NCBI RefSeq assembly: GCF_965363235.1
Contig: NC_134839.1
Span: forward strand, 96,181,743 to 96,245,742
Direction of reading: 5' to 3'
Source: Mytilus galloprovincialis
Lineage: Eukaryota; Mollusca; Bivalvia; Mytilida; Mytilidae
Length of the DNA: 64,000 nucleotides
The position numbers were made by a program, and so were the translations under genes. The notes beneath the pieces are model-generated. The model did not search any database. It saw only the letters and a program-made list of their open reading frames with translations, and was not told where the DNA came from. Every line of letters begins with the position of its first letter. Within the stretch, counting starts at the first letter, position 1. This document shows, piece by piece, positions 1 to 64,000 of this stretch.

Positions 1-295
1 AATCAGAAGATCAATACAGGAATAATAATATTAAAAAAGATACTAATATAAATATTTAAAATAATGAAAACTTCAGAACTTTTAACTTTGAAGCAGTCAC
101 ACAATCATGCTTGAATTTTTCGTTGCAGCATAGTAATTTTAATTCTGACTTGGCCAATAATATCTATTTTTAGTTCTTATCAGGCCAGGATATTTAATTT
201 TTTAAATCTTTCTGTTCCTCAACCCAGTTCTTCAGATTATTTTGGTCGTTCCTAGCAATTTTTCAAAGTCACATACACAAGATTTTTTTCTTCAG

Positions 296-3200
296 ATTTG
301 AAGACCAACCAGATCCCGATTCCAATGCGGATATGTATTCCTGGAATCCATGCCAACCTTTCAATGAAGGGGACTGCATGAACGTGGCTGTAAGTTTTTG
401 AATGCAAATTTGGAACTTCTTCAAGGCATTATAATATAAACTAATGACAAACCAAATAACCCAATTTAGAGTTCTTTGTATAAGTAACTAAAAAAGAATA
501 AAAGAAAACAACAAGGGATGATTAGTAGTCGATACTCGCGATACAATTTGACAACTATATATAGTATTCATTTTGATTTAATCTTTCTTCTTTCGTTTAT
601 GATATTGTGTTTTAACAATGTTTTGGAATTTTTGGTCCTCCATGCTCTTTAACTTTGTACTTGTTTTGGCTTTCGAACTTTTTTGATCTGAGCGTCACTG
701 GTCAGTCTTGTGTGGACGAAACGCGCGTGTAGCGTATTAAATTATAAACCTGGTACCCTTTGATAGCTATTATGCGTGTGTTTCTCTATCCTATATGTTC
801 TCAAATTTATTTGTATTGTAGTCCTGTCATGTAATGTTGTCATTTTAATGTTATATTTACTATTGCCATAAAAGCGGGAGGTTTGACTAGCCACAAAACC
901 AGGTTCAACCCACTATTCTTTTCTTAAAATGTTCTGTACCTATTCAGGAAAATGGCCATTGTTATATCATAGTTCGTTTCTCTGTGTGTTACATTTTAGT
1001 TGTGTTGTGTTTCAATTGTGTCGTAGTTCTCTTATATATTTGATGTGTTTCACTCAGTTTTAGTTTGTAACCCGGATTTGTCACGATCGGTAAAGTTAAA
1101 GATCCAACGACTGGTTTATCTAGATATCTCATACCGTGAAAACATGTTGCTAGTAAATTGACACAACAACGCATCGTAGCATTCAGCCAATTCGTGATGG
1201 TGACCGTAACACTGATGCAGAGTAATTTCAGTCGTTCTTCTTCATAATTGTTGTATAAACGATTTTATATTTTTAGGTTTGTAATGTCCACAATAATATA
1301 CCCAATGCGTCATATTTTACACTTGGCGATCAGGATTCAGCTGTGTTTAGCACTTCAGGAAAAGTAACTAAATTAACATATATTTACGCAGGAACGGGTG
1401 GTGCTCAAAGGTAAGCTATCAGTACTCCCAGAATGGTAAAGGTAATTACGAATAAGTCGTTTAGACATTTTATACGCACAGTGCAACAGCGGAACAATAA
1501 GCATTATTTAACATTTACCTGTTTTGATAATGCATATACAGTAATATAGTGTTGCAATTTAAACAACTACTTTGAGAAAGGACAAAATCATGTTGATCAT
1601 CATTGTTTAGATGTTGAGGCTGCCGCTGTACAGGGTTTTAAAATTTTCCAACAATTTCAGCTTTCGGTTGATTAATATTTTGTTGTCATATAAAATGACA
1701 ACCATCATTTCTGTGCGTTTTCCCCCTCCTGTGACCGAACACAGTCTAAGAGTAACCAATATGACAAAATAAAGTGTGTGATAAACGTCAAAGAAGCTTC
1801 TATCAACAACAAAAGGCCCGAAGACACATCTCTAGATTTATCGTAAGATGTTTATGTTCAAGTGTCCATACAATATTTCAGTTTCATGTTTATTCGTTAT
1901 TAAGGCCCAACTTCTACAGATTGAACAAAACATTTATTATTTCTTATTCCATATATAAATGCCAAGATTTTAGACTAATGAATCAAATTTAGTAGAACTA
2001 TAAAAACTACGGAAGCCGATAAGGGCCATTCAAAAAAAATAAATTATGTCGTAATTACGACATAGCATGTCGTAATTTCGACATAACATGTCGTTATTAC
2101 GAAATCGCTATGTCGTAATTTCGACATAACATGTCGTTATAACGACATAACTATGTCGTAATTTCGACATAACATGTCGTAATAACGACATACACTATGT
2201 CGTTTTAACGACATAGCTATGTCGTAATAACGACATCGCTATATATTTAAAAGAATATGTATTATGATTGCCAAGAGACTAAATGACACAGAAATTAACA
2301 ACTATAGGTCATCATAATGCCCCCAATAATTAGAAAAGCCCCCGCATAGTCAGCTATAAAAGAGGGACGGTCGAAAGATACCAGAGGGAGAGTCCCCGAA
2401 ATGCTGTGTGGCAGACAGTGTTATTAATTAATTATTAGCTCCCTTGGTAAAACTCCAAATTTCATATTTAATGTATTTCATTTTTAAATAATTACATGAA
2501 GCGTAATAAGTATAATATATTTGTTAATTGCATAGCTTTTGCTATTTGAATTCATTGGTTAAAGATATTTATTTATATTGTAAAGTTTAATTTTTGCATC
2601 GTCGCAAAATCTCTGGTACTTTCTTTGATTACCTTCTGTAAGAAAGTTATATATTTTATAGATCCCATTGAAGTTAAACAAAGATTAAATGGTGGAAGGG
2701 CTATATAGCCTGTCAAGGTCAATATAAATTTCTATTTGTTTCAGTCCTACCAAGGCAAGCCAAGCTGTCCAGCTCCCTGTAAGTAAGCGCAAACTACATG
2801 GCTTCTTGTAATAAGGGTGAACTGAAGTATTGATTGCTCTATATCTACTTTCAAACGGTGGGCACGATGTTCCTACAACCCCTAGGATTTAAAACAGAAT
2901 CTTCAAAATTTCATCCGCAAAACAAAATAAAAATGTTAGAAAACACGAACCAATATTAAAACAAAATCAATATATGTTTTAAATTATGTTTTTACAGCTC
3001 TTCATCATTTAGTAAGTAATACCTACAATGTAGTTTATTTGAGGATTAAAATAACAAAGCTATGTGAAAAAAACGGATGTCCAACGTTACATTTATGAAA
3101 ATTTATCCTATTGAAATTTATCCTATTTCTAATAATCTGATCTTTTTGATTCTTGGCAGGAACAGCGACATGTGTCGGTTCTTTGTGGCGTTAAAGTCGT

Positions 3201-6200
3201 TATTTGCCAAATTTCATTTGACTCGGTGTCTGCATATTAAGCTGGAATAAGAAAAATGTCCAACGACGTATTTCGTTAACTCAACGACTGAAAGTGAATT
3301 TTATAAGTAGATATAGCAGAAAATGAATAAAAAGAGTAAGACACTAATAATATCTAACAAAAGTACAAATATTTGCCTCATTGTTCGTGAGTTCAAATAT
3401 GCTGATTCAATAAAATCTTCTCTTCACAGTCGTTTTTCTAACGGTAGCCATTTTGTCCAAGTTGATATTTCATTTTCAAAGCAGTTAACGCGTATTTTTT
3501 GTAATTGATCTAAACAAAAGTTAGATACACGAAGAGTAAAAAATGCCAAGATTCTTTTCTTATTAACTACATGTTTGGGTCTTCAAGGAATAAAATGATT
3601 CCACGCATTACAAAACGGTTGCCAATTTGTCCAAACGTCTGAAAACGTCTAAAATCCGAAAGACGCTAATTTACGACGCTACATGTGCTAAAGTTTCAAT
3701 TAAAGGTTCATGATAATTAACAACAAATCGTGTTATGAAATTTGGAAAAAGAGGTTGATGATTGCTGCCGAAAAAAAGAATAGTGCATGTTGCTATAGAC
3801 TCCGCCCGGGGACATAGGTTCGACACAGGTTAAATTTTGCAATTTTTATTAATCGTTTATAGCTTTTAACGATTTATTTAATAGAATGGGGAAATGGGGG
3901 AAAAATCACATGATCTTCGTCCAACTTTTGCAAAGACAAATTGGAGACACCAAGACAGTCCTCTAAATGTAAAATGCGAATTGAAATTTATGTTGCGGAA
4001 GTACTCTGAAACAGACAATTTAAAGTCGTCACTTCAGTAAGGTGCAATCACCAATAATAAAAGACTTAATACCAGTTCACGGAATGTTTTAATTCGCGAT
4101 TTGTCCTGCTATTCATGTTATAACTGTCGTGATGAAAGTAATTCCTGTACTATCGAAGCCGGAACTTTTCGTCAATATAAACTTGTGCATGAAATGGAGG
4201 TAAGTGAAAGACGAACCCCAAACAGCGACGAAAACTGTTTCATCGAATTAATAAAAACCCGGGATTATATTAGCCGTTTTCGCGGACGATCCAGGAGTAG
4301 ATTACTATATTTTAAAATGTATATCAGAAGTTGAACACTATAGATGACTTGGGAAATAATTCTCAAGCCAAGGTTCAAGTAATTGAAGGGGTGTATTTCG
4401 ACAACTTGTGTGCCAGGGAAAATACAATTCTATTCAAATTTAACCAAGGGTAAAAATGTCCGATTTACTTGCAGTGTCAGATATATTTGAATTGGAGTTG
4501 AATTAAGATATAGAAATTTTACAATGACAGATGATATGCACCTTGAAAGTTAAACATCCTATGATAAAAGTTTTGTATATCTAAAAAAATTTTTTTTTTT
4601 ATTAAAAACCGTATACATGTACTTCTTCCAATCTTTCCTTCCTACATTACTTGCGACAGTTCTGCATTTTTTGTTGAAATAACTTAAAGGATAAACATTA
4701 TTAAATCGAATCATTTCCACAACTTGAGGTAACTTATGATAAAATGACATCACAAAACGAACAGAACCAGAATCAACCAACATATAAAAAGCCGAATAAA
4801 ACTTGCAAAAATTAATCGAAGTCAAAAACCCTCTTCGACGCCGCATTTTTTAAAAGTGTAACGTGGTGTTACAAGTAGGAACATCGTGCCCAACGTTTGA
4901 AAGTAGAAATAGAGCAATCAATTCTTCAAAAAGCCATGTAGTTTGCGCTTATTGATTGGGATGTGGAAAGCTTAGTTGGCCTCGGTAGGACTGAATATCA
5001 GTCCACGTATAGTTCCACTTATTATTCTTCCAAAAATTTAAGTTTTTAATGTCTTTGACTGGCTATGTAGCCTTTTTTTTTTTTTTTTTTAGCCTTTCAC
5101 GATACGTCGGTAGTTGAATGAACTTTAATGGGTTCTATAAAATATATAAGTTTCTCACAGAAGGAAACCAAAGAAGGTAACCAAAGATTTTGCGACGATG
5201 CAAATATTAAATTTTACAATATAAATAAATATCTTTAACCAATGGATTCAAATATTAAAAGCTATGCAATTAACAAATATATACTTATTAAGCTTCATGT
5301 AAATTATTTAACAATGAAATACATTAAATATGAAATTTGGAGTTTTACCAAGGGAGCTAATAATTTATAAATAACACTGTATGCCACACAGCATTTCGGG
5401 GACTCTCCCTCTGGTATATTTCGTCCCTCTTTTATAGCTGACTATGCGGGGGCTTTTTCTAATTATTGAGGGCATTATGATGACCTATAATTGTTAATTT
5501 CTGTGTCATTTAGTCTCTTGGCAATCATAATACATATTCTTTTATATATATGGCGATGTCGTTATTACGACATAGTGATGTCGTTATTACGACATGGTAT
5601 GTCGTAATTACGACATAGCGATGTCGTTATAACGACATGTTATGTCGTTATAACGACATGTTATGTCGAAATAACGACATGTTATGTCGAAATTACGACA
5701 TGCTATGTCGTAATTACGACATAAATTTTTTTTTTGAATGGCCCTTATCGGCTTCCGTAAAAAACAATCAAGAATGTTTAAAAAAGTAATTGTACCTTGT
5801 AAGGACGATTTGACGCTTGAAAATACGAATATAGTCCCTACTGTGGACAGTGTGTTACTTGTCAATTTTTTTTTATACCCCTTCCAAATTTATTTATGTT
5901 TTATGCCTCAAGTAGCAAGAAGGGGGATAAAATTACACTGTAAAAAAATTTGATTCATGAATTATAATGTAAAGTAGTGATTTGGTCCAGTTGAAAAAGG
6001 TCAAAAATTAGCATTTCGGAAGCTGTCAAAAGATTTAAAGCCCCCCTTCACATAAAATTGTCCATATTTTGAGTTAGAGCTGATGAAGTTTTCTATAATT
6101 TTGATATAATTTGTCCCAAAAGTGGTACAACACACTGTAAAAATATTATGGAGAAAGCGCAGGTGGGATTTTTTTTTATTTCCATTTATTGTCTAAAGGA

Positions 6201-9200
6201 AATGCACTACGAAATAACTGTGTACTCGGACCTACTGTTCATGTTGCTTTATTTTGTTTAGATCTGCCGAAATCACATTGACATGTGATAAAGATAAAGA
6301 AGGTAATCTTGATGTTAAGGGAGAGATTCCACTAGGAAGCGGTGAATATGTGAGTTTAATATACCATATCTTAAAATCTATGCTATGCTTGGTAATTAAA
6401 ATGCATTACTAATAAATAAAAGTGGCTGTGGGGGTTGTGTCCGTCCACTTGATCGTCAAACAAATTATTTTATACCATAATTGCAAAACAGTATGAATAC
6501 AGGGGACAGTCATCAATTTGTGGTCGAATGACTGTCAACACCGCGACATAAGAGATAACTAATAAGGACTGATTAAAATTTTAACCATTGGAAATCCGAA
6601 CAAAACCATTGATGAACTCAATGCAAATCAATGGAATAAGTTGAGATGAACTCTATACAGCAAACGGAGTTCTTATATTATTCGTTGAGTACCCTAAAAC
6701 TAATACTATTCGTGAATTAAATATAAACAAGAATAATTCAAATAAGCACAAACAATTTTGTTCTATACTAGTTTTGGGACTTTATATTCACTCTGATCGA
6801 GCTGAGGATCGAGCCTGTCTCGTTTTACATATATTATATTGAATTAAGTGCTTTAAACTAACCTAAAATACAGTTTTTATAATAATTTGAAAATACTATT
6901 TCAATATTTGAAATTTTGTTTGTAGTTTTTTGAGTTGCAGACTAAATATGCATGTGTTGACTTAGGTGGCATATCAATAGGAACAATTATTCTCATATCG
7001 TAAGTAGACATGATTCGGTACTTACTTAAAGTTTCTCATTTCGTGTACTTCTGCGTTGTCATAAACAGAAAAATAATTGAAGACACATCAAACCATTTAC
7101 GTATTTGTATTTGTATAAGAATTCGGAAAGTTTCATTGATCGATTTCTAAGCGAAAACGAAAGTAGGACATATTCAGAATAATATCACTAAAACAACGTT
7201 GTACATACTGTTTACAAGCTTTTTTTTTAATATAAATTATGCGGAGGCTGTTCAAATGGCTGTCACATATAGAACATTTACCAAAAACTGATATGAATGA
7301 AAGAAGAAGATATGTACGTAGCAATGCCAAGGTCCTCTAAAGTTCAAGTAACGATATCGAACAATCGATCATTGTCAAAATAATATGAACAGCCATACAA
7401 AGCCCCGAACCGAAAAAGTTGTGAATAAAAAAAACACTTTCAATCAGCACCAATTTCCCTAAAAACTAAATACATAACGATACAACATTAGGTAACCACT
7501 GACAGACAATGTTTTTCAGCACCAGCAAACACATGGTTTCCTTTCAACTCTTTATTGTTATATACAAGTCCATATTGAAAGTCCAAGCTGAAATTGAAAT
7601 TAATTGAAAATCTAAAGTTCCCTCTAACTCAGGCAAAGCTGACCTAATATGGATTTCGCTCTTCTTTTTGTCGTTTAGTTCCTCAAGTATTATAGTAGTT
7701 TATAAATATATTGCTTTCAATATTTTGGGGTTAACACAGAAAAGTGCTGGCCTTCGGATATGCAGAAATTATAAAATCATTTCCATTTTCACCCTCTTTA
7801 TACATACACTTTGCAATATAAAGCATATGAATTTGGAATTTTAATTGATTACTTATTTTTCTTTTGCATTTTACATACTGATAATATCAGTTTGTTTTCA
7901 GACTTTTATGCTTCATGGTTGTATACCTGGTATTAGGAATGTCTATTCAAACCTTTGTAAGGAAAGCATCGGGAAAACAAAGAATACCAAATTATTCTCT
8001 TTGGTCGACAGTGCCAGGATTAGTGAAGGCAAGTATTTTAAAGACATCCGGTCAAACATCTCGCGCATTGTCTTCTAAAATCTTTAATAATTCCCCTATT
8101 TATAGGAATAAACACAGATTAAGGGGTTTGACGCCCTTGCAACTACAAAAAATCTAACTATATAAAAGACATTTAAAAGATATCAAACTTTAGGCATTTT
8201 ACTATTCATTTTATATTATCTTTAAGGAAATTTTATTTTTCATTTAATAAACAGATCTTAACCTCCAGTGCCAAACATCATTTACGAGTATTCAGTACAA
8301 GATTAAATTAACATTAGATTTAAGTTAAATGTTCAGGTATAATCTACGAAGTGGGTCGAGAAGTACAATACGTGGTTAAATTGACTTCCACTGGAAATTA
8401 AATGATACGTTCGAAAGTGGCAATATGTATTTCCTTGCAACAGAGCATAGTTTTGGCTTTCGTGATTTGGGACAGGCACTTTTGTGTGGGATGGGGTTAC
8501 ATTTGTAAAGTCTGTATTTCCTTATGAAATCCTGCGTTTCTGTTGTTTTGTTAAAGGGTTAGTGAATATATTTTGATATGAACTTTGTTTGTATCACTTG
8601 TGCATCATGTACGGATTATAACAGGAGTTAATTTCAGTTTATTTCCAAGTAGTTCAACTGTAGACAGTATCCTACATCATTTTAGTTTTACTAAGCACGT
8701 CATTTTGTAAAACGGATTTTTTTTATATACCCAACATAGATGTATGATAGAATAATCAATTTGACGGAATATAAAGTTCACAATTATGTAACTTTCAGTT
8801 TTCTACAAGGAAAAGTTTGAATCTATTCACATTTTTTTTCTTTCTTTCAAATCAACATTTCCCTTAGAACAACAATGCAGTTTAAATTTTGCAATAGAGT
8901 ATACGAGGAGTATACATTTGTACTTTTATGTTTCCTACTGATTTTTTTTATCTTTTCAAATTTCAATTTAAATCCTGGCTCATTTAAAAGATTTTCTTAT
9001 TAGAAACAAATGTCATTAGAAATGAGACGAGGGACAAAAAAGTTTAGAAAGTGTCAGATCATTTTGAAATGTTGATCGTTTATTGTCAATTTAAATTAGT
9101 TATGCAAAGATTTTTTTGAATTGTTTACAATGGTTTATACATGTTCTTTTGAAAACTTCTATGCACAACAGGGTCCAAATAGCTTTATTTGGTTTATGAA

Positions 9201-10090
9201 GTTGTGACGGTAATTTCAGAGCCTATCTAGATTGGAATCGAGAGCAATAAATTATATTCCTATGAGTACTAACTGTGCATCACCATAATGGCCGACTTAT
9301 TTTCGTACTCGTACGAACAATTCAAAGAAAATGAAAGAAAGCATTCTCATAGTATATGGGTTTTCTAAACAGAGGCCCGCTTCTTGCAAAAAAACTGATC
9401 GAACAGAGTGGTAGAGAGGAACAATTGAAATCAACACACGAGCGACAAATGTCGTTGTTAACACAAAACTAATACTTTCATCGATCATTTTACCGATTAT
9501 ATAATATTTCCAATTATAACATTTTGCCGGTGTGTGGATTCACATGGTTGGTGATTCATATCAAGCAGGAGACGCTTAATTAATTACCTTGTCAATACAC
9601 CTGACCTCGCTCCTTTTTGGAGTTCATGTGTGATTTCCTTAGTTTTAGTCTTGTTATGTATCTTCTTAATAATCGATTGTTGGATATCGAAGTTGATAAA
9701 TGCTGTTGTTTCAATTCATTTTTTCAGAGACTTTCCGTTTTGAATTTTTCTCGGAGTTCGGTATTTTTGTGATTTTACTTTTTACAAGTATGTCAGTGAT
9801 ATTGTTTCACTTGTGCATGCCGTACGGACAATTGTCATCTGTTTTTGTTAGTTTTCAAGTTTACAATCGGTAAAATTGTAGACCGTTGCATCAATTAGTT
9901 TTTTATAGGTCCTTCTGTTGTACACCAGTCAGAGAAAGGTAATTATTTTGACCTATGAAAGAAAACGTTAGTTTGTCCAACCTATTTATTGTTTTTCCTA
10001 TGACCACATCATCCTTTACGTTTTATATTTCAGGATGGTACAGTGTTTGTTGTCACACGCGGGAAAAGAACGTCATACTCGAATATTTAA
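296..10090 (+). CDS. Mannose-6-phosphate-receptor-like (MRH / ATG27-like) type I membrane protein, 3' exons
   Basis: Six exons join in phase: 296-389, 1277-1410, 6262-6349, 6926-6999, 7902-8028 and 10034-10090 (TAA at 10088). The 5' exons lie before the window. The lumenal part starts with an acidic stretch, then YSWNPCQPFNEGDC and a VCN motif, then QRSAEITLTCD (the Arg-containing strand of MRH domains) and FFELQTKYAC (Glu strand). Next come a hydrophobic membrane segment (GGISIGTIILISLLCFMVVY) and a basic tail of about 45 residues. The tail has IPNYSLW, typical of this family, and ends in YSNI; both YSLW and YSNI fit the YxxPhi adaptor-binding pattern. The usual VCQ Gln of sugar-binding MRH domains reads Asn here, so phosphomannose binding is uncertain. 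By family knowledge this is a TGN/endosome cargo receptor or ATG27-like protein. All splice sites are GT-AG except the last donor. The second intron is enlarged by a transposon. Family call is confident; function is inferred. Confidence 0.85.
618..771 (-). repeat. SINE-like dispersed repeat, minus-strand copy
   Basis: In the first visible intron. Read on the minus strand it has the same head and body as the copy at 56939-57129 (GTACCAGG..., GACGCGCGTTTCGTC, AGTGACGCTC, AGAGCATTGAG). Diverged and without a clear TSD here. Confidence 0.7.
825..1110 (+). repeat. Dispersed repeat containing 'CCACAAAACCAGGTTCAACCC'-type core
   Basis: The stretch with a TAGCCACAAAACCAGG core, the GGAAAATGGCCATTGTTAT segment and the GTTTGTAACCCGGATTTG segment resembles a repeat also present at about 31100-31280 (plus) and 36870-37130 (minus). 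It looks like an abundant bivalve interspersed repeat; class unknown. It lies in the intron between the first two visible exons. Confidence 0.5.
2046..2243. repeat. Array of 18-bp palindromes (ATGTCGTAATTACGACAT type), left TIR
   Basis: About eight back-to-back units built on ATGTCG-n6-CGACAT with central hexamers such as TAATTA, TAATTT, TTATAA, TAATAA and TTTTAA. The arms are kept while the centre varies. Units are joined by short links such as AGC, AAC and AACT. Confidence 0.9.
4080..4204 (+). other. Exon-like open segment inside the long-TIR element (unrecognised)
   Basis: An open stretch reads LSCYSCYNCRDESNSC then TIEAGTFRQYKLVHEME and runs to an AG|GTAAGTG donor-like site near 4199. 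The dense Cys pattern (C-x2-C-x2-C-x6-C) and the donor suggest a captured host exon or a short Cys-rich coding remnant. There is no start codon in a good context and no family match I can name. Chance is a real alternative. Confidence 0.25.
5553..5723. repeat. Array of 18-bp palindromes, right TIR
   Basis: Mirror of the array near the other end: ATGTCG...CGACAT units with centres TTATTA, TAATTA, TTATAA, AAATAA and AAATTA. Unit number and centres differ between the two arms, so the arms are not a recent exact copy of each other. Confidence 0.9.
6350..10033 (+). other. Introns of the receptor-like gene: content note
   Basis: Apart from exons 6926-6999 and 7902-8028 this is AT-rich intron DNA. 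It holds diverged dispersed repeats: a piece near 7590-7760, a piece at about 9530-9780 related to the repeat near 35050-35240 and 31200-31280, and a weak local duplication (about 8570-8720 against 9790-9900, both with CACTTGTGCAT and TACGGA). No other gene was seen. Confidence 0.5.
8029..8034 (+). other. GC-AG splice donor of the last intron
   Basis: The exon ends ...GTGAAG and the intron begins GCAAGT, the classic strong GC-donor context AAG|GCAAGT. The acceptor is TTTCAG at 10028-10033. Joining AAG to GATGGT gives a tail ending LVKDG in phase followed by 18 more codons and a stop. Without this splice the exon would run on into unrelated residues to about 8157. Confidence 0.75.
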
Positions 10091-10467
10091 ATCTGAATGA
10101 TCAGCTTTTAAAGCATTGAACTTTAATTGCCTATACTAAGTTACAAAGAGTTTTAATATATACAATAACTCAACAGTATAAAGTAAGGTCCGTTGTCCAT
10201 TTTATGCTCTACCTTCTAAAAAGGTTGTTGAGATTAAATGAATGTTTGTAATCATGGCTTTGTCAGCAATGTCTGGAACATTATAACTTCGATGTTAATA
10301 ACACTTTTTTAAAACTTTTTGTTCATGCGAAGCTCAGTTCTGTATCTACCTAGTGACTTTTTTTATACCGTTGTTTTTACTTGTTGATAAAATAGTAATA
10401 GTGATTAATTCATTAATTTTGTTGATAAACTCTCTATATATTATATAACAATTAATATTCAATATTC

Positions 10468-10473
10468 AATAAA
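10468..10473 (+). other. Candidate polyadenylation signal of the receptor-like gene
   Basis: AATAAA about 380 bases after the stop codon at 10090 and before the Ngaro element. It is the best candidate in the AT-rich 3' region; the cleavage site cannot be seen. Confidence 0.45.
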
Positions 10474-10725
10474 AAAATGTTATGTCATAAGATTTACTGA
10501 AAAAATGTGCGTTGTTGTTCTATTTTACTAAATATGCTACAAGATTGATTGATTGTTGTTGTTTTAACGCCACTTTTAACACTGTGTATCATCGCCACCG
10601 GAAATTGGGCACCAACGAAGCGGAGAAAAAGGAAAAAAATAAACAAGTTAAGAATTACTTTAATCAAAACCATTTCTACCATATAGACATTTTGTATCCC
10701 GAATAACTCCTTTGTTTAAACTATA

Positions 10726-10955
10726 TTTATTTCTATTCCGTTATATTTGGAATTTCCCTATTCTATTTCTATCTTTAGACTTGTGGTACAAGTTTGGCTA
10801 GTATGTAAATCAGAAGTGGTCTGATGTTACTGTTGTTTTCTGCACGAATATTTCGAGGGCGGTAGTATGGGTGGGGTTTTATAGGCATATATAAGTCCTG
10901 ATTTCGATGTGCTCGAGTAACTTTGATAGACGAAGTTAACGTTAAGCTCTGCATT
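10726..10955 (+). repeat. Ngaro split direct repeat A1
   Basis: Begins TTTATTTCTATTCCGTTAT and runs to GCTCTGCAT. The same sequence recurs as A2 at 18076-18243 plus 20786-20872. Confidence 0.85.
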
Positions 10956-10957
10956 AT

Positions 10958-11734
10958 ATGTCCGAGGAAGGCTCCGACCATGATGAACGCCGTGCTACTA
11001 CTCAACATGCTGAAAATAGTAACGAAACAGAGTTAAGTACGGACGGGGCTATTTCGCTTTTCACTTCAGCTTTAAACAATGCTTTAGAGAAGCAAAAACA
11101 TTCCTTGATTAATCATTTCGAAGCTCGTTTAGGAAAAAGTGTTAAAGCAACCGGTGTCGATCAACCAGAATTTGTATTCCATAGTGAGGGAATTAAAGTG
11201 CAACATTCGTTTAATACCGAGCGTCTGGAGAGGCTTGCTGCCGTTGAAAGTTGTATAAAGCTTGGAAACGCTTCCGAAGTTAGTGAAATCATTTCCCAGG
11301 AAAAGGAAATCATCCGTAAGCGTAACAAAATTCTAAAGATAGCCGACAAGCATGGATGGGACACGGTTAAAGAATACTTGGATAGTCCGTTGGCCGACAA
11401 TAAAGAAGATGCTAGTGATTTGCGTGCTGCTATTTCCAGGGCTTCTCGTAAAAAAAGTTCCAAGCCGTACAGTAAACCAGAATCTTCCAATAGTGGTTCC
11501 GGAAAAGGAGAATTCAATTCTAGGAGTTTTTTTCGTGGCCTTGGCCAAGTCAGTGATCCAGAGTTCTCCAAAGCAGGAAAGTCAGAAAGTTACAAGTGTT
11601 TCTATTGTAACCAGCCCGGGCACTTTGCAAGGAACTGCCCCGAAAAAAAGGATTCCTACAGCGACAGTTGGTGCAACAAAGTTCCAGGAACAGAATACAG
11701 GAAAGACCCAGTAACAAAACAGATACAGACATAG
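10958..11734 (+). pseudogene. Ngaro gag-like region with one CCHC zinc knuckle
   Basis: Part of the fossil element. The region codes for an acidic N-terminus, a helical middle and a Ser/Lys-rich linker, then a retroviral-type zinc knuckle CFYCNQPGHFARNC at about 11597-11638. The knuckle would bind nucleic acid in the particle or RNP. It lies directly after A1 and before the RT region. Confidence 0.8.
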
Positions 11735-11739
11735 ATGAA

Positions 11740-12697
11740 GTTGAGTATTGTTTTCAATTTGTTAACAGGTATGAGAAAAAATCTGGTCAAAATCTTATAA
11801 ATGTGAAAGGAAATTTAAGAAAACATGCATTGTTTTGGAAAAATGTACTTAACGCTAATGATTTTATAATGAATGTTATTAATTTTGGTTATAGAATTCC
11901 TTTTCTGAGTGAACCACCGACTATTTTTCTAAGTAATAATAGATCCGCGTTAAAACACTCAGAATTTGTGGAAAATTCTATTGAAGAACTTTTAACTAAA
12001 GAATGTATAAAAGAAGTAAATCGACCATTTGTCGTTAATCCACTTACTGTGTCGGTAAATAGTACGGGTAAAGAAAGATTAGTCTTAGATTTGAGACATG
12101 TTAATAAATTTGTCGAGAAACAAAAAGTTAAATTTGAAGGGGTTAAAGAAGCTATGACATTTGTAAATTTTAGCGGTTTTGGGTTTAAATTTGATTTAAA
12201 GTCTGGTTATCACCATATAGAAATTCACCCTGATCATCAAAAATATTTAGGATTTTCTTGGCAATATGGTGATACAGTGCGTTATTTTACTTTTTCGGTT
12301 TTGCCTTTTGGACTTTCATCAGCTGGTCATATATTTACCAAGACAGTACGTGTGTTAGTTAAATACTGGAGATCTTTAGGATTTCCCATGGTGGTTTATT
12401 TAGATGATGGTATGGGTACAGCAGAAAATTTTGATACATGTTTTGAATTATCGAAAACAGTAAAAAATGATTTACTGCTTTCCGGTTTTATTGCTAATAC
12501 AGAAAAGAGTGTCTGGGAACCAGTACAAAATATTGATTGGTTAGGTTTTGTTTGGAACTTTAAAGATTGTACTTTAGAAATATCGCTTAAAAAATTATTT
12601 GCTTTAAAGCTGGTAATATCGAGCGTAGTAGATGGTAAAACTATTTTGACTTATAGATGTATTGCTAAAATATGTGGAAAAATCATTTCTATGATTC
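11740..12697 (+). pseudogene. Ngaro reverse transcriptase region
   Basis: Part of the fossil element. Recognisable RT blocks: LVLDLRHVNKFV, FKFDLKSGYHHIEI (first catalytic Asp), FSVLPFGLSSAGHIFTK and the active-site box VVYLDDG at about 12391-12411. These are typical of the DIRS/Ngaro and gypsy side of the RT tree. The region is cut by the hAT-like element that starts at 12702. Confidence 0.85.
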
Positions 12698-13569
12698 CTG
12701 CCAGGCGCGTAGCTACGTTTACGTCAAAACGCCCGGGCGTACACTTGAATTTGGAGAAGAAAAAAAAATATTTTAATCTAAATAAATTAAAAAGAACTGG
12801 TTAAAAGCACATCAGCCTTGTAAGTCTCTCCTCAGACAGTAGCTTTTAATTGCAAATAAAAGTGACGACATTTATTTTTCAATCAAATGCCTTATGGTAC
12901 CGTTTTATATTTGTTCATTTTCTGTCGAGGTCTGAATCTACTGGGAATTGTACTTTGTTTCCTTTTGTTTAAAGCATTTCATTATCTGCTGAGTTCTATA
13001 TGTGGTTTGCATTTTTATCGAGTCTGCGACATTTATGTCGCGAAATCGAGACATAGCAATCGTAGATTTCGTTGGCGTCGTCACCATTTACTTAGGTTTA
13101 GTATGTGGTTAAAGATTTTTTTAAATATCATTACTTTTGTCAAACCTTCATGAAATTTTACGTAAGTTGGACAGAAACTTGTTGTGATCAAAAGACTTAG
13201 AGTATCCAGAGCATAATGATAAAATTATATATAATATTTTTAATTTTCCAGTATTTAACTGATTAAAAGGAAAACCTATTTGAAGTTAACAAGTAGATAC
13301 AGTCTTTGGTAAAAGTTTGTTACACACCTAATTACACCTTATGTAAGAATCCGGGGTTTTGATTGGTTAATAGCCAGTGTATTTTTCACCAATTTACTGT
13401 TATCAAATGAATATCGTTCATTTTTAACGCCGCCGGGGTATTTGCTAAAAGGATATGCCTTTTTTACTCTCTCTGCCGTGGTATTTGCCAAAAAATACTC
13501 TATCCGACTGGACGCTTGTAACGTCACGATCATCAATGCGTTTTAGTACATTAACATTCGATGTAATTA

Positions 13570-13714
13570 AACAGATATATCATGTTATTGAGGGGTATTT
13601 GCGAAAAATACCAGTCTTGAGAATGAATTTCCGTCGCCTTACGGCTCGTGAAATTTAACATTCTCTCGACTGGTATTTTTCGCAAATACCCCTCCTTAAC
13701 ATGATATATCTGTT
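13570..13714. repeat. Hairpin (foldback MITE-like) repeat
   Basis: Two arms of about 57 bases, starting AACAGATATATCATG and containing GGGGTATTTGCGAAAAATACC, are inverted around a loop of about 30 bases. Flanking sequence (13340-13510) has diverged GGGGTATTTGC-type half-copies. Flanks at about 13136 and 13727 share TTTGTCAAACCTTCAT. Confidence 0.8.
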
Positions 13715-13879
13715 CAAAATACTTTGTCAAACCTTCATCAAATTTTATGAGTCTTTGGCAGAAGCTTTTTTATGATTAATATCTGAAGTAAAATTTTTAA
13801 GTATTCTTTTTTTAACTTTTCAGTTGACAGACGAACTTGTCTTTTCGCATTTAACAGATGGTCTGGGATTATTATTTTT

Positions 13880-14890
13880 ATACGACCCCAAAAAAATTTT
13901 GGGTTCGTATAATGGTATGATGTCGTCGTCTGCGTCGTCGTCGTCGTCGTCCGAAGACACATTGGTTTCCTGATAATAACTTTAGTTTAAGTGAATAGAT
14001 CTTAACGAAATTTTTTCAGAAGGTTCAATACCACAAAAGGAAGGTTGGGATTTATTTTGGGGATGATGGTCCCAACCGTTTAGGAATTGGGGACCCAAAA
14101 GGGACCAAAACAAGTATTTTTCTAGTTTCAGGATAATAACTTGTTTACAAGTATTTCAATTGCTCTGAAATTATACCGCAATGTTTAAAATCACAAGTAG
14201 AAGGTTTGGATTCATTTAAGGAGTTATGGGGCCAAAGTATAGGATTTAAGGGCCAAAAAGGGGCCAAAACAAGCATGTTTCTAGTTTCCAGACAATACCT
14301 TGTGTGTAATTGCATGGATCTCTCTGAAATTGTACCACAATGTACCATATAACAAAGGGGAGGCTGGGATTAAGTTTTGGGTTAATTGCCCAAAATATGT
14401 AGGAATTAAGGGCCAAAAAAGGGCCAAAAAGAAGCATGTTTCTAGTTTCCCAACAATCATGACAATAACTTGTGTTTAAGTGTATGGATCTCTCTGAAAT
14501 CGTACTACAAGGTTCAATATTACAAAGGAAAGTATGGGATTGAGTTTAAGGGTTATTGCTCCAAGGGGGTGGGGGTTCAATAAAGTGGGGGGGGGGGGTC
14601 TCAGTTTACCATTTTTTAAGGGATTTTGTTTTTTTTCAACATTTTTCAAATTTCGAATTTTGAAAAGTTTCAAGAAGAAATATTCAATTGCACAGTATTG
14701 TGCAATAGATGTGTTAGATCTTTAACCACATTAATTTTGTGGCAAAAATCTATATTATATCAAAAATTTGATCACAATCAAAATTCAGACAGTATCAATC
14801 TTGAATATTGTGACCAAATTTGGCCCAACTGTTCAGGGTTTCGACCACTGGGGTCGTATAAAGCTGCGCCCTGCGGAGCACCTGGTTTAC
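13880..14890. repeat. Tandem-repeat-bearing element with TACGACCCC / GGGGTCGTATAA ends
   Basis: The left end has TACGACCCCAAAA followed by a (GTC)n microsatellite near 13920-13950. About four copies of a diverged 135-165 bp unit follow (13975-14530), each with GGGCCAAAA..., GTTTCTAGTTTC and CTCTCTGAAAT motifs. The right end reads GGGGTCGTATAAAGCTGCGC near 14850-14870. The form resembles the tandem-core non-autonomous elements common in bivalves; the class is not settled. Confidence 0.65.
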
Positions 14891-15433
14891 ATGGTAAATT
14901 TGAAAACCGAAGTTAATATTCCAGATCAAGATTTTTTAAAACATGTAGTTATAAATGATAAATGGATTCTATTTTCGAGGGAATTAATCCCAGGCGAGAA
15001 CCAGCGTTCCATGGAACTCTTTAAGAATTTTCATAATACACCTGAACATCTATGCAAATTAATTACTTCATGTCATTTACGAAATTTGCGCAAACAAGGG
15101 GTTTTGATCGAGTGCGGCTCCTTTTATATATTTTTTAAAGTAACTGCTTTGGACATTTTCTCTTAAACCACTGACCATTAGATTCCAAATCAACACAATG
15201 AATAAATTTAACACAAGAGATAAACAAATTAGACTCCAAAGTATGTTGCTATTGATGAGTTTTTAATGACGGAAATGGTATCTCATTCTCAATAACTCGT
15301 TAGGTTCAGGGGGCCTCGGCCTCTCGAACCCACAACCAGTTGATGATTTAACCTGGACCCGATTGAGGCTCTCAAACCTCTCGCCGAGGTTTGGGCGTAC
15401 ACTTGAAAATAGCCTAGCTACGCCACTGCCTGC

Positions 15434-16090
15434 TCTTGGTAACGTTTGTCAAATGATGACGAAGCATATGCATATGCTAGTCTGTTGTAGATCTGCATGG
15501 GACGATGTCATCCCTATAAATGACAACATTTTGAAGGAACTAAAATTTTGGTATTTTGAATGCGAGTCATTATCTTTCCAACGCATTGTACCTATAAATA
15601 GAATACCACAGCGTGTAATTTTCACTGACGCTAGTCAGTATGCCGGAGCAGGGTTTATAATGAATGATAACAAAATTGTACATTTTATGTTTGATGGTCA
15701 TGAAAGAAGCAAAAGTTCTACATGGAGAGAATTGAAAACTGTAGAAAAGAATATTTTTCTTTTAAATCTGATTTAACAGGAAAATTTGTTAAACTTTATA
15801 CAGATAACCAAAATGTAGTACAGATTGTTAAAAAGGGTAGCATGAAAGTAGAATTACAAGACATTGCTTTAAGCTTATTTCATATTTGTTTGTCACATAA
15901 TATTTTCTTGGATGTTGAATGGATACCTAGAGATAAAAATACTTATGCAGATTATCTGAGCAAAATTTTTGATTATGACGATTGGGGTGTTTCCTATCAA
16001 ATTTTTATATATTTTGATAAATTATGGGGACCATTCACATGCGATCGTTTTGCAGATTCGAAAAACAAAAAAAGTAGACTATTTTAACTC
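15434..16090 (+). pseudogene. Ngaro RNase H region
   Basis: Part of the fossil element. RNase H motifs visible: VIFTDASQYAGAGF (first Asp), the WRELKTVE Glu block, KLYTDNQNVV (second Asp) and WIPRDKNTYADYLS (His/Asp-type end block). It lies after the hAT-like insertion and before the C-terminal part and the minisatellite. Confidence 0.8.
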
Positions 16091-16394
16091 TAGATATTAT
16101 TCACCGGATACTTCCGGGGTTGATGCTTTCGCATATGATTGGTCTGCTCATAATAACTGGTTAGTTCCACCAGTTTGTTTAGTTAGCAAGTGTTTAAATC
16201 ACATGCGATTATGTAAAGCTAAAGGCACTTTAGTTGTACCTAAATGGCCATCAGCGTTATTTTGGCCTATCTTAGTGAATAGGTTTTCAGACAGATTTAA
16301 ATCTTTTGTTATAGACTTTAGAGAGTATGTAAAACCTATGAACTTTTTTACAAAAGGTTCACAAGAAAAGAGTATATTTGCACAGAGACCTTAA
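16090..16394 (+). pseudogene. Ngaro polyprotein tail after RNase H
   Basis: Part of the fossil element. A conserved-looking stretch with FNSRYYSPDTSGVDAF, WLVPPVCLVSK and GTLVVPKWPSALFWP, the tail usually seen after RNase H in DIRS/Ngaro polyproteins. Its role is unknown. Confidence 0.6.
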
Positions 16395-16689
16395 CAGTAA
16401 TGTATATGTTTTGTTGTTGGATTTCTCGAAGTATTGAGATTTATGCATTGAATGTTGTATACAGACTGTAGTTGATTTAGTTTTCTGGGATGGTTATTTG
16501 CCGCAGTTATCAGATATGAGACTATATTCGAAAGAACCTTAAATTTAACATTGTGATGTTTTAACTGCAACAATTAGATATGTCATTGTTAACATTGTTG
16601 ATTAATTGTTTATGAATACAGTGAGGGTTAATGCCACTGTATATATATATAAGTATATGACTTTTTTAAATACTGTGAGGTTGAATGCC

Positions 16690-16864
16690 ACAGTAAGTGT
16701 GCGAGGAAAATGCCGCATTCATTTGTTTGCGAGGAAAATGCCGCACTCATTTGTTTGCGAGGGAAATGCCGCATTCATTTGTTTGCGAGGGAAATGCCGC
16801 ATTCATTTGTTTGCGAGGGAAATGCCGCACTGGGTTGTTTGCGAGGGAAATGCCGCATTCATTT
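16690..16864 (+). repeat. 28-bp minisatellite inside the Ngaro element
   Basis: About six tandem units of GCGAGGGAAATGCCGCATTC plus ATTTGTTT, with A/G and ATTC/ACTC variants. It lies between the RNase H tail and the recombinase region. Just upstream (16617-16700) two copies of a GTGAGGTTAATGCCACAGTA-like motif occur. Confidence 0.9.
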
Positions 16865-16939
16865 ATAGTAGTAATGTTAATTATATTTACTTTGTTTATA
16901 GTTATTACTTGGTATTCATTATTATATTTATTTTACAGA

Positions 16940-17930
16940 TCAATGGAAACAATTTGAGTGTTATGCCAATGATTCAAGATTTGCCAGTATCATACGAGAT
17001 TTACCCTCTTTTGTCGAATCGTCTAGATCAAATTCTACAATTAAGAAATACAAGTGCTATTTTAAAAAGTTTGAAAAATGGTGTGTTTCATGTTCACTTG
17101 AGTGTTTACCAGCGACAACTACTACGATTTCTATGTATATAGGTGGACTCATTCAACAGGGATCCAGTGTTGCGATGTTAGATGCAAGTTTTTATTCAAT
17201 AAAATGGTTTCATGACTTTAATTTCAAACATAATCCTTGTTCAGACAAATCCCTTGGTCTTATTTATGAAGGAGGAAGGAGATTGCTAAGTAAACCTATA
17301 AACAAAAAAGAACCTATTACGCCAGATATATTAAGGAAAATTGTTTTGAAGTTCGGAGATCATAATAATCTCAAAAAATTGCGTGTAGTAGTATTATTTC
17401 TGTTAGGATTTTCTGGATTTTTGAGGTATAGTGAATTGGCTAACATTAAGATGAATAATATTGAGTTTCAAGTCAGTCATGTTAAAATTCGCATTGATAA
17501 AAGCAAAACTGATTTATACAGAAGGGGTAATTCTGTTGTTATAGCTGCAACAGGTACAGATTTATGTCCAGTTTTTTGGTTAAATAAGTATATCAATTTA
17601 GCTGAATTGAGTTAAAATTCTGATAGCTATATTTTCAGAGCACTGTCTTTTATGAAATCGAAAGATGTTTATAAATTATGTAATGTAAATAGTCCATTGT
17701 CCTATACCAGAGCGAGAAAAATTTTGTTAGAGAGTTTATCAGATATTGGTTTAGATAAGCTTAAGTTTGGGCTTCATAGTTTGAGAAGTGGTGGCGCTTC
17801 TACGGGGGCTAATAGAGGAGTCTCTGATAAGTTACTTAAAGTCCACGGTAGATAGGCTTCTGAAAAAGCCAAAGATGGGTATATTAAAGACAATTTAAAA
17901 TCTCAAATGGCTGTTTCCTTGAATCTTGGC
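16940..17930 (+). pseudogene. Ngaro tyrosine recombinase (YR) region
   Basis: Part of the fossil element. Tyrosine-recombinase signatures: VVVLFLLGFSGFLRYSELAN (box with the first catalytic Arg), KTDLYRRGNSVVIA and FGLHSLRSGGAS (the HxxR box). In DIRS/Ngaro elements this enzyme inserts a circular DNA form and replaces the integrase of LTR elements. B1 follows about 40 bases later. Confidence 0.85.
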
Positions 17931-17967
17931 ATATAGTTCTCAAATTATTTATTCCTTTGTTTTATCG

Positions 17968-18075
17968 AAGTTACTGCGAGCAAACAAACCTAAATTATGA
18001 CTTGTCTCTTATTTAGCCATGTATTTAGTATAGAAATGTTTTAAATTCGGACGAATTCATGAGGGAGAATTTAAA
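17968..18075 (+). repeat. Ngaro split direct repeat B1
   Basis: Begins AAGTTACTGCGAGCAAACAA. It recurs as B2 at 20999-21092 and is immediately followed by A2. Confidence 0.85.
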
Positions 18076-18861
18076 TTTATTTCTATTCCGTTATATTTGG
18101 AATTTCCCTATTCTATTTCTATCTTTAGACTTGTGGTACAAGTTTGGCTAGTATGTAAATCAGAAGTGGTCTGATGTTACTGTTGTTTTCTGCACGAATA
18201 TTTCGAGGGCGGTAGTACGGGTGGGGTTTTATAGGCATATATAACAGGTCGAGAACTCTAGATTTTCTGACGTCAGAATATATTTGCATAGTAATTTCCA
18301 AAACACAAGGCCAATATGGCCTTGAAAAACTGACCAATCGACTCAATGAACTACAATGCATTGTGGGCTACTACGAGTAAACTACTACTTAAAACACGTG
18401 GAATTAGTGGGAAAACAGTCAATTAATATATTGTCTGGGACTCTCATTACCAAAGTTTTTATTCTGCAAATATATTTAATGTAAAATATATAACGTAATC
18501 TTCAATTTGCATTCTCAGATTAAAAAAATATTGTTTATTGGCTTCACGATTCGACTTTCTTTTTCGCCTTGCAAAAGTAGTTGAACCGGTTTTGTGCATT
18601 GTTATGAATTGAACCAGCATTAATTTCACGACATGACACAGTGAAATATCAAATGAAGTGACCACTGTCCAGTAAGAAAATCATTTCAGCCCTTTTAAAC
18701 CTGTATAATGTTATTGCAAAATCATTTCTGCCTAGAAAAACACGAAACTTTCATTGAAACACTTCTTTCTGTACTGAATGTGGTTTTTTTTATAAGGACC
18801 TGAACTAATAGTAAGAACATCATAATATTCAGTATGCTAAAAATAAGTGTTATGAAAGCGG

Positions 18862-19015
18862 CAGGGGCAGGTACAGCCATTATAAAAAGGGGGTCCTAAC
18901 CCTGAACAAAAGGCCCGGGAGGGGGTTCCAACTACATGTCCCCATCCAAATGCACTGATCGTCCAAAAAAAGAGGGTCCATCCCCCGGAACCCCCGCCCC
19001 CTGGATCCGCCACTG
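18862..19015. mobile_element. 154-bp hAT-like MITE
   Basis: The ends are CAGGGGCAGGTACAG on the left and, inwards from the right, CAGTGGCGGATCCAG. It is flanked by AGCGG on both sides (18857-18861 and 19016-19020), a 5-bp duplication. GC-rich and unlike its surroundings. Same end type and TSD length as the element at 12702-15428. Confidence 0.8.
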
Positions 19016-19419
19016 AGCGGGTACGGTATATAGCTCAATACATTTTTTTATAGTTTCATCCATCGATAATATCCGTTTGTTGCTTATTTTATCACAAAAT
19101 ATACCTCAGAGGTTTTTTATCGTTCGGCTGCTGTCCTGTTGACCTATGTCAAATATCTCCAATATTAAAAGTCTCTGGATCATAGTGGGTGCCATATTGC
19201 CTATTATTTTTTTTCTTAAACGTGCTTTGTATAGAGAAATAAGAAGATGAAGTATGAGTGCCAAATGAGACATCTTTCCAACAAAGACATAATTTAGTAA
19301 AGTAAGCAGTCATAGGTCTAATGCTAAAAAGTAAGCTATTAATGACCCAAAAATTACAAACAATCAAAAAAAAAAACAAAAAAAAAAAAACCCGACCCAA
19401 TTAGATATATAAAAGGACA

Positions 19420-19730
19420 AGAAATCTATCCCATCAAAAAAAATATATATTGTATAGGAGCCTGTATTTCAGTGGTTGTCGTTTGTTTATGTGTTACATA
19501 TTTGTTTTTCGTTCATTTTTTTTATATATAATTAAGGCCGTTAGTTTTCTCGTTTGAATTGTTTTACATTGTTATATCGGGGCCTTTTATAGCTGTCTAT
19601 GTTATATGGGCTTTGCTCATTGTTGAAGGCCGTACGGTGATCTATAAATGTTAATTTCTGTGTCATTTTGGTCTCTTGGGGACAGCTGTCTCATTGGCAA
19701 TCATACCACATCTTCTTTTTTATTATAGAT
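19420..19730 (-). repeat. Retroposon-like dispersed repeat, minus copy
   Basis: The reverse complement of the family seen at 49294-49529 and 61558-61970: CATTGGCAATCATACCACATC, GTCTCTTGG, CTCATTGTTGAAGGCCGTAC, CGGGGCCTTTTATAGCTG and CTAACGGCC-type blocks in the same order. Confidence 0.8.
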
Positions 19731-19825
19731 CCAACGCTGCAATTTTCACAAAACATATCAAATTTTCCACCTTGTCGCACATACATATGGATAAAATCAT
19801 TACAGCTTATTTCCTAATGCATGTG

Positions 19826-20003
19826 GAGCAAAACTTTGGTTAGCTTGCTTGCTTTGTTTGTATATTGTACAAAATATAAAATATACAAGTTGAACTATGC
19901 CTATATATATATATATATTGTTTAAAGATGTCAATCTTATTTTCAAAGCTTGAATAAGCAACTATACAAACGAAGCAAGCAAGCCAACCAAAGTTTTACT
20001 TTG
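19826..20003. repeat. Imperfect palindrome with TTTGGTTAGCTTGCTTGC arms
   Basis: Arms AAAACTTTGGTTAGCTTGCT and its near reverse complement flank a TA-rich centre. The arm motif resembles the TIR of the element at 32464-33666 (TTTGGTTAGCTTCCTTGC), suggesting related families. Confidence 0.65.
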
Positions 20004-20998
20004 CAGGTTTAAGAAATCAGCTGTAAGGATTTAATTCAGTTTGGCAAATGTCCGAGCCCGTTAAAAAACGAACAAACTGAAACTACAGTTGCTGACTTCA
20101 CAACCTTCAAAACAAAGGGAACAGTTTGGAAGTCCCATATACTGAAATGTGACCAACAAAAAAACTTATGGATTTTGTTAACACTGCCATGTATGTAATA
20201 TTTCTTCGCCTTTTTTACGAACACAAAATTCAAGGATCCCACATTTGCCTTTAATTATCTATACGAACATTGCTGTACTCTTGAATATAAGCACCGGCTG
20301 TTATCGACGGCTTACTTTACACCAGTAAGTTTGTCTCATGGGTAATTGTGATTTTTCGCTGTTGTTTCGTTGCTTCTGGTGGACAAATACATGAAATCTC
20401 TGTGCCATCATCAAACATGTTAATGGCTATATATCGGGTACTTCAAACCTTTTTTTCTTCGCATAGAAACAACTCTTCGCTAATCTGAGCATGGAAGTAA
20501 TACTTTATATCACGAACTATAAATGAGGATAAACAAAATGAAAAACTAAGCGAAATTGTGAATCCCGCTTTGCACGAAAAAATGTGTTGTATTTCAGTAA
20601 ATAACACGTGTTCTTGGTTGATTGTAAACACGTAGTAGTCCATCTTGCATTGTGACTCATTTACTGGATTGGCCAAAAACCTAGGTAAAAATAAATTGCG
20701 TCACATGTAAATAAACAATTACATGTGCGAGAACATAAGTATGCTAATTTATGCATTTCCATATAAGGTAGTGGTCCCGACCTGTATAAGTCCTGATTAC
20801 GTTTGATTATTATCGATGTGCTCGAGTAACTTTGATAGACGAAGTTAACGTTAAGCTCTGCATAATATATTACAGTTATGTTTGTATTGATATGTATTTA
20901 GAGGACATTGTGAATGTATATAGATGGAATTGTGGTATATTTTTGTAAATTGTAAAATGTTCACAAGATATTAAATGTTGTTTCGCTGAGAAAATAAG

Positions 20999-21092
20999 AA
21001 AGTTACTGCGAGCAAACAAACCTAAATTATGACTTGTCTCTTATTTAGCCATGTATTTAGTATAGAAATGTTTTAAATTCGGACGAAATCAG
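20999..21092 (+). repeat. Ngaro split direct repeat B2 (3' end of the element)
   Basis: Identical to B1 for about 85 bases. About 125 bases of sequence (20873-20998) lie between A2 and B2. The element ends near 21092. Confidence 0.8.
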
Positions 21093-23190
21093 GGAGATTT
21101 AAAATACACGATTTCATGGTACACCGACCCGAGAAGTTAAATGAAATAAGGTAATTGTTTCGTGATATATTTTAGCCATCATTTGTTACTTTCAGCAAGT
21201 GGCTTTACCTGTCGATCGCTGCACAATAATAAATTAAAATGTATTACGTTTATACCCGAGCCTTAGAATGATCGAGATTACATAGTGTAAATTAATCAGC
21301 TAGTTACATTATCTTCTACTGTCCCCTTTTATTAATCGATGGCAATCCCATTTTGAAATTAATTAATCGATTAAAATAAAAAAAATATGGTTTTAAACTT
21401 AGTTTTTAGAAGAAAGACCTTTATAACTATATATTGCATTAAGCATATCTAAAGTACGTCGACACCCGGGATCGACACTTAGCTCATTTTACAAAGACAT
21501 GTCAAACCGACACTACTACTGAGAAGCTAGAAACAATGTAATTTAAAAATTTACATTGTCATAGTTTTAGGACACTGCTGTTGTGTGTATCAACAACAAA
21601 AAGTATTGTACCTTATTATCGGAACAACTGGTTTAAAATAATGTTGATGTCGACGAAGAGCTCTGAAACCGCAGAAAAAAAGTTAAGTGTAAATTGGTAC
21701 GACTTTATCCAGCAACGTATTTCAACAAACTGTCAAAAACTTCGGGGAAATTATGTCGTTGATGATCTAATCACTACAAACGTTTTGTAACGTGTAACCG
21801 GGCGGGGACGTTTAGATATTTTTATCCTCGGGTTCGTACCAGTTTCCTGGGATTTGAAAAGCAATTCAAAAGTTCGAAAGTCAATAAAAAGTTTACACTA
21901 TCACTATCATATATGAAACAAATACTATACTACATAAAACGAATTTCAACTCCTATCAACCTAAACCGAACTTGTTGAATTGAAACTGTTTAAAACTCTT
22001 TCAGTCCAATACTGTTTAAAACTCTTTCAGTCCAATACTGTTTAAAACCAACTGTTTGAAACTATAGTCTGAAACCTAAATGTATGGAACTGGTTTGAAA
22101 CCTAAATGTATGAAACTGGTCTGACGGGTTGGAACTATTGTCTGAAACCTAAATCTTTGGAACTGGTCTGAAACCTAAATGTTTGGAACTAGTCTGAAAC
22201 CTAAATGTTTGGAACTAGTCTGTGACCTAAATGTTTGGAACTGGTCTGAAACCGAAATGTTTGGAACTGGTCTGAAACCTAAATGTTTGGAACTGGTCTG
22301 AAACCTAAAAGGTATAACACTTTATTTAATAAACATGTCTATAACTGTCTGAACAATAGGGCAGCACTAAGGCATGGTATGTCAGCAAACACTCACTGCA
22401 ATAGTGAGAGATGTGAGACGCAAAACCTTAGCACCAGCCCTGTTTGGACAATCTGTACCGAAACAACAGTCTCAGCCTTTCTATATTCTGTCCGCAGGTT
22501 CCAAGCACTACACTTCACTTAAACTTAACCGACTGCCTGCTATAAACTACTCCCTTTCCAACCTTTCCGGTGTTCACTGTCTGCTGTCTTCGGTACAAAT
22601 GACGATTTGAACAACAAATGGAAGTGTTTAACGACCTTGACTGGCTATACAGCCCTCGCACGGTCGGGTTCGAACTGAATAGCTACCCACTATTTATACT
22701 TCGAACGCGGACCTCGTAGAGAGCACCCTAGCAACAATTATACAGGTAAAGCGTCTGATAGCAACCAAGGTTAAAGGGATGATTTTTAATGCCGTTTTCA
22801 ACGATAAAGAGATCAAATGGAAAATTCAAAGAGGTTTCGATTAATACATAACTGTAAGAAATATTATAACCTTCTTAAACTGTAAATTCGTAACAGTTTT
22901 TACAAAATCTTCGTTCCCGTGAAACTTATTTCAAATTTCATTAAGGTCTCTTCTCAGGATATAAGCCATCTGTCTGGCGGGCTTTTAAGCTTTTAAGTCG
23001 ACAAAATAACAGATCAATGTATTCAAGTGAATTTAAGTTTTGTGATAATTCAAAAGTACAAGGGATACATTAATTTTTCTTTGATGTGCCGCATAAGCAT
23101 CCCTATAAAATAAAACAGTACATCCGTGACCCATAAGATATTTTATGCATTACATTGGCTATTTTCTATCAAAGTCCAGACCAGCTTTCG
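21093..23190. other. Intergenic stretch, no gene recognised
   Basis: AT-rich sequence without convincing exons. It holds the minisatellite 22000-22312. A segment at about 22630-22690 shares the GACCTTGACTGGCTATACAG-type motif with the TIRs of the element at 2008-5759. Short open stretches (21581-21790, 22283-22610) show no family features and lie partly in repeats. Confidence 0.5.
22000..22312 (+). repeat. 26-bp minisatellite, two related unit types
   Basis: First about three copies of ACTGTTTAAAACTCTTTCAG plus TCCAAT, then about nine copies of TGAAACCTAAATGTTTGGAA plus CTGGTC. Both units are 26 bases long. Variants include ATGTATGGAACTGG and GTGACC. Confidence 0.85.
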
Positions 23191-23461
23191 GAAAATGCAT
23201 GTCTTGTTTTACTTACATATTAATTTGTATCCCACATCTAATTACGATCATTCATTTTTACATATCGAATAAAATCAATCTAAAACTCTAAATCTTCAAG
23301 TGTTAATAATAAGTAATCGTGTTTATAGAACCAGTTCCTTGTCTAGTGCACAACTACATGTACATGTATTACATGGACTTACATATACTGTCGATCTATA
23401 TAATACATGTATACGTTTCCTATGTATATGATGTAAACTTGCAAAATTTAAATCTTGGTAG

Positions 23462-23517
23462 TATATAAAGACCTTCAGAATTATTTCGTACAGATCACTC
23501 TCAATTAGATATCTCAG
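23462..23517 (+). promoter_or_regulatory. Core promoter and non-coding exon 1, copy 1
   Basis: TATATAAA at 23462-23469, initiator-like ATCACTC about 30 bases on, and a short leader ending CAG|GTGAGT (exon end 23517). About 130 bases upstream of the TATA box are also conserved in all four copies (GTGCACAACTACATGTACAT..., ATGATGTAAAC). Confidence 0.75.
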
Positions 23518-23863
23518 GTGAGTCTTATAACTAATTAGGTTTAATTTATTTCACATCAACAAATTTATATTTATATGGTAAAGAACCATTTTACCAATTT
23601 TAACTTGCAATAACACTAAACATTAAGATAATAGGTGTGAAAAACAGTATGTGCGGGAACACATATATTGATTTGTATATCAATTGTTTGCTTATTTATT
23701 TTTTAATTCATTTTCTTTCAATTTTGTTACAGTGCCTTTCAATGCATAACTTGTGTTATTATTTAAGCGTTCGCAAGAATAACTTAATCTCAAAACACAT
23801 TATATTGTCATAATGAGTTGAAATCAAAATATTTCCTAATTCTAGTCACCAACCACCATCAAA

Positions 23864-24499
23864 ATGAACAAATCCATCATCCTTGTCCTTGTCCCATGCC
23901 TTGTTGCTTTCGTCATGGCCCAGCAATACGGATACCAATCCGGATACCAGTCAGGATACCCAGCTTACTACCAGAATCAACTTAATGCCTACACACAACA
24001 GAGAGGACTGTACAATTATGGAAACGCTGCCACAGCTCAACTCAAAGGAGCCAAACTTCTAAATTACTGTAAGTATATTTTTTAAAACAAAAAAACGCTA
24101 ATAATCATGACAGGACATATTCGGTTATTACAAAATTTATTTAAACCTATTTTTTTTTGTCATTTCTTTCCTTACAAAAAAAGATAACATTACTTTACTC
24201 AATTTTGTATATTTAAAAATTATTTAAAAAAAGGAGTTGAGTAAAGAGTTTATAAATTCAATGTTTGTACATTGTTATAGTTTGTTAAAAAATATTATAC
24301 AATAGTTATCAGTCTTGCCTAAATACTTTGTATTCTCAATAGTATATACATACAAAACGTTCTTTTAATGTTCATGCATTATTATAGTATAAAAAAAATA
24401 TTCAAAGCATATATAATCTGTATTTCAGTGTTCGGATTCTTGCTTCTCCTGGACCTCACAAACGCCACAGGAAACTCATTGACTAGCAGCTTGGGTTAA
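23864..24499 (+). CDS. Secreted Tyr/Gln/Gly-rich 91-aa peptide, copy 1
   Basis: Exon 2 is 23846-24068 (ATG at 23864, 18-base leader after the TCTAG acceptor) and exon 3 is 24429-24504 with TAA at 24497; a split Leu codon joins them. The 3'UTR exon starts at 25840, with AATAAA at 26063. The product has a signal peptide (MNKSIILVLVPCLVAFVMA), then QQYGYQSGYQSGYPAYY with a GYQS repeat, a QNQLNAYTQQRGLYNYGN segment, KGAKLLNY, and a hydrophobic stretch LFGFLLLLDL followed by the sequon NAT and a Ser/Thr-rich end. There are ten Tyr in residues 22-68 and no Cys in the mature part. I do not recognise the family. An adhesive, shell/byssus matrix or immune peptide are all guesses. It is the only plus-strand copy, tail-to-tail with copy 2. 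Confidence 0.88.
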
Positions 24500-25839
24500 A
24501 CTATGTAAGTATATTCAAATGTAGAATTTCCAGCATCCTTAAAGTCTTTTAAAAACAACCTACGTGTACATGTTTATTTACGTCCGAACAAATAAATCCC
24601 AGATGTCCCAAACTTGTATCTCATTTCCACCTTTACCACATCTATTTTTCATTAATTGTAAATCAAAACGTAAAACCAAGATCTTTGGTTTCTTCTTTTT
24701 TCATTCTGTAAATTTTGGGTTTCACTCATATAATATATTTATCCATAAATTGGTCTTATTTTCAACATTCTTATGCTGGTAAAGAGCACATTCTTGGCGA
24801 CGTGATTAGGAAGCATACAACAGTTAGTTGTTTGTTTCTCATTTTGGCCACTGTGGATTTTTCAAATATAAGAGCTAGTGTGCAATAAAATTCATATTTT
24901 GGATAGCTTAAGATGAAAACAGCCTTCATAGTATATATATCTTTATTGGAACATCGATCAAGATTGTGTAATGTATGTATTATATAGGCTGTTTTCTGTA
25001 TGACAGTCCGTATTTTCATATCTATAAGCATTGAAGTTCTAGTTTAAATCAAATATTGGGAGAATATGTGCCATGTTCATGCCCCTTAATTTGTGCAATA
25101 TTTTGTGGTAAATAAATGCAATATGTTACCATGGATACACAAAAAAGGAATTATATTTCACCCTTTTAACTTTCGAAAATTAAATCTATGGAATATACTG
25201 ATTATATACATATGCACTTTTATTACACAACAGTTGGCTGAATGTATTAGAAAGCCAGGAATAGAAGACGATTTAACATTTTGTGGTTCAATTTTAATTT
25301 CATTTTCTAACTATGGAGTGCTACCTTAGCAGATAATTTCTTTAAGAAACCAAATAAGAATTAAAATCGGAAACTTCATTAATTTTCCCAGTGAAATTAC
25401 CTAACCTTAAATCGGATAACAGGGAAAATACCATGTGACCCACTTGCTGTCCAAGAAAAAGATTTTTTTCAATCACTTTTTGATTGGAAATTGCACCTTG
25501 TTTTTCATCGTTTTTTTTTTAATCGTGAAATAATTAGCTGTCAAAAGTAAGTTAAAAGATTGTAACATAAACACAATTTTACGTATATATTTAATAATTG
25601 ACCGTAGAAGTCTTATCAACAACCAAAAGATAGGAAGATTATATTTCTGAACTGTGACAAACGAAAAAAATGCATTATCGACAACAAAGGTCCATTGAAA
25701 GCGTGATTGTAATAGGTGACCGAGTTGTTTTAATGAATGTAAAAAGGGGACGGAAGAATAATAGTTTTGTTAAAACATAATACACACTTTTTCGAATGCG
25801 CTGGATTCTGTTTTAACTTTATCTATATTTTTATTTCAG

Positions 25840-26070
25840 ATGCTTACTACGTATACATAGTCAACTTAAACTAAGATGTTACTGCAGGATAACTTGATTT
25901 GCTAGCTCGACCTGCATTACCTTAAATTATGTCGTTTCCCGGTTCCAATGTTGTGTTTTCACAAGAGTAGAAACCAATAGTTTTACTGATCATTTAGTGT
26001 TTCAAGTCGATATGCAGAAGTTTATGTTAACAACTTGTATAATTTATTTTTACAGTTACTAAAATAAAAA
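25840..26070 (+). other. 3'UTR exon and polyadenylation signal, copy 1
   Basis: Acceptor TTATTTCAG ends at 25839. The exon is conserved with 38453 (copy 2), 47792 (copy 3) and 58706 (copy 4) downwards on the minus strand. AATAAA at 26063-26068. Confidence 0.7.
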
Positions 26071-26495
26071 AAAATGTATGAATGATTTCTTCACGTTTGT
26101 ATATAGATTATATGATAATACATAGACAGTATGATTTAACTAGCGCAATAAATCTAAGAATACTAATAATAATCTTTTATTCGTAAGCAATACAGCTTAT
26201 AGAATATAAATATTACAAATATTCAATTACATCAGTGAAATATATTTACATTTAAACAATTAGTCAAATAATCATATAAGTAAGTATACCCATATAACAG
26301 TACAGCAGAGTATGATAAAACATAACACATATTAAGCATTTATAATGATTAAATTAATTACGTGCCTTCTCGGCCAGAAATAAAAACTTCCATAAATTGT
26401 TAAGTTCCTTTACATTATGAACCGATAGCAGTTGTATGAGTTTAAAATAGTTTAAAATTCGAAGGTTTTCTCCAATAATATGGTTTGATAAATTT

Positions 26496-26708
26496 CTATC
26501 GAAGGTCATTATACTTTTCACATACTAAAATAAAATGATATTCATCTTCAATTACTTGTTTATCACACATATTACAAAGTCTCAGATGTCTCTCAATATT
26601 ATAAAATCGACCAGTTTCTATATTCAAACAGTGAGCAGATATGCGATATTTGCAAATAAATGGTTTATAAATATAATTTACAGCATGATTTAAATAAAAT
26701 TGTAACAT
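26496..26708 (-). pseudogene. LINE ORF2 C-terminal zinc-binding segment
   Basis: RHLRLCNMCDKQVIEDEYHF followed by ILVCEKY is the C-x2-C...H-x4-C C-terminal motif common in LINE ORF2 proteins. It is preceded by a KYRISAHCLNIETGRF block. Confidence 0.75.
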
Positions 26709-27138
26709 GTTGGCGAGTCTTCAAAAATGAGTTCATTTCACTATGAAAGCTACCCTTTACTCTATCTTTGAATTCACTTAAAAACAAATCCACATTTTAC
26801 ACCCTGATATAATCATACATCCTGGAACCCATACATGTATAATATGTCTCTAATTCGACAGGCCCAGTTATATTTGTCGTTTGGTTTTTTTTATTACATC
26901 TCTCGAGCATTTCTTCATAACAACATTTAAGAATACAGTTATCAGTACATACTAGTAATAACTTAAACTAATATTTTAACTTTCGACAATATCTTTCTAT
27001 AAACATAGGGTATCGTCCCAACTCACAATAAACCATATAATTAACAGTAGATGCTTTCACCTTTAATATACGTTTTAAGAATTTCATTTGAACTTGTTCG
27101 ATATCATCACATTTGTGATTTCCCCAAAATTCAAAACT

Positions 27139-28455
27139 TTAATTCAAAATACTTGCTACATACGTGTCAAACACTGACAGCATAGTTTCAAAATTAAAAC
27201 AGTCATCCTGCAATTTACTATACAGACTAAATAATGCTTTACGACCTTGGTTTGCTAATGATTTTTGAGTATATGTAAAATAACCATTATATCTAAATAA
27301 AATACCCAGATATACAAATTCATCACACATATCTATTGAATTTCCATTTAAATACCATCTCTAATTTGCTTTAACTTGTCCTCTGTTTCTGAATACAACA
27401 ATTTTGTTTTTAAACAATCAATAAATAAATTGTACTTATCAGAATAGACATTTAAACAAAATCATCTTTTGTAAATCTTCAATATTTTCACTGAACAATA
27501 TTGTGTCATCTGCATACATAAGTAAATACAAGTTCCACATTTTTAACTCATAAGGTTGACATCCTTGACTAATAAGCTCTATTTCCATGTCATTTACGTA
27601 CAATGAATATAAAAATGGGGATAACGATTCCCCCTGCATTAAACCAACATTACTATTAAAGAAATTTGAGAAGTTACCATCAAATTTTACTCAACATTTA
27701 AGTTTTGAATACATAGATTTTAATACATTTAATAGTTTACCAGTTACACCTAATCTAATAAGTCGTAACCATAATTTCATATGTGTGACACTGTCAAACG
27801 CCGTTTTATAGTCTACAAAACAACAATAAAATCTTTTACCAGATCTCAAAGATTTTGAAATTAAAAAATTGAGAGCGAAGATGGCGTCAGTAGTACCATA
27901 ACTGGGTCGGAAGCCAAACTGGGTATCTGTTAGTACATCATGGTTTCTACTCCATTTAGTAAGTCGAGCGTTGATGAGAGTTGTAAACAGCTTTCCAACA
28001 TGGGACACAAGAGATATTCCACGAAAGTTTCCAGGCTGATTAACGTCACCCTTTTTGAATACAGGGATAATAATACTTTTTACTCACAATGAGGGAAAGT
28101 CACCATTTGTAAGAATACAGTTAAATATTTTACACAACACAGGTTTAATGAAATTTTTACTCATAATACTGTACTCGTTCATCATATTATCGTATCCTGT
28201 AGATTTGTCTCGTTTTAACTTTTTAATACCATTATCAAGCTCTTTTTCCGTAAATGGAGAATCAAGCTCATCGAACACAGTACCTGTATTTTCGCCTGGT
28301 AAATCTTGCGGGTGTATATCTGGGTTTGAAGTTAATTTCTTAAAATGTTCTTCAAACTGCTCTAAAGTAGTTATATTAGGATGCATAACCTTTTTACGTT
28401 TCTTAAATTTCCTATAGAATTGTTTCGGATTAGTCCTTTTTAACGAAGCCAACAT
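27139..28455 (-). pseudogene. LINE ORF2 reverse transcriptase region
   Basis: RT blocks in order: FTEKELDNGIKKLKRDKSTG, an NQPGNFRGISLVSHVGK-like block near 28025, LTDTQFGFRPSYGTTDAIFA, RFYCCFVDYKTAFDSV (first Asp), GLMQGESLSPFLYSLYVND, and LLMYADDTILFSE near 27500 with the catalytic Asp pair. A post-RT segment (CDEFVYLGILFRYNGYFTYT) follows near 27310. At least four frame changes or stops separate these blocks. Confidence 0.85.
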
Positions 28456-28869
28456 GTTACTCTGAGTCTATTTTCATTGGACCGGTACTTATTAAAAGTT
28501 CCTAGTGCCTGTTGGTAAGCATTATATAAGTTTTTACATTCATCTGTAAACCATGATTTATCCGTTGTAGTTCTAAATTGTTTATAATCATCAGTACATA
28601 TATCACAGTATTTTTTAAGTCTAATTTCTGACTTTGTAAACTGTTCAAAAATATCAGACAAAAGTTTATTTAATTCATCCACGCATATATTGGTGTCACT
28701 ATTTTCATCTATATTGGTCAACATATCCTCAAACTGCTGGGCGTTAGACAACAAACTCTCTCTGACGTCATCTTCGCACTCGTTTCTCCATTTAAAAGTA
28801 TTATAAACATGATTACCACATGAGCATTGATCTTTGATCAAATTTACAGTATTGTCCCTAAGGTAAAAT

Positions 28870-29665
28870 TGAACTGACAATGGAGCGTGACATGTAAAAC
28901 TGGTAAACATTCCTACGTTAATACTCTTTACAATCTTAACTATATTCTCAGATAATAATAAATAGTCAAGTACACTACAACCATTTTTATTATTAAAAGT
29001 TATTTTACCACTATCTTCGCCAAAACGTCAGTTACAAATGCGTAACCCGGAGGATTTACATGATTGTAAAATTTTTGTTCGAAACTGTTGGGCACTTTTG
29101 TATCCTCGGAATGTCTTTGTACAAAATCTTGCCTATCATTTTCATAATCAATAAATGAGATATTGTCTTGTAATAATGGATCTAAGAAATCGTTCAATAA
29201 ATAGTCCGGTTTCAAACCAACACGACCATTTAGGTCTCCTAAAACAGCTACTGTACCAATATTAGAAAGAGATTCTATTTGTTCTTGCAAAATATCAAAT
29301 ACATCACAGTTATATTTACGATAAAACACATTTTTATCTGGAGGCATATATATAGAACATATGTATAAATCTAAATTATCAGGTGTTATACTTTTATCAA
29401 TTTTAAACCAAATCATACAATCCACACAACATTTCACAATTTCAATAAAATCCAATTTTTTTTTTATAAAACACTACTATTCCATCCCCGTTACATTTCT
29501 CTCTGTATAAACACTTTTTGACGTAACCTTTTAGATCAAAGTCTCCAGGGAATTTGACCCAGCACTCATTGAAGCACAGAATATCGTATTTCTTTATAAT
29601 TTAATTTTTTTTCCATCTTTTAGCTTTCGTATTATTCCTTTCGAAATATTCCAAGAACACACATT
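28870..29665 (-). pseudogene. LINE ORF2 endonuclease (APE) region
   Basis: Endonuclease/exonuclease/phosphatase-fold motifs in order: NVCSWNIS near 29660, CFNECW with the catalytic Glu near 29570, YICSIYMPP, VAVLGDLNGRVG (Asp/Asn) near 29225, SVLDYLLLSE near 28950 and a THAPLS-type end motif near 28885 in place of the usual SDHxPL. The enzyme would nick target DNA for target-primed reverse transcription. Frames shift and stops occur near 29595, 29460 and 29000. Confidence 0.8.
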
Positions 29666-29829
29666 TAAACACTCATGATTTCCCGTTTTAGTATTACATT
29701 TGTTTAGTTTAACATCACACTCCGCTGGTCCCTACTCCTTCCACAATTGACCGTTAACAAATAGCTTATCGCCGAAAATATATGCCTTCTTATGATTTTT
29801 CCGCTGTTGTTTCAAGTACAACCTTTGGA

Positions 29830-30815
29830 TAATGGGGGCTTATACCAAAATGTGTTTCCTTTAGGCGATTCGATACACTGCGGACATACTCCCTGTCGGA
29901 CATATCGCAGAATTTAGCCACGATTGGTATAGGCTTTGACGCGTTAGTGTTGGGTTTTCCTAATCGGTATGCCTTTTCAATTTTAATTTTGTGTCTAGCA
30001 TTTCAATGTTAAGAAATTGTTCACAAAAATTAAGCACTGTGTCGACACGGTTTTCACTCACTTGTACCGCGTCACTCTTCTTATCCACTGTCCTTGTTGC
30101 ACCCCCCTTATTCTCATTATTCGTTTCAACATTGTCATATTTTTCTTCCAGCGCAAAGAACAGAAGGTTTTGTTTCAGATTATCTGTTTCTATGTCTATC
30201 AGTTTGTCTCGGACACATATTGTGTCTGTTTTTGTCGTCTCAATACCATTGTTGATACAATCTACCCTCTTTTTAAGAGCTAAGTGTTCATCTTTAATAT
30301 CAGATAAAACTTGTGCACTTTCTTCCAACTTGCTTATTCTGTCTTTGCATTGGATCATTTCGTTATCAAGCTTATTGTGTTTTGTGTCCATCTTTTCTAA
30401 ACGTTCTTCAATTTTATCTAGAGTGCTTACTTTTGTCTCGACTCTTGCCATACGATGGCAGAGCTCTTTGAAATAAGAATCAATTGCGGGTGGTTTGGGG
30501 GATGGCGGCATTGGTGTTGTCATCATCGGCGGAGGGTACGACATGTATTGGGGCATACTTTGAAATCCCATAGGTGTACTTGTCATTTGTGTGTATTGGG
30601 GTCCTTGATTTAGTGAGTTATTCATTGCCATACTTGTATATTGATCGGAACTTGAGTTGTCTTCACTAAGTGTGTCTGAACGTACCTTGTTTTTGTTATT
30701 GTTTTCTTTGTTTACGTCCATACACTGTCTTTTGCTCGTTAAACCAGATAGGTCCGATGAGGAAGAATTTTCATATTTGTATTTATGGGCTGTTGATCGC
30801 CGTGGTCGATACAGC
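29830..30815 (-). pseudogene. LINE ORF1 remnant (coiled coil plus L1-like RRM)
   Basis: The N-terminal part is Ser/Lys/Asn-rich, then a Met/Pro-rich stretch (PQYMSYPPPMMTTPMPPSPK). A coiled coil with heptads follows (MARVETKVSTLDKIEERLEK to KLEESAQVLSDIK), then DNLKQNLLFFALEE, the RRM entry of L1-type ORF1 proteins. After a frameshift near 29990 the domain continues IKIEKAYRLGKP, IPIVAKFCDMSD and REYVRSVSNRLKETHFGI. ORF1 proteins of this type trimerise and bind RNA. The apparent start ATG at 30823 and its next codons lie in host flanking DNA, so the true N-terminus is missing. Confidence 0.8.
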
Positions 30816-31079
30816 TGAGTCATTCTCTCTTTTCTTAAATTTTACTTTAAATGCATTTACCAGTATTCAAATATTCTTGCGATTTAAACAACCATCATGA
30901 GCGTTTTTCAAAGACTATTTGAAAAATGATACCATGGAAATAACACTTTCATGCCAGTCTTTAGCATTTGTGGAATTGATTCAACCCAAAGGGGGGCAAA
31001 ATTTATTATAACATTATAAATGGCAAATCAGACTAATTCAAAGGGAAACACCATTAGTTATAACATTAGGTCTTTTTGT

Positions 31080-31320
31080 TCACTCATCGATTTCAATATA
31101 TTGGAATTTTATGCGACTGTCATACAAGTGAGAGGTTTTCTATCTAGAAACACAAGGTTTAATCCACCATTTTTTACATAAGGAAATGTCTGTACGAAGT
31201 TAGGAATATGATAGGTTTTCGTTTGATGTGTTTGAGCTTTTGAATTGATTACGTACTTATCGTTTCGGATTTTCCTCGTTTTGTTAAGTGTAATTAATTA
31301 TGGACTAAAACTCTGGGAGG
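31080..31320 (+). repeat. Dispersed repeat, arm 1 copy
   Basis: GCGACTGTCATACAAGTGAG, TTTAATCCACCATTTTTTACA and GATGTGTTTGAGCTTTTG blocks. The inverted counterpart is at 36870-37130 in arm 2, so the repeat predates the duplication of the two arms. Related to 825-1110 and 9725-9780. Confidence 0.65.
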
Positions 31321-31435
31321 GTGGTCCTTACTATGCAGTGGGTGGTAGGAAACAACTGCTAGAATAGGTCTATAGTCAGGTTTACAATTATTGTTAAGGT
31401 CGCAAAATGACGATGAAATAATTGCAAGGTTGCTA

Positions 31436-31935
31436 ATATGCAAATAAACTCATCCCAGATACCAGGATTAAAATGTAAAAAACTCATCAGTGACGCTCGA
31501 ATCAAAATAGGTTGAAAAGACCGAATAGTACGAAGTTGGAGAGCATTGAGGTCCACAAATTCCTAAAAGTTTTGCCAATACAACTAAGGTAATCTATTCC
31601 TGAGGTAGAAAATCCTTAGTATTTCTAAAAAATCTAAATTTGTAAACAGTTAATTTATAATTATGACCATATCAATGATAATTCATGTCAACACAGAAGT
31701 GCTGACTACTGGGCGTGTGATACCCTAGGGGAATAAAACTCCACCAGTAGTGGCATCGACCCAGTGGTTGCAAATAAACTCATCACATATATCAGGATTG
31801 AAATTTATCAGTGACGCTCGAATAAAAATAGGCTGAAAAGTCCAATTAGTACGAAGTTAAAGAGCATTGAGTACCAAAATTTCCTATCAGTTTTGCCAAA
31901 TTCAGCTAAGGTAATCTATTCCTGAGGTAGAAAAA
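31436..31935 (+). repeat. Two SINE-like fragments in direct orientation (31436-31612, 31768-31935)
   Basis: Both contain ATCAGTGACGCTCGAAT, TACGAAGTT, GAGCATTGAG and AAGGTAATCTATTCCTGAGG, matching the tail half of the SINE-like family at 56939-57129. They lie about 155 bases apart and are absent from arm 2, so they came after or were lost there. Confidence 0.7.
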
Positions 31936-32463
31936 AGTAATCAGACATCGATATTTTCCTATAGATTCGTATTTAAATAAGCAAAAACCGGTGACATTAT
32001 ATATCTTTTATCAGCAGATGTCGTACATGTATCACGTGAAAAAAAAAGAAAGTCAACTTTCAAAAATGAGTAATTAAAATATGCCGAGGAATTCATCTCT
32101 TAAAAAAGGAATAGGAAGCATGGACTATTGCAAATTGTTTTAAAAATGTGAAAAAATAAAAACAAAACATCAATGATCCGATTTTTACGGAAGTGAATTC
32201 AAATATGTATGCAATTAAGTTACTCCTCATTACAGGAGCTGGTATCGTTTAGAGGTCGGTTCAACCCCTTTTATTATGATTCAGTGTGGATACATTTTTT
32301 TACAAAATTAACACAGAATATAGACTTTTGTCTAGATTTAAAATAAACGTCGGTGAACAAAACTGTCAAGAGAGGTGCAATGTGGGTACTTTCATTTAAG
32401 CTTTAAATACATATTTGTTACCAAATATATATAATTAAAAGGGTATGCTTTGTTTTTATATTA

Positions 32464-33666
32464 CAGCAGATTCCAACGAGTATGAAGCTACAGGTAGATT
32501 CTTTGGTTAGCTTCCTTGCTAGCTCAACCATGAAATGATTATTACCTTAAAATTGGGAGGAGCATAGCACTAATTCATCATCCAATGAAAACACTCATAT
32601 CAATGGCCTGTTTATAATAATAATGTATGTTTCATACAAACAGGTTTACCTAAACAACTTTGCAAATTAAATTTAATTTCTTATAGTCTTTGATTGAATT
32701 AAAAAATTCTTTGTATTACAATAAATTAGAAGCGGAGTTACGGTTTATTTTTTGTTCAAGGATGATAATATTTAGTGTTGATTCAATGCTAAACAAATAG
32801 AAATTTTATATATAGAAAATCCACATCATTTCCCCTTGTACTCTCATAGTTGGCAATTTGGTACTTGATAGATGGAGGAGCAGTGCTAGCAATGATTTCC
32901 TAAAAAACAAGTTTAGAAATTTAGATATTGGTTTAAACATATATATATAAATATGGACCAATTCAAGTACACCTTCTAGGATGCGCTCGACTTTCGTGAC
33001 TTAGCACGATTTTTTTTTAATTTAAAGGTTGTAATAGGACTTTTTGTAAACTTTAAACGCTAGCACATCATAGAAAATCAAGAGAGTAATCTATGCTTCA
33101 AATTTTATAACAAAAATATCTGTGGATTTTCTACAAAGATCTTGGTTTTTTTGACACAAAATCCTGTTTAACTTTAAAAATGCAATGAAACTATTAATAA
33201 TAATGCTTGCTTGAAGTTTCCCCTTTGTATATGTACAAAATGGCCCATCTCTATTATTCATTATCTTTGCTGTTTTTATACTATTGCAGTTTGAAAAATT
33301 CGTAATTCAAAGGCAACAGAAGGATATTTACGCCGTGATTGTACCATTGTAAAGTATATACACATAACTGTATTTATAAATGAACTGAGTAATTGATTGA
33401 ATTAATAAAATTGGCAATTCAAACACACCTACAACATGCTTGTGAATATTTAGATTGAAAACTTATTTTTAAACTGACTTGTAAAAACTTGTAAAACTAG
33501 TTTTACAATGTTTATATTCTGTCACTAGTTCTGATTGGTTCTCTGTTTAACTATTGACTCCACCCACAGGCTTGTGTACCTTACCTAATAATGATTTCAT
33601 GGTTGAGCTAGCAAGGAAGCTAACCAAAGAATCTACATATAGCTTCATACTCGTTGGAATCTGCTG
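32464..33666. mobile_element. 1.2 kb TA-flanked TIR element (Tc1/mariner-like, non-autonomous)
   Basis: TIRs of about 80 bp begin CAGCAGATTCCAACGAGTAT and carry TTTGGTTAGCTTCCTTGCTA. It is flanked by TA (32462-32463 and 33667-33668). Arm 2 near 35965-35985 has the uninterrupted site. No transposase coding was seen. A TA duplication fits the Tc1/mariner group but does not prove it. Confidence 0.8.
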
Positions 33667-34055
33667 TAAAATACACGAGCATGATGGGTTAATCGATGTA
33701 TCAACTGCTCACCTCTACTGAAAACAGATGGAAGTGTTTCCCCGAGGATTATACAGAATACAAAAAGGGCTGAATTGGCGTAGTATGCAGAATACACAAC
33801 GTAATTAAAGCACAACTGATAAGTCTTATAAGTACCTAGTATAAATATTTGTGAGGTCAACCATTTTTTAATAAGCGCATTTGCTAATGCGAATATGGTG
33901 AATTTTTTAACCTTACGTCAATACTTTCCATACTCTTGCTGTGTGCAATCTTTTAATTGATAGACCTGAGACCTTTTCCATTTTGATCTTCCCTCAATTG
34001 GTTTATTACACAGGTAACCATAGGGAGGCATATGGGGGTCAAAATCGCCACTTAT

Positions 34056-35575
34056 TAAACTAGAGTTTATCTTGAATTTATGTCCAAAAACTACCTTGAC
34101 TACCCTTGTGATTTCGCACCGTCGGTGATATGTTTGCCTATCTACAGTAGTTTCATTCAAAAGAAGCATAAACATGGGTAAACTTTGTCTTTAAAGGACG
34201 ATATCTCATAAAAGAAGTCGACTAATAATTACGGTCATTTAACCTAGTCGTAGAATCTGTCCTGCTGATGCTCTTTGCTTTTTACAGTTTCTCTTTATCT
34301 ACTTTAGTTCCTTAAAACACCAAAATATGTAAAATTCGTATTTCAAGGGGCATTACTTCTAAAAGGATTGTTGAACACACTAATGGATAAAAGATTCTTT
34401 TTTAAAGGGCAACAACTCCTACAAGAGTCTACTGACAATTTCGACCATGACAAGTGATTTGTAGATCTCGTCCTGCTTATCGTCTTACCTATTTACAGCT
34501 TCACTTATTCTGCAATGATAGTTTTTAATGGTAATCGTCGTTTAAAGGTAACAACTCCTATATGATTTACAAACAGACAAAAGGTAGATTAAAGCTTTCC
34601 TAAAAATTCAGTCCCTGTCAGATTTTCTTAACCTTAAACGGTTTACAAGATAGTAGATAATAAAACAATGATCACCATACATATTTTTGAAACTAAATAT
34701 CCTACGATTGATTGTCGCCATGTTTAATTTCTATCTGGTCGAGTAGTTATTCTAAGAGGAAAATATTCTTTAAAGTTATCGGACGACGCACAGCGGATGC
34801 CTTGCGATGCCAAAAGCTCCCCCTCGCCTTTTGGTCCAGGTGAGTTAAAATGAAGAGTGTTTGTGGATAATGCGAGTTTGTATCCTAGGCATGGCTATTT
34901 TTATTTACATAGGATATGAATTTTTAGCAATTTCCACAAAGATTAGCGCTTGTTCATGGGCTATATAATAGGAGTGTAAGCCGCAATTTCGATAACTTGC
35001 AGAACATTTTTTCTCAAAGCTTATGGGTGTCACATGTGGAGAAGGATCTGCTTACACGTCCGGAGCACCACAGATCACTCCCAGTTTTTGGAGGGGTTCG
35101 TGTTGCTTAGTCTTTACTTTTGTATTTTGTGTCTTGTGTACTTTTATTTGTCTGTTTGTCTAATTCATTTTTAGCCATGGCGTTGTCAGTTTATTTTCGA
35201 TCTATGAGTTTGAATGTCCCCCCTAGTATCTTTCGCTCATCTTTTTCAACAACATACGATTTGATATGAACTCAATACCGATCATACAATCATTATATAA
35301 AGGTTCTCAGTCACCAAACATTTCTTCTTTTTTTCTTTCGAATTACAGATATGTCTAAAAAATAAAAGTGAATTAAATCTATCCATTTGTGTGTTTTCTT
35401 AAGTTGCCTTATATATGTTCATAGATATCCATCAATTATAAAAAATACAATGTCCCGCCGGCCTTGAGCTGAATGTAAAACAAATCTAAAGTAAAACGAA
35501 GTATTTGCGGATTTAAATTTTAAATGTAAATTTTACTTTAATAATTATATAATAATGATATTATACTTCAACCGG
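34056..35575. other. Unmatched centre of the inverted duplication, filled by dispersed repeats
   Basis: Contains a repeat at about 34175-34860 (GGGCAACAACTCCTA-type blocks, ending GCCAAAAGCTCCCCCTCGCC then TTTTGGTCCAGGTGAG) and one at about 35020-35240 (GGAGGGGTTCGTGTTGCTTAG, TAGCCATGGCGTTGTCAGTT). Both look like common bivalve interspersed repeats. No gene was seen. Confidence 0.6.
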
Positions 35576-37197
35576 GTCTATAGTTTAATAAGTGGCGATT
35601 ATGCTTCCTTATTTTTATGGTTACCTGCGTAATAAACCAATTGAGGGAAGATCAAAATGTAAAGGGTCTTAAGTCTAGCAATCAAAAGATTGCACACCAC
35701 GAGAGAGTGGCAAGTATGGACATTAAGGTCGAAAATACACCATATTCGCATTAGCAAATGCGCTTAATAAATGGTTGACATCTCAAATATTTATACTAGG
35801 AACTTAGTTCATAAGACATATCGGTTGTGTTTTAATAACGTTGTTTATTCTGCAAACTACACCAATTAAGACCCTTTTGTTTGCTATATAATCCTCGGGG
35901 TAACGCTTCAAATTTTTTTCAGTAGAGGTGAGCAGCTGAGACATCGAGTAACCAATCAGGCTCGTGTATTTTGTATAAAAACAAAACAGACCCTTTTAAA
36001 TATTTGAGAACTAAAAGGTATTTATAGCTTAATTACTAGTGAAAGTATTCACATTGCATCTATCTTGACAGTTTTTTTCACCTACGTTTATTGCAGATCT
36101 AGACATAAGTCTTTATTCTGTGTTAATTTTGTAAATGTATCCACCCTGAATCATAAAAAAGGGGTTAAGCCGACCTTTAAACGATCCGAGCTTCTGTTAT
36201 GAGGAGTACCTAACATGCTTAAATATACTCCCATAAAAATCGGGATCATTGATGTTTTTTTTTTCTCCACATTTTTAGAACAATTTGCCAATAGTCAATG
36301 CTTCCTATTACTTTTATAAAGAGATGAATTCCTAAGCATATTATAATTACTCATTCTTAAAAGTTGACTTTTTTTGTCAACGTTTCCGTAAATATTACTT
36401 TTTTTTCACGTGATACGTCATCTGCTTATACATAATGTAACCGGTTAGTGATTATCTAAATACATGTTGAAAGACGTTCATAGCTGCAAAATATAAAAGT
36501 GCATTTATTTTCTAAAAAAACTTGATCATTCCCGCTACTTTTTTTGTCTTAACAGATACAAATTGTCTTATTGGTGCAATTTAGTTTTTGTGTGCGATAT
36601 CAATGTAACGCTATTTCACGAAGAAATAAATAGATTTGAGAGATAGTAGATACATTTTCGATATTGGCATCAAACGAATCTATGAGAAAATAACGTTGTC
36701 TGAATACATTATACACTTGCATATCAGCAACCTTGCATTTATTTCATCGTCATTTTGCGACCTAAACATGCATCGTAAACTTGAAAAAAGATTTATTCCA
36801 GCAGTTCTTTCCTACTACCTTCTGCATAGTAAGTGCCTAACTCCCCGGAGTTGTAATCCATAATTTATGACACTTAACAAAACGTATGTGTTGAAAAAAG
36901 TAAAATTACAAAATTACCGAACTCCGAGGAAAATTCAAAACGGTAAGTCCGTAATCAAATCAAAAGCTCAAACACATCAAACTAATCGAAAACAACTGTC
37001 ATATTCCTGACTTCGTACAAACATTTCCTTATGTAGAAAATGGTGGACTAAAACTTGTTTTATAGCTAGGTAAACCTTTCACTTGTATGACAGTCGCATA
37101 AAATTTCATTATATTGAAAACGATGAGTGAACAAAACAAATCTAATGTTATAATAAATGTAGTTTCCCTTTGAATTAGTCTGATTTGCCATATTTAA

Positions 37198-37911
37198 GGT
37201 AGCACAATACAAAGATTTTTTCACTCCCAATCAGACAACTTTAAACTGATGTAATTCATTTCATCCTTCTTTATATTTTATAAATGAGGTACCAAAAGAA
37301 AGAAGAAAGATTAATCTTTCAAATTGTGATAATTTCATTATGACATAATTATTACATAATTAATTATTATGTAATTAGTTGCTATATTGTGATGTCCACA
37401 CTTGAATGAATTTAGCGTCTTTGTTCTTCATAGCATCCAAAAACATTTTATAGATTCTTATACTACACAGCTTGACCTCCAAAAATGTGTCTCAGATTTC
37501 CAAAAACATCAATAGAACAAATTTTATACCCAATTGAATTTAGTGGTCTCTTATGAATTGATGCTGCAAATTTCATTGAAGATTTATGAGAGAATGAAAT
37601 ACAATAGGAAAAATCTGAGACACAGTTTTGGAGGTCAAAATATGTTGTGCAAGAATCTATAAAAATGTTTGGGATGCTATGAAAAACAAAGAAGCTAAAT
37701 TCATTTAAGTATGGGCATCACAATATGGCAACTAATTACATAACAATTAATTATATAATAATTATGTCATAATGAAATTATCACAATTTGAAAGATTAAT
37801 CTTTCTTCTTTCTTTTGGTGCCTCATTTATAAAATTTAAAGAAAGATAAGTGGAATTACATCAGTTTAAAGATGTCTGATTGAGGATGAAAAATCTTTGT
37901 ATTGTGCTACC
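37198..37911. mobile_element. 714-bp hairpin element with TTAA duplication (piggyBac-like MITE)
   Basis: Almost the whole element is two inverted arms of about 310 bp beginning GGTAGCACAATACAAAGATT. It is flanked by TTAA at 37194-37197 and 37912-37915. The empty site is visible in arm 1 near 31005-31025. TTAA targets are typical of piggyBac; Kolobok is an alternative. Confidence 0.85.
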
Positions 37912-38218
37912 TTAATGTTATAATAAATGTTGTCTCCCTTTTGGATTGATCCAGTTCCACGAATACTTAAGACTGGCATGAAAGTGTAATTTCCATGGTA
38001 TCATTTTTCAAATATTCTTTGAACAACGGTTATGATGGTTGTTTGAATCGTAAGAATACTTTTATACTTGTAAATGCATTAAAAGTGAAATTAAAGAAAA
38101 GAGAGAATGACACGGCTGTTTTCTTTTTTTTTCTTAGATACATTGCGCTTGTTTTTTCATACCTTCTATATATTATCATATAATTCATGTACACACGTGA
38201 CAAATTATTTCATAATTT

Positions 38219-38453
38219 TTTATTTTAGTATATGTGAAAATAAATTGTACAAGTTGTTAACATAAACTTTTGCACATCGATTTGACACAGTTCACATAAT
38301 CAGAAAAACTATTGTTTTCTAATCTTGCGAAAACACAACATTGGGACCAGGAAACGAAGTAACTCAAGGAAAATGCCGATCGAGCTGGCAAATCAAGTTA
38401 TCCTGAGGTAACATCTTAGTTTAAACGGACTGTGTATATGTAGTGAGCATCAT
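38219..38453 (-). other. 3'UTR exon and polyadenylation signal, copy 2
   Basis: On the minus strand the exon starts at 38453 after TTTTAG and reaches AATAAA at 38224-38219. It matches 25840-26070 in inverted orientation. Confidence 0.7.
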
Positions 38454-39439
38454 CTAAAATAAAAATAAAAATAAATTTTAAACAATGTATGAGTCCAATG
38501 TATCTGAATATTTCAAAATTAAGGTATCATGTTTTTACTAAACTATTATTCTTCCGTCCCCTTAATTCGTTCATTATCACAACTTGGTCACATATTAGAA
38601 TCACGCTTTCACTGGACATTTGTTGTCGATAATGCATTTGTTTTCGTATTTCACAGCTCAGAATTATAACGTCTTCTTTTTGCTTGTTGATAAATGTACT
38701 AGTTAGTGAGATTTCTACGGTCAATTACAGTATACAAAAAACAAAAATGTGTTTAAGTTACAATCTTTTAACGTACTTTTTACTTACAGCTTATTATTTC
38801 ACGATAAAAAAAGGTGCTATTCCAATTAAAAAGTGATTGATAAAAATCTTTTTCTTGGTCAGCAAGTGGGTCACATGGTATTTCCTTGTCGATTGATTTA
38901 AGGTCAGTTGTATCGAGTGTCATAGCAAAACACAAATGAATGATAAAAGCGCAACGTGTCGATATTTCACTGGGAACATTAATGAAGTATCCGAAATTAA
39001 TTCTTATTTGGTGTCTTAAACAAATTATCTGCTAATCACATTGCCGTGATTGTGCTCTTTATCAGTACAAAAATGTTTAAAAATGCCTTATGTGACCAAT
39101 TTATCGAAAAATATATTATATCAGTAAAACCCCAAAGAAGATTTACAGAATGAAAAAAGAAGAAACCTTAGATCTCATATTGGTTGAACGTTTTGATTAA
39201 CAATTTATGAAAAACAGATGGGGTTAAGGTGGAAATGAGATACTGGTTTGAGATTGTGAATTCAAACATCGGCTTAGAAAAGTACAATAGCAGAAGGAAC
39301 GGGCATTAAACCAATGACACCTGGTTTCGGACAGGTAATTAGTCATTGGGATATGCATGTCCTGATAGACTGACTTTTAGCGTCTATTCTATCTAAAATG
39401 ATGACACAATGAATGTTGTATTATGTTTACTTACAGGTT

Positions 39440-40093
39440 TCAACCCAAGCTACTGGTCAATGAGTTTCCGGTGGCGTTTGTGAGGTCCAGGAGAAGCAAG
39501 AATCCGAACACTGAAATACAGATCATATGATATTTTAATATTTTTAAATTACTATAATAATGCAGAAATGTTGAAAACATACGCCTGTTAGCAAACAATT
39601 GGTATGTACTTGTATAAGTATTTAGACAAGAGACCGAACACTGAAAGCAGATAAATAGTGTATAATGTTTTTGTTAACAAACTATAATAATATATAATCG
39701 TAGAATATATAAGCTCCATACTAATACTCGTTTTTTTTATCAAATCAATTTTAAGTATACAAAATTGAGAATACAAAATACTTATTTTGCTGTTGGAATG
39801 AAAGAAATGATAAATATATAAGATTCTTAATAACCATAGATGTCCTTCAATGGTTATTAACGTATTTTTGTTTAAATATAAGACTTACAGTAGTTAAGAA
39901 GTTTGGCTCCTTTGAGTTGAGCTGTGGCAGCGTTTCCATAGTTGTACAGTCCTCTCTGTTGTGTGTAGGCATTAAGTTGATTCTGGTAGTAAGCTGGGTA
40001 TCCTGACTGGTATCCGGATTGGTATCCGTATTGCTGGGCCATGACGAAAGCAACCAGGCATGGGACCAGGACAAGGATGATGGATTTGTTCAT
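39440..40093 (-). CDS. Secreted Tyr/Gln/Gly-rich 91-aa peptide, copy 2
   Basis: Exon 2 is 40111-39889 (ATG at 40093) and exon 3 is 39510-39435 (TGA at 39442-39440), so this copy ends in TGA rather than TAA. The predicted protein is identical to copy 1: signal peptide to Ala19, GYQSGYQSGYPAYY, hydrophobic LFGFLLLLDL, NAT sequon. All differences from copy 1 that I counted in exon 2 (five) are synonymous. A second acceptor with a short alternative exon lies at 39640-39588. Two first exons precede it (40781 and 40602). It is convergent with copy 1 across the inverted-repeat centre and the first of three tandem minus-strand copies. Function unknown. Confidence 0.88.
39588..39640 (-). other. Candidate alternative exon 3 in copy 2
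   Basis: Upstream of the normal exon 3 a good acceptor (TATCTGCTTTCAG) is followed by TGTTCGGTCTCTTG, close to the start of the normal exon. In the correct phase it would encode LFGLLSKYLYKYIPIVC and stop, replacing the hydrophobic NAT-containing tail with a basic, Tyr-rich, Cys-ended tail. Copy 1 has the downstream part (CTAAATACTT) but not the TGTTCGG start; copies 3 and 4 lack it. No donor is needed if it is terminal, but no poly(A) signal was checked. Confidence 0.35.
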
Positions 40094-40601
40094 TTTAATG
40101 GTATTTGGTGACTAGAATTAAGAAATATTTAAATTTTCATTTATTATGACAATATAATGTATGTTGAGAAAGTTATTCTTGCGAACGCTTAAATAATAAC
40201 ACGAATTATGCATTGACAGGCACTTTTACAAAATTGAAAGAAAATGAATAAAAAATAAATAAACAAATAAACAATTAACAAACAAATAAATCTGTATGTT
40301 CTCATACATATTTTTTTGTGCACCAATATCTCAATGTTTAATACTGTTTTACTAAATATTTATTGTAAAACATCGTGTGAGCCTGCAACATCCATGAAAA
40401 TAAAGATTCCTTGAAATTAATATAAAAAAAATATTGAGATATCTTACAATATGACAAAATGTTCTAAATGATGCTTCCGATAGACTTCATAAGTAAACAT
40501 GTTGAAATTATAGAAGAAGTAATCGTTGTGAATTTTATTTGAAGCATGAATGAAACATTTTGTTTGATACGGATGGCATATAATTCAGCTTTAAGACTTA
40601 C

Positions 40602-40649
40602 CTGATATATCTGATTGAGAGTTATCATATATATTTTTTCTTTTTATAA
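40602..40649 (-). promoter_or_regulatory. Second first-exon-like unit, copy 2
   Basis: Ninety-four per cent of a normal exon is not claimed, but AACTCTCAATCAGATATATCAG|GTAAGT mirrors the normal leader (CACTCTCAATTAGATATCTCAG), with a TATA-like TTATAAAAAG at 40649-40640. It lies 179 bases inside intron 1 and could act as a second start site. Confidence 0.5.
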
Positions 40650-40780
40650 ATTTCATGATAAAAATATTATGAATGGCAAGTTCAAATTGGTTAAATGGTT
40701 CTTCACCATGTTGATATTTGTGTAAGTTTAACAACAAAGTAAATAGTTGTTTTGAAATAAATTAAACATCTAAGACTCAC

Positions 40781-40836
40781 CTGAGATATCTAATTGACAG
40801 TTATCTGTACGAAATAATTCTGAAGGTCTTTATATA
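40781..40836 (-). promoter_or_regulatory. Core promoter and non-coding exon 1, copy 2
   Basis: TATATAAA at 40836-40829 on the minus strand and a leader ending CAG|GTGAGT (exon end 40781). Sequence matches the copy 1 promoter closely, including about 130 bases upstream. Confidence 0.75.
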
Positions 40837-41204
40837 CTACCAAGGTTTAAATTTTGAAAGTTTACATCATATACATAGGAAACACTTACAAGTATTATAT
40901 AGATCGACAGTATATGTAAGTCCATGTAATACATGTACATGTAGTTGTGCACTAGACAAGGAACTTGTTCTGTAAATACGTAGACTTATTATTAACAATT
41001 TCAGATTTAGTAAGTTTTAGATTGATTTTATTCGAAGTATAAAAAATAATTATCTTAATAGGTGTGGGATGCAAAATGTAGGTAAACAGGACATTAATTT
41101 ATTAAACGAACGCAACATTTATACTGCATCCTCAGATCTGAGTTATTCAAAAGTTTGAATTTCGAGCATTTAGGACAAAGTTAACATCGGAACTAAACAC
41201 ATTT

Positions 41205-41206
41205 AT

Positions 41207-41272
<66 letters not shown>

Positions 41273-41885
41273 AGTTGTTGGCATGACACGGGTTATGTTC
41301 TTCTCATATATTTTATGATAGTATGATACTAAACCCCTAACGGGATGGATTGTACCTGATATTCATATGATGAAGACATAATCTTTCAATCAGTTTAAAT
41401 GAGGTCTGGAGCTGGCATGTCAGTTAACTGCTAGTAGTCTGTTGTTATTTATGTATTATTGTCATTTTATTTATTTTCTTTTGTTACATCTTTTGACATC
41501 AGACTCGGACTTCTCTTGAACTTAATTTTAATGTGCGTATTGTTATTCTTTTACTTTTCTACATTGGCTAGAGGTATAGGGGGAGGGTTGAGATCTCATA
41601 AACATGTTTAACCCCGCCGCAATTTTGCGCCTGTCCCAAGTCAGGAGCCTCTGGCCTTTGTTAGTCTTGTATGATTTAAAATTTTAGTTTCTTGTGTTTA
41701 ATTCGGAGTTTAGTATGACGTCCATTATCACTGTACTATTATGCATATTTTAGGGGCCAGCTGAAGGACACCTACGGGTGCGGGAATTCTCGCTACATTG
41801 AAGACCCATTGGTTGCCTTCGGCTGTTGTTTGCTCTATGGTCGGGTGGTTGTCGCTTTGACATATTCACCATTTCCTTTCTCAAT
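41205..41885. repeat. Dispersed repeat with a 61-base A run, private to unit 2
   Basis: A run of 61 A (41211-41271), then blocks ACAGTTGTTGGCATGACACG, GGGGGAGGGTTGAGATCTCA, AACCCCGCCGCAATTTTGCG and TACGGGTGCGGGAATTCTCG. Unit 3 near 51165-51180 lacks it, giving an approximate empty site. Its CCTGACTTGGGACAGG-type block, in reverse, also occurs in the 61558-61970 repeat. Confidence 0.7.
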
Positions 41886-42129
41886 TTTACATACACAATT
41901 TGGAGGTTCTCGAAAAAATAATTGTGAACTGTATTTTGTGAGACGGCTACTTATAGCATATTTGCTATTTATAAATTAAAACAATTAGCAAAGTCATGAA
42001 GAATTCTTGTCTTGACGGTCTATTTCTATCTGTGACAGGAGAGTTTTTCGGATAGTTAAGGAAAATGAATAGAATGTTTTCTACAAACATTTTGCATTAA
42101 ATTTTGAAATCGGTTTTGATAAGGCTTAT

Positions 42130-42510
42130 TTAAGTATTTACGGGACGGATACATGTTCTACGATATCAGTACACTTGTCAGGTTGCAAGACAAGAACTAT
42201 CATAGCATGTTATTTTGTTATGCTTCACTTATGGACATTATGTTTTTCGGTCTATGCGTTTGTTGTACCGTTCGTCCGTCCGTCCGTTTGTCGTACCGTC
42301 CGTCTGTCCGTTTGTTCGTCCGTCCGTTCCGCTTCAGATTAAAGTTTTTGGTCTCGGTAGTTTTTGATGAAGTTAAAGTCCAATTAACTTGAAACTTAAT
42401 ACACATGTTCCATATGATATTGTCTTTCTAATTTTAAAGCCAAATTAAAGTTTCGACCGGTTCACTGTATCCTTGTACCGGCATCCTTGTACTATGGACA
42501 CTTTCTTATT
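42130..42510 (+). repeat. Dispersed repeat with (GTCC)n core, unit 2
   Basis: GTCCGTCCGTCCGTTTG microsatellite near 42268-42330, followed by AGTTTTTGATGAAGTTAAAG and TTGTACTATGGACAC blocks. Its partner at 51415-51830 in unit 3 shares position and order, so it was present before the tandem duplication. A small open frame across it (MFYDISTLVRLQDKNYHS...) is open in both but repeat-derived. Confidence 0.65.
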
Positions 42511-43729
42511 TATTCTTTTATTTTATTGGTTATTTTACTCGCTTTCATAATTATTTTAAAATTACGGCAAAGGTCTCAACTTATTTTCTAGTTGATGGCT
42601 ATCACGAAGAGCAATGTATATATACCACTGTATAACTAAGTAGATGTGTCAATTTGCTCTACAGTTTCTGTTCCATAGTTCTCTTGTATCTTTAGACTTT
42701 AGATCTGATGATTTTTGGGTAGAATTGAGATAGAAAAAGACTAAGAAAAGTAGGAATTTTATGAAATGATCGACAGTTCCAGCAAGAACATTTTTTTTAA
42801 TGATAACTATTTTGTTTCAAATATAACACAAAAAGTTATTATGGGAAGCCTATTCCTAACAGGAAATATTTCTTTTTTGTTACACAAATTTACTGACCCC
42901 GAACATTCAAAGTTTTCCTTTAATTGCGTTTTTTTTGGAATTCTATCGTGCAGTACTACTTATGTACGTTTCACTTTTCACCTTTTTTGCAATATGTAAC
43001 AACTTTGTACTCTAATATAATTGGATCTTTAAATGGAATTTTCTTTCAGATTATGGTACTATAGAAACCTACAAAAATAAAATTGTATATTGAATCACAA
43101 GACAGGTACCTCAAAATTGTAGTCCAAACCTAATACAGTACTGTAAAATAACTGGTACTGACTAAGTTTAAGATTTAGTATTAAAATATTACAATATCTG
43201 CAATGTATGATTTCACTAAGTTTTATCACATTTTACCTTAAATATTGAATTCTTAGGGGAAAAGCCTTTATCCTAATCGATACTTTGCAAAAACAGTATG
43301 ATAATATTTCTCTATTTTAAAAAAAAATATTCTGTGATTTTTTCGTAAAAGAAGCGAATATGAAATTTTGTATTTTCATATTGTATATCTATTTGAAAAT
43401 TCAAATGAAATATATCGAAAAGTAAACCATGAAAGTAACTATATTTGTCTGCATATTTCTTGATGTGTTTATAAACATTAACTTTGTATCAATATTTCAC
43501 AGAAATTAATGTATTGTAAGTCGTTAGAGTTATACCCTACAATACATGTAACATGCTTGGACAGAGAAGACGGAAAATAGCATGCTTAACTTTAAAACGA
43601 CCCTATAATAAAGATTTCACGAAACAATGATTTTCTGATAATAACAAAGTCATGAAAGTAGAAACACATACAAATTCAATGTATTAGAAAGGAAAAGAGA
43701 GCTATGAAGGTATTCACACAACGATAATA

Positions 43730-43923
43730 CCGTAAAGCGGGTTATTTTCGCGGGGTGTACATTTTCGCTTATTTTCGCGGATTCCGCCAATTTAAAAGTA
43801 TACATGCAAAGGTATTCATAAAAGTTTTGAATCCGCCAAAATAATAACCGCTAAAATATTTCGTATACCTTATTCAATGTAAATCGCGAAATTAAACACC
43901 CGCGAAAATAACCCGCTATACGG
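43730..43923. mobile_element. 194-bp TA-flanked MITE
   Basis: Inverted ends CCGTAAAGCGGGTTATTTTC and CCCGCTATACGG, flanked by TA (43728-43729 and 43924-43925). Unit 3 near 53090-53102 has the empty site. It also has internal CGCGGATTCCGCC-type inverted motifs. Confidence 0.85.
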
Positions 43924-44587
43924 TATATAGTCTTAATGAAGCAATTTTTAACATCCTTTGAACTATTCAAAAGTAAAATAACAAAGATACCGAATTTAAA
44001 GCTATTATTTAAATTATCAAATTAAAAATTGACATATTCATCAGATGCCCTCAAGGTGTACATCGTCCATATAGTAGTTACTTTGAGAGAAGATTTTAAT
44101 GTATATCTCGACATGAAGTAAATAAACAAAAATTAACATAATTAAATTTGAAACGAAAATTCTTTGAAGCATCTTTAATGTCAATGTTTAAGAATAAAAA
44201 AACCAAATAGCAAATTTTCATTAAATGCAACCTGTTCAAATCTGAAAATACTTCGTACTGGATTTGTTTTCATGTTCAGTTCGAGACCGGTTCGACTTCA
44301 CAAATTGTATTTATTCTGATAAATCCTTACAAAACAATATAATACACTGTAAATGTGAAAGAGCAGATTTCGACCTTAATGATGATCGGTATTTGTTTTA
44401 AATCTAATCTTATATTGTAAGCACAATGAAAAGATTTTCTGTACATTATTCTCACATCATCACAATTGCGGATTGTTCTTTTATAATCAAAATTGTGTCT
44501 TACTCTCTAACTATTACAATTATGGCGCATGACCAATAACTAATCATCTTAAAAAAAGAAACAAATGACATATACTGTATAACTTAA

Positions 44588-45011
44588 GGGAAAACGGTAG
44601 TATTAAATTTTGCCAGCATTAGGTTGGCCTTTTGTGTACCCAAGGCAGGTGAAGGAGGTCAAATTAGGAGCGCTCTGATTGGATGTAAGGGTACACTATA
44701 TTTTTTATTTATCTATGAATAACTGCAGTGTGTATATTTACAATATAAATTTTGAAACCTATTGAAATATTTTCTAGAAAAGACTTCCAAAATTTCATAA
44801 ATTTGGTGCAAAATGACGGTGGGCATGGACAACATAAACAAGCTCCGTTGGAAGTTGGTCATGATACTATTTGGCTTTAATTTTTAAAACAGAATAATAA
44901 AGTACTAACACAACATATAACTGTTTTATCCAGGTTTTTATCTTAAAAAGTGGTAAATTTAGAAAATGTTAATATTGTCGCCTATGGCAGAATAAATAGT
45001 ACCGTTTTCCC
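44588..45011. mobile_element. 424-bp TIR element (GGGAAAACGGTA ends)
   Basis: Imperfect TIRs beginning GGGAAAACGGTAGTATT / GGGAAAACGGTACTATT. The flanks are TTAA on the left and TATA on the right. Unit 3 near 53825-53850 lacks it. Non-coding. TTAA targeting is possible but the duplication is not exact. Confidence 0.7.
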
Positions 45012-46954
45012 TATAGGTATCTGTGCCTATGATACAAACTTGCGTTATTCACACACAATGCTCTACTTATTTCACCTGGCACAAAGGTTAGTGTGAATTT
45101 TTTTAATATCATCATTAGGCGTCCGTTGTCCTTATTAAAACGCACGTATATAATTGTCTTATATTTTAAACTGTTAGAGTTAAACAAATATTGACCCGGA
45201 AAGAACTGTAAGGATTTACATTTTTTTGTATATATATCAAAACTGTTGGACAGCTTCCTTTGATAGGAGTGTTGTCTTAAAATGATGCATTTTAAGATAA
45301 CCATAAAAAATTTAATTACACATAAAGTGAAAGAGTAAATAGCAAAACCACTTTATTTGGTCGTAATTGTCAGCCGAATCTTAAAGGAATAATTGCCCTT
45401 AGAAGACGATATTTAACCATTTTTGTGTTTTATTGGGAAAAGAGAGGCGAAAGATACAAGAGGAACAGCCAAACAAAAGAAGAATGGGAGAAACTATAAA
45501 CAGCGAAAATGATCGTCATGCCATCGTCATATAAGTCAACGCTCCTTTAAGGATCATTGCCCTTGAAATGCGGATTGATTTTACACAATTTTCTGTTTTT
45601 AAGGAACTAATGTATATAGAGATAGACTGTAAAAGCATGTGATGGCCAAGAGCTAAATACAGGTCAAAAGGTTCAACCCGATAGCAGACTTCTTTTGGAC
45701 TTGTCGCAGTATAGTACACCGTGCAAGACACTCATGGGTAGTCAATGTCTTTAATAACAACGCCGTGGTAATGTAAACAGAAAAATTTAACAGCACGACA
45801 ACATCTTATCAGTAGTCAATATGACCGAAATTGACAGTTAACATTTGAAAGATGAATAGCTATTGAAAGATGAATGGTACCCACTTTTTTTTTCTCTTGC
45901 CAAAAATTATCAGAAATATTCTTATTGCGTGGTACCGAATTTTAGCCAAAATGACATTTTAGATATAAAGAATCCAAGACACTGTTATTCATAAGAAGCG
46001 AATATGCCGCCGCATTTGCTTCATTATATTTTGGTAAACGTACCTGTGTAATAAACCAGTTGAGGGTATATCAAAATAGAAAGTTTCCTTGGCTACTAAA
46101 GCCTGGCAAGTTTTAAAGATTTGATACAACGAAAGGATCTTAAATATCGAAGAAAGATCTGAAATACACGATCTTCTAAATTGAATTCATGAATTAACTG
46201 AAATAGTTTGACAACATAAAGCTAGCATGCACATGTCTAAAAAACGAAAATTGAACATATGGTGGCTGAAGAAAGTTGTTCATTCTGCATTATATAGACC
46301 CTTTATAATTACATTAGTTCGATCTTAAAAGCTCAGATATGTATGGGAAACTGAGTGCTGTAAACTGAGTTTACTGAAGTGGACAATTCAGTTGTTTCAA
46401 TTGTAATAATGAGTAATATACAATTTTGTATAACAATCGATGAAACACGCATTCGTCAATTTTCAAGCGATATAGTTTTAGAGTGGGCAGGTTGTTCGTT
46501 CCTTAGCGTTTATTCACCAATGCTTGGCGTCACAAAATGAAATATTCGTACTAGATACTAAGTTGAAAAGACATATCAGTTCATTCAGTTGTAGATTACT
46601 GTTGTTTATTATGCAAACAAATGTCATTCCCACCTATTTGTATTCCGTTTAGTCCTCGAGAGTGGATGGGGCATGTCGATCGATCCTTTTGTGATTGGGA
46701 TGAGCATCTGAGACATCCAGTAACCCGCCATGTTAGTATATTTGTAATATCAAAAACTAATATTCATCGGTGTTACGTTTTTCACGGAAAGGTCAATAGA
46801 GTTGAGAAATATCTAATATATTTTCGACAGGGGTTTATTCGAATCTGTTCAAAGAATCGACGTCTAATCCTTTCATATAATAGAACTTGAAATTTTACTA
46901 CCAATTTTGCATCGCATTATCTTGACCTTATTCTATATCATTAACCTGAAAAAT

Positions 46955-47400
46955 AGTGATGGATAAAGGCAGATGTGGTGTGAGTGCCAATGAGACAACT
47001 CTCCATCCAAATAACAATTTAAAAAAAGTAAACCATTATAGGTTAAAGTACGGCTTTCAACACGGAGCCTTGGCTCACACCGAACAACAAGCTATAAAGG
47101 GCCCCAAAATTACTAGTATAAAACCATTCAAACGCGAAAACCAACGGTCTAATCTATATAAACAAAACGAGAAACGAGAAACACGTATATATTACATAAA
47201 CAAACGACAACTACTGTACATCAGATTCCTGACTTAGGACAGGTGCAAACATTTGCAGCGGGATTAAACGTTTTAATGGATCCAAACCTTCTCCCTTTTT
47301 CCGAAACAATAGCATAACATCACAACATAGAAAAACATACGATAAAATATCAATTGGCAGACTTAACTCAATCAAAAAACGTATGATGACCTATTTTAGG
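46955..47400 (+). repeat. Diverged retroposon-like dispersed repeat
   Basis: Same block order as 61558-61970 (GAGTGCCAATGAGACAACTC, ACAAGCTATAAAGGGCCCC, TTCAAACGCGAAAACCAACG, CCTGACTTAGGACAGGTGC) but more diverged, so an older copy. Confidence 0.7.
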
Positions 47401-47565
47401 GGCTCGTCCCTACCACACATTACATGAGTAGTATTCCTGGATTTGTAAGGACAATAGAATTAATAGAAAATAAAAAATGACTCAGCTGTACTCTTAAATA
47501 TCTTGCGCGAGTTCCATCTTGTATCACATATTCTAGTATACACACGATGTAATAAATACAAATAT

Positions 47566-47792
47566 TTTATTTAAATATTTATTAAAATAAATTGTAAAAG
47601 ATGTTAACATAAACTACTGTACATCGGTTAAGACACACTTATTATTTAGTATAATTATTCTTCTCCCGACTTGTGAAAACACAAAATTGGAACGATGAAA
47701 CGTCATATTTTCTAGATATACAGGTCGAGAGGGAAACTGAAGTTATCCCCAAGTAGCATCTAGGCTTTAGCTGAATATGCATGGATCATTTT
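47566..47792 (-). other. 3'UTR exon and polyadenylation signal, copy 3
   Basis: On the minus strand it starts at 47792 after TTTCAG; AATAAA at 47571-47566. Confidence 0.65.
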
Positions 47793-48293
47793 CTGAAATA
47801 AAAACATAAATGAAGTTTAAACAGAGTTTGAGTCATACGCATTGGGAAACGATGAAAAATTGTTATTATCATAACCCTAACTCAATTACCTATTAGAATC
47901 ACACTTTCACTGGATATTTGTTTTCTATAACATCTTCTTATTACCCAATACAGAATAAAACGTTCTATTTCTTGCAATATGTTTGTAGACAAATATAAAT
48001 GAGATTTTAGCACTTATAAGTGTATACCATTGTTATTTTGTAATAACTTTCTAACCTACTTTTGACAGTCAATATTTCATGATCAAAAACACCGATGAAT
48101 ACAATTTTTAGTTAAGATCATTCTCTTGGACTGCAAATGCGCCATATGGTCATTTTACCGTTGACCAGTTTAAGGTTAAGTGTTTCGGGTGCCATTTCAA
48201 TACACAAGTGAATAAAAAAGCACAACTTGTCGATGTTTCACTGGGACAATTAATGAAGTTTCTTTAGTTTCATTCGTTTTTTGCGTGTCTTAA

Positions 48294-48893
48294 GGTAGAT
48301 CATAAGTATACACTTTTTGAGACAGAATTTTCTTATAATGTGCCAAAATGAAGAGATTACTACGCTTTTTTCAAACATATAATTAAAAATATGGGCCACT
48401 ATGCTATTTTTCAAGCTATGAGTCGTTCAAAATTGCCTAAATTCGGTTTGATTGTTCATGAAAAAACACAGTTTGTGCATAAAAAAAATTCAATGAGATA
48501 GAATTTTGATATAAATTGTATTGTGAGAAGATAGGTTTTTATTATATGTTTTAAGAAAATAAAAATAAAAAATGGTGTCACCGAACTCGTTTTCTTGCTA
48601 CAAGTAAAAATAAAAAATGTCCCTATTAGTCCAGTATAAATTTTTTTACTAAAATAGTTATCTCCCCTTAAATGGCTCATTTTAAAAATAAATGATTCTA
48701 AAAAAAAAAACAAAATGATAATTGTTTGAATATTTTGAATAATACAATAGATCACCAAGTTTTCTTTATACAAATAAACAGTCTTACCATTAATTGCAAA
48801 TCTGGCTCCAAATTTGCAAATTGGGGCAAATAACTAGACCGATTTTGTTCTGTGATTGTACAATCCAAGATGGCGGTATGCCATGAATCTACC
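48294..48893. mobile_element. 600-bp TTAA-flanked MITE (piggyBac-like)
   Basis: Ends GGTAGATCATAAG and ATGAATCTACC, flanked by TTAA (48290-48293 and 48894-48897). Unit 4 near 59235-59250 has the uninterrupted site. It shares the GGTAG start and TTAA target with 37198-37911 but not its body. Lies in intron 3 of gene copy 3. Confidence 0.8.
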
Positions 48894-49293
48894 TTAAAGT
48901 AACTATAATGATAATTACGACTGTGCTCCTTATTATCACAAAAATTCCGAAAAAAAGGCCTTTATATGACGCCAAAGATGTTTATAACGTTATTTCGATT
49001 TTACAATTAATGAAAAGGAGTTTGGTTCAGGTGCAAATGAGACACTGGTTTCCAAAAGTTATTCAAACAGCGAACTGTGAAAAGCATCATAGAATTTAAG
49101 TATGGAACAGACATTAAACCACTGCAATAGTGACACCTGGATTCGAACAGATTGGTGTTTATTAGAACATACATGTTCTGGAAGATTACATTTAATTCAT
49201 TTTTTAAAGCAAACTTGTTTTACATTAATCTGTTCTATACACGGTTATATCTCGTATCTATTTGTTAAGACGTGAATAAACATGTACTCATAT

Positions 49294-49529
49294 ATAAAAA
49301 AAGAAGATGTGGTATGATTGTCAATGAGACAACAGTTACTGTCCACAAGAGACCAAAATGATACAGACATTAACAACTATAGGTCACCGTACGGTCTTCA
49401 ACAATGAGCAAAGCCCATACCGAATAGTCAGCTATAAAAGGCCCCGATAAGACATGGTAAAACAATTCAAACGAGAAAACTAACGGCCTTATTTACATAT
49501 AAAAAACCAAAACAAAAAAAAACAAAAAA
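49294..49529 (+). mobile_element. Retroposon-like repeat with 8-bp target duplication and A-rich tail
   Basis: Flanked by ACTCATAT (49286-49293 and 49530-49537). Begins with an A-rich start and GAAGATGTGGTATGATTG, contains TTAACAACTATAGGTCACCG and CAGCTATAAAAGGCCCCG, and ends in an A-rich tail. Unit 4 has the empty site near 59670. The duplication and the tail point to target-primed retroposition. No Pol III box was confirmed. Confidence 0.8.
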
Positions 49530-49598
49530 ACTCATATGTTGATTTTTAAAAGCCTTAATGGATGTTATACATTCCACATTCAATTATACTTACATAGT

Positions 49599-50123
49599 TT
49601 AACCTAAGCTGCTGGTCAATGAGTTTCCTGTGGCGTTTGTAATGTCCAAGAGAAGCAAAAATCCGAACACTGAAACAAGCATATTATGTCATATTTATTA
49701 TTGTTTTATATTGCATCATGAATATTTAAAATTTTAGCTCTATTCTTATACTTATTAATTTATCAAATATTTTTGCAGTGTACAAAGATTTTTCATATAT
49801 GATATGATTAATTTAAACTTTGAGTTGGAAAAGAGATAATAAAACTAAAGAGAATTTGTGGAATCTATAAATTTCAACGGTGCACGTTTGTGTTTACTAA
49901 TAACTAAATTAGACTTACAGTAGTTAAGAAGTTTGGCTCCTTTGAGTTGAGCTGTGGCAGTGTTTCCATAGTTGTACAGTCCTCTCTGTTGTGTGTAGGC
50001 ATTCAGTTGATTCTGGTAGTAAGCTGGGTATCCTGACTGGTATCCGGATTGGTATCCGTATTGCTGGGCCATGACGAAAGCAACAAGGCATGGGACCAGG
50101 ACAAGGATGATGGATTTGTTCAT
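49599..50123 (-). CDS. Secreted Tyr/Gln/Gly-rich 91-aa peptide, copy 3
   Basis: Exon 2 is 50141-49919 (ATG at 50123) and exon 3 is 49669-49594 (TAA at 49601-49599). The predicted protein differs from copy 1 at only two positions: Ala55 to Thr (NYGNTATAQ) and Leu78 to Ile (LLLLDITNATG). The signal peptide, GYQS repeats and NAT sequon are unchanged. Introns contain a private MITE and a retroposon, yet all splice sites are intact. Two first exons are present (ends at 50812 and 50633). Middle copy of the minus-strand tandem. Function unknown. Confidence 0.88.
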
Positions 50124-50632
50124 TTTGATAGTATTTGGTGACTAGAATTAAGAAATATTTAAATTTTCATTTATATGACAATGTAATGTGTGTTATTCTT
50201 ATAGTTATTCTTGCGAACGCTTAAATAATAACACGAATTATGCACTGACAGGCACTGTAACAAAATTGAAAGAAAAATAAATTTAAAAATAATAAATAAA
50301 TAAACAATTAACTAACAAATAAATCTGTATGTTCTTATACATATATTTTTGTGCACCAATATCGCAATGTTTAATACTGATGTAATAAGTATTTATTGTA
50401 AAACATCGTGTTAGCCTGCAACATCCATAAAAATAAAGATTCCTTGAAAATAATATAAAATATATTGAGATATCTTACAAAGCGACAAAATGTTCTAAAT
50501 GATGCTTCCGATAGACTTCATAAGTAAACGTGTTGAAATCATAGAAGAGGTAATCGTTGTGAATTTTATTTGAAGCATGAATGAAACATTTTGTTTGATA
50601 CGGATGGCATATAATTCAGCTTTAAGACTCAC

Positions 50633-50680
50633 CTGATATATCTGATTGAGAGTTATCATATACCTTTTTTCTTTTTATAA
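50633..50680 (-). promoter_or_regulatory. Second first-exon-like unit, copy 3
   Basis: TTATAAAAAG at 50680-50671 and a leader ending ATATATCAG|GTGAGT at 50633, again 179 bases from the first. Kept in the same place as in copy 2. Confidence 0.5.
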
Positions 50681-50811
50681 ATTTCATGATAAAAATATTA
50701 TGAATGGCAAGTTCAAATTGGTTAAATGGTTCTTCACCATGTTGATATTTGTGTAAGTTAAACAACAAAGTAAATCGTTGTTTTTAAATAAATTAAACAT
50801 CTAAGACTCAC

Positions 50812-50867
50812 CTGAGATATCTAATTGAGAGTTATCTGTATGAAATAATTCTGAAGGTCTTTATATA
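50812..50867 (-). promoter_or_regulatory. Core promoter and non-coding exon 1, copy 3
   Basis: TATATAAA at 50867-50860, leader AGTTATCT...CTCAATTAGATATCTCAG, then |GTGAGT (exon end 50812). Same spacing as copies 1, 2 and 4. Confidence 0.75.
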
Positions 50868-51414
50868 CTACCAAGGTTTACATTTTACAAGTTTACATCA
50901 TATACATAGGAAACACTTACATGTATTATATAGATTGATAGTATATGTAAGTCCATGTAATACATGTACATGTAGTTGTGCACTAGACAAGGAACTTATT
51001 TTGTATATACATAGACTTATTATCAACACTTTCAGATTTAGTAAGTTTTAGATTGATTTAAAAATAATGATCTTAATAGGTGTGGGATGCAATATGTAGA
51101 TAAAACATTTATACTGCTTCATCAGATCTAAGTAATTCCAGTTTGAATGTCAAGCATTTACACAAAATAAACACATACACAATTTGGAGGTTCTCGAAAA
51201 AATAATTGTGAACTGTATTTAGTGAGACGGCTACTTACAGCATATTCGCTATTTATAAATTAAAACATTTACAACAAAGTCATGAAGAATTCTTGTCTTG
51301 GCGGGCGTTTTCTACCTGTGACAGGAAAGTTTTGCGGATAATTACAGAAAATAAATAGAATGTTTTATGCAAATATTTTGCATTAAATTTTGAAATGGGT
51401 TTTGATTTGGCATA

Positions 51415-51830
51415 TTAAAGTATTCACGGGACTGATACATGTTCTACGATATCAGTACACTTGTCAGGTTGCAAGACAAGAACTATCATAGCATGTTATT
51501 TTGTTATGCCTCACTTATGAACATTATGTTTTTCGGTCTATGCGTTTGTTCATCCGTTTGTCCGTATGTTTTCTGCCAGTCCGTCCGTCCGTTCGTTCTT
51601 TCGTTCGTTCGTCCGTTCGTTTTTTCGTTCGTTCGTCCGTTTCGCTTTAGATTGAAGTTTTTGGTCAAGGTAGTTTTTGATGAAGTTAAAGTCCAATTGA
51701 TTTGAAAACTTGACACATGTTCCATATGATATTGACTCTATAATTTTAAAGCCAAAGTAGAGGTAAGACCGGTCCATTGATCAAAGGGATTGATAGAAGA
51801 AGTGGGGCACCCTTGTACTATGGACACATT
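51415..51830 (+). repeat. Dispersed repeat with (GTCC/GTTC)n core, unit 3
   Basis: Partner of 42130-42510. The microsatellite differs (TCGTTCGTTCGTCCGTTCG near 51600), while flanks such as TTGATGAAGTTAAAGTCCAA are shared. Confidence 0.65.
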
Positions 51831-54800
51831 CTTATTTATTTTTTTATTTTATTGGTTATTTTTTTCGCTTTCATAATTATTTTGGTCTCTAAAATATTTA
51901 CGGCAAAGGTCTCAACTTGTTTTCTAGTTGATGGCTATAGCGAAGAGCAATGTATATAGACCACTGTATAACTAAGTAGATGTGTCAATTTGCTCTACAG
52001 TTTCTGTTTCATAGTTCTCTTGTATATTTAGACTTTAGATTTGATGACTTTTGGTAGAATTGAGATAGAAAAAGACTAAGAAAGTCTTTGGATTTTGTAA
52101 AAACAACAGTTTTGACAAAGCAAAGTAGGAATTCAGTTCCAGCAAGTGCATTTTTTAATGATAACTTTTGTGTTTCAAATATAACACAAAAAGTTTTTTT
52201 TATGGGAAGCATATTCCTAACAGGAAATATTTCTTTTTTGTGACACAAATTTACTGACACCGGACATTCAAAATTGTCCCTTTACACATTTTCATTGCAG
52301 TTTTTAGAATTCTATCATGCAGTACTACTTATGTATGTTTCACTTTTCACCTCTTTTGCAATATGTAACAACTTTGCACTTTAATATAATTGGATCTTCA
52401 AATGAAATTTTCTCAGTCAGATTATGGTTCTATAGAAACCTACAAAAATAAAACTACATATTAAATCACAAGACAAGTACCTCAAAATTGTAGTTCAAAC
52501 CTAGTACTGTAAAATAATGGTACTGACTTAGTTTAGGTTTAAGTATTAAAATATTACAATATGCAATTTCACTAAATTTTATCACATTTTACCTTCATTT
52601 TTTAAGCCTTACAGGAAAGCCTTTGTCCTAATCGATACTTAGCTTAAAACAGTATGATAATATTACTCTATTTTTTTTTTAATTTTGTGATTATTTCGGA
52701 AAAGAAGCGAATATGAAATTTTGTATTTTCATATTGTATTAATATGTGAAAATCCAAATGAAATATATCGGAAAAAAAACCACCATGAAAGTTACTATAT
52801 TTCTTGATGGTTTTTTTAGTTTTTTAATAAACATTGACTTTGTATCAATATTTCAAGGACAAATAAATGTATTGTAAGCCACTAAAGTTATACCCTACCA
52901 TACATGTAACATGTTTGGACAGAGAAGACGGAAAATAGCATGCATAACTTTAAAACGAACCTATTATAAAGTTTTCACGAAACAATGATTTTATGATACA
53001 TTTGTAATAACAAAGTCATGAGAGAAGTAACTCATACAAATTCAATGTATGAGTAATGAAAAGAGAGCTATGAAGGTATTCACACAACGATGATATATAG
53101 TCTTAATGAAGCAATTTTTAACATCCTTTGAACTATTGAAAAATAAAATAACAAAAATACCGAATTTATAGTTATTATATGAATTAAAAAACTAAAAATT
53201 GACACAGTCAACAGATGCCATCAAGGTGTACATCGTCCATATATTGGTTACTTTGAGAAGATTTGAATGTATATGTCGACATGAAGTAAATAAAAACAAA
53301 AATTAGCAGAATTACATTTGAAACGAAAATTCTTTGAAGCATCTTGAATGTCAATGTGCAAGAATAAAATATCAAATTACAAATTTTCATTAAATGTAAC
53401 CTGTTCAAATCTGTAAAGACTTCGTTTTTTATTTGTTTTCATGTTCAGTTTGAGACCGGTAAGACTTCACAAATCATATTTATTTTAAAAAATCATCACT
53501 AAACAAATAAAATTCTTGAGAAACATATTAAGGATTCAGAAATAAAGAAAGTTGCTTTTACTGATATTTATCCCTGTATGTATGTCGCCTCTTGAAAAAA
53601 AAAAACAAATGCAAAGACTGAGAGCAGATTTCGACCTTAACATAATTATCGATTGATTTGATATACAATCTTATATTGTAAGCACAATGAAAACATGTTC
53701 TGTAAATTATCGAATTTGCGTTTTATTCTCACATCATCAAAATTGTGTCTTATTCTCTAATTTTTTAAATTATAGCTCATGACTTAGAACTTATCCTAAA
53801 AAAATGAACAAATGGCATATACTGTATAACTTAAAATACCCATGCCTATGATACACTATTTTCACCCAATAATCTACTTATTTCACCTGGCCCAAAGGTC
53901 TAGTGAGAGCTTTTTAAGGGCATCACTAGGCGTCCGCTGTCTCTAAATATTCCGTAAACTTTCATCATAAATCACTTGACCGGATAGAAACCAAACTTGG
54001 CCACAAACATCCTTATTGCTTCGCATCACGGTGTGGAGCTATTAGTTTCAGTCGAAATACATGCCATCTTGAATATTTTTTTTTATCACGTATAGATTGT
54101 GATTGGCTGCATTATAATGAGGCTGAGATACAGCAACAGCTATTGGCTTAAATGAGAGAAAGAATTACAGACTTTTCTCGTCCAGGATAAGACATCAAAT
54201 GCCGGAAAATTAACTATGTGTATTTCAGTTCCGATCAACTGTCATTAATTCATGTTCGTTTTATTATGCATACATTTCACAGATAAATTCAATATTGAAA
54301 TATCAATTATTAATACGTGTTTATTACTCTTCAATTTGCACGATTTGCTTTGCTAAACAATGTTCCTATACAATGTTTACAAAAATGCATTATCTGTATT
54401 TTATAACTTCTGACAATATAGGCACACCTCCAGAAAGGCACACCTCAAGAGTCGTGTCTAATTTTATAATTGTTTTAATTTTCAACAAGAAATTTAATTT
54501 TTTTAAAAGCATGGGTGTATAACGCACACTCTTAAAGTACATCCATTTTATATCAATCAATATCTAGAAATACCACATTTCCAATACTAATTTAACAACC
54601 ACATGCACACATATAACCTTAAATTAGTGTAAAGCGAAGCAGTCCATAGATTTTTAGAAAGCTAAAACTTGTGGTATTTAGTTTCTTTAATATGTTTGGT
54701 GATCCTACCTGCCAACCGATATGGCCGCAAAGGTTAATCATAGTAATTTTACTTAAAACGCAAATATTGTTGTTTATTATATTGTTACAAAAAATGTAAC

Positions 54801-55247
54801 TTTTGAGGATAAGAAAATCCGATCCGAAATGAACTGTGAAAATTTACATTTTTTATAAGAAAACTGTAAGACAGCTTCCTTTAGGAGTTATTGTCGTAAA
54901 ATGGTTCATTTTGAGATAACCATTAAAATCTTTAATTACACATAAAGTGAAACTGTAAATAGCAAAATGATAAGCAGGATCAGACCTATAATTCACTTAA
55001 TTTTGTCGTTTTTGTCAGTCGTATCTTGAATGAGTAATTGCCCTTAAATGATGTTTTATCCATTTCGGTATTTTATTTGGAAACTAGAGTTGACAGGGAA
55101 AAACTATAAAGAGGGCTCTATAAACAGCCTAAACAAGTGTCACGACAAATCTACATATTAGTCAACGCTCCTTTTTAAGAAGTTGTTGCCCTTGAAATAT
55201 GCATTTTACTCATGTTTGTGTATTTAAGGAACTAAACTATATATATG

Positions 55248-56698
55248 TTGTGTACAAGTTATCATTTTGTACAAATTATAATTCGTACAAAAATATTGTA
55301 CAAATTATAATTTGTATTTTGACTTTGTACAAACTATAATTTGTACAAAACGTGCCTGTACAAATTACATATTGTACAAAATTTGACCAAAATTCACTTA
55401 TAACTTGTACAACAGTTTTAAATATGAATTTTGGTGAAAAATGCATTGATTCACACAATAGAATTGTAATTAACTGACCACACACTAAATCTTATTAACA
55501 AAATACACCGTTTTTACACAATAACAGAAGGCAGAGTGAGAGAAAAAAAAAGGTAAACAAATAGGATTTTTTTCAAATTTTTTATACATTAACTACTTTT
55601 TCTTAAAAAAATATCATTCAGTAGTACTGCTTGATTAGTTCTTATCGTTATTTTAAGGATTTTTGTTTTATTCAGAAGCTTTGCAAAAACGATTATAGTG
55701 AAAGATCGTGTACATAATTTTGATGATCGTGAAAAGGATCCCAAAAGATTTGTTGCCACTTATTCTTTATTTTAAAAAGTCCATGAAAACAATCAAATCT
55801 TTCTTTAAACAAGTGATAATTTATATTTGTAATTGGTACATCAAAAGATTGGATTTACATGACTTATTCCGCTTCACTTTTTTTTGTGAAAAGATTGATG
55901 GTTCAATGCCATTGCGTCTGATGATTTTATTATACTACACCAACTAGTTTTCTTATAAAATAAAAGTCTGTCTGTCTGTTCTGCATACGTTTTATGTTGT
56001 TTTTAAAATTTAGATTGTCTCAACTGATTTCCGTTAATATAAGTTTTATGCACAGTCATAGATATTTATAAAACAAAGATCCTTGTTGAAAAAAAAAACA
56101 TTGATAAAAAACCGGCAGAAAAACAACTGACATATTCCTGACTTTAGCATAGTCATATTCCTAACCAAATGGGGTGTTTAATCTCGCTTTCTTTCTGGGA
56201 TATTTATTTGTCTAAAAGTCTAACTGAAGCAGTGAAATACACATGTTTATTCACAGCAACGGTTCCTGAGCTTCAACGTTCGCTATGTGAAGTAGTTAAA
56301 ATGCCTGTAAAACATGTCGTCATTGATTTTAGAGTCAAAAGATGGTTTGCAATACCTGATTCCATAAATCACTAGATCACCTGTTCAACGAATGATAAAG
56401 ACCTACTTTTGAATTTCGTAACTTAGGTGTACTGTGTGGTCATTTAATAGCAATTCAATGATGTGTATAAATGCTTTTTTCACCAAAATCCATATGATAA
56501 ATTATTGTACAAGTTATAAGTGATTTTTTGTCCATTTTTGTACATATTGTAATTTGTACAAGCACTTTTTGTACAAATTACAATTTGTACAAAGTCAAAC
56601 TACAAATTATAATTTGTACAATATTTTTGTACAAATTATAATTTGTACAATATTTTTGTACAAATTATAATTTGTACAAAATGATAACTTGTACACAA
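55248..56698. mobile_element. 1.45 kb TIR element with TTGTACAA palindrome arrays at both ends
   Basis: Long TIRs of about 250 bp start TTGTGTACAAGTTATCATTT and are filled with units of TTGTACAAATTATAATTTGT plus ACAA type, that is 24-bp palindromes. Unit 2 near 45610-45625 gives the empty site. The target duplication is not clean (left TATATATG, right TATACAGA). Interior 55500-56430 is AT-rich; the open stretches 55708-55947 and 56169-56375 show no recognised domain. Same plan as the element at 2008-5759 with a different palindrome. Confidence 0.85.
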
Positions 56699-56938
56699 TA
56701 TACAGATAGATTATAAAAAGCCTATGATGGTCTGAGCTACATACAGGTCAAATAATTCAACTCTTTTTGAGACTTATCGTCCTTTAAAGACAATGTATTT
56801 CCATAGTTTTTTTTATAGAAACAATTATCTTTAATAGACCGTGGAAGACACTCATGGGTCAAGTTGTTTAATACCTCCGTAGTAGTGTTGTTTACAGAAA
56901 AAATAATCAGCACGACAATATCTACTCAGAGATCAATA

Positions 56939-57129
56939 GTTATCAAAGGTACCAGAATTATAATTCAATACGCCAGACGCGCGTTTCGTCTACATAAGAC
57001 TCATCAGTGACGCTCAGATCAAAATAGTTTTAAAGCCAAACAAGTACAAAGTTGAAGAGCATTGAGGACCCAAAATTCCAAAAAGTTGTGCCAAATACGG
57101 CTAAGGTAATCTATTCCTGGGATAAGAAA
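56939..57129 (+). mobile_element. SINE-like element with 7-bp target duplication
   Basis: Flanked by ATCAATA (56932-56938 and 57130-57136); unit 2 near 45815 has the empty site. Head GTTATCAAAGGTACCAG, body GCCAGACGCGCGTTTCGTC and ATCAGTGACGCTCAGATC, tail AGGTAATCTATTCCTGGG. Other copies: 618-771 (minus), 31436-31612 and 31768-31935. Confidence 0.8.
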
Positions 57130-58486
57130 ATCAATATGACCGAAATTGGCAGTCGACACTTGAAAGTAGTTATAGCTACTTATGTATTGAATGATGAATG
57201 TTTTATCCATTTTTTCTCTTGCTAAAAACTATCAGAAACATTCTTATTATGCACACTGATTTTGGCCAAAGTGAACTATACAGAATCCTTGGATAATCTT
57301 TATTTATAAGTAGCGAATATACCTTCGCATTTGATTCATTATACTTAGGTTAACGTACCTGTGTAATAAACCAGTTGAGAGTAGATAAAAATTGAAAGTT
57401 TCCACTATTACCTACTGAAGCCTGGCAAGTTTAAAATTTAATACAACGAGAGGATTTTAAACATTGACGAAAGATCGCAAATACACAATATCTTCTAAAT
57501 TGAAGTCATTAATTAACTGAAATAATTTGACAACACAAAGCAAACATGTACATGTCTCCTTCATAATTTCACCAGTTCGACCTTAAAAGCTGGGATATGT
57601 AGGGGGAACTGAGTGCTGAAAAACGAGTTTACTGTAGTGGTCAATTCAGTCAATTCTATTATTGTATGAGTAATATGCAATCATGTATAAAAATAGATCA
57701 AACACTCGTTCTTCAATTTTCAAGCGATATAGTTTTAGAGTGGGCAGGTTGTTCGTTCATTAGTGTTTATTCACCAATGCTTGGCGTCACAAAATGAATT
57801 ATCCGTACTAGATACTTAGTTGAAAAGACACGTCAGTTGTGGTTTACTGATGTTTATTCTGCAAACTATTCTCATCCACACCCATTTGTATCCCGTACAA
57901 TCCTCAGGAGTGGATGGGGCATGTCGATCCTTTTGTGGTTGGGATGAGCAACTGAGACATCCAGTAACCCGCCATGTTAGTGTATTTGTAATATCAAAAA
58001 CAAATATTCATCGGTGTTACGTTATTTCACGGAAAAGGAAATAGAGTTGAGAATTATCTAATACATTGTCTACAGGAGTTTTAATCGAATATGTTAAAAG
58101 AATCAACGTCTGATCACTTGCATACTAGAAATTACAATTATACCACCAATTTTGCATCTATTTCATCACAATATCTCGACCTTATCATATATCATTAACC
58201 TGAAAACCTAGTGATGACCTTTTTCAGGGGCTCGTCCCTACCACACATTACATAGAATTTCTGGATTTGTATGGACAACGGATAATTATCAAATTCGTAT
58301 GATTTGCGATAACTTATGTGATGATTAATGTTGAAAATTGCATTTGAATCATCAGGATAAACTATATACAGGTGAATTAATTCAACATAGAATTGATAGA
58401 AAATGAAAAAAATCTGTACTCTTAAATATCTTGAGCGAGTCTTTCTAGTATCCCATATATACACACGAAGTAATTATTACAATTTT

Positions 58487-58706
58487 TTTATTTAAGTATT
58501 TATTAAAATAAATTGTACAAGATTTTAACATAAACTACTGCACATCGGTTTAGACACACTTATCATTCAGTATTATTATTATTCTCCACACTTGACAAAA
58601 TTGGAACGATGAAACGTCATATTTTCTAGATATACAGGTCGGACAGGAAGCTGAAGTTATCTTCGAGTAGCATCTAAGCTTTAGCTGAATATGTATGAAT
58701 CATCTT
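58487..58706 (-). other. 3'UTR exon and polyadenylation signal, copy 4
   Basis: Starts at 58706 on the minus strand after TTTCAG; AATAAA at 58492-58487. Confidence 0.65.
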
Positions 58707-59746
58707 CTGAAATAAAAAAACATTAATGAAGTTTAACCAATGTTTCAGTCATACTAGTACGTATCCGAAAACGATGAAAGATTGGTATTATGTTTAATTT
58801 ATTATTATTATTAGTATTACCCTAACTTGATCACCTATTAGAATCACACTTTCACTGGATATTTGTTATCTATAATAACATTTAATTTTTCTTATTTTTT
58901 TTCAGTAAAGAATAAAAAGTTATATTTCTTGCAATTTGTTTGTAGACAAATATAAATGAGATTTTAGCACTTATGAGTGTAAAATTGTGATTTGGTTACA
59001 ATCAATTTTTCATGATTAAAACACTAATGAACAACAATATAGAGATACAATTTCAAGCTAATATCATTTTCTTTGACTGCTAGTGCGACATATATCATTT
59101 TGCCGTTGACCAGTTTAAGGTTAAGTGTTTCGGGTGCCATTGCAAACACATATAAATGAAAAAGCACAACGTGACGATATTTCATTGGGACAATTAATGA
59201 AGTTTCCGTAGTTTCTTTCTTTTTTTTATATGTTTTAAAGTAACTATATTGATAATCACGCTGCTGAATGCGCTCCTTATAATCACAAGAATTACGAAAA
59301 AGCTTTATGTGACGCCAAAGATGTTTATAACGTAAAAGGTGACCGATTTGTTTATAAAAATAAAACCTCAAAGATTTATAACGTAAAAAGTGGAAACCAA
59401 AGACTTCCTCTATTTAATCGTAATTTCGATTTTACAATTAATGAACATGAGATTGGTGTAGGTTCAAATAGGACACTGGTTTCGAAAAGGTATTCAAACA
59501 GCGACTTGTGAAAAGCATCATAGAATTTAAGTACAGAACAGATTGCTGTTTTCTGGAACATACATGTACTGGTATATTACATTAGTTCATATTTTTTAAG
59601 CATCTTGTTTTTCATTAATATGTTCTATACATGGTTAATCTCGTTACTATTAGTTAAGTCATGAATAAACATGTACCTGTAGGTTGATTTAAAAAATAAA
59701 AGAATTTGGATGTTAGACAATTCACATTCAATTATACTTACATAGT

Positions 59747-60275
59747 TTAACCCAAACTGCTGGTCAATGAGTTTCCTGTGGCGTTTGTAATGTCCAAAAG
59801 AAGCAAGAATCCGAACACTGAAACAAGCATATCATGTCAAATGATTATTGTTTTATATTGTATCATGACAAAAAAATATTTGAAATATTAGCTCTATTCT
59901 TATACTTATTAATTTATAAAATGTTTTTGCAGTGTTTAAATATTTTTTATATATGATGTACTAGATTTAAACTTTGAGTTGGAAAATAGATAATGAAAAT
60001 AAAGAGAATTTGTGGGATTTATAACTGAAATAGGTACGTTTGTGTTTACTTATAACTAAATTAGACTTACAGTAGTTAAGAAGTTTGGCTCCTTTGAGTT
60101 GAGCTGTGGCAGCGTTTCCATAGTTGTACAGTCCTCTCTGTTGTGTGTAGGCATTAAGTTGATTCTGGTAGTAAGCTGGGTATCCTGACTGGTATCCGGA
60201 TTGGTATCCGTATTGCTGGGCCATGACGAAAGCAACAAGGCATGGGACCAGGACAAGGATGATGGATTTGTTCAT
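59747..60275 (-). CDS. Secreted Tyr/Gln/Gly-rich 91-aa peptide, copy 4
   Basis: Exon 2 is 60293-60071 (ATG at 60275) and exon 3 starts at 59817 (TAA at 59749-59747). The predicted protein is identical to copy 1 except Leu78 to Ile, shared with copy 3. The signal peptide, GYQSGYQSGYPAYY, KGAKLLNY, LFGFLLLLD and NAT sequon are intact. Its first intron is enlarged to about 2.6 kb by the TA-flanked element 60620-62763, so the promoter sits at 62911-62966. Only one first exon is seen here. Function unknown. Confidence 0.87.
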
Positions 60276-60619
60276 TTTGATGGTTTTTGGTGACTAGAAT
60301 TAAGAAATATTTTGATATTCACTTAATATGACAATGTAATTTGTGTTAAGAAAGATAATCTTGTGAAGAAAGTTTTACTTGCACGCTTAAATAATAACAA
60401 AATGTAACAAAATTGATAGAAAAATAATAATTAAAAAATTTAAAACAACCAACAACCAAATAAATAAAGTATTTTAAGGAATCTTTATTGTTTTAGGATT
60501 ATGTTTGCCTAACACAATGACTTAAAATAAAGATTTATTGAAGATAAGATACAATATATTGAGATACCTTACAAATCTTCCAAAAAAAAAGCTGTAAAAT
60601 ATGCTTCATATAGACATTA

Positions 60620-62763
60620 CAGCCCGTAACAGAGTAATGATCGAATTCGTGTTTCTTTACCGTCAGAATAAGTTACGTTATCGACAAACTTATTTCAGAA
60701 GTGACATAATTTAATTTTCTTCATCGACAAAATATTTCATGTCCAACGTGTAAGTTTTCATTGTTTAAGTCGAAGTTTTTTTAACACAGTAAAACATTTT
60801 TTATAATCAACCTCTGTCATTGGCATTTTCATTTTAATGGTAAAGGATTGCTCAATGTAGATATTATATACTGCTTGCACTGTGAATATTAATGGGATTC
60901 AACACTGTAATAGTTTTTCTTTCGTCTGATACAGAATACCCCATATCTTTTCTTTTTCATACCTATCTGTTTATTATGTCCCCTGGATTATGTCAATCAT
61001 ACATTGTTGCAATACCGACATGCTTGTACTTTGTCACAGAAAAAACTGAAATAAATTTCCTTCACATCGAAGTAAAAAATACAAATGTACCCTTTAACAT
61101 TTGAAATGTTGAAGACATAATTGCTCTATATCTTAAGTTATTGACGAATATTTGAAATTTAAACCCCTATAAGATGCGATGTACGGCATTACATTTTATC
61201 ATTGGTAATGATCCATATCCGACAGAGAAGAAATATTCATAATTATCAGAAAGTTTTCATAAATATTGTTAGATACCACTAATCGTTCCAACAATCAAGA
61301 CAACAGAGACAAACAGGGGAAAAAATATTAAAATGAAAAGATATGACTTAAGTGTTAGCATGTTCAGGGAGACGGCACTCAATTTACAAAAAAAATAATT
61401 GATGTTTTAAGGAACTGTAGAGGTCTCCACAGGTTTTCAACAAGGGTAGAATTCAAAACCTTGAATATGAAAGCCTCGAAATCCATGATACTTTTTCTGT
61501 GCGGTAGTTATATCTACAAAATCCAATCATGTACACGACATATAATATTCATACATTATATAAAAAAGAAGATGTGGTATTATTGCCAATGAGACAACTA
61601 TCCACAAAAGACCAAAATGACACAGACATTAACAACTATAGGTCACCGTACGGCCTTCAACAATGAGCAAAGCCCATACCGCATAGTCAGCTATAAAAGG
61701 CCCCGATAAGACAATGTAAAACAATTCAAACGAGAAAACTAACGGCCTTATTAATGTAAAAAAAGAACGAAAAACAAATATGTAACACATAAACAAACGA
61801 CAACCACTGAATTACAGGCTCCTGACTTGGGACAGGCACATACATAAATAATGTGGTGGGGTTAAACATGTTAGCGGGATCCCAACCCTCCCCCTAACCT
61901 GGGACAGTGGTATAACAGTACAACATAAGAACGAACTATAAAAATCAATTGAAAATGGCTCAACTCATCAGATGGACAAATATACAAGTGGACGTGGGCC
62001 GGTATGTATATTTATATATTGGGGATTTATTTTTGTTTCCAAACAGAATTCTAAGGTTATGTATAAGTGCCTCCGTTCACTGCACAATTGTAAATTGTCT
62101 TCCTAAAGACCAGGAAAAATAAATGGCACAAGTTCACGTAGTCATAAAAGAAGTCGTATAATTTACGATAAATCGAACAAAAAATCAGAAATACGGAATA
62201 TTATATGTTAATGGTTAGGAAATCCGTTTCCCCTACATGTTTTAAAAGTCAAAGAAAAATGTTTTCCCTGATACAAGCGTTTTAAGAACCAGCTTTGTGT
62301 AACCTATAGACAAATTCGACTGGATATAAGGAAGTTTTAATATGTTTACTCTGATTTGAAATGATTTTTAGTCCGAAAAATAAAGGACTTCATTCCTATC
62401 AAACACCTTTTTAATTGTTTACCAGTATATTTCTTTTAGTTTTGGGTAAAATTGTAAAGGAAATAATAGTATCAAGACGTCCTTCCTTAAATCTTTTTTT
62501 TTCTGTTCTGACTTTGAAGAAATGACTACTTTTTGCCCAATCGAAATGGTGCATGGACATATTTTGTTTCATATTATTAGAATTATTTTCAATATTATCG
62601 GTATTAAACTTGATTATCGAGACATGAAAGTTTGTCAGCATTGTCAATCTTTTTAACGTTAAAGTACCAATAGTACGGTCACTACTCAATTAAGTTTGTC
62701 GATAACGTAGCTAATTTTGACGGTAAAGAAACATCAATTCGATCACTTCTCTGTTACGGGCTG
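60620..62763. mobile_element. 2.1 kb TA-flanked TIR element in intron 1 of copy 4
   Basis: Imperfect TIRs of about 75 bp begin CAGCCCGTAACAGAG and carry TTTCTTTACCGTCA and ACGTTATCGACAAACTTA. It is flanked by TA (60618-60619 and 62764-62765). It contains the retroposon-like repeat 61558-61970. Open stretches (60892-61104, 62411-62689 minus) show no transposase motif. Tc1/mariner-like by target only. Confidence 0.8.
61558..61970 (+). repeat. Retroposon-like dispersed repeat, longest copy
   Basis: Blocks in order: GAAGATGTGGTATTATTGCC, TTAACAACTATAGGTCACCG, TACGGCCTTCAACAATGAGC, CAGCTATAAAAGGCCCCG, CAAACGAGAAAACTAACGGC, TTACAGGCTCCTGACTTGGG and CCAACCCTCCCCCTAACCTG. Same family as 19420-19730, 46955-47400 and 49294-49529; its core also lies within the TIRs of 2008-5759. 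Confidence 0.8.
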
Positions 62764-62910
62764 TATCAAACAGTCAGCAGTTTTAAACAATAGAAAAAAG
62801 ACAAGTTAAAATTTAGAGATTTTTTTTTATCTTAATGCCGATAATTCAATTTAATCATGGAAAATATTCTGTTTGATAAGGATGGCGCAATATTTAGTTA
62901 TAAGACTCAC

Positions 62911-62966
62911 CTGAGATATCTAATTGAGAGTGATCTGTACGAAATAATTCTGAAGGTCTTTATATA
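62911..62966 (-). promoter_or_regulatory. Core promoter and non-coding exon 1, copy 4
   Basis: TATATAAA at 62966-62959 and a leader ending CTCAATTAGATATCTCAG|GTGAGT (exon end 62911). The donor-side flank (GATAAGGATGGCGC) matches the flank of the second first exon of copies 2 and 3, as if the two repeats had recombined into one. Confidence 0.72.
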
Positions 62967-64000
62967 TACAACCAAGGTTTACATTTTGCAAGTTTACATC
63001 ATATACATAGGAAGCACACACATGTATTATATAGATCGACAGTATATGTAAGTCCATGTAATATATAGTTGTTACACAGACACGGAACTGGTTCTTTAAA
63101 CATTTCTATATATTATTAACTGTTATAGATTTAACGTGTTTTTTTATTTTATTCATTTGAAATGTAAAAATGAATGATCTTGATGAATGTGGCATTTAAT
63201 TTGTTAGTCTAACATAACATTTATACAACATCTTCAGATCTAAGAAGTTCAAAAGTTTGGGTTTTCCTGCACTTAGGACAACATTAACACAAAATTAGTA
63301 TTATTCAAATACAACAAATCGAATCCTTCCAGTACATAAAAAATTTAAAGATATTTGAATAAAGGGAAATTATTATTTGATGAAACTACTACAGGTTGCA
63401 ATTCCCTTCGTATATCCTGACAATCTCAATCTCAGAGTTTTAGCTCATTTAAAAAGTTGTGCATTATAAGTAAATTGTTAAATTTAATGAACAATGTACG
63501 GGGAATGGTTGTGAGCTCGTTAACATGCGTGATCCCGTCAGTCTTTGTATGTCCCTGTCTCAAACCTGTCATTCAGTTGTTGGTATTGCCTGTAATGCTA
63601 TTTTTCGTGAATCGATTCTTGTTCTTGATTTTCCTTGTTTAAATTATTTTACATTTTGAAATGTCAAAGCCTTCTAAGGTTGGTCATTTGTTCTATTAAC
63701 AGTGCTTTGTATTTTAATTTTAATAAAATGGCATGGTTCTAGTCAAGTTTGTGTACCTAGGTTTTTTAATCGGAAAGATACAGTGAATGACAATGGCATG
63801 GATAATGTATAATTATAAAATATACCCACTTTGTATAAAATTTACCCACTCTATTTAAGAAAGTACACACTCTGTATAAAATGGCTTAAAAAATACAAAT
63901 TTTCTTTACAGACTTAAAATGCAACCTGTTTAATGATCAAAATGTGTGGAAAATAATGTCAGTGCTTATACAGTAATGAAACATAATGGGATATAAAACT

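What the first reader, a model, noticed from the sequence alone, without database searches (positions are those of the whole stretch)
23462..62966. Four-copy array of an unrecognised secreted Tyr/Gln/Gly-rich peptide under strong constraint
Seen: four complete genes with the same exon plan. The 91-residue products differ at only two residues (Ala55Thr, Leu78Ile), while exon 2 of copies 1 and 2 differs by five synonymous changes and none that alter the protein. Introns and spacers have many insertions. Inference: strong purifying selection, or coding-biased gene conversion, on a dosage-sensitive secreted product. The Cys-free mature part with GYQS repeats, a hydrophobic LFGFLLLLDL and an N-glycosylation sequon does not match a family I know.
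Basis: partly seen in the sequence, partly recalled or inferred. Interest (0 to 1): 0.8.

Follow-up and report, generated by a model that had tools for sequence, protein, structure and literature searches.

The report
Four near-identical secreted tyrosine-rich peptide genes
A 64-kb stretch of what looks like mussel DNA carries four intact copies of a gene for a small secreted tyrosine-rich peptide; the protein has hardly changed while most of the DNA around it has drifted far, and one of the copies looks like a hybrid of two others.

Summary
Four intact genes (c1 on +; c2, c3, c4 on -) encode one 91-aa secreted Tyr/Gln/Gly-rich peptide, Cys-free in its mature part. Copies differ at two residues (A55T in c3; L78I in c3 and c4) although 16 of 91 codons vary. 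Intron distances are 0.105-0.508. Amino-acid constraint is real. Exon 2 is also homogeneous at silent sites (c2-c4: 1 of 53, against 6 of 17 in exon 3). No family match in Pfam, PDB, viral contigs or paper text; two short prokaryote matches are unrelated low complexity. No animal protein database was available, so "unrecognised" is not proof of novelty. The gene plan matches published Mytilus myticalin genes, yet the four myticalin peptide features tested fail. Most likely product, by inference: an abundant secreted structural or matrix polypeptide. Tissue and function are untested.

The parts
23462..23517 (+). c1: TATA box (TATATAAAG) and non-coding exon 1, ending CAG|GTGAGT; transcription start inferred
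   Evidence: same 56-base block in all four copies, 0-2 differences per pair
23846..24068 (+). c1: exon 2 (18 nt 5'UTR, ATG at 23864, codons 1-68 plus first base of codon 69; phase-1 donor)
24429..24499 (+). c1: exon 3 coding part to stop TAA; GTAAGT donor-like site 5 nt after the stop
40781..40836 (-). c2: TATA box and non-coding exon 1
39889..40111 (-). c2: exon 2 (ATG at 40093)
39440..39510 (-). c2: exon 3 coding part (stop TGA)
50812..50867 (-). c3: TATA box and non-coding exon 1
49919..50141 (-). c3: exon 2 (ATG at 50123; A55T); the switch from c2-like to c4-like sequence lies in or next to this exon
49599..49669 (-). c3: exon 3 coding part (L78I)
62911..62966 (-). c4: TATA box and non-coding exon 1; intron 1 here is 2,617 nt
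   Evidence: length
60071..60293 (-). c4: exon 2 (ATG at 60275)
59747..59817 (-). c4: exon 3 coding part (L78I)
23193..34065 (+). left arm of the inverted duplication carrying c1 (interrupted by insertions)
   Evidence: blocks 74-87% identical to the right arm in reverse order
35578..41100 (-). right arm of the inverted duplication carrying c2
40093..49919 (-). tandem unit 1: exon 2 of c2 to exon 2 of c3
   Evidence: collinear blocks with unit 2
50123..60071 (-). tandem unit 2: exon 2 of c3 to exon 2 of c4
   Evidence: collinear blocks with unit 1; mean K2P 0.143 in the part upstream of c2/c3, 0.170 in the part downstream of c3/c4

Best explanation
Shown: a locus with four intact genes for one secreted 91-aa precursor (signal peptide, then about 72 residues rich in Leu, Tyr, Gly, Gln and Asn, no Cys in the mature part, no dibasic site, a hydrophobic stretch LLNYLFGFLLLLDL near the C end). 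Shown: the protein and the 56-base TATA/exon-1 block are held nearly fixed while introns and spacers drift. Shown by distances and collinearity: c1/c2 are an inverted duplication, and c3 is a chimera, c2-like upstream of exon 2 and c4-like downstream. Inferred: c3 arose by unequal crossing-over between c2-type and c4-type genes in exon 2, a stretch alike enough to pair, and occasional conversion there keeps exon 2 homogeneous. Inferred, function: an abundantly made extracellular structural or matrix polypeptide of a bivalve, probably a mytilid; the Tyr/Gln/Gly/Ser-rich N half would be flexible, self-associating and oxidisable at Tyr, and the hydrophobic tail would drive assembly or membrane/matrix contact. 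Several near-identical copies plus C-ending codons would give bulk output.
For: Genes and constraint: (dN 0-0.010 over six pairs; 14 of 16 variable codons silent only). Neutral yardstick. Chimera: c2-c3 similarity runs in collinear blocks from about -5.5 kb to +215 and beyond that is 64-68% in two blocks plus the exon-3 block; c3-c4 similarity runs in blocks from -201 to about +4.5 kb with only islands further upstream. In intron 2 all 57 informative sites of the 4-way alignment pair c1 with c2 and c3 with c4, whereas in the 3' end of intron 1 c2-c3 is the closest pair (K2P 0.113; c1-c2 0.147; c3-c4 0.333). Mean K2P c2up-c3up 0.143, c3down-c4down 0.170, c2down-c3down 0.409, fitting one event. 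Homogeneous exon 2: silent differences c2-c4 1/53 versus 6/17 in exon 3 (Fisher 6e-4), c2-c3 2/53 versus 6/17 (0.002), c3-c4 1/53 versus 4/16 (0.009). Codons: 20-22 of 25-26 NNY codons end in C where intron-2 C/(C+T) is 0.21-0.27. Composition class: GYS-rich low-complexity proteins are reported in Mytilus galloprovincialis nacre (PMC4517812, section 20 read).
Against: No expression, proteomic or tissue evidence; the structural role rests on composition only. Small mussel adhesive proteins are recalled to be richer in Lys/Arg/Gly. c1-c2 exon 2 is not clearly more homogeneous than exon 3 (5/53 versus 3/17, Fisher 0.39). In intron 1 the 4-way site counts alone do not favour c2-c3 (12|34: 4, 14|23: 3, 13|24: 1), and the second alignment in that call gives some minority-pattern sites in the first part of intron 2; the case rests on distances and collinearity. 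The 190 bases upstream of TATA are only moderately conserved (6-21% differences). Divergence at the far ends of the unit (0.24-0.28) exceeds that near the genes (0.05-0.17) on both sides, so a single clean event is a simplification. The DNA upstream of c4 is cut by the window end. C-ending codons could also reflect GC-biased conversion.
Confidence: 0.5

Rival explanations
1. It is a Cys-free mucosal defence peptide, a relative or convergent product of the myticalin type of gene, with the hydrophobic tail as the membrane-active part.
For: Gene plan as published for myticalins: non-coding exon 1, intron just before the ATG, exon 2 with signal and mature peptide, phase-1 intron 2, C-terminal rest in exon 3, Cys-free, clustered (PMC5577615 and PMC12294457, passages; here). 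Most hydrophobic 15-residue window of the mature part: mean Kyte-Doolittle 1.77.
Against: Myticalin mature peptides have pI above 11 and over 10% Arg, a dibasic Lys-Arg site in nearly all, an anionic C extension and hypervariable mature parts; here pI 8.97, 1 Arg of 72, no dibasic pair, 1 acidic residue in the mature part and an almost invariant sequence. The tail is not clearly amphipathic (moment 0.05-0.27 over 19 windows of 18 residues).
Confidence: 0.2
2. A secreted signalling or reproductive peptide (pheromone, seminal or egg-coat component) kept invariant by its receptor.
For: Near-invariance of sequence including the tail; N-terminal Gln after the likely cleavage site could form pyroglutamate (inference).
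Against: No dibasic processing sites; low-complexity repeats and several near-identical copies suit bulk rather than signalling use (inference).
Confidence: 0.15
3. Exon 2 sameness is due to selection on silent sites (translation efficiency, splicing signals) alone; gene conversion plays no part beyond the one crossover that made c3.
For: Codons are strongly C-ending against AT-rich introns; the TATA/exon-1 block is conserved separately from exon 2, across a more variable intron 1.
Against: Silent sites of exon 3 in the same transcript diverge more freely (c2-c4 6/17) than those of exon 2 (1/53), although exon 3 is at least as C/G-ending (GC3 0.57-0.70 against 0.47-0.53). A conserved overlapping frame is no reason: both other frames of exon 2 hold a stop in each of the four copies.
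Confidence: 0.35
4. Assembly artefact: alleles placed in tandem.
For: Not tested with reads.
Against: Introns differ by 10-51% and pooled spacers by 13-31%, the copies carry different insertions, and one is inverted, too much for alleles.
Confidence: 0.03

Closest known systems
Myticalins / modiocalins (Mytilus, Modiolus; PMC5577615, PMC12294457, passages)
   Same: Non-coding exon 1, intron before ATG, phase-1 intron 2 splitting off the C-terminal part, Cys-free; myticalins also lie in clusters
   Different: Not Arg-rich, pI about 9, no Lys-Arg site, no anionic extension, different signal peptide, mature part invariant instead of hypervariable; an apparent donor after the stop suggests a further 3'UTR exon
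CRP-I peptides of Mytilus (PMC10138031, passages)
   Same: Short exon 1 with 5'UTR only; tandem duplicates, some identical
   Different: CRP-I mature peptides carry a Cys array encoded in exon 4; here no Cys in the mature part
GYS-rich low-complexity nacre proteins of M. galloprovincialis (PMC4517812, section 20)
   Same: Composition class (Gly/Tyr/Ser low complexity), no known domain
   Different: No sequence of those proteins was seen here, so no alignment could be made
Small Tyr-rich mussel foot proteins such as mfp-3 (recalled, not tested)
   Same: Short secreted Tyr-rich chains, gene families
   Different: Recalled to be rich in Arg/Lys/Gly without a Leu-rich tail; not compared by sequence

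Membership tests
Myticalin | Three-exon plan with 5'UTR-only exon 1 and phase-1 intron 2 | tested here: met
   Exon 2 ends after 205 coding bases (phase 1) and exon 1 is non-coding, compared; but a donor-like site follows the stop, so a fourth exon is possible
Myticalin | Signal peptide consensus MKGXXLLLLTIXXALCMIXECEG | tested here: not met
   Compared by eye, no alignment run: here MNKSIILVLVPCLVAFVMA; consensus
Myticalin | Mature peptide pI above 11 and over 10% Arg | tested here: not met
   pI 8.97, 1 Arg in 72
Myticalin | Dibasic Lys-Arg cleavage site | tested here: not met
   No KK/KR/RK/RR pair in the c1 precursor; the two residues that vary among copies are A/T and L/I, so none in the others
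Myticalin | Anionic C-terminal extension | tested here: not met
   One Asp, no Glu in the mature part
Any Pfam-A family | HMM match | tested here: not met
   0 families at E up to 10
Any chain in the PDB | Sequence match | tested here: not met
   12 rows up to E 10, best E 0.051; taken as chance
Shell matrix / periostracal / byssal protein | Presence in the material or expression in mantle edge or foot | not testable with these tools
   No transcriptome or proteome at hand
Mussel foot proteins (mfp) | Tyr hydroxylated to DOPA; sequence likeness to an mfp | not testable with these tools
   No mollusc protein database at hand

The most novel reading that the evidence does not exclude
A mussel-lineage family of self-assembling secreted Tyr-sticker peptides with a hydrophobic tail, kept near-identical across diverged tandem and inverted copies because exon 2 serves both as the functional core and as the recombination seam, so that copy number can change by crossing-over inside the gene without altering the product.
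Probability: 0.25. Interest if true: 0.55.

Novelty: new member of a known kind. Interest (0 to 1): 0.38.

Why it matters
It is a compact natural example of a small protein gene held fixed in several copies: protein and TATA/exon-1 block constant, most of what lies between them drifting, and one gene apparently built by a crossover within the conserved exon. In mussels, where myticalins and CRP-I peptides are reported to vary widely between individuals, a secreted Cys-free peptide that hardly varies between diverged copies points to a material or dosage role rather than an arms race. If expressed in mantle or foot it would be a candidate low-complexity material protein small enough to synthesise and test.

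Tried and rejected
Family searches: Pfam gave nothing; PDB gave 12 rows, best E 0.051, taken as chance; IMG/VR had 116 pattern hits and no confirmed relative; GTDB contigs gave 2 short matches of 18 and 23 residues. Both were read: L001 is a short tandem DNA repeat; L002 is a GYQSGYQSGY run inside a longer stretch that reads as charged protein by eye. Both rejected as unrelated low complexity. Paper text was searched for 13 peptide strings in three searches: 0 papers.

No genome is held.

Dual coding of exon 2 as the cause of low silent change: not supported. Frame 1 begins with a stop in all four copies and has further stops in c1 and c3 (after that first codon it is open in c2 and c4); frame 2 has a mid-exon stop in c1, c2 and c4 and one next to the end in c2, c3 and c4.

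A 3'UTR exon: a donor-like GTAAGT follows the stop in all four copies, and one weakly conserved island lies downstream (c1 +746..824, c3 +1072..1151), but no acceptor or poly(A) site could be matched between the copies; left open. No Rfam family reaches its gathering score in the window. No tRNA (bacterial settings).

Papers on concerted evolution or gene conversion in mussels: one search, listing only (12 of 111); nothing on this gene seen in it. Two searches for mussel Tyr-rich secreted or multigene peptides were seen as listings only.

Structure prediction was not run: the tool states that it takes only proteins readable letter for letter from the window, and this one is spliced.
Full report
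What was checked. The window is AT-rich (GC 0.319). Gene models were built from conserved splice sites. Each gene has a TATATAAAG box, a short non-coding exon 1 ending CAG|GTGAGT, an intron of 328 (c1), 669 (c2), 670 (c3) or 2,617 (c4) nt, exon 2 with 18 nt of 5'UTR and 205 coding bases ending in phase 1, intron 2 of 360, 378, 249 and 253 nt, and exon 3 with 71 coding bases including the stop. All four are intact, 91 aa. The likely signal peptide ends FVMA|QQYGY (inferred from the -3/-1 pattern, no predictor run). The mature 72 residues hold 13 Leu, 10 Tyr, 9 Gly, 9 Gln, 7 Asn and no Cys; pI 8.97.

Constraint. Sixteen of 91 codons vary among the four copies; two change a residue (55 and 78). 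Pairwise dN is 0-0.010 and dS 0.076-0.159 over the six pairs. Taking the less diverged of the two intron stretches as yardstick, 21-61 replacement changes would be expected per pair; 0-2 are seen (five of six pairs tested). With the least diverged non-coding block of c2-c3 (0.048) the expectation falls to 9.8 against 2 (P 0.003). The TATA/exon-1 block differs by 0-2 of 56 bases; the 190 bases upstream of it differ by 6-21%, and the stretch 190-320 bases upstream by 12-42%. So the protein and the TATA/exon-1 block are held; the nearer promoter is only moderately conserved.

Array history. Self-comparison shows that c1 and c2 lie in an inverted duplication, about 23.2-34.1 kb against 41.1-35.6 kb, whose arms are broken by different insertions. 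c2, c3 and c4 are in tandem about 10 kb apart. The three are not equal: upstream of exon 2, c3 follows c2 for over 5 kb; from exon 2 downstream it follows c4 for over 4 kb, in both cases as a chain of collinear blocks. Mean K2P: c2up-c3up 0.143 over 3,482 sites, c3down-c4down 0.170 over 2,676 sites, c2down-c3down 0.409 over 903 sites, c2down-c4down 0.399 over 1,016 sites. Intron 2 has 57 informative sites, all joining c1 with c2 and c3 with c4. The simplest account is an unequal crossover in exon 2 between a c2-type and a c4-type gene, which yields the order c2, hybrid c3, c4 with the c2-c3 interval collinear with the c3-c4 interval. Relative order from distances: c2-type/c4-type split (about 0.40), inverted duplication (0.20-0.24), crossover (about 0.15). 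Against a single clean event: the far ends of the unit are more diverged (0.24-0.28) and the -680..-200 stretch of c2-c3 less (0.05), so later conversion or uneven rates are likely; in intron 1 the raw 4-way site counts are split (12|34 4, 13|24 1, 14|23 3); and c4 has little upstream DNA in the window.

Exon 2 homogeneity. The crossover that made c3 does not by itself make c2 and c4 alike, yet they differ at 1 of 53 silent sites of exon 2, against 6 of 17 in exon 3 (Fisher 6e-4; c2-c3 0.002, c3-c4 0.009, c1-c2 0.39; the pairs are not independent, and two of six pairs, c1-c3 and c1-c4, were not put to this test). Conversion limited to the part alike enough to pair is the reading I prefer; silent-site selection remains possible, since NNY codons end in C in 20-22 of 25-26 cases where intron 2 has C/(C+T) 0.21-0.27.

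What the product may be. No family match (with 26 and 39) and no peptide string in open paper text. The exon plan is that reported for Mytilus myticalins (PMC5577615, abstract and passages; clusters and plan also in PMC12294457, passages). But the four peptide features tested (signal consensus, Arg/pI, dibasic site, anionic extension) are not met, and the mature part is invariant rather than hypervariable. It is therefore not filed as a myticalin; whether the gene template is homologous is open. CRP-I genes also have a 5'UTR-only exon 1 (PMC10138031, passages), so this plan may be common among mussel secreted peptides. Composition resembles low-complexity matrix proteins; a Mytilus shell study reports GYS-rich types in nacre without giving sequences in the section read (PMC4517812, section 20). 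[quoted passage not shown] I commit to a bulk extracellular structural or matrix role at moderate-low confidence.

Limits. No animal genome, transcriptome or protein database was available; host identity is inferred. No expression data. 3' ends unresolved.

Noticed in passing
40592-40626 and 50623-50657 (-): Second copy of the last 25 bases of exon 1 plus donor inside intron 1 of c2 and of c3 (88.6% and 91.4% identical to c1 23493-23527), each with an intact-looking donor (CAG|GTAAGT, CAG|GTGAGT); a possible alternative exon 1 or a remnant of a small duplication.
   Followed up: partly
10722-21105 (+): Retroelement with a zinc-knuckle gag-like ORF, reverse transcriptase, a weak RNase H-like match and a sub-threshold phage-integrase match, with split direct repeats 10722-10894 = 18072-18244 (98.8%) and 17968-18076 = 21000-21105 (94.5%), the layout recalled for Ngaro/PAT-type elements.
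   Followed up: partly
26496-30823 (-): LINE-like remnant: pieces that look by eye like endonuclease and reverse-transcriptase ORFs, inserted in the left arm of the inverted duplication; the four ORFs given to Pfam gave only sub-threshold matches.
   Followed up: partly
49291-49522, 61557-61823, 19456-19727, 46965-47356, part in 2272-2362 and 5429-5520: Dispersed repeat with several copies at 71-92% identity, one in the 3' region of c3; it resembles, from memory, a mollusc short interspersed element.
   Followed up: partly
37194-37915: About 720-bp self-palindrome (82.7% identical to its own reverse complement), a fold-back element in the right arm of the inverted duplication.
   Followed up: no
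2008-2876 and 4875-5759: Inverted repeat pair of about 0.9 kb at 81% with internal short repeats, perhaps a mobile element with long inverted ends.
   Followed up: no
55264-55507 and 56410-56682: Cluster of short inverted and direct repeats between c3 and c4; no matching cluster between c2 and c3 appears in the list.
   Followed up: no
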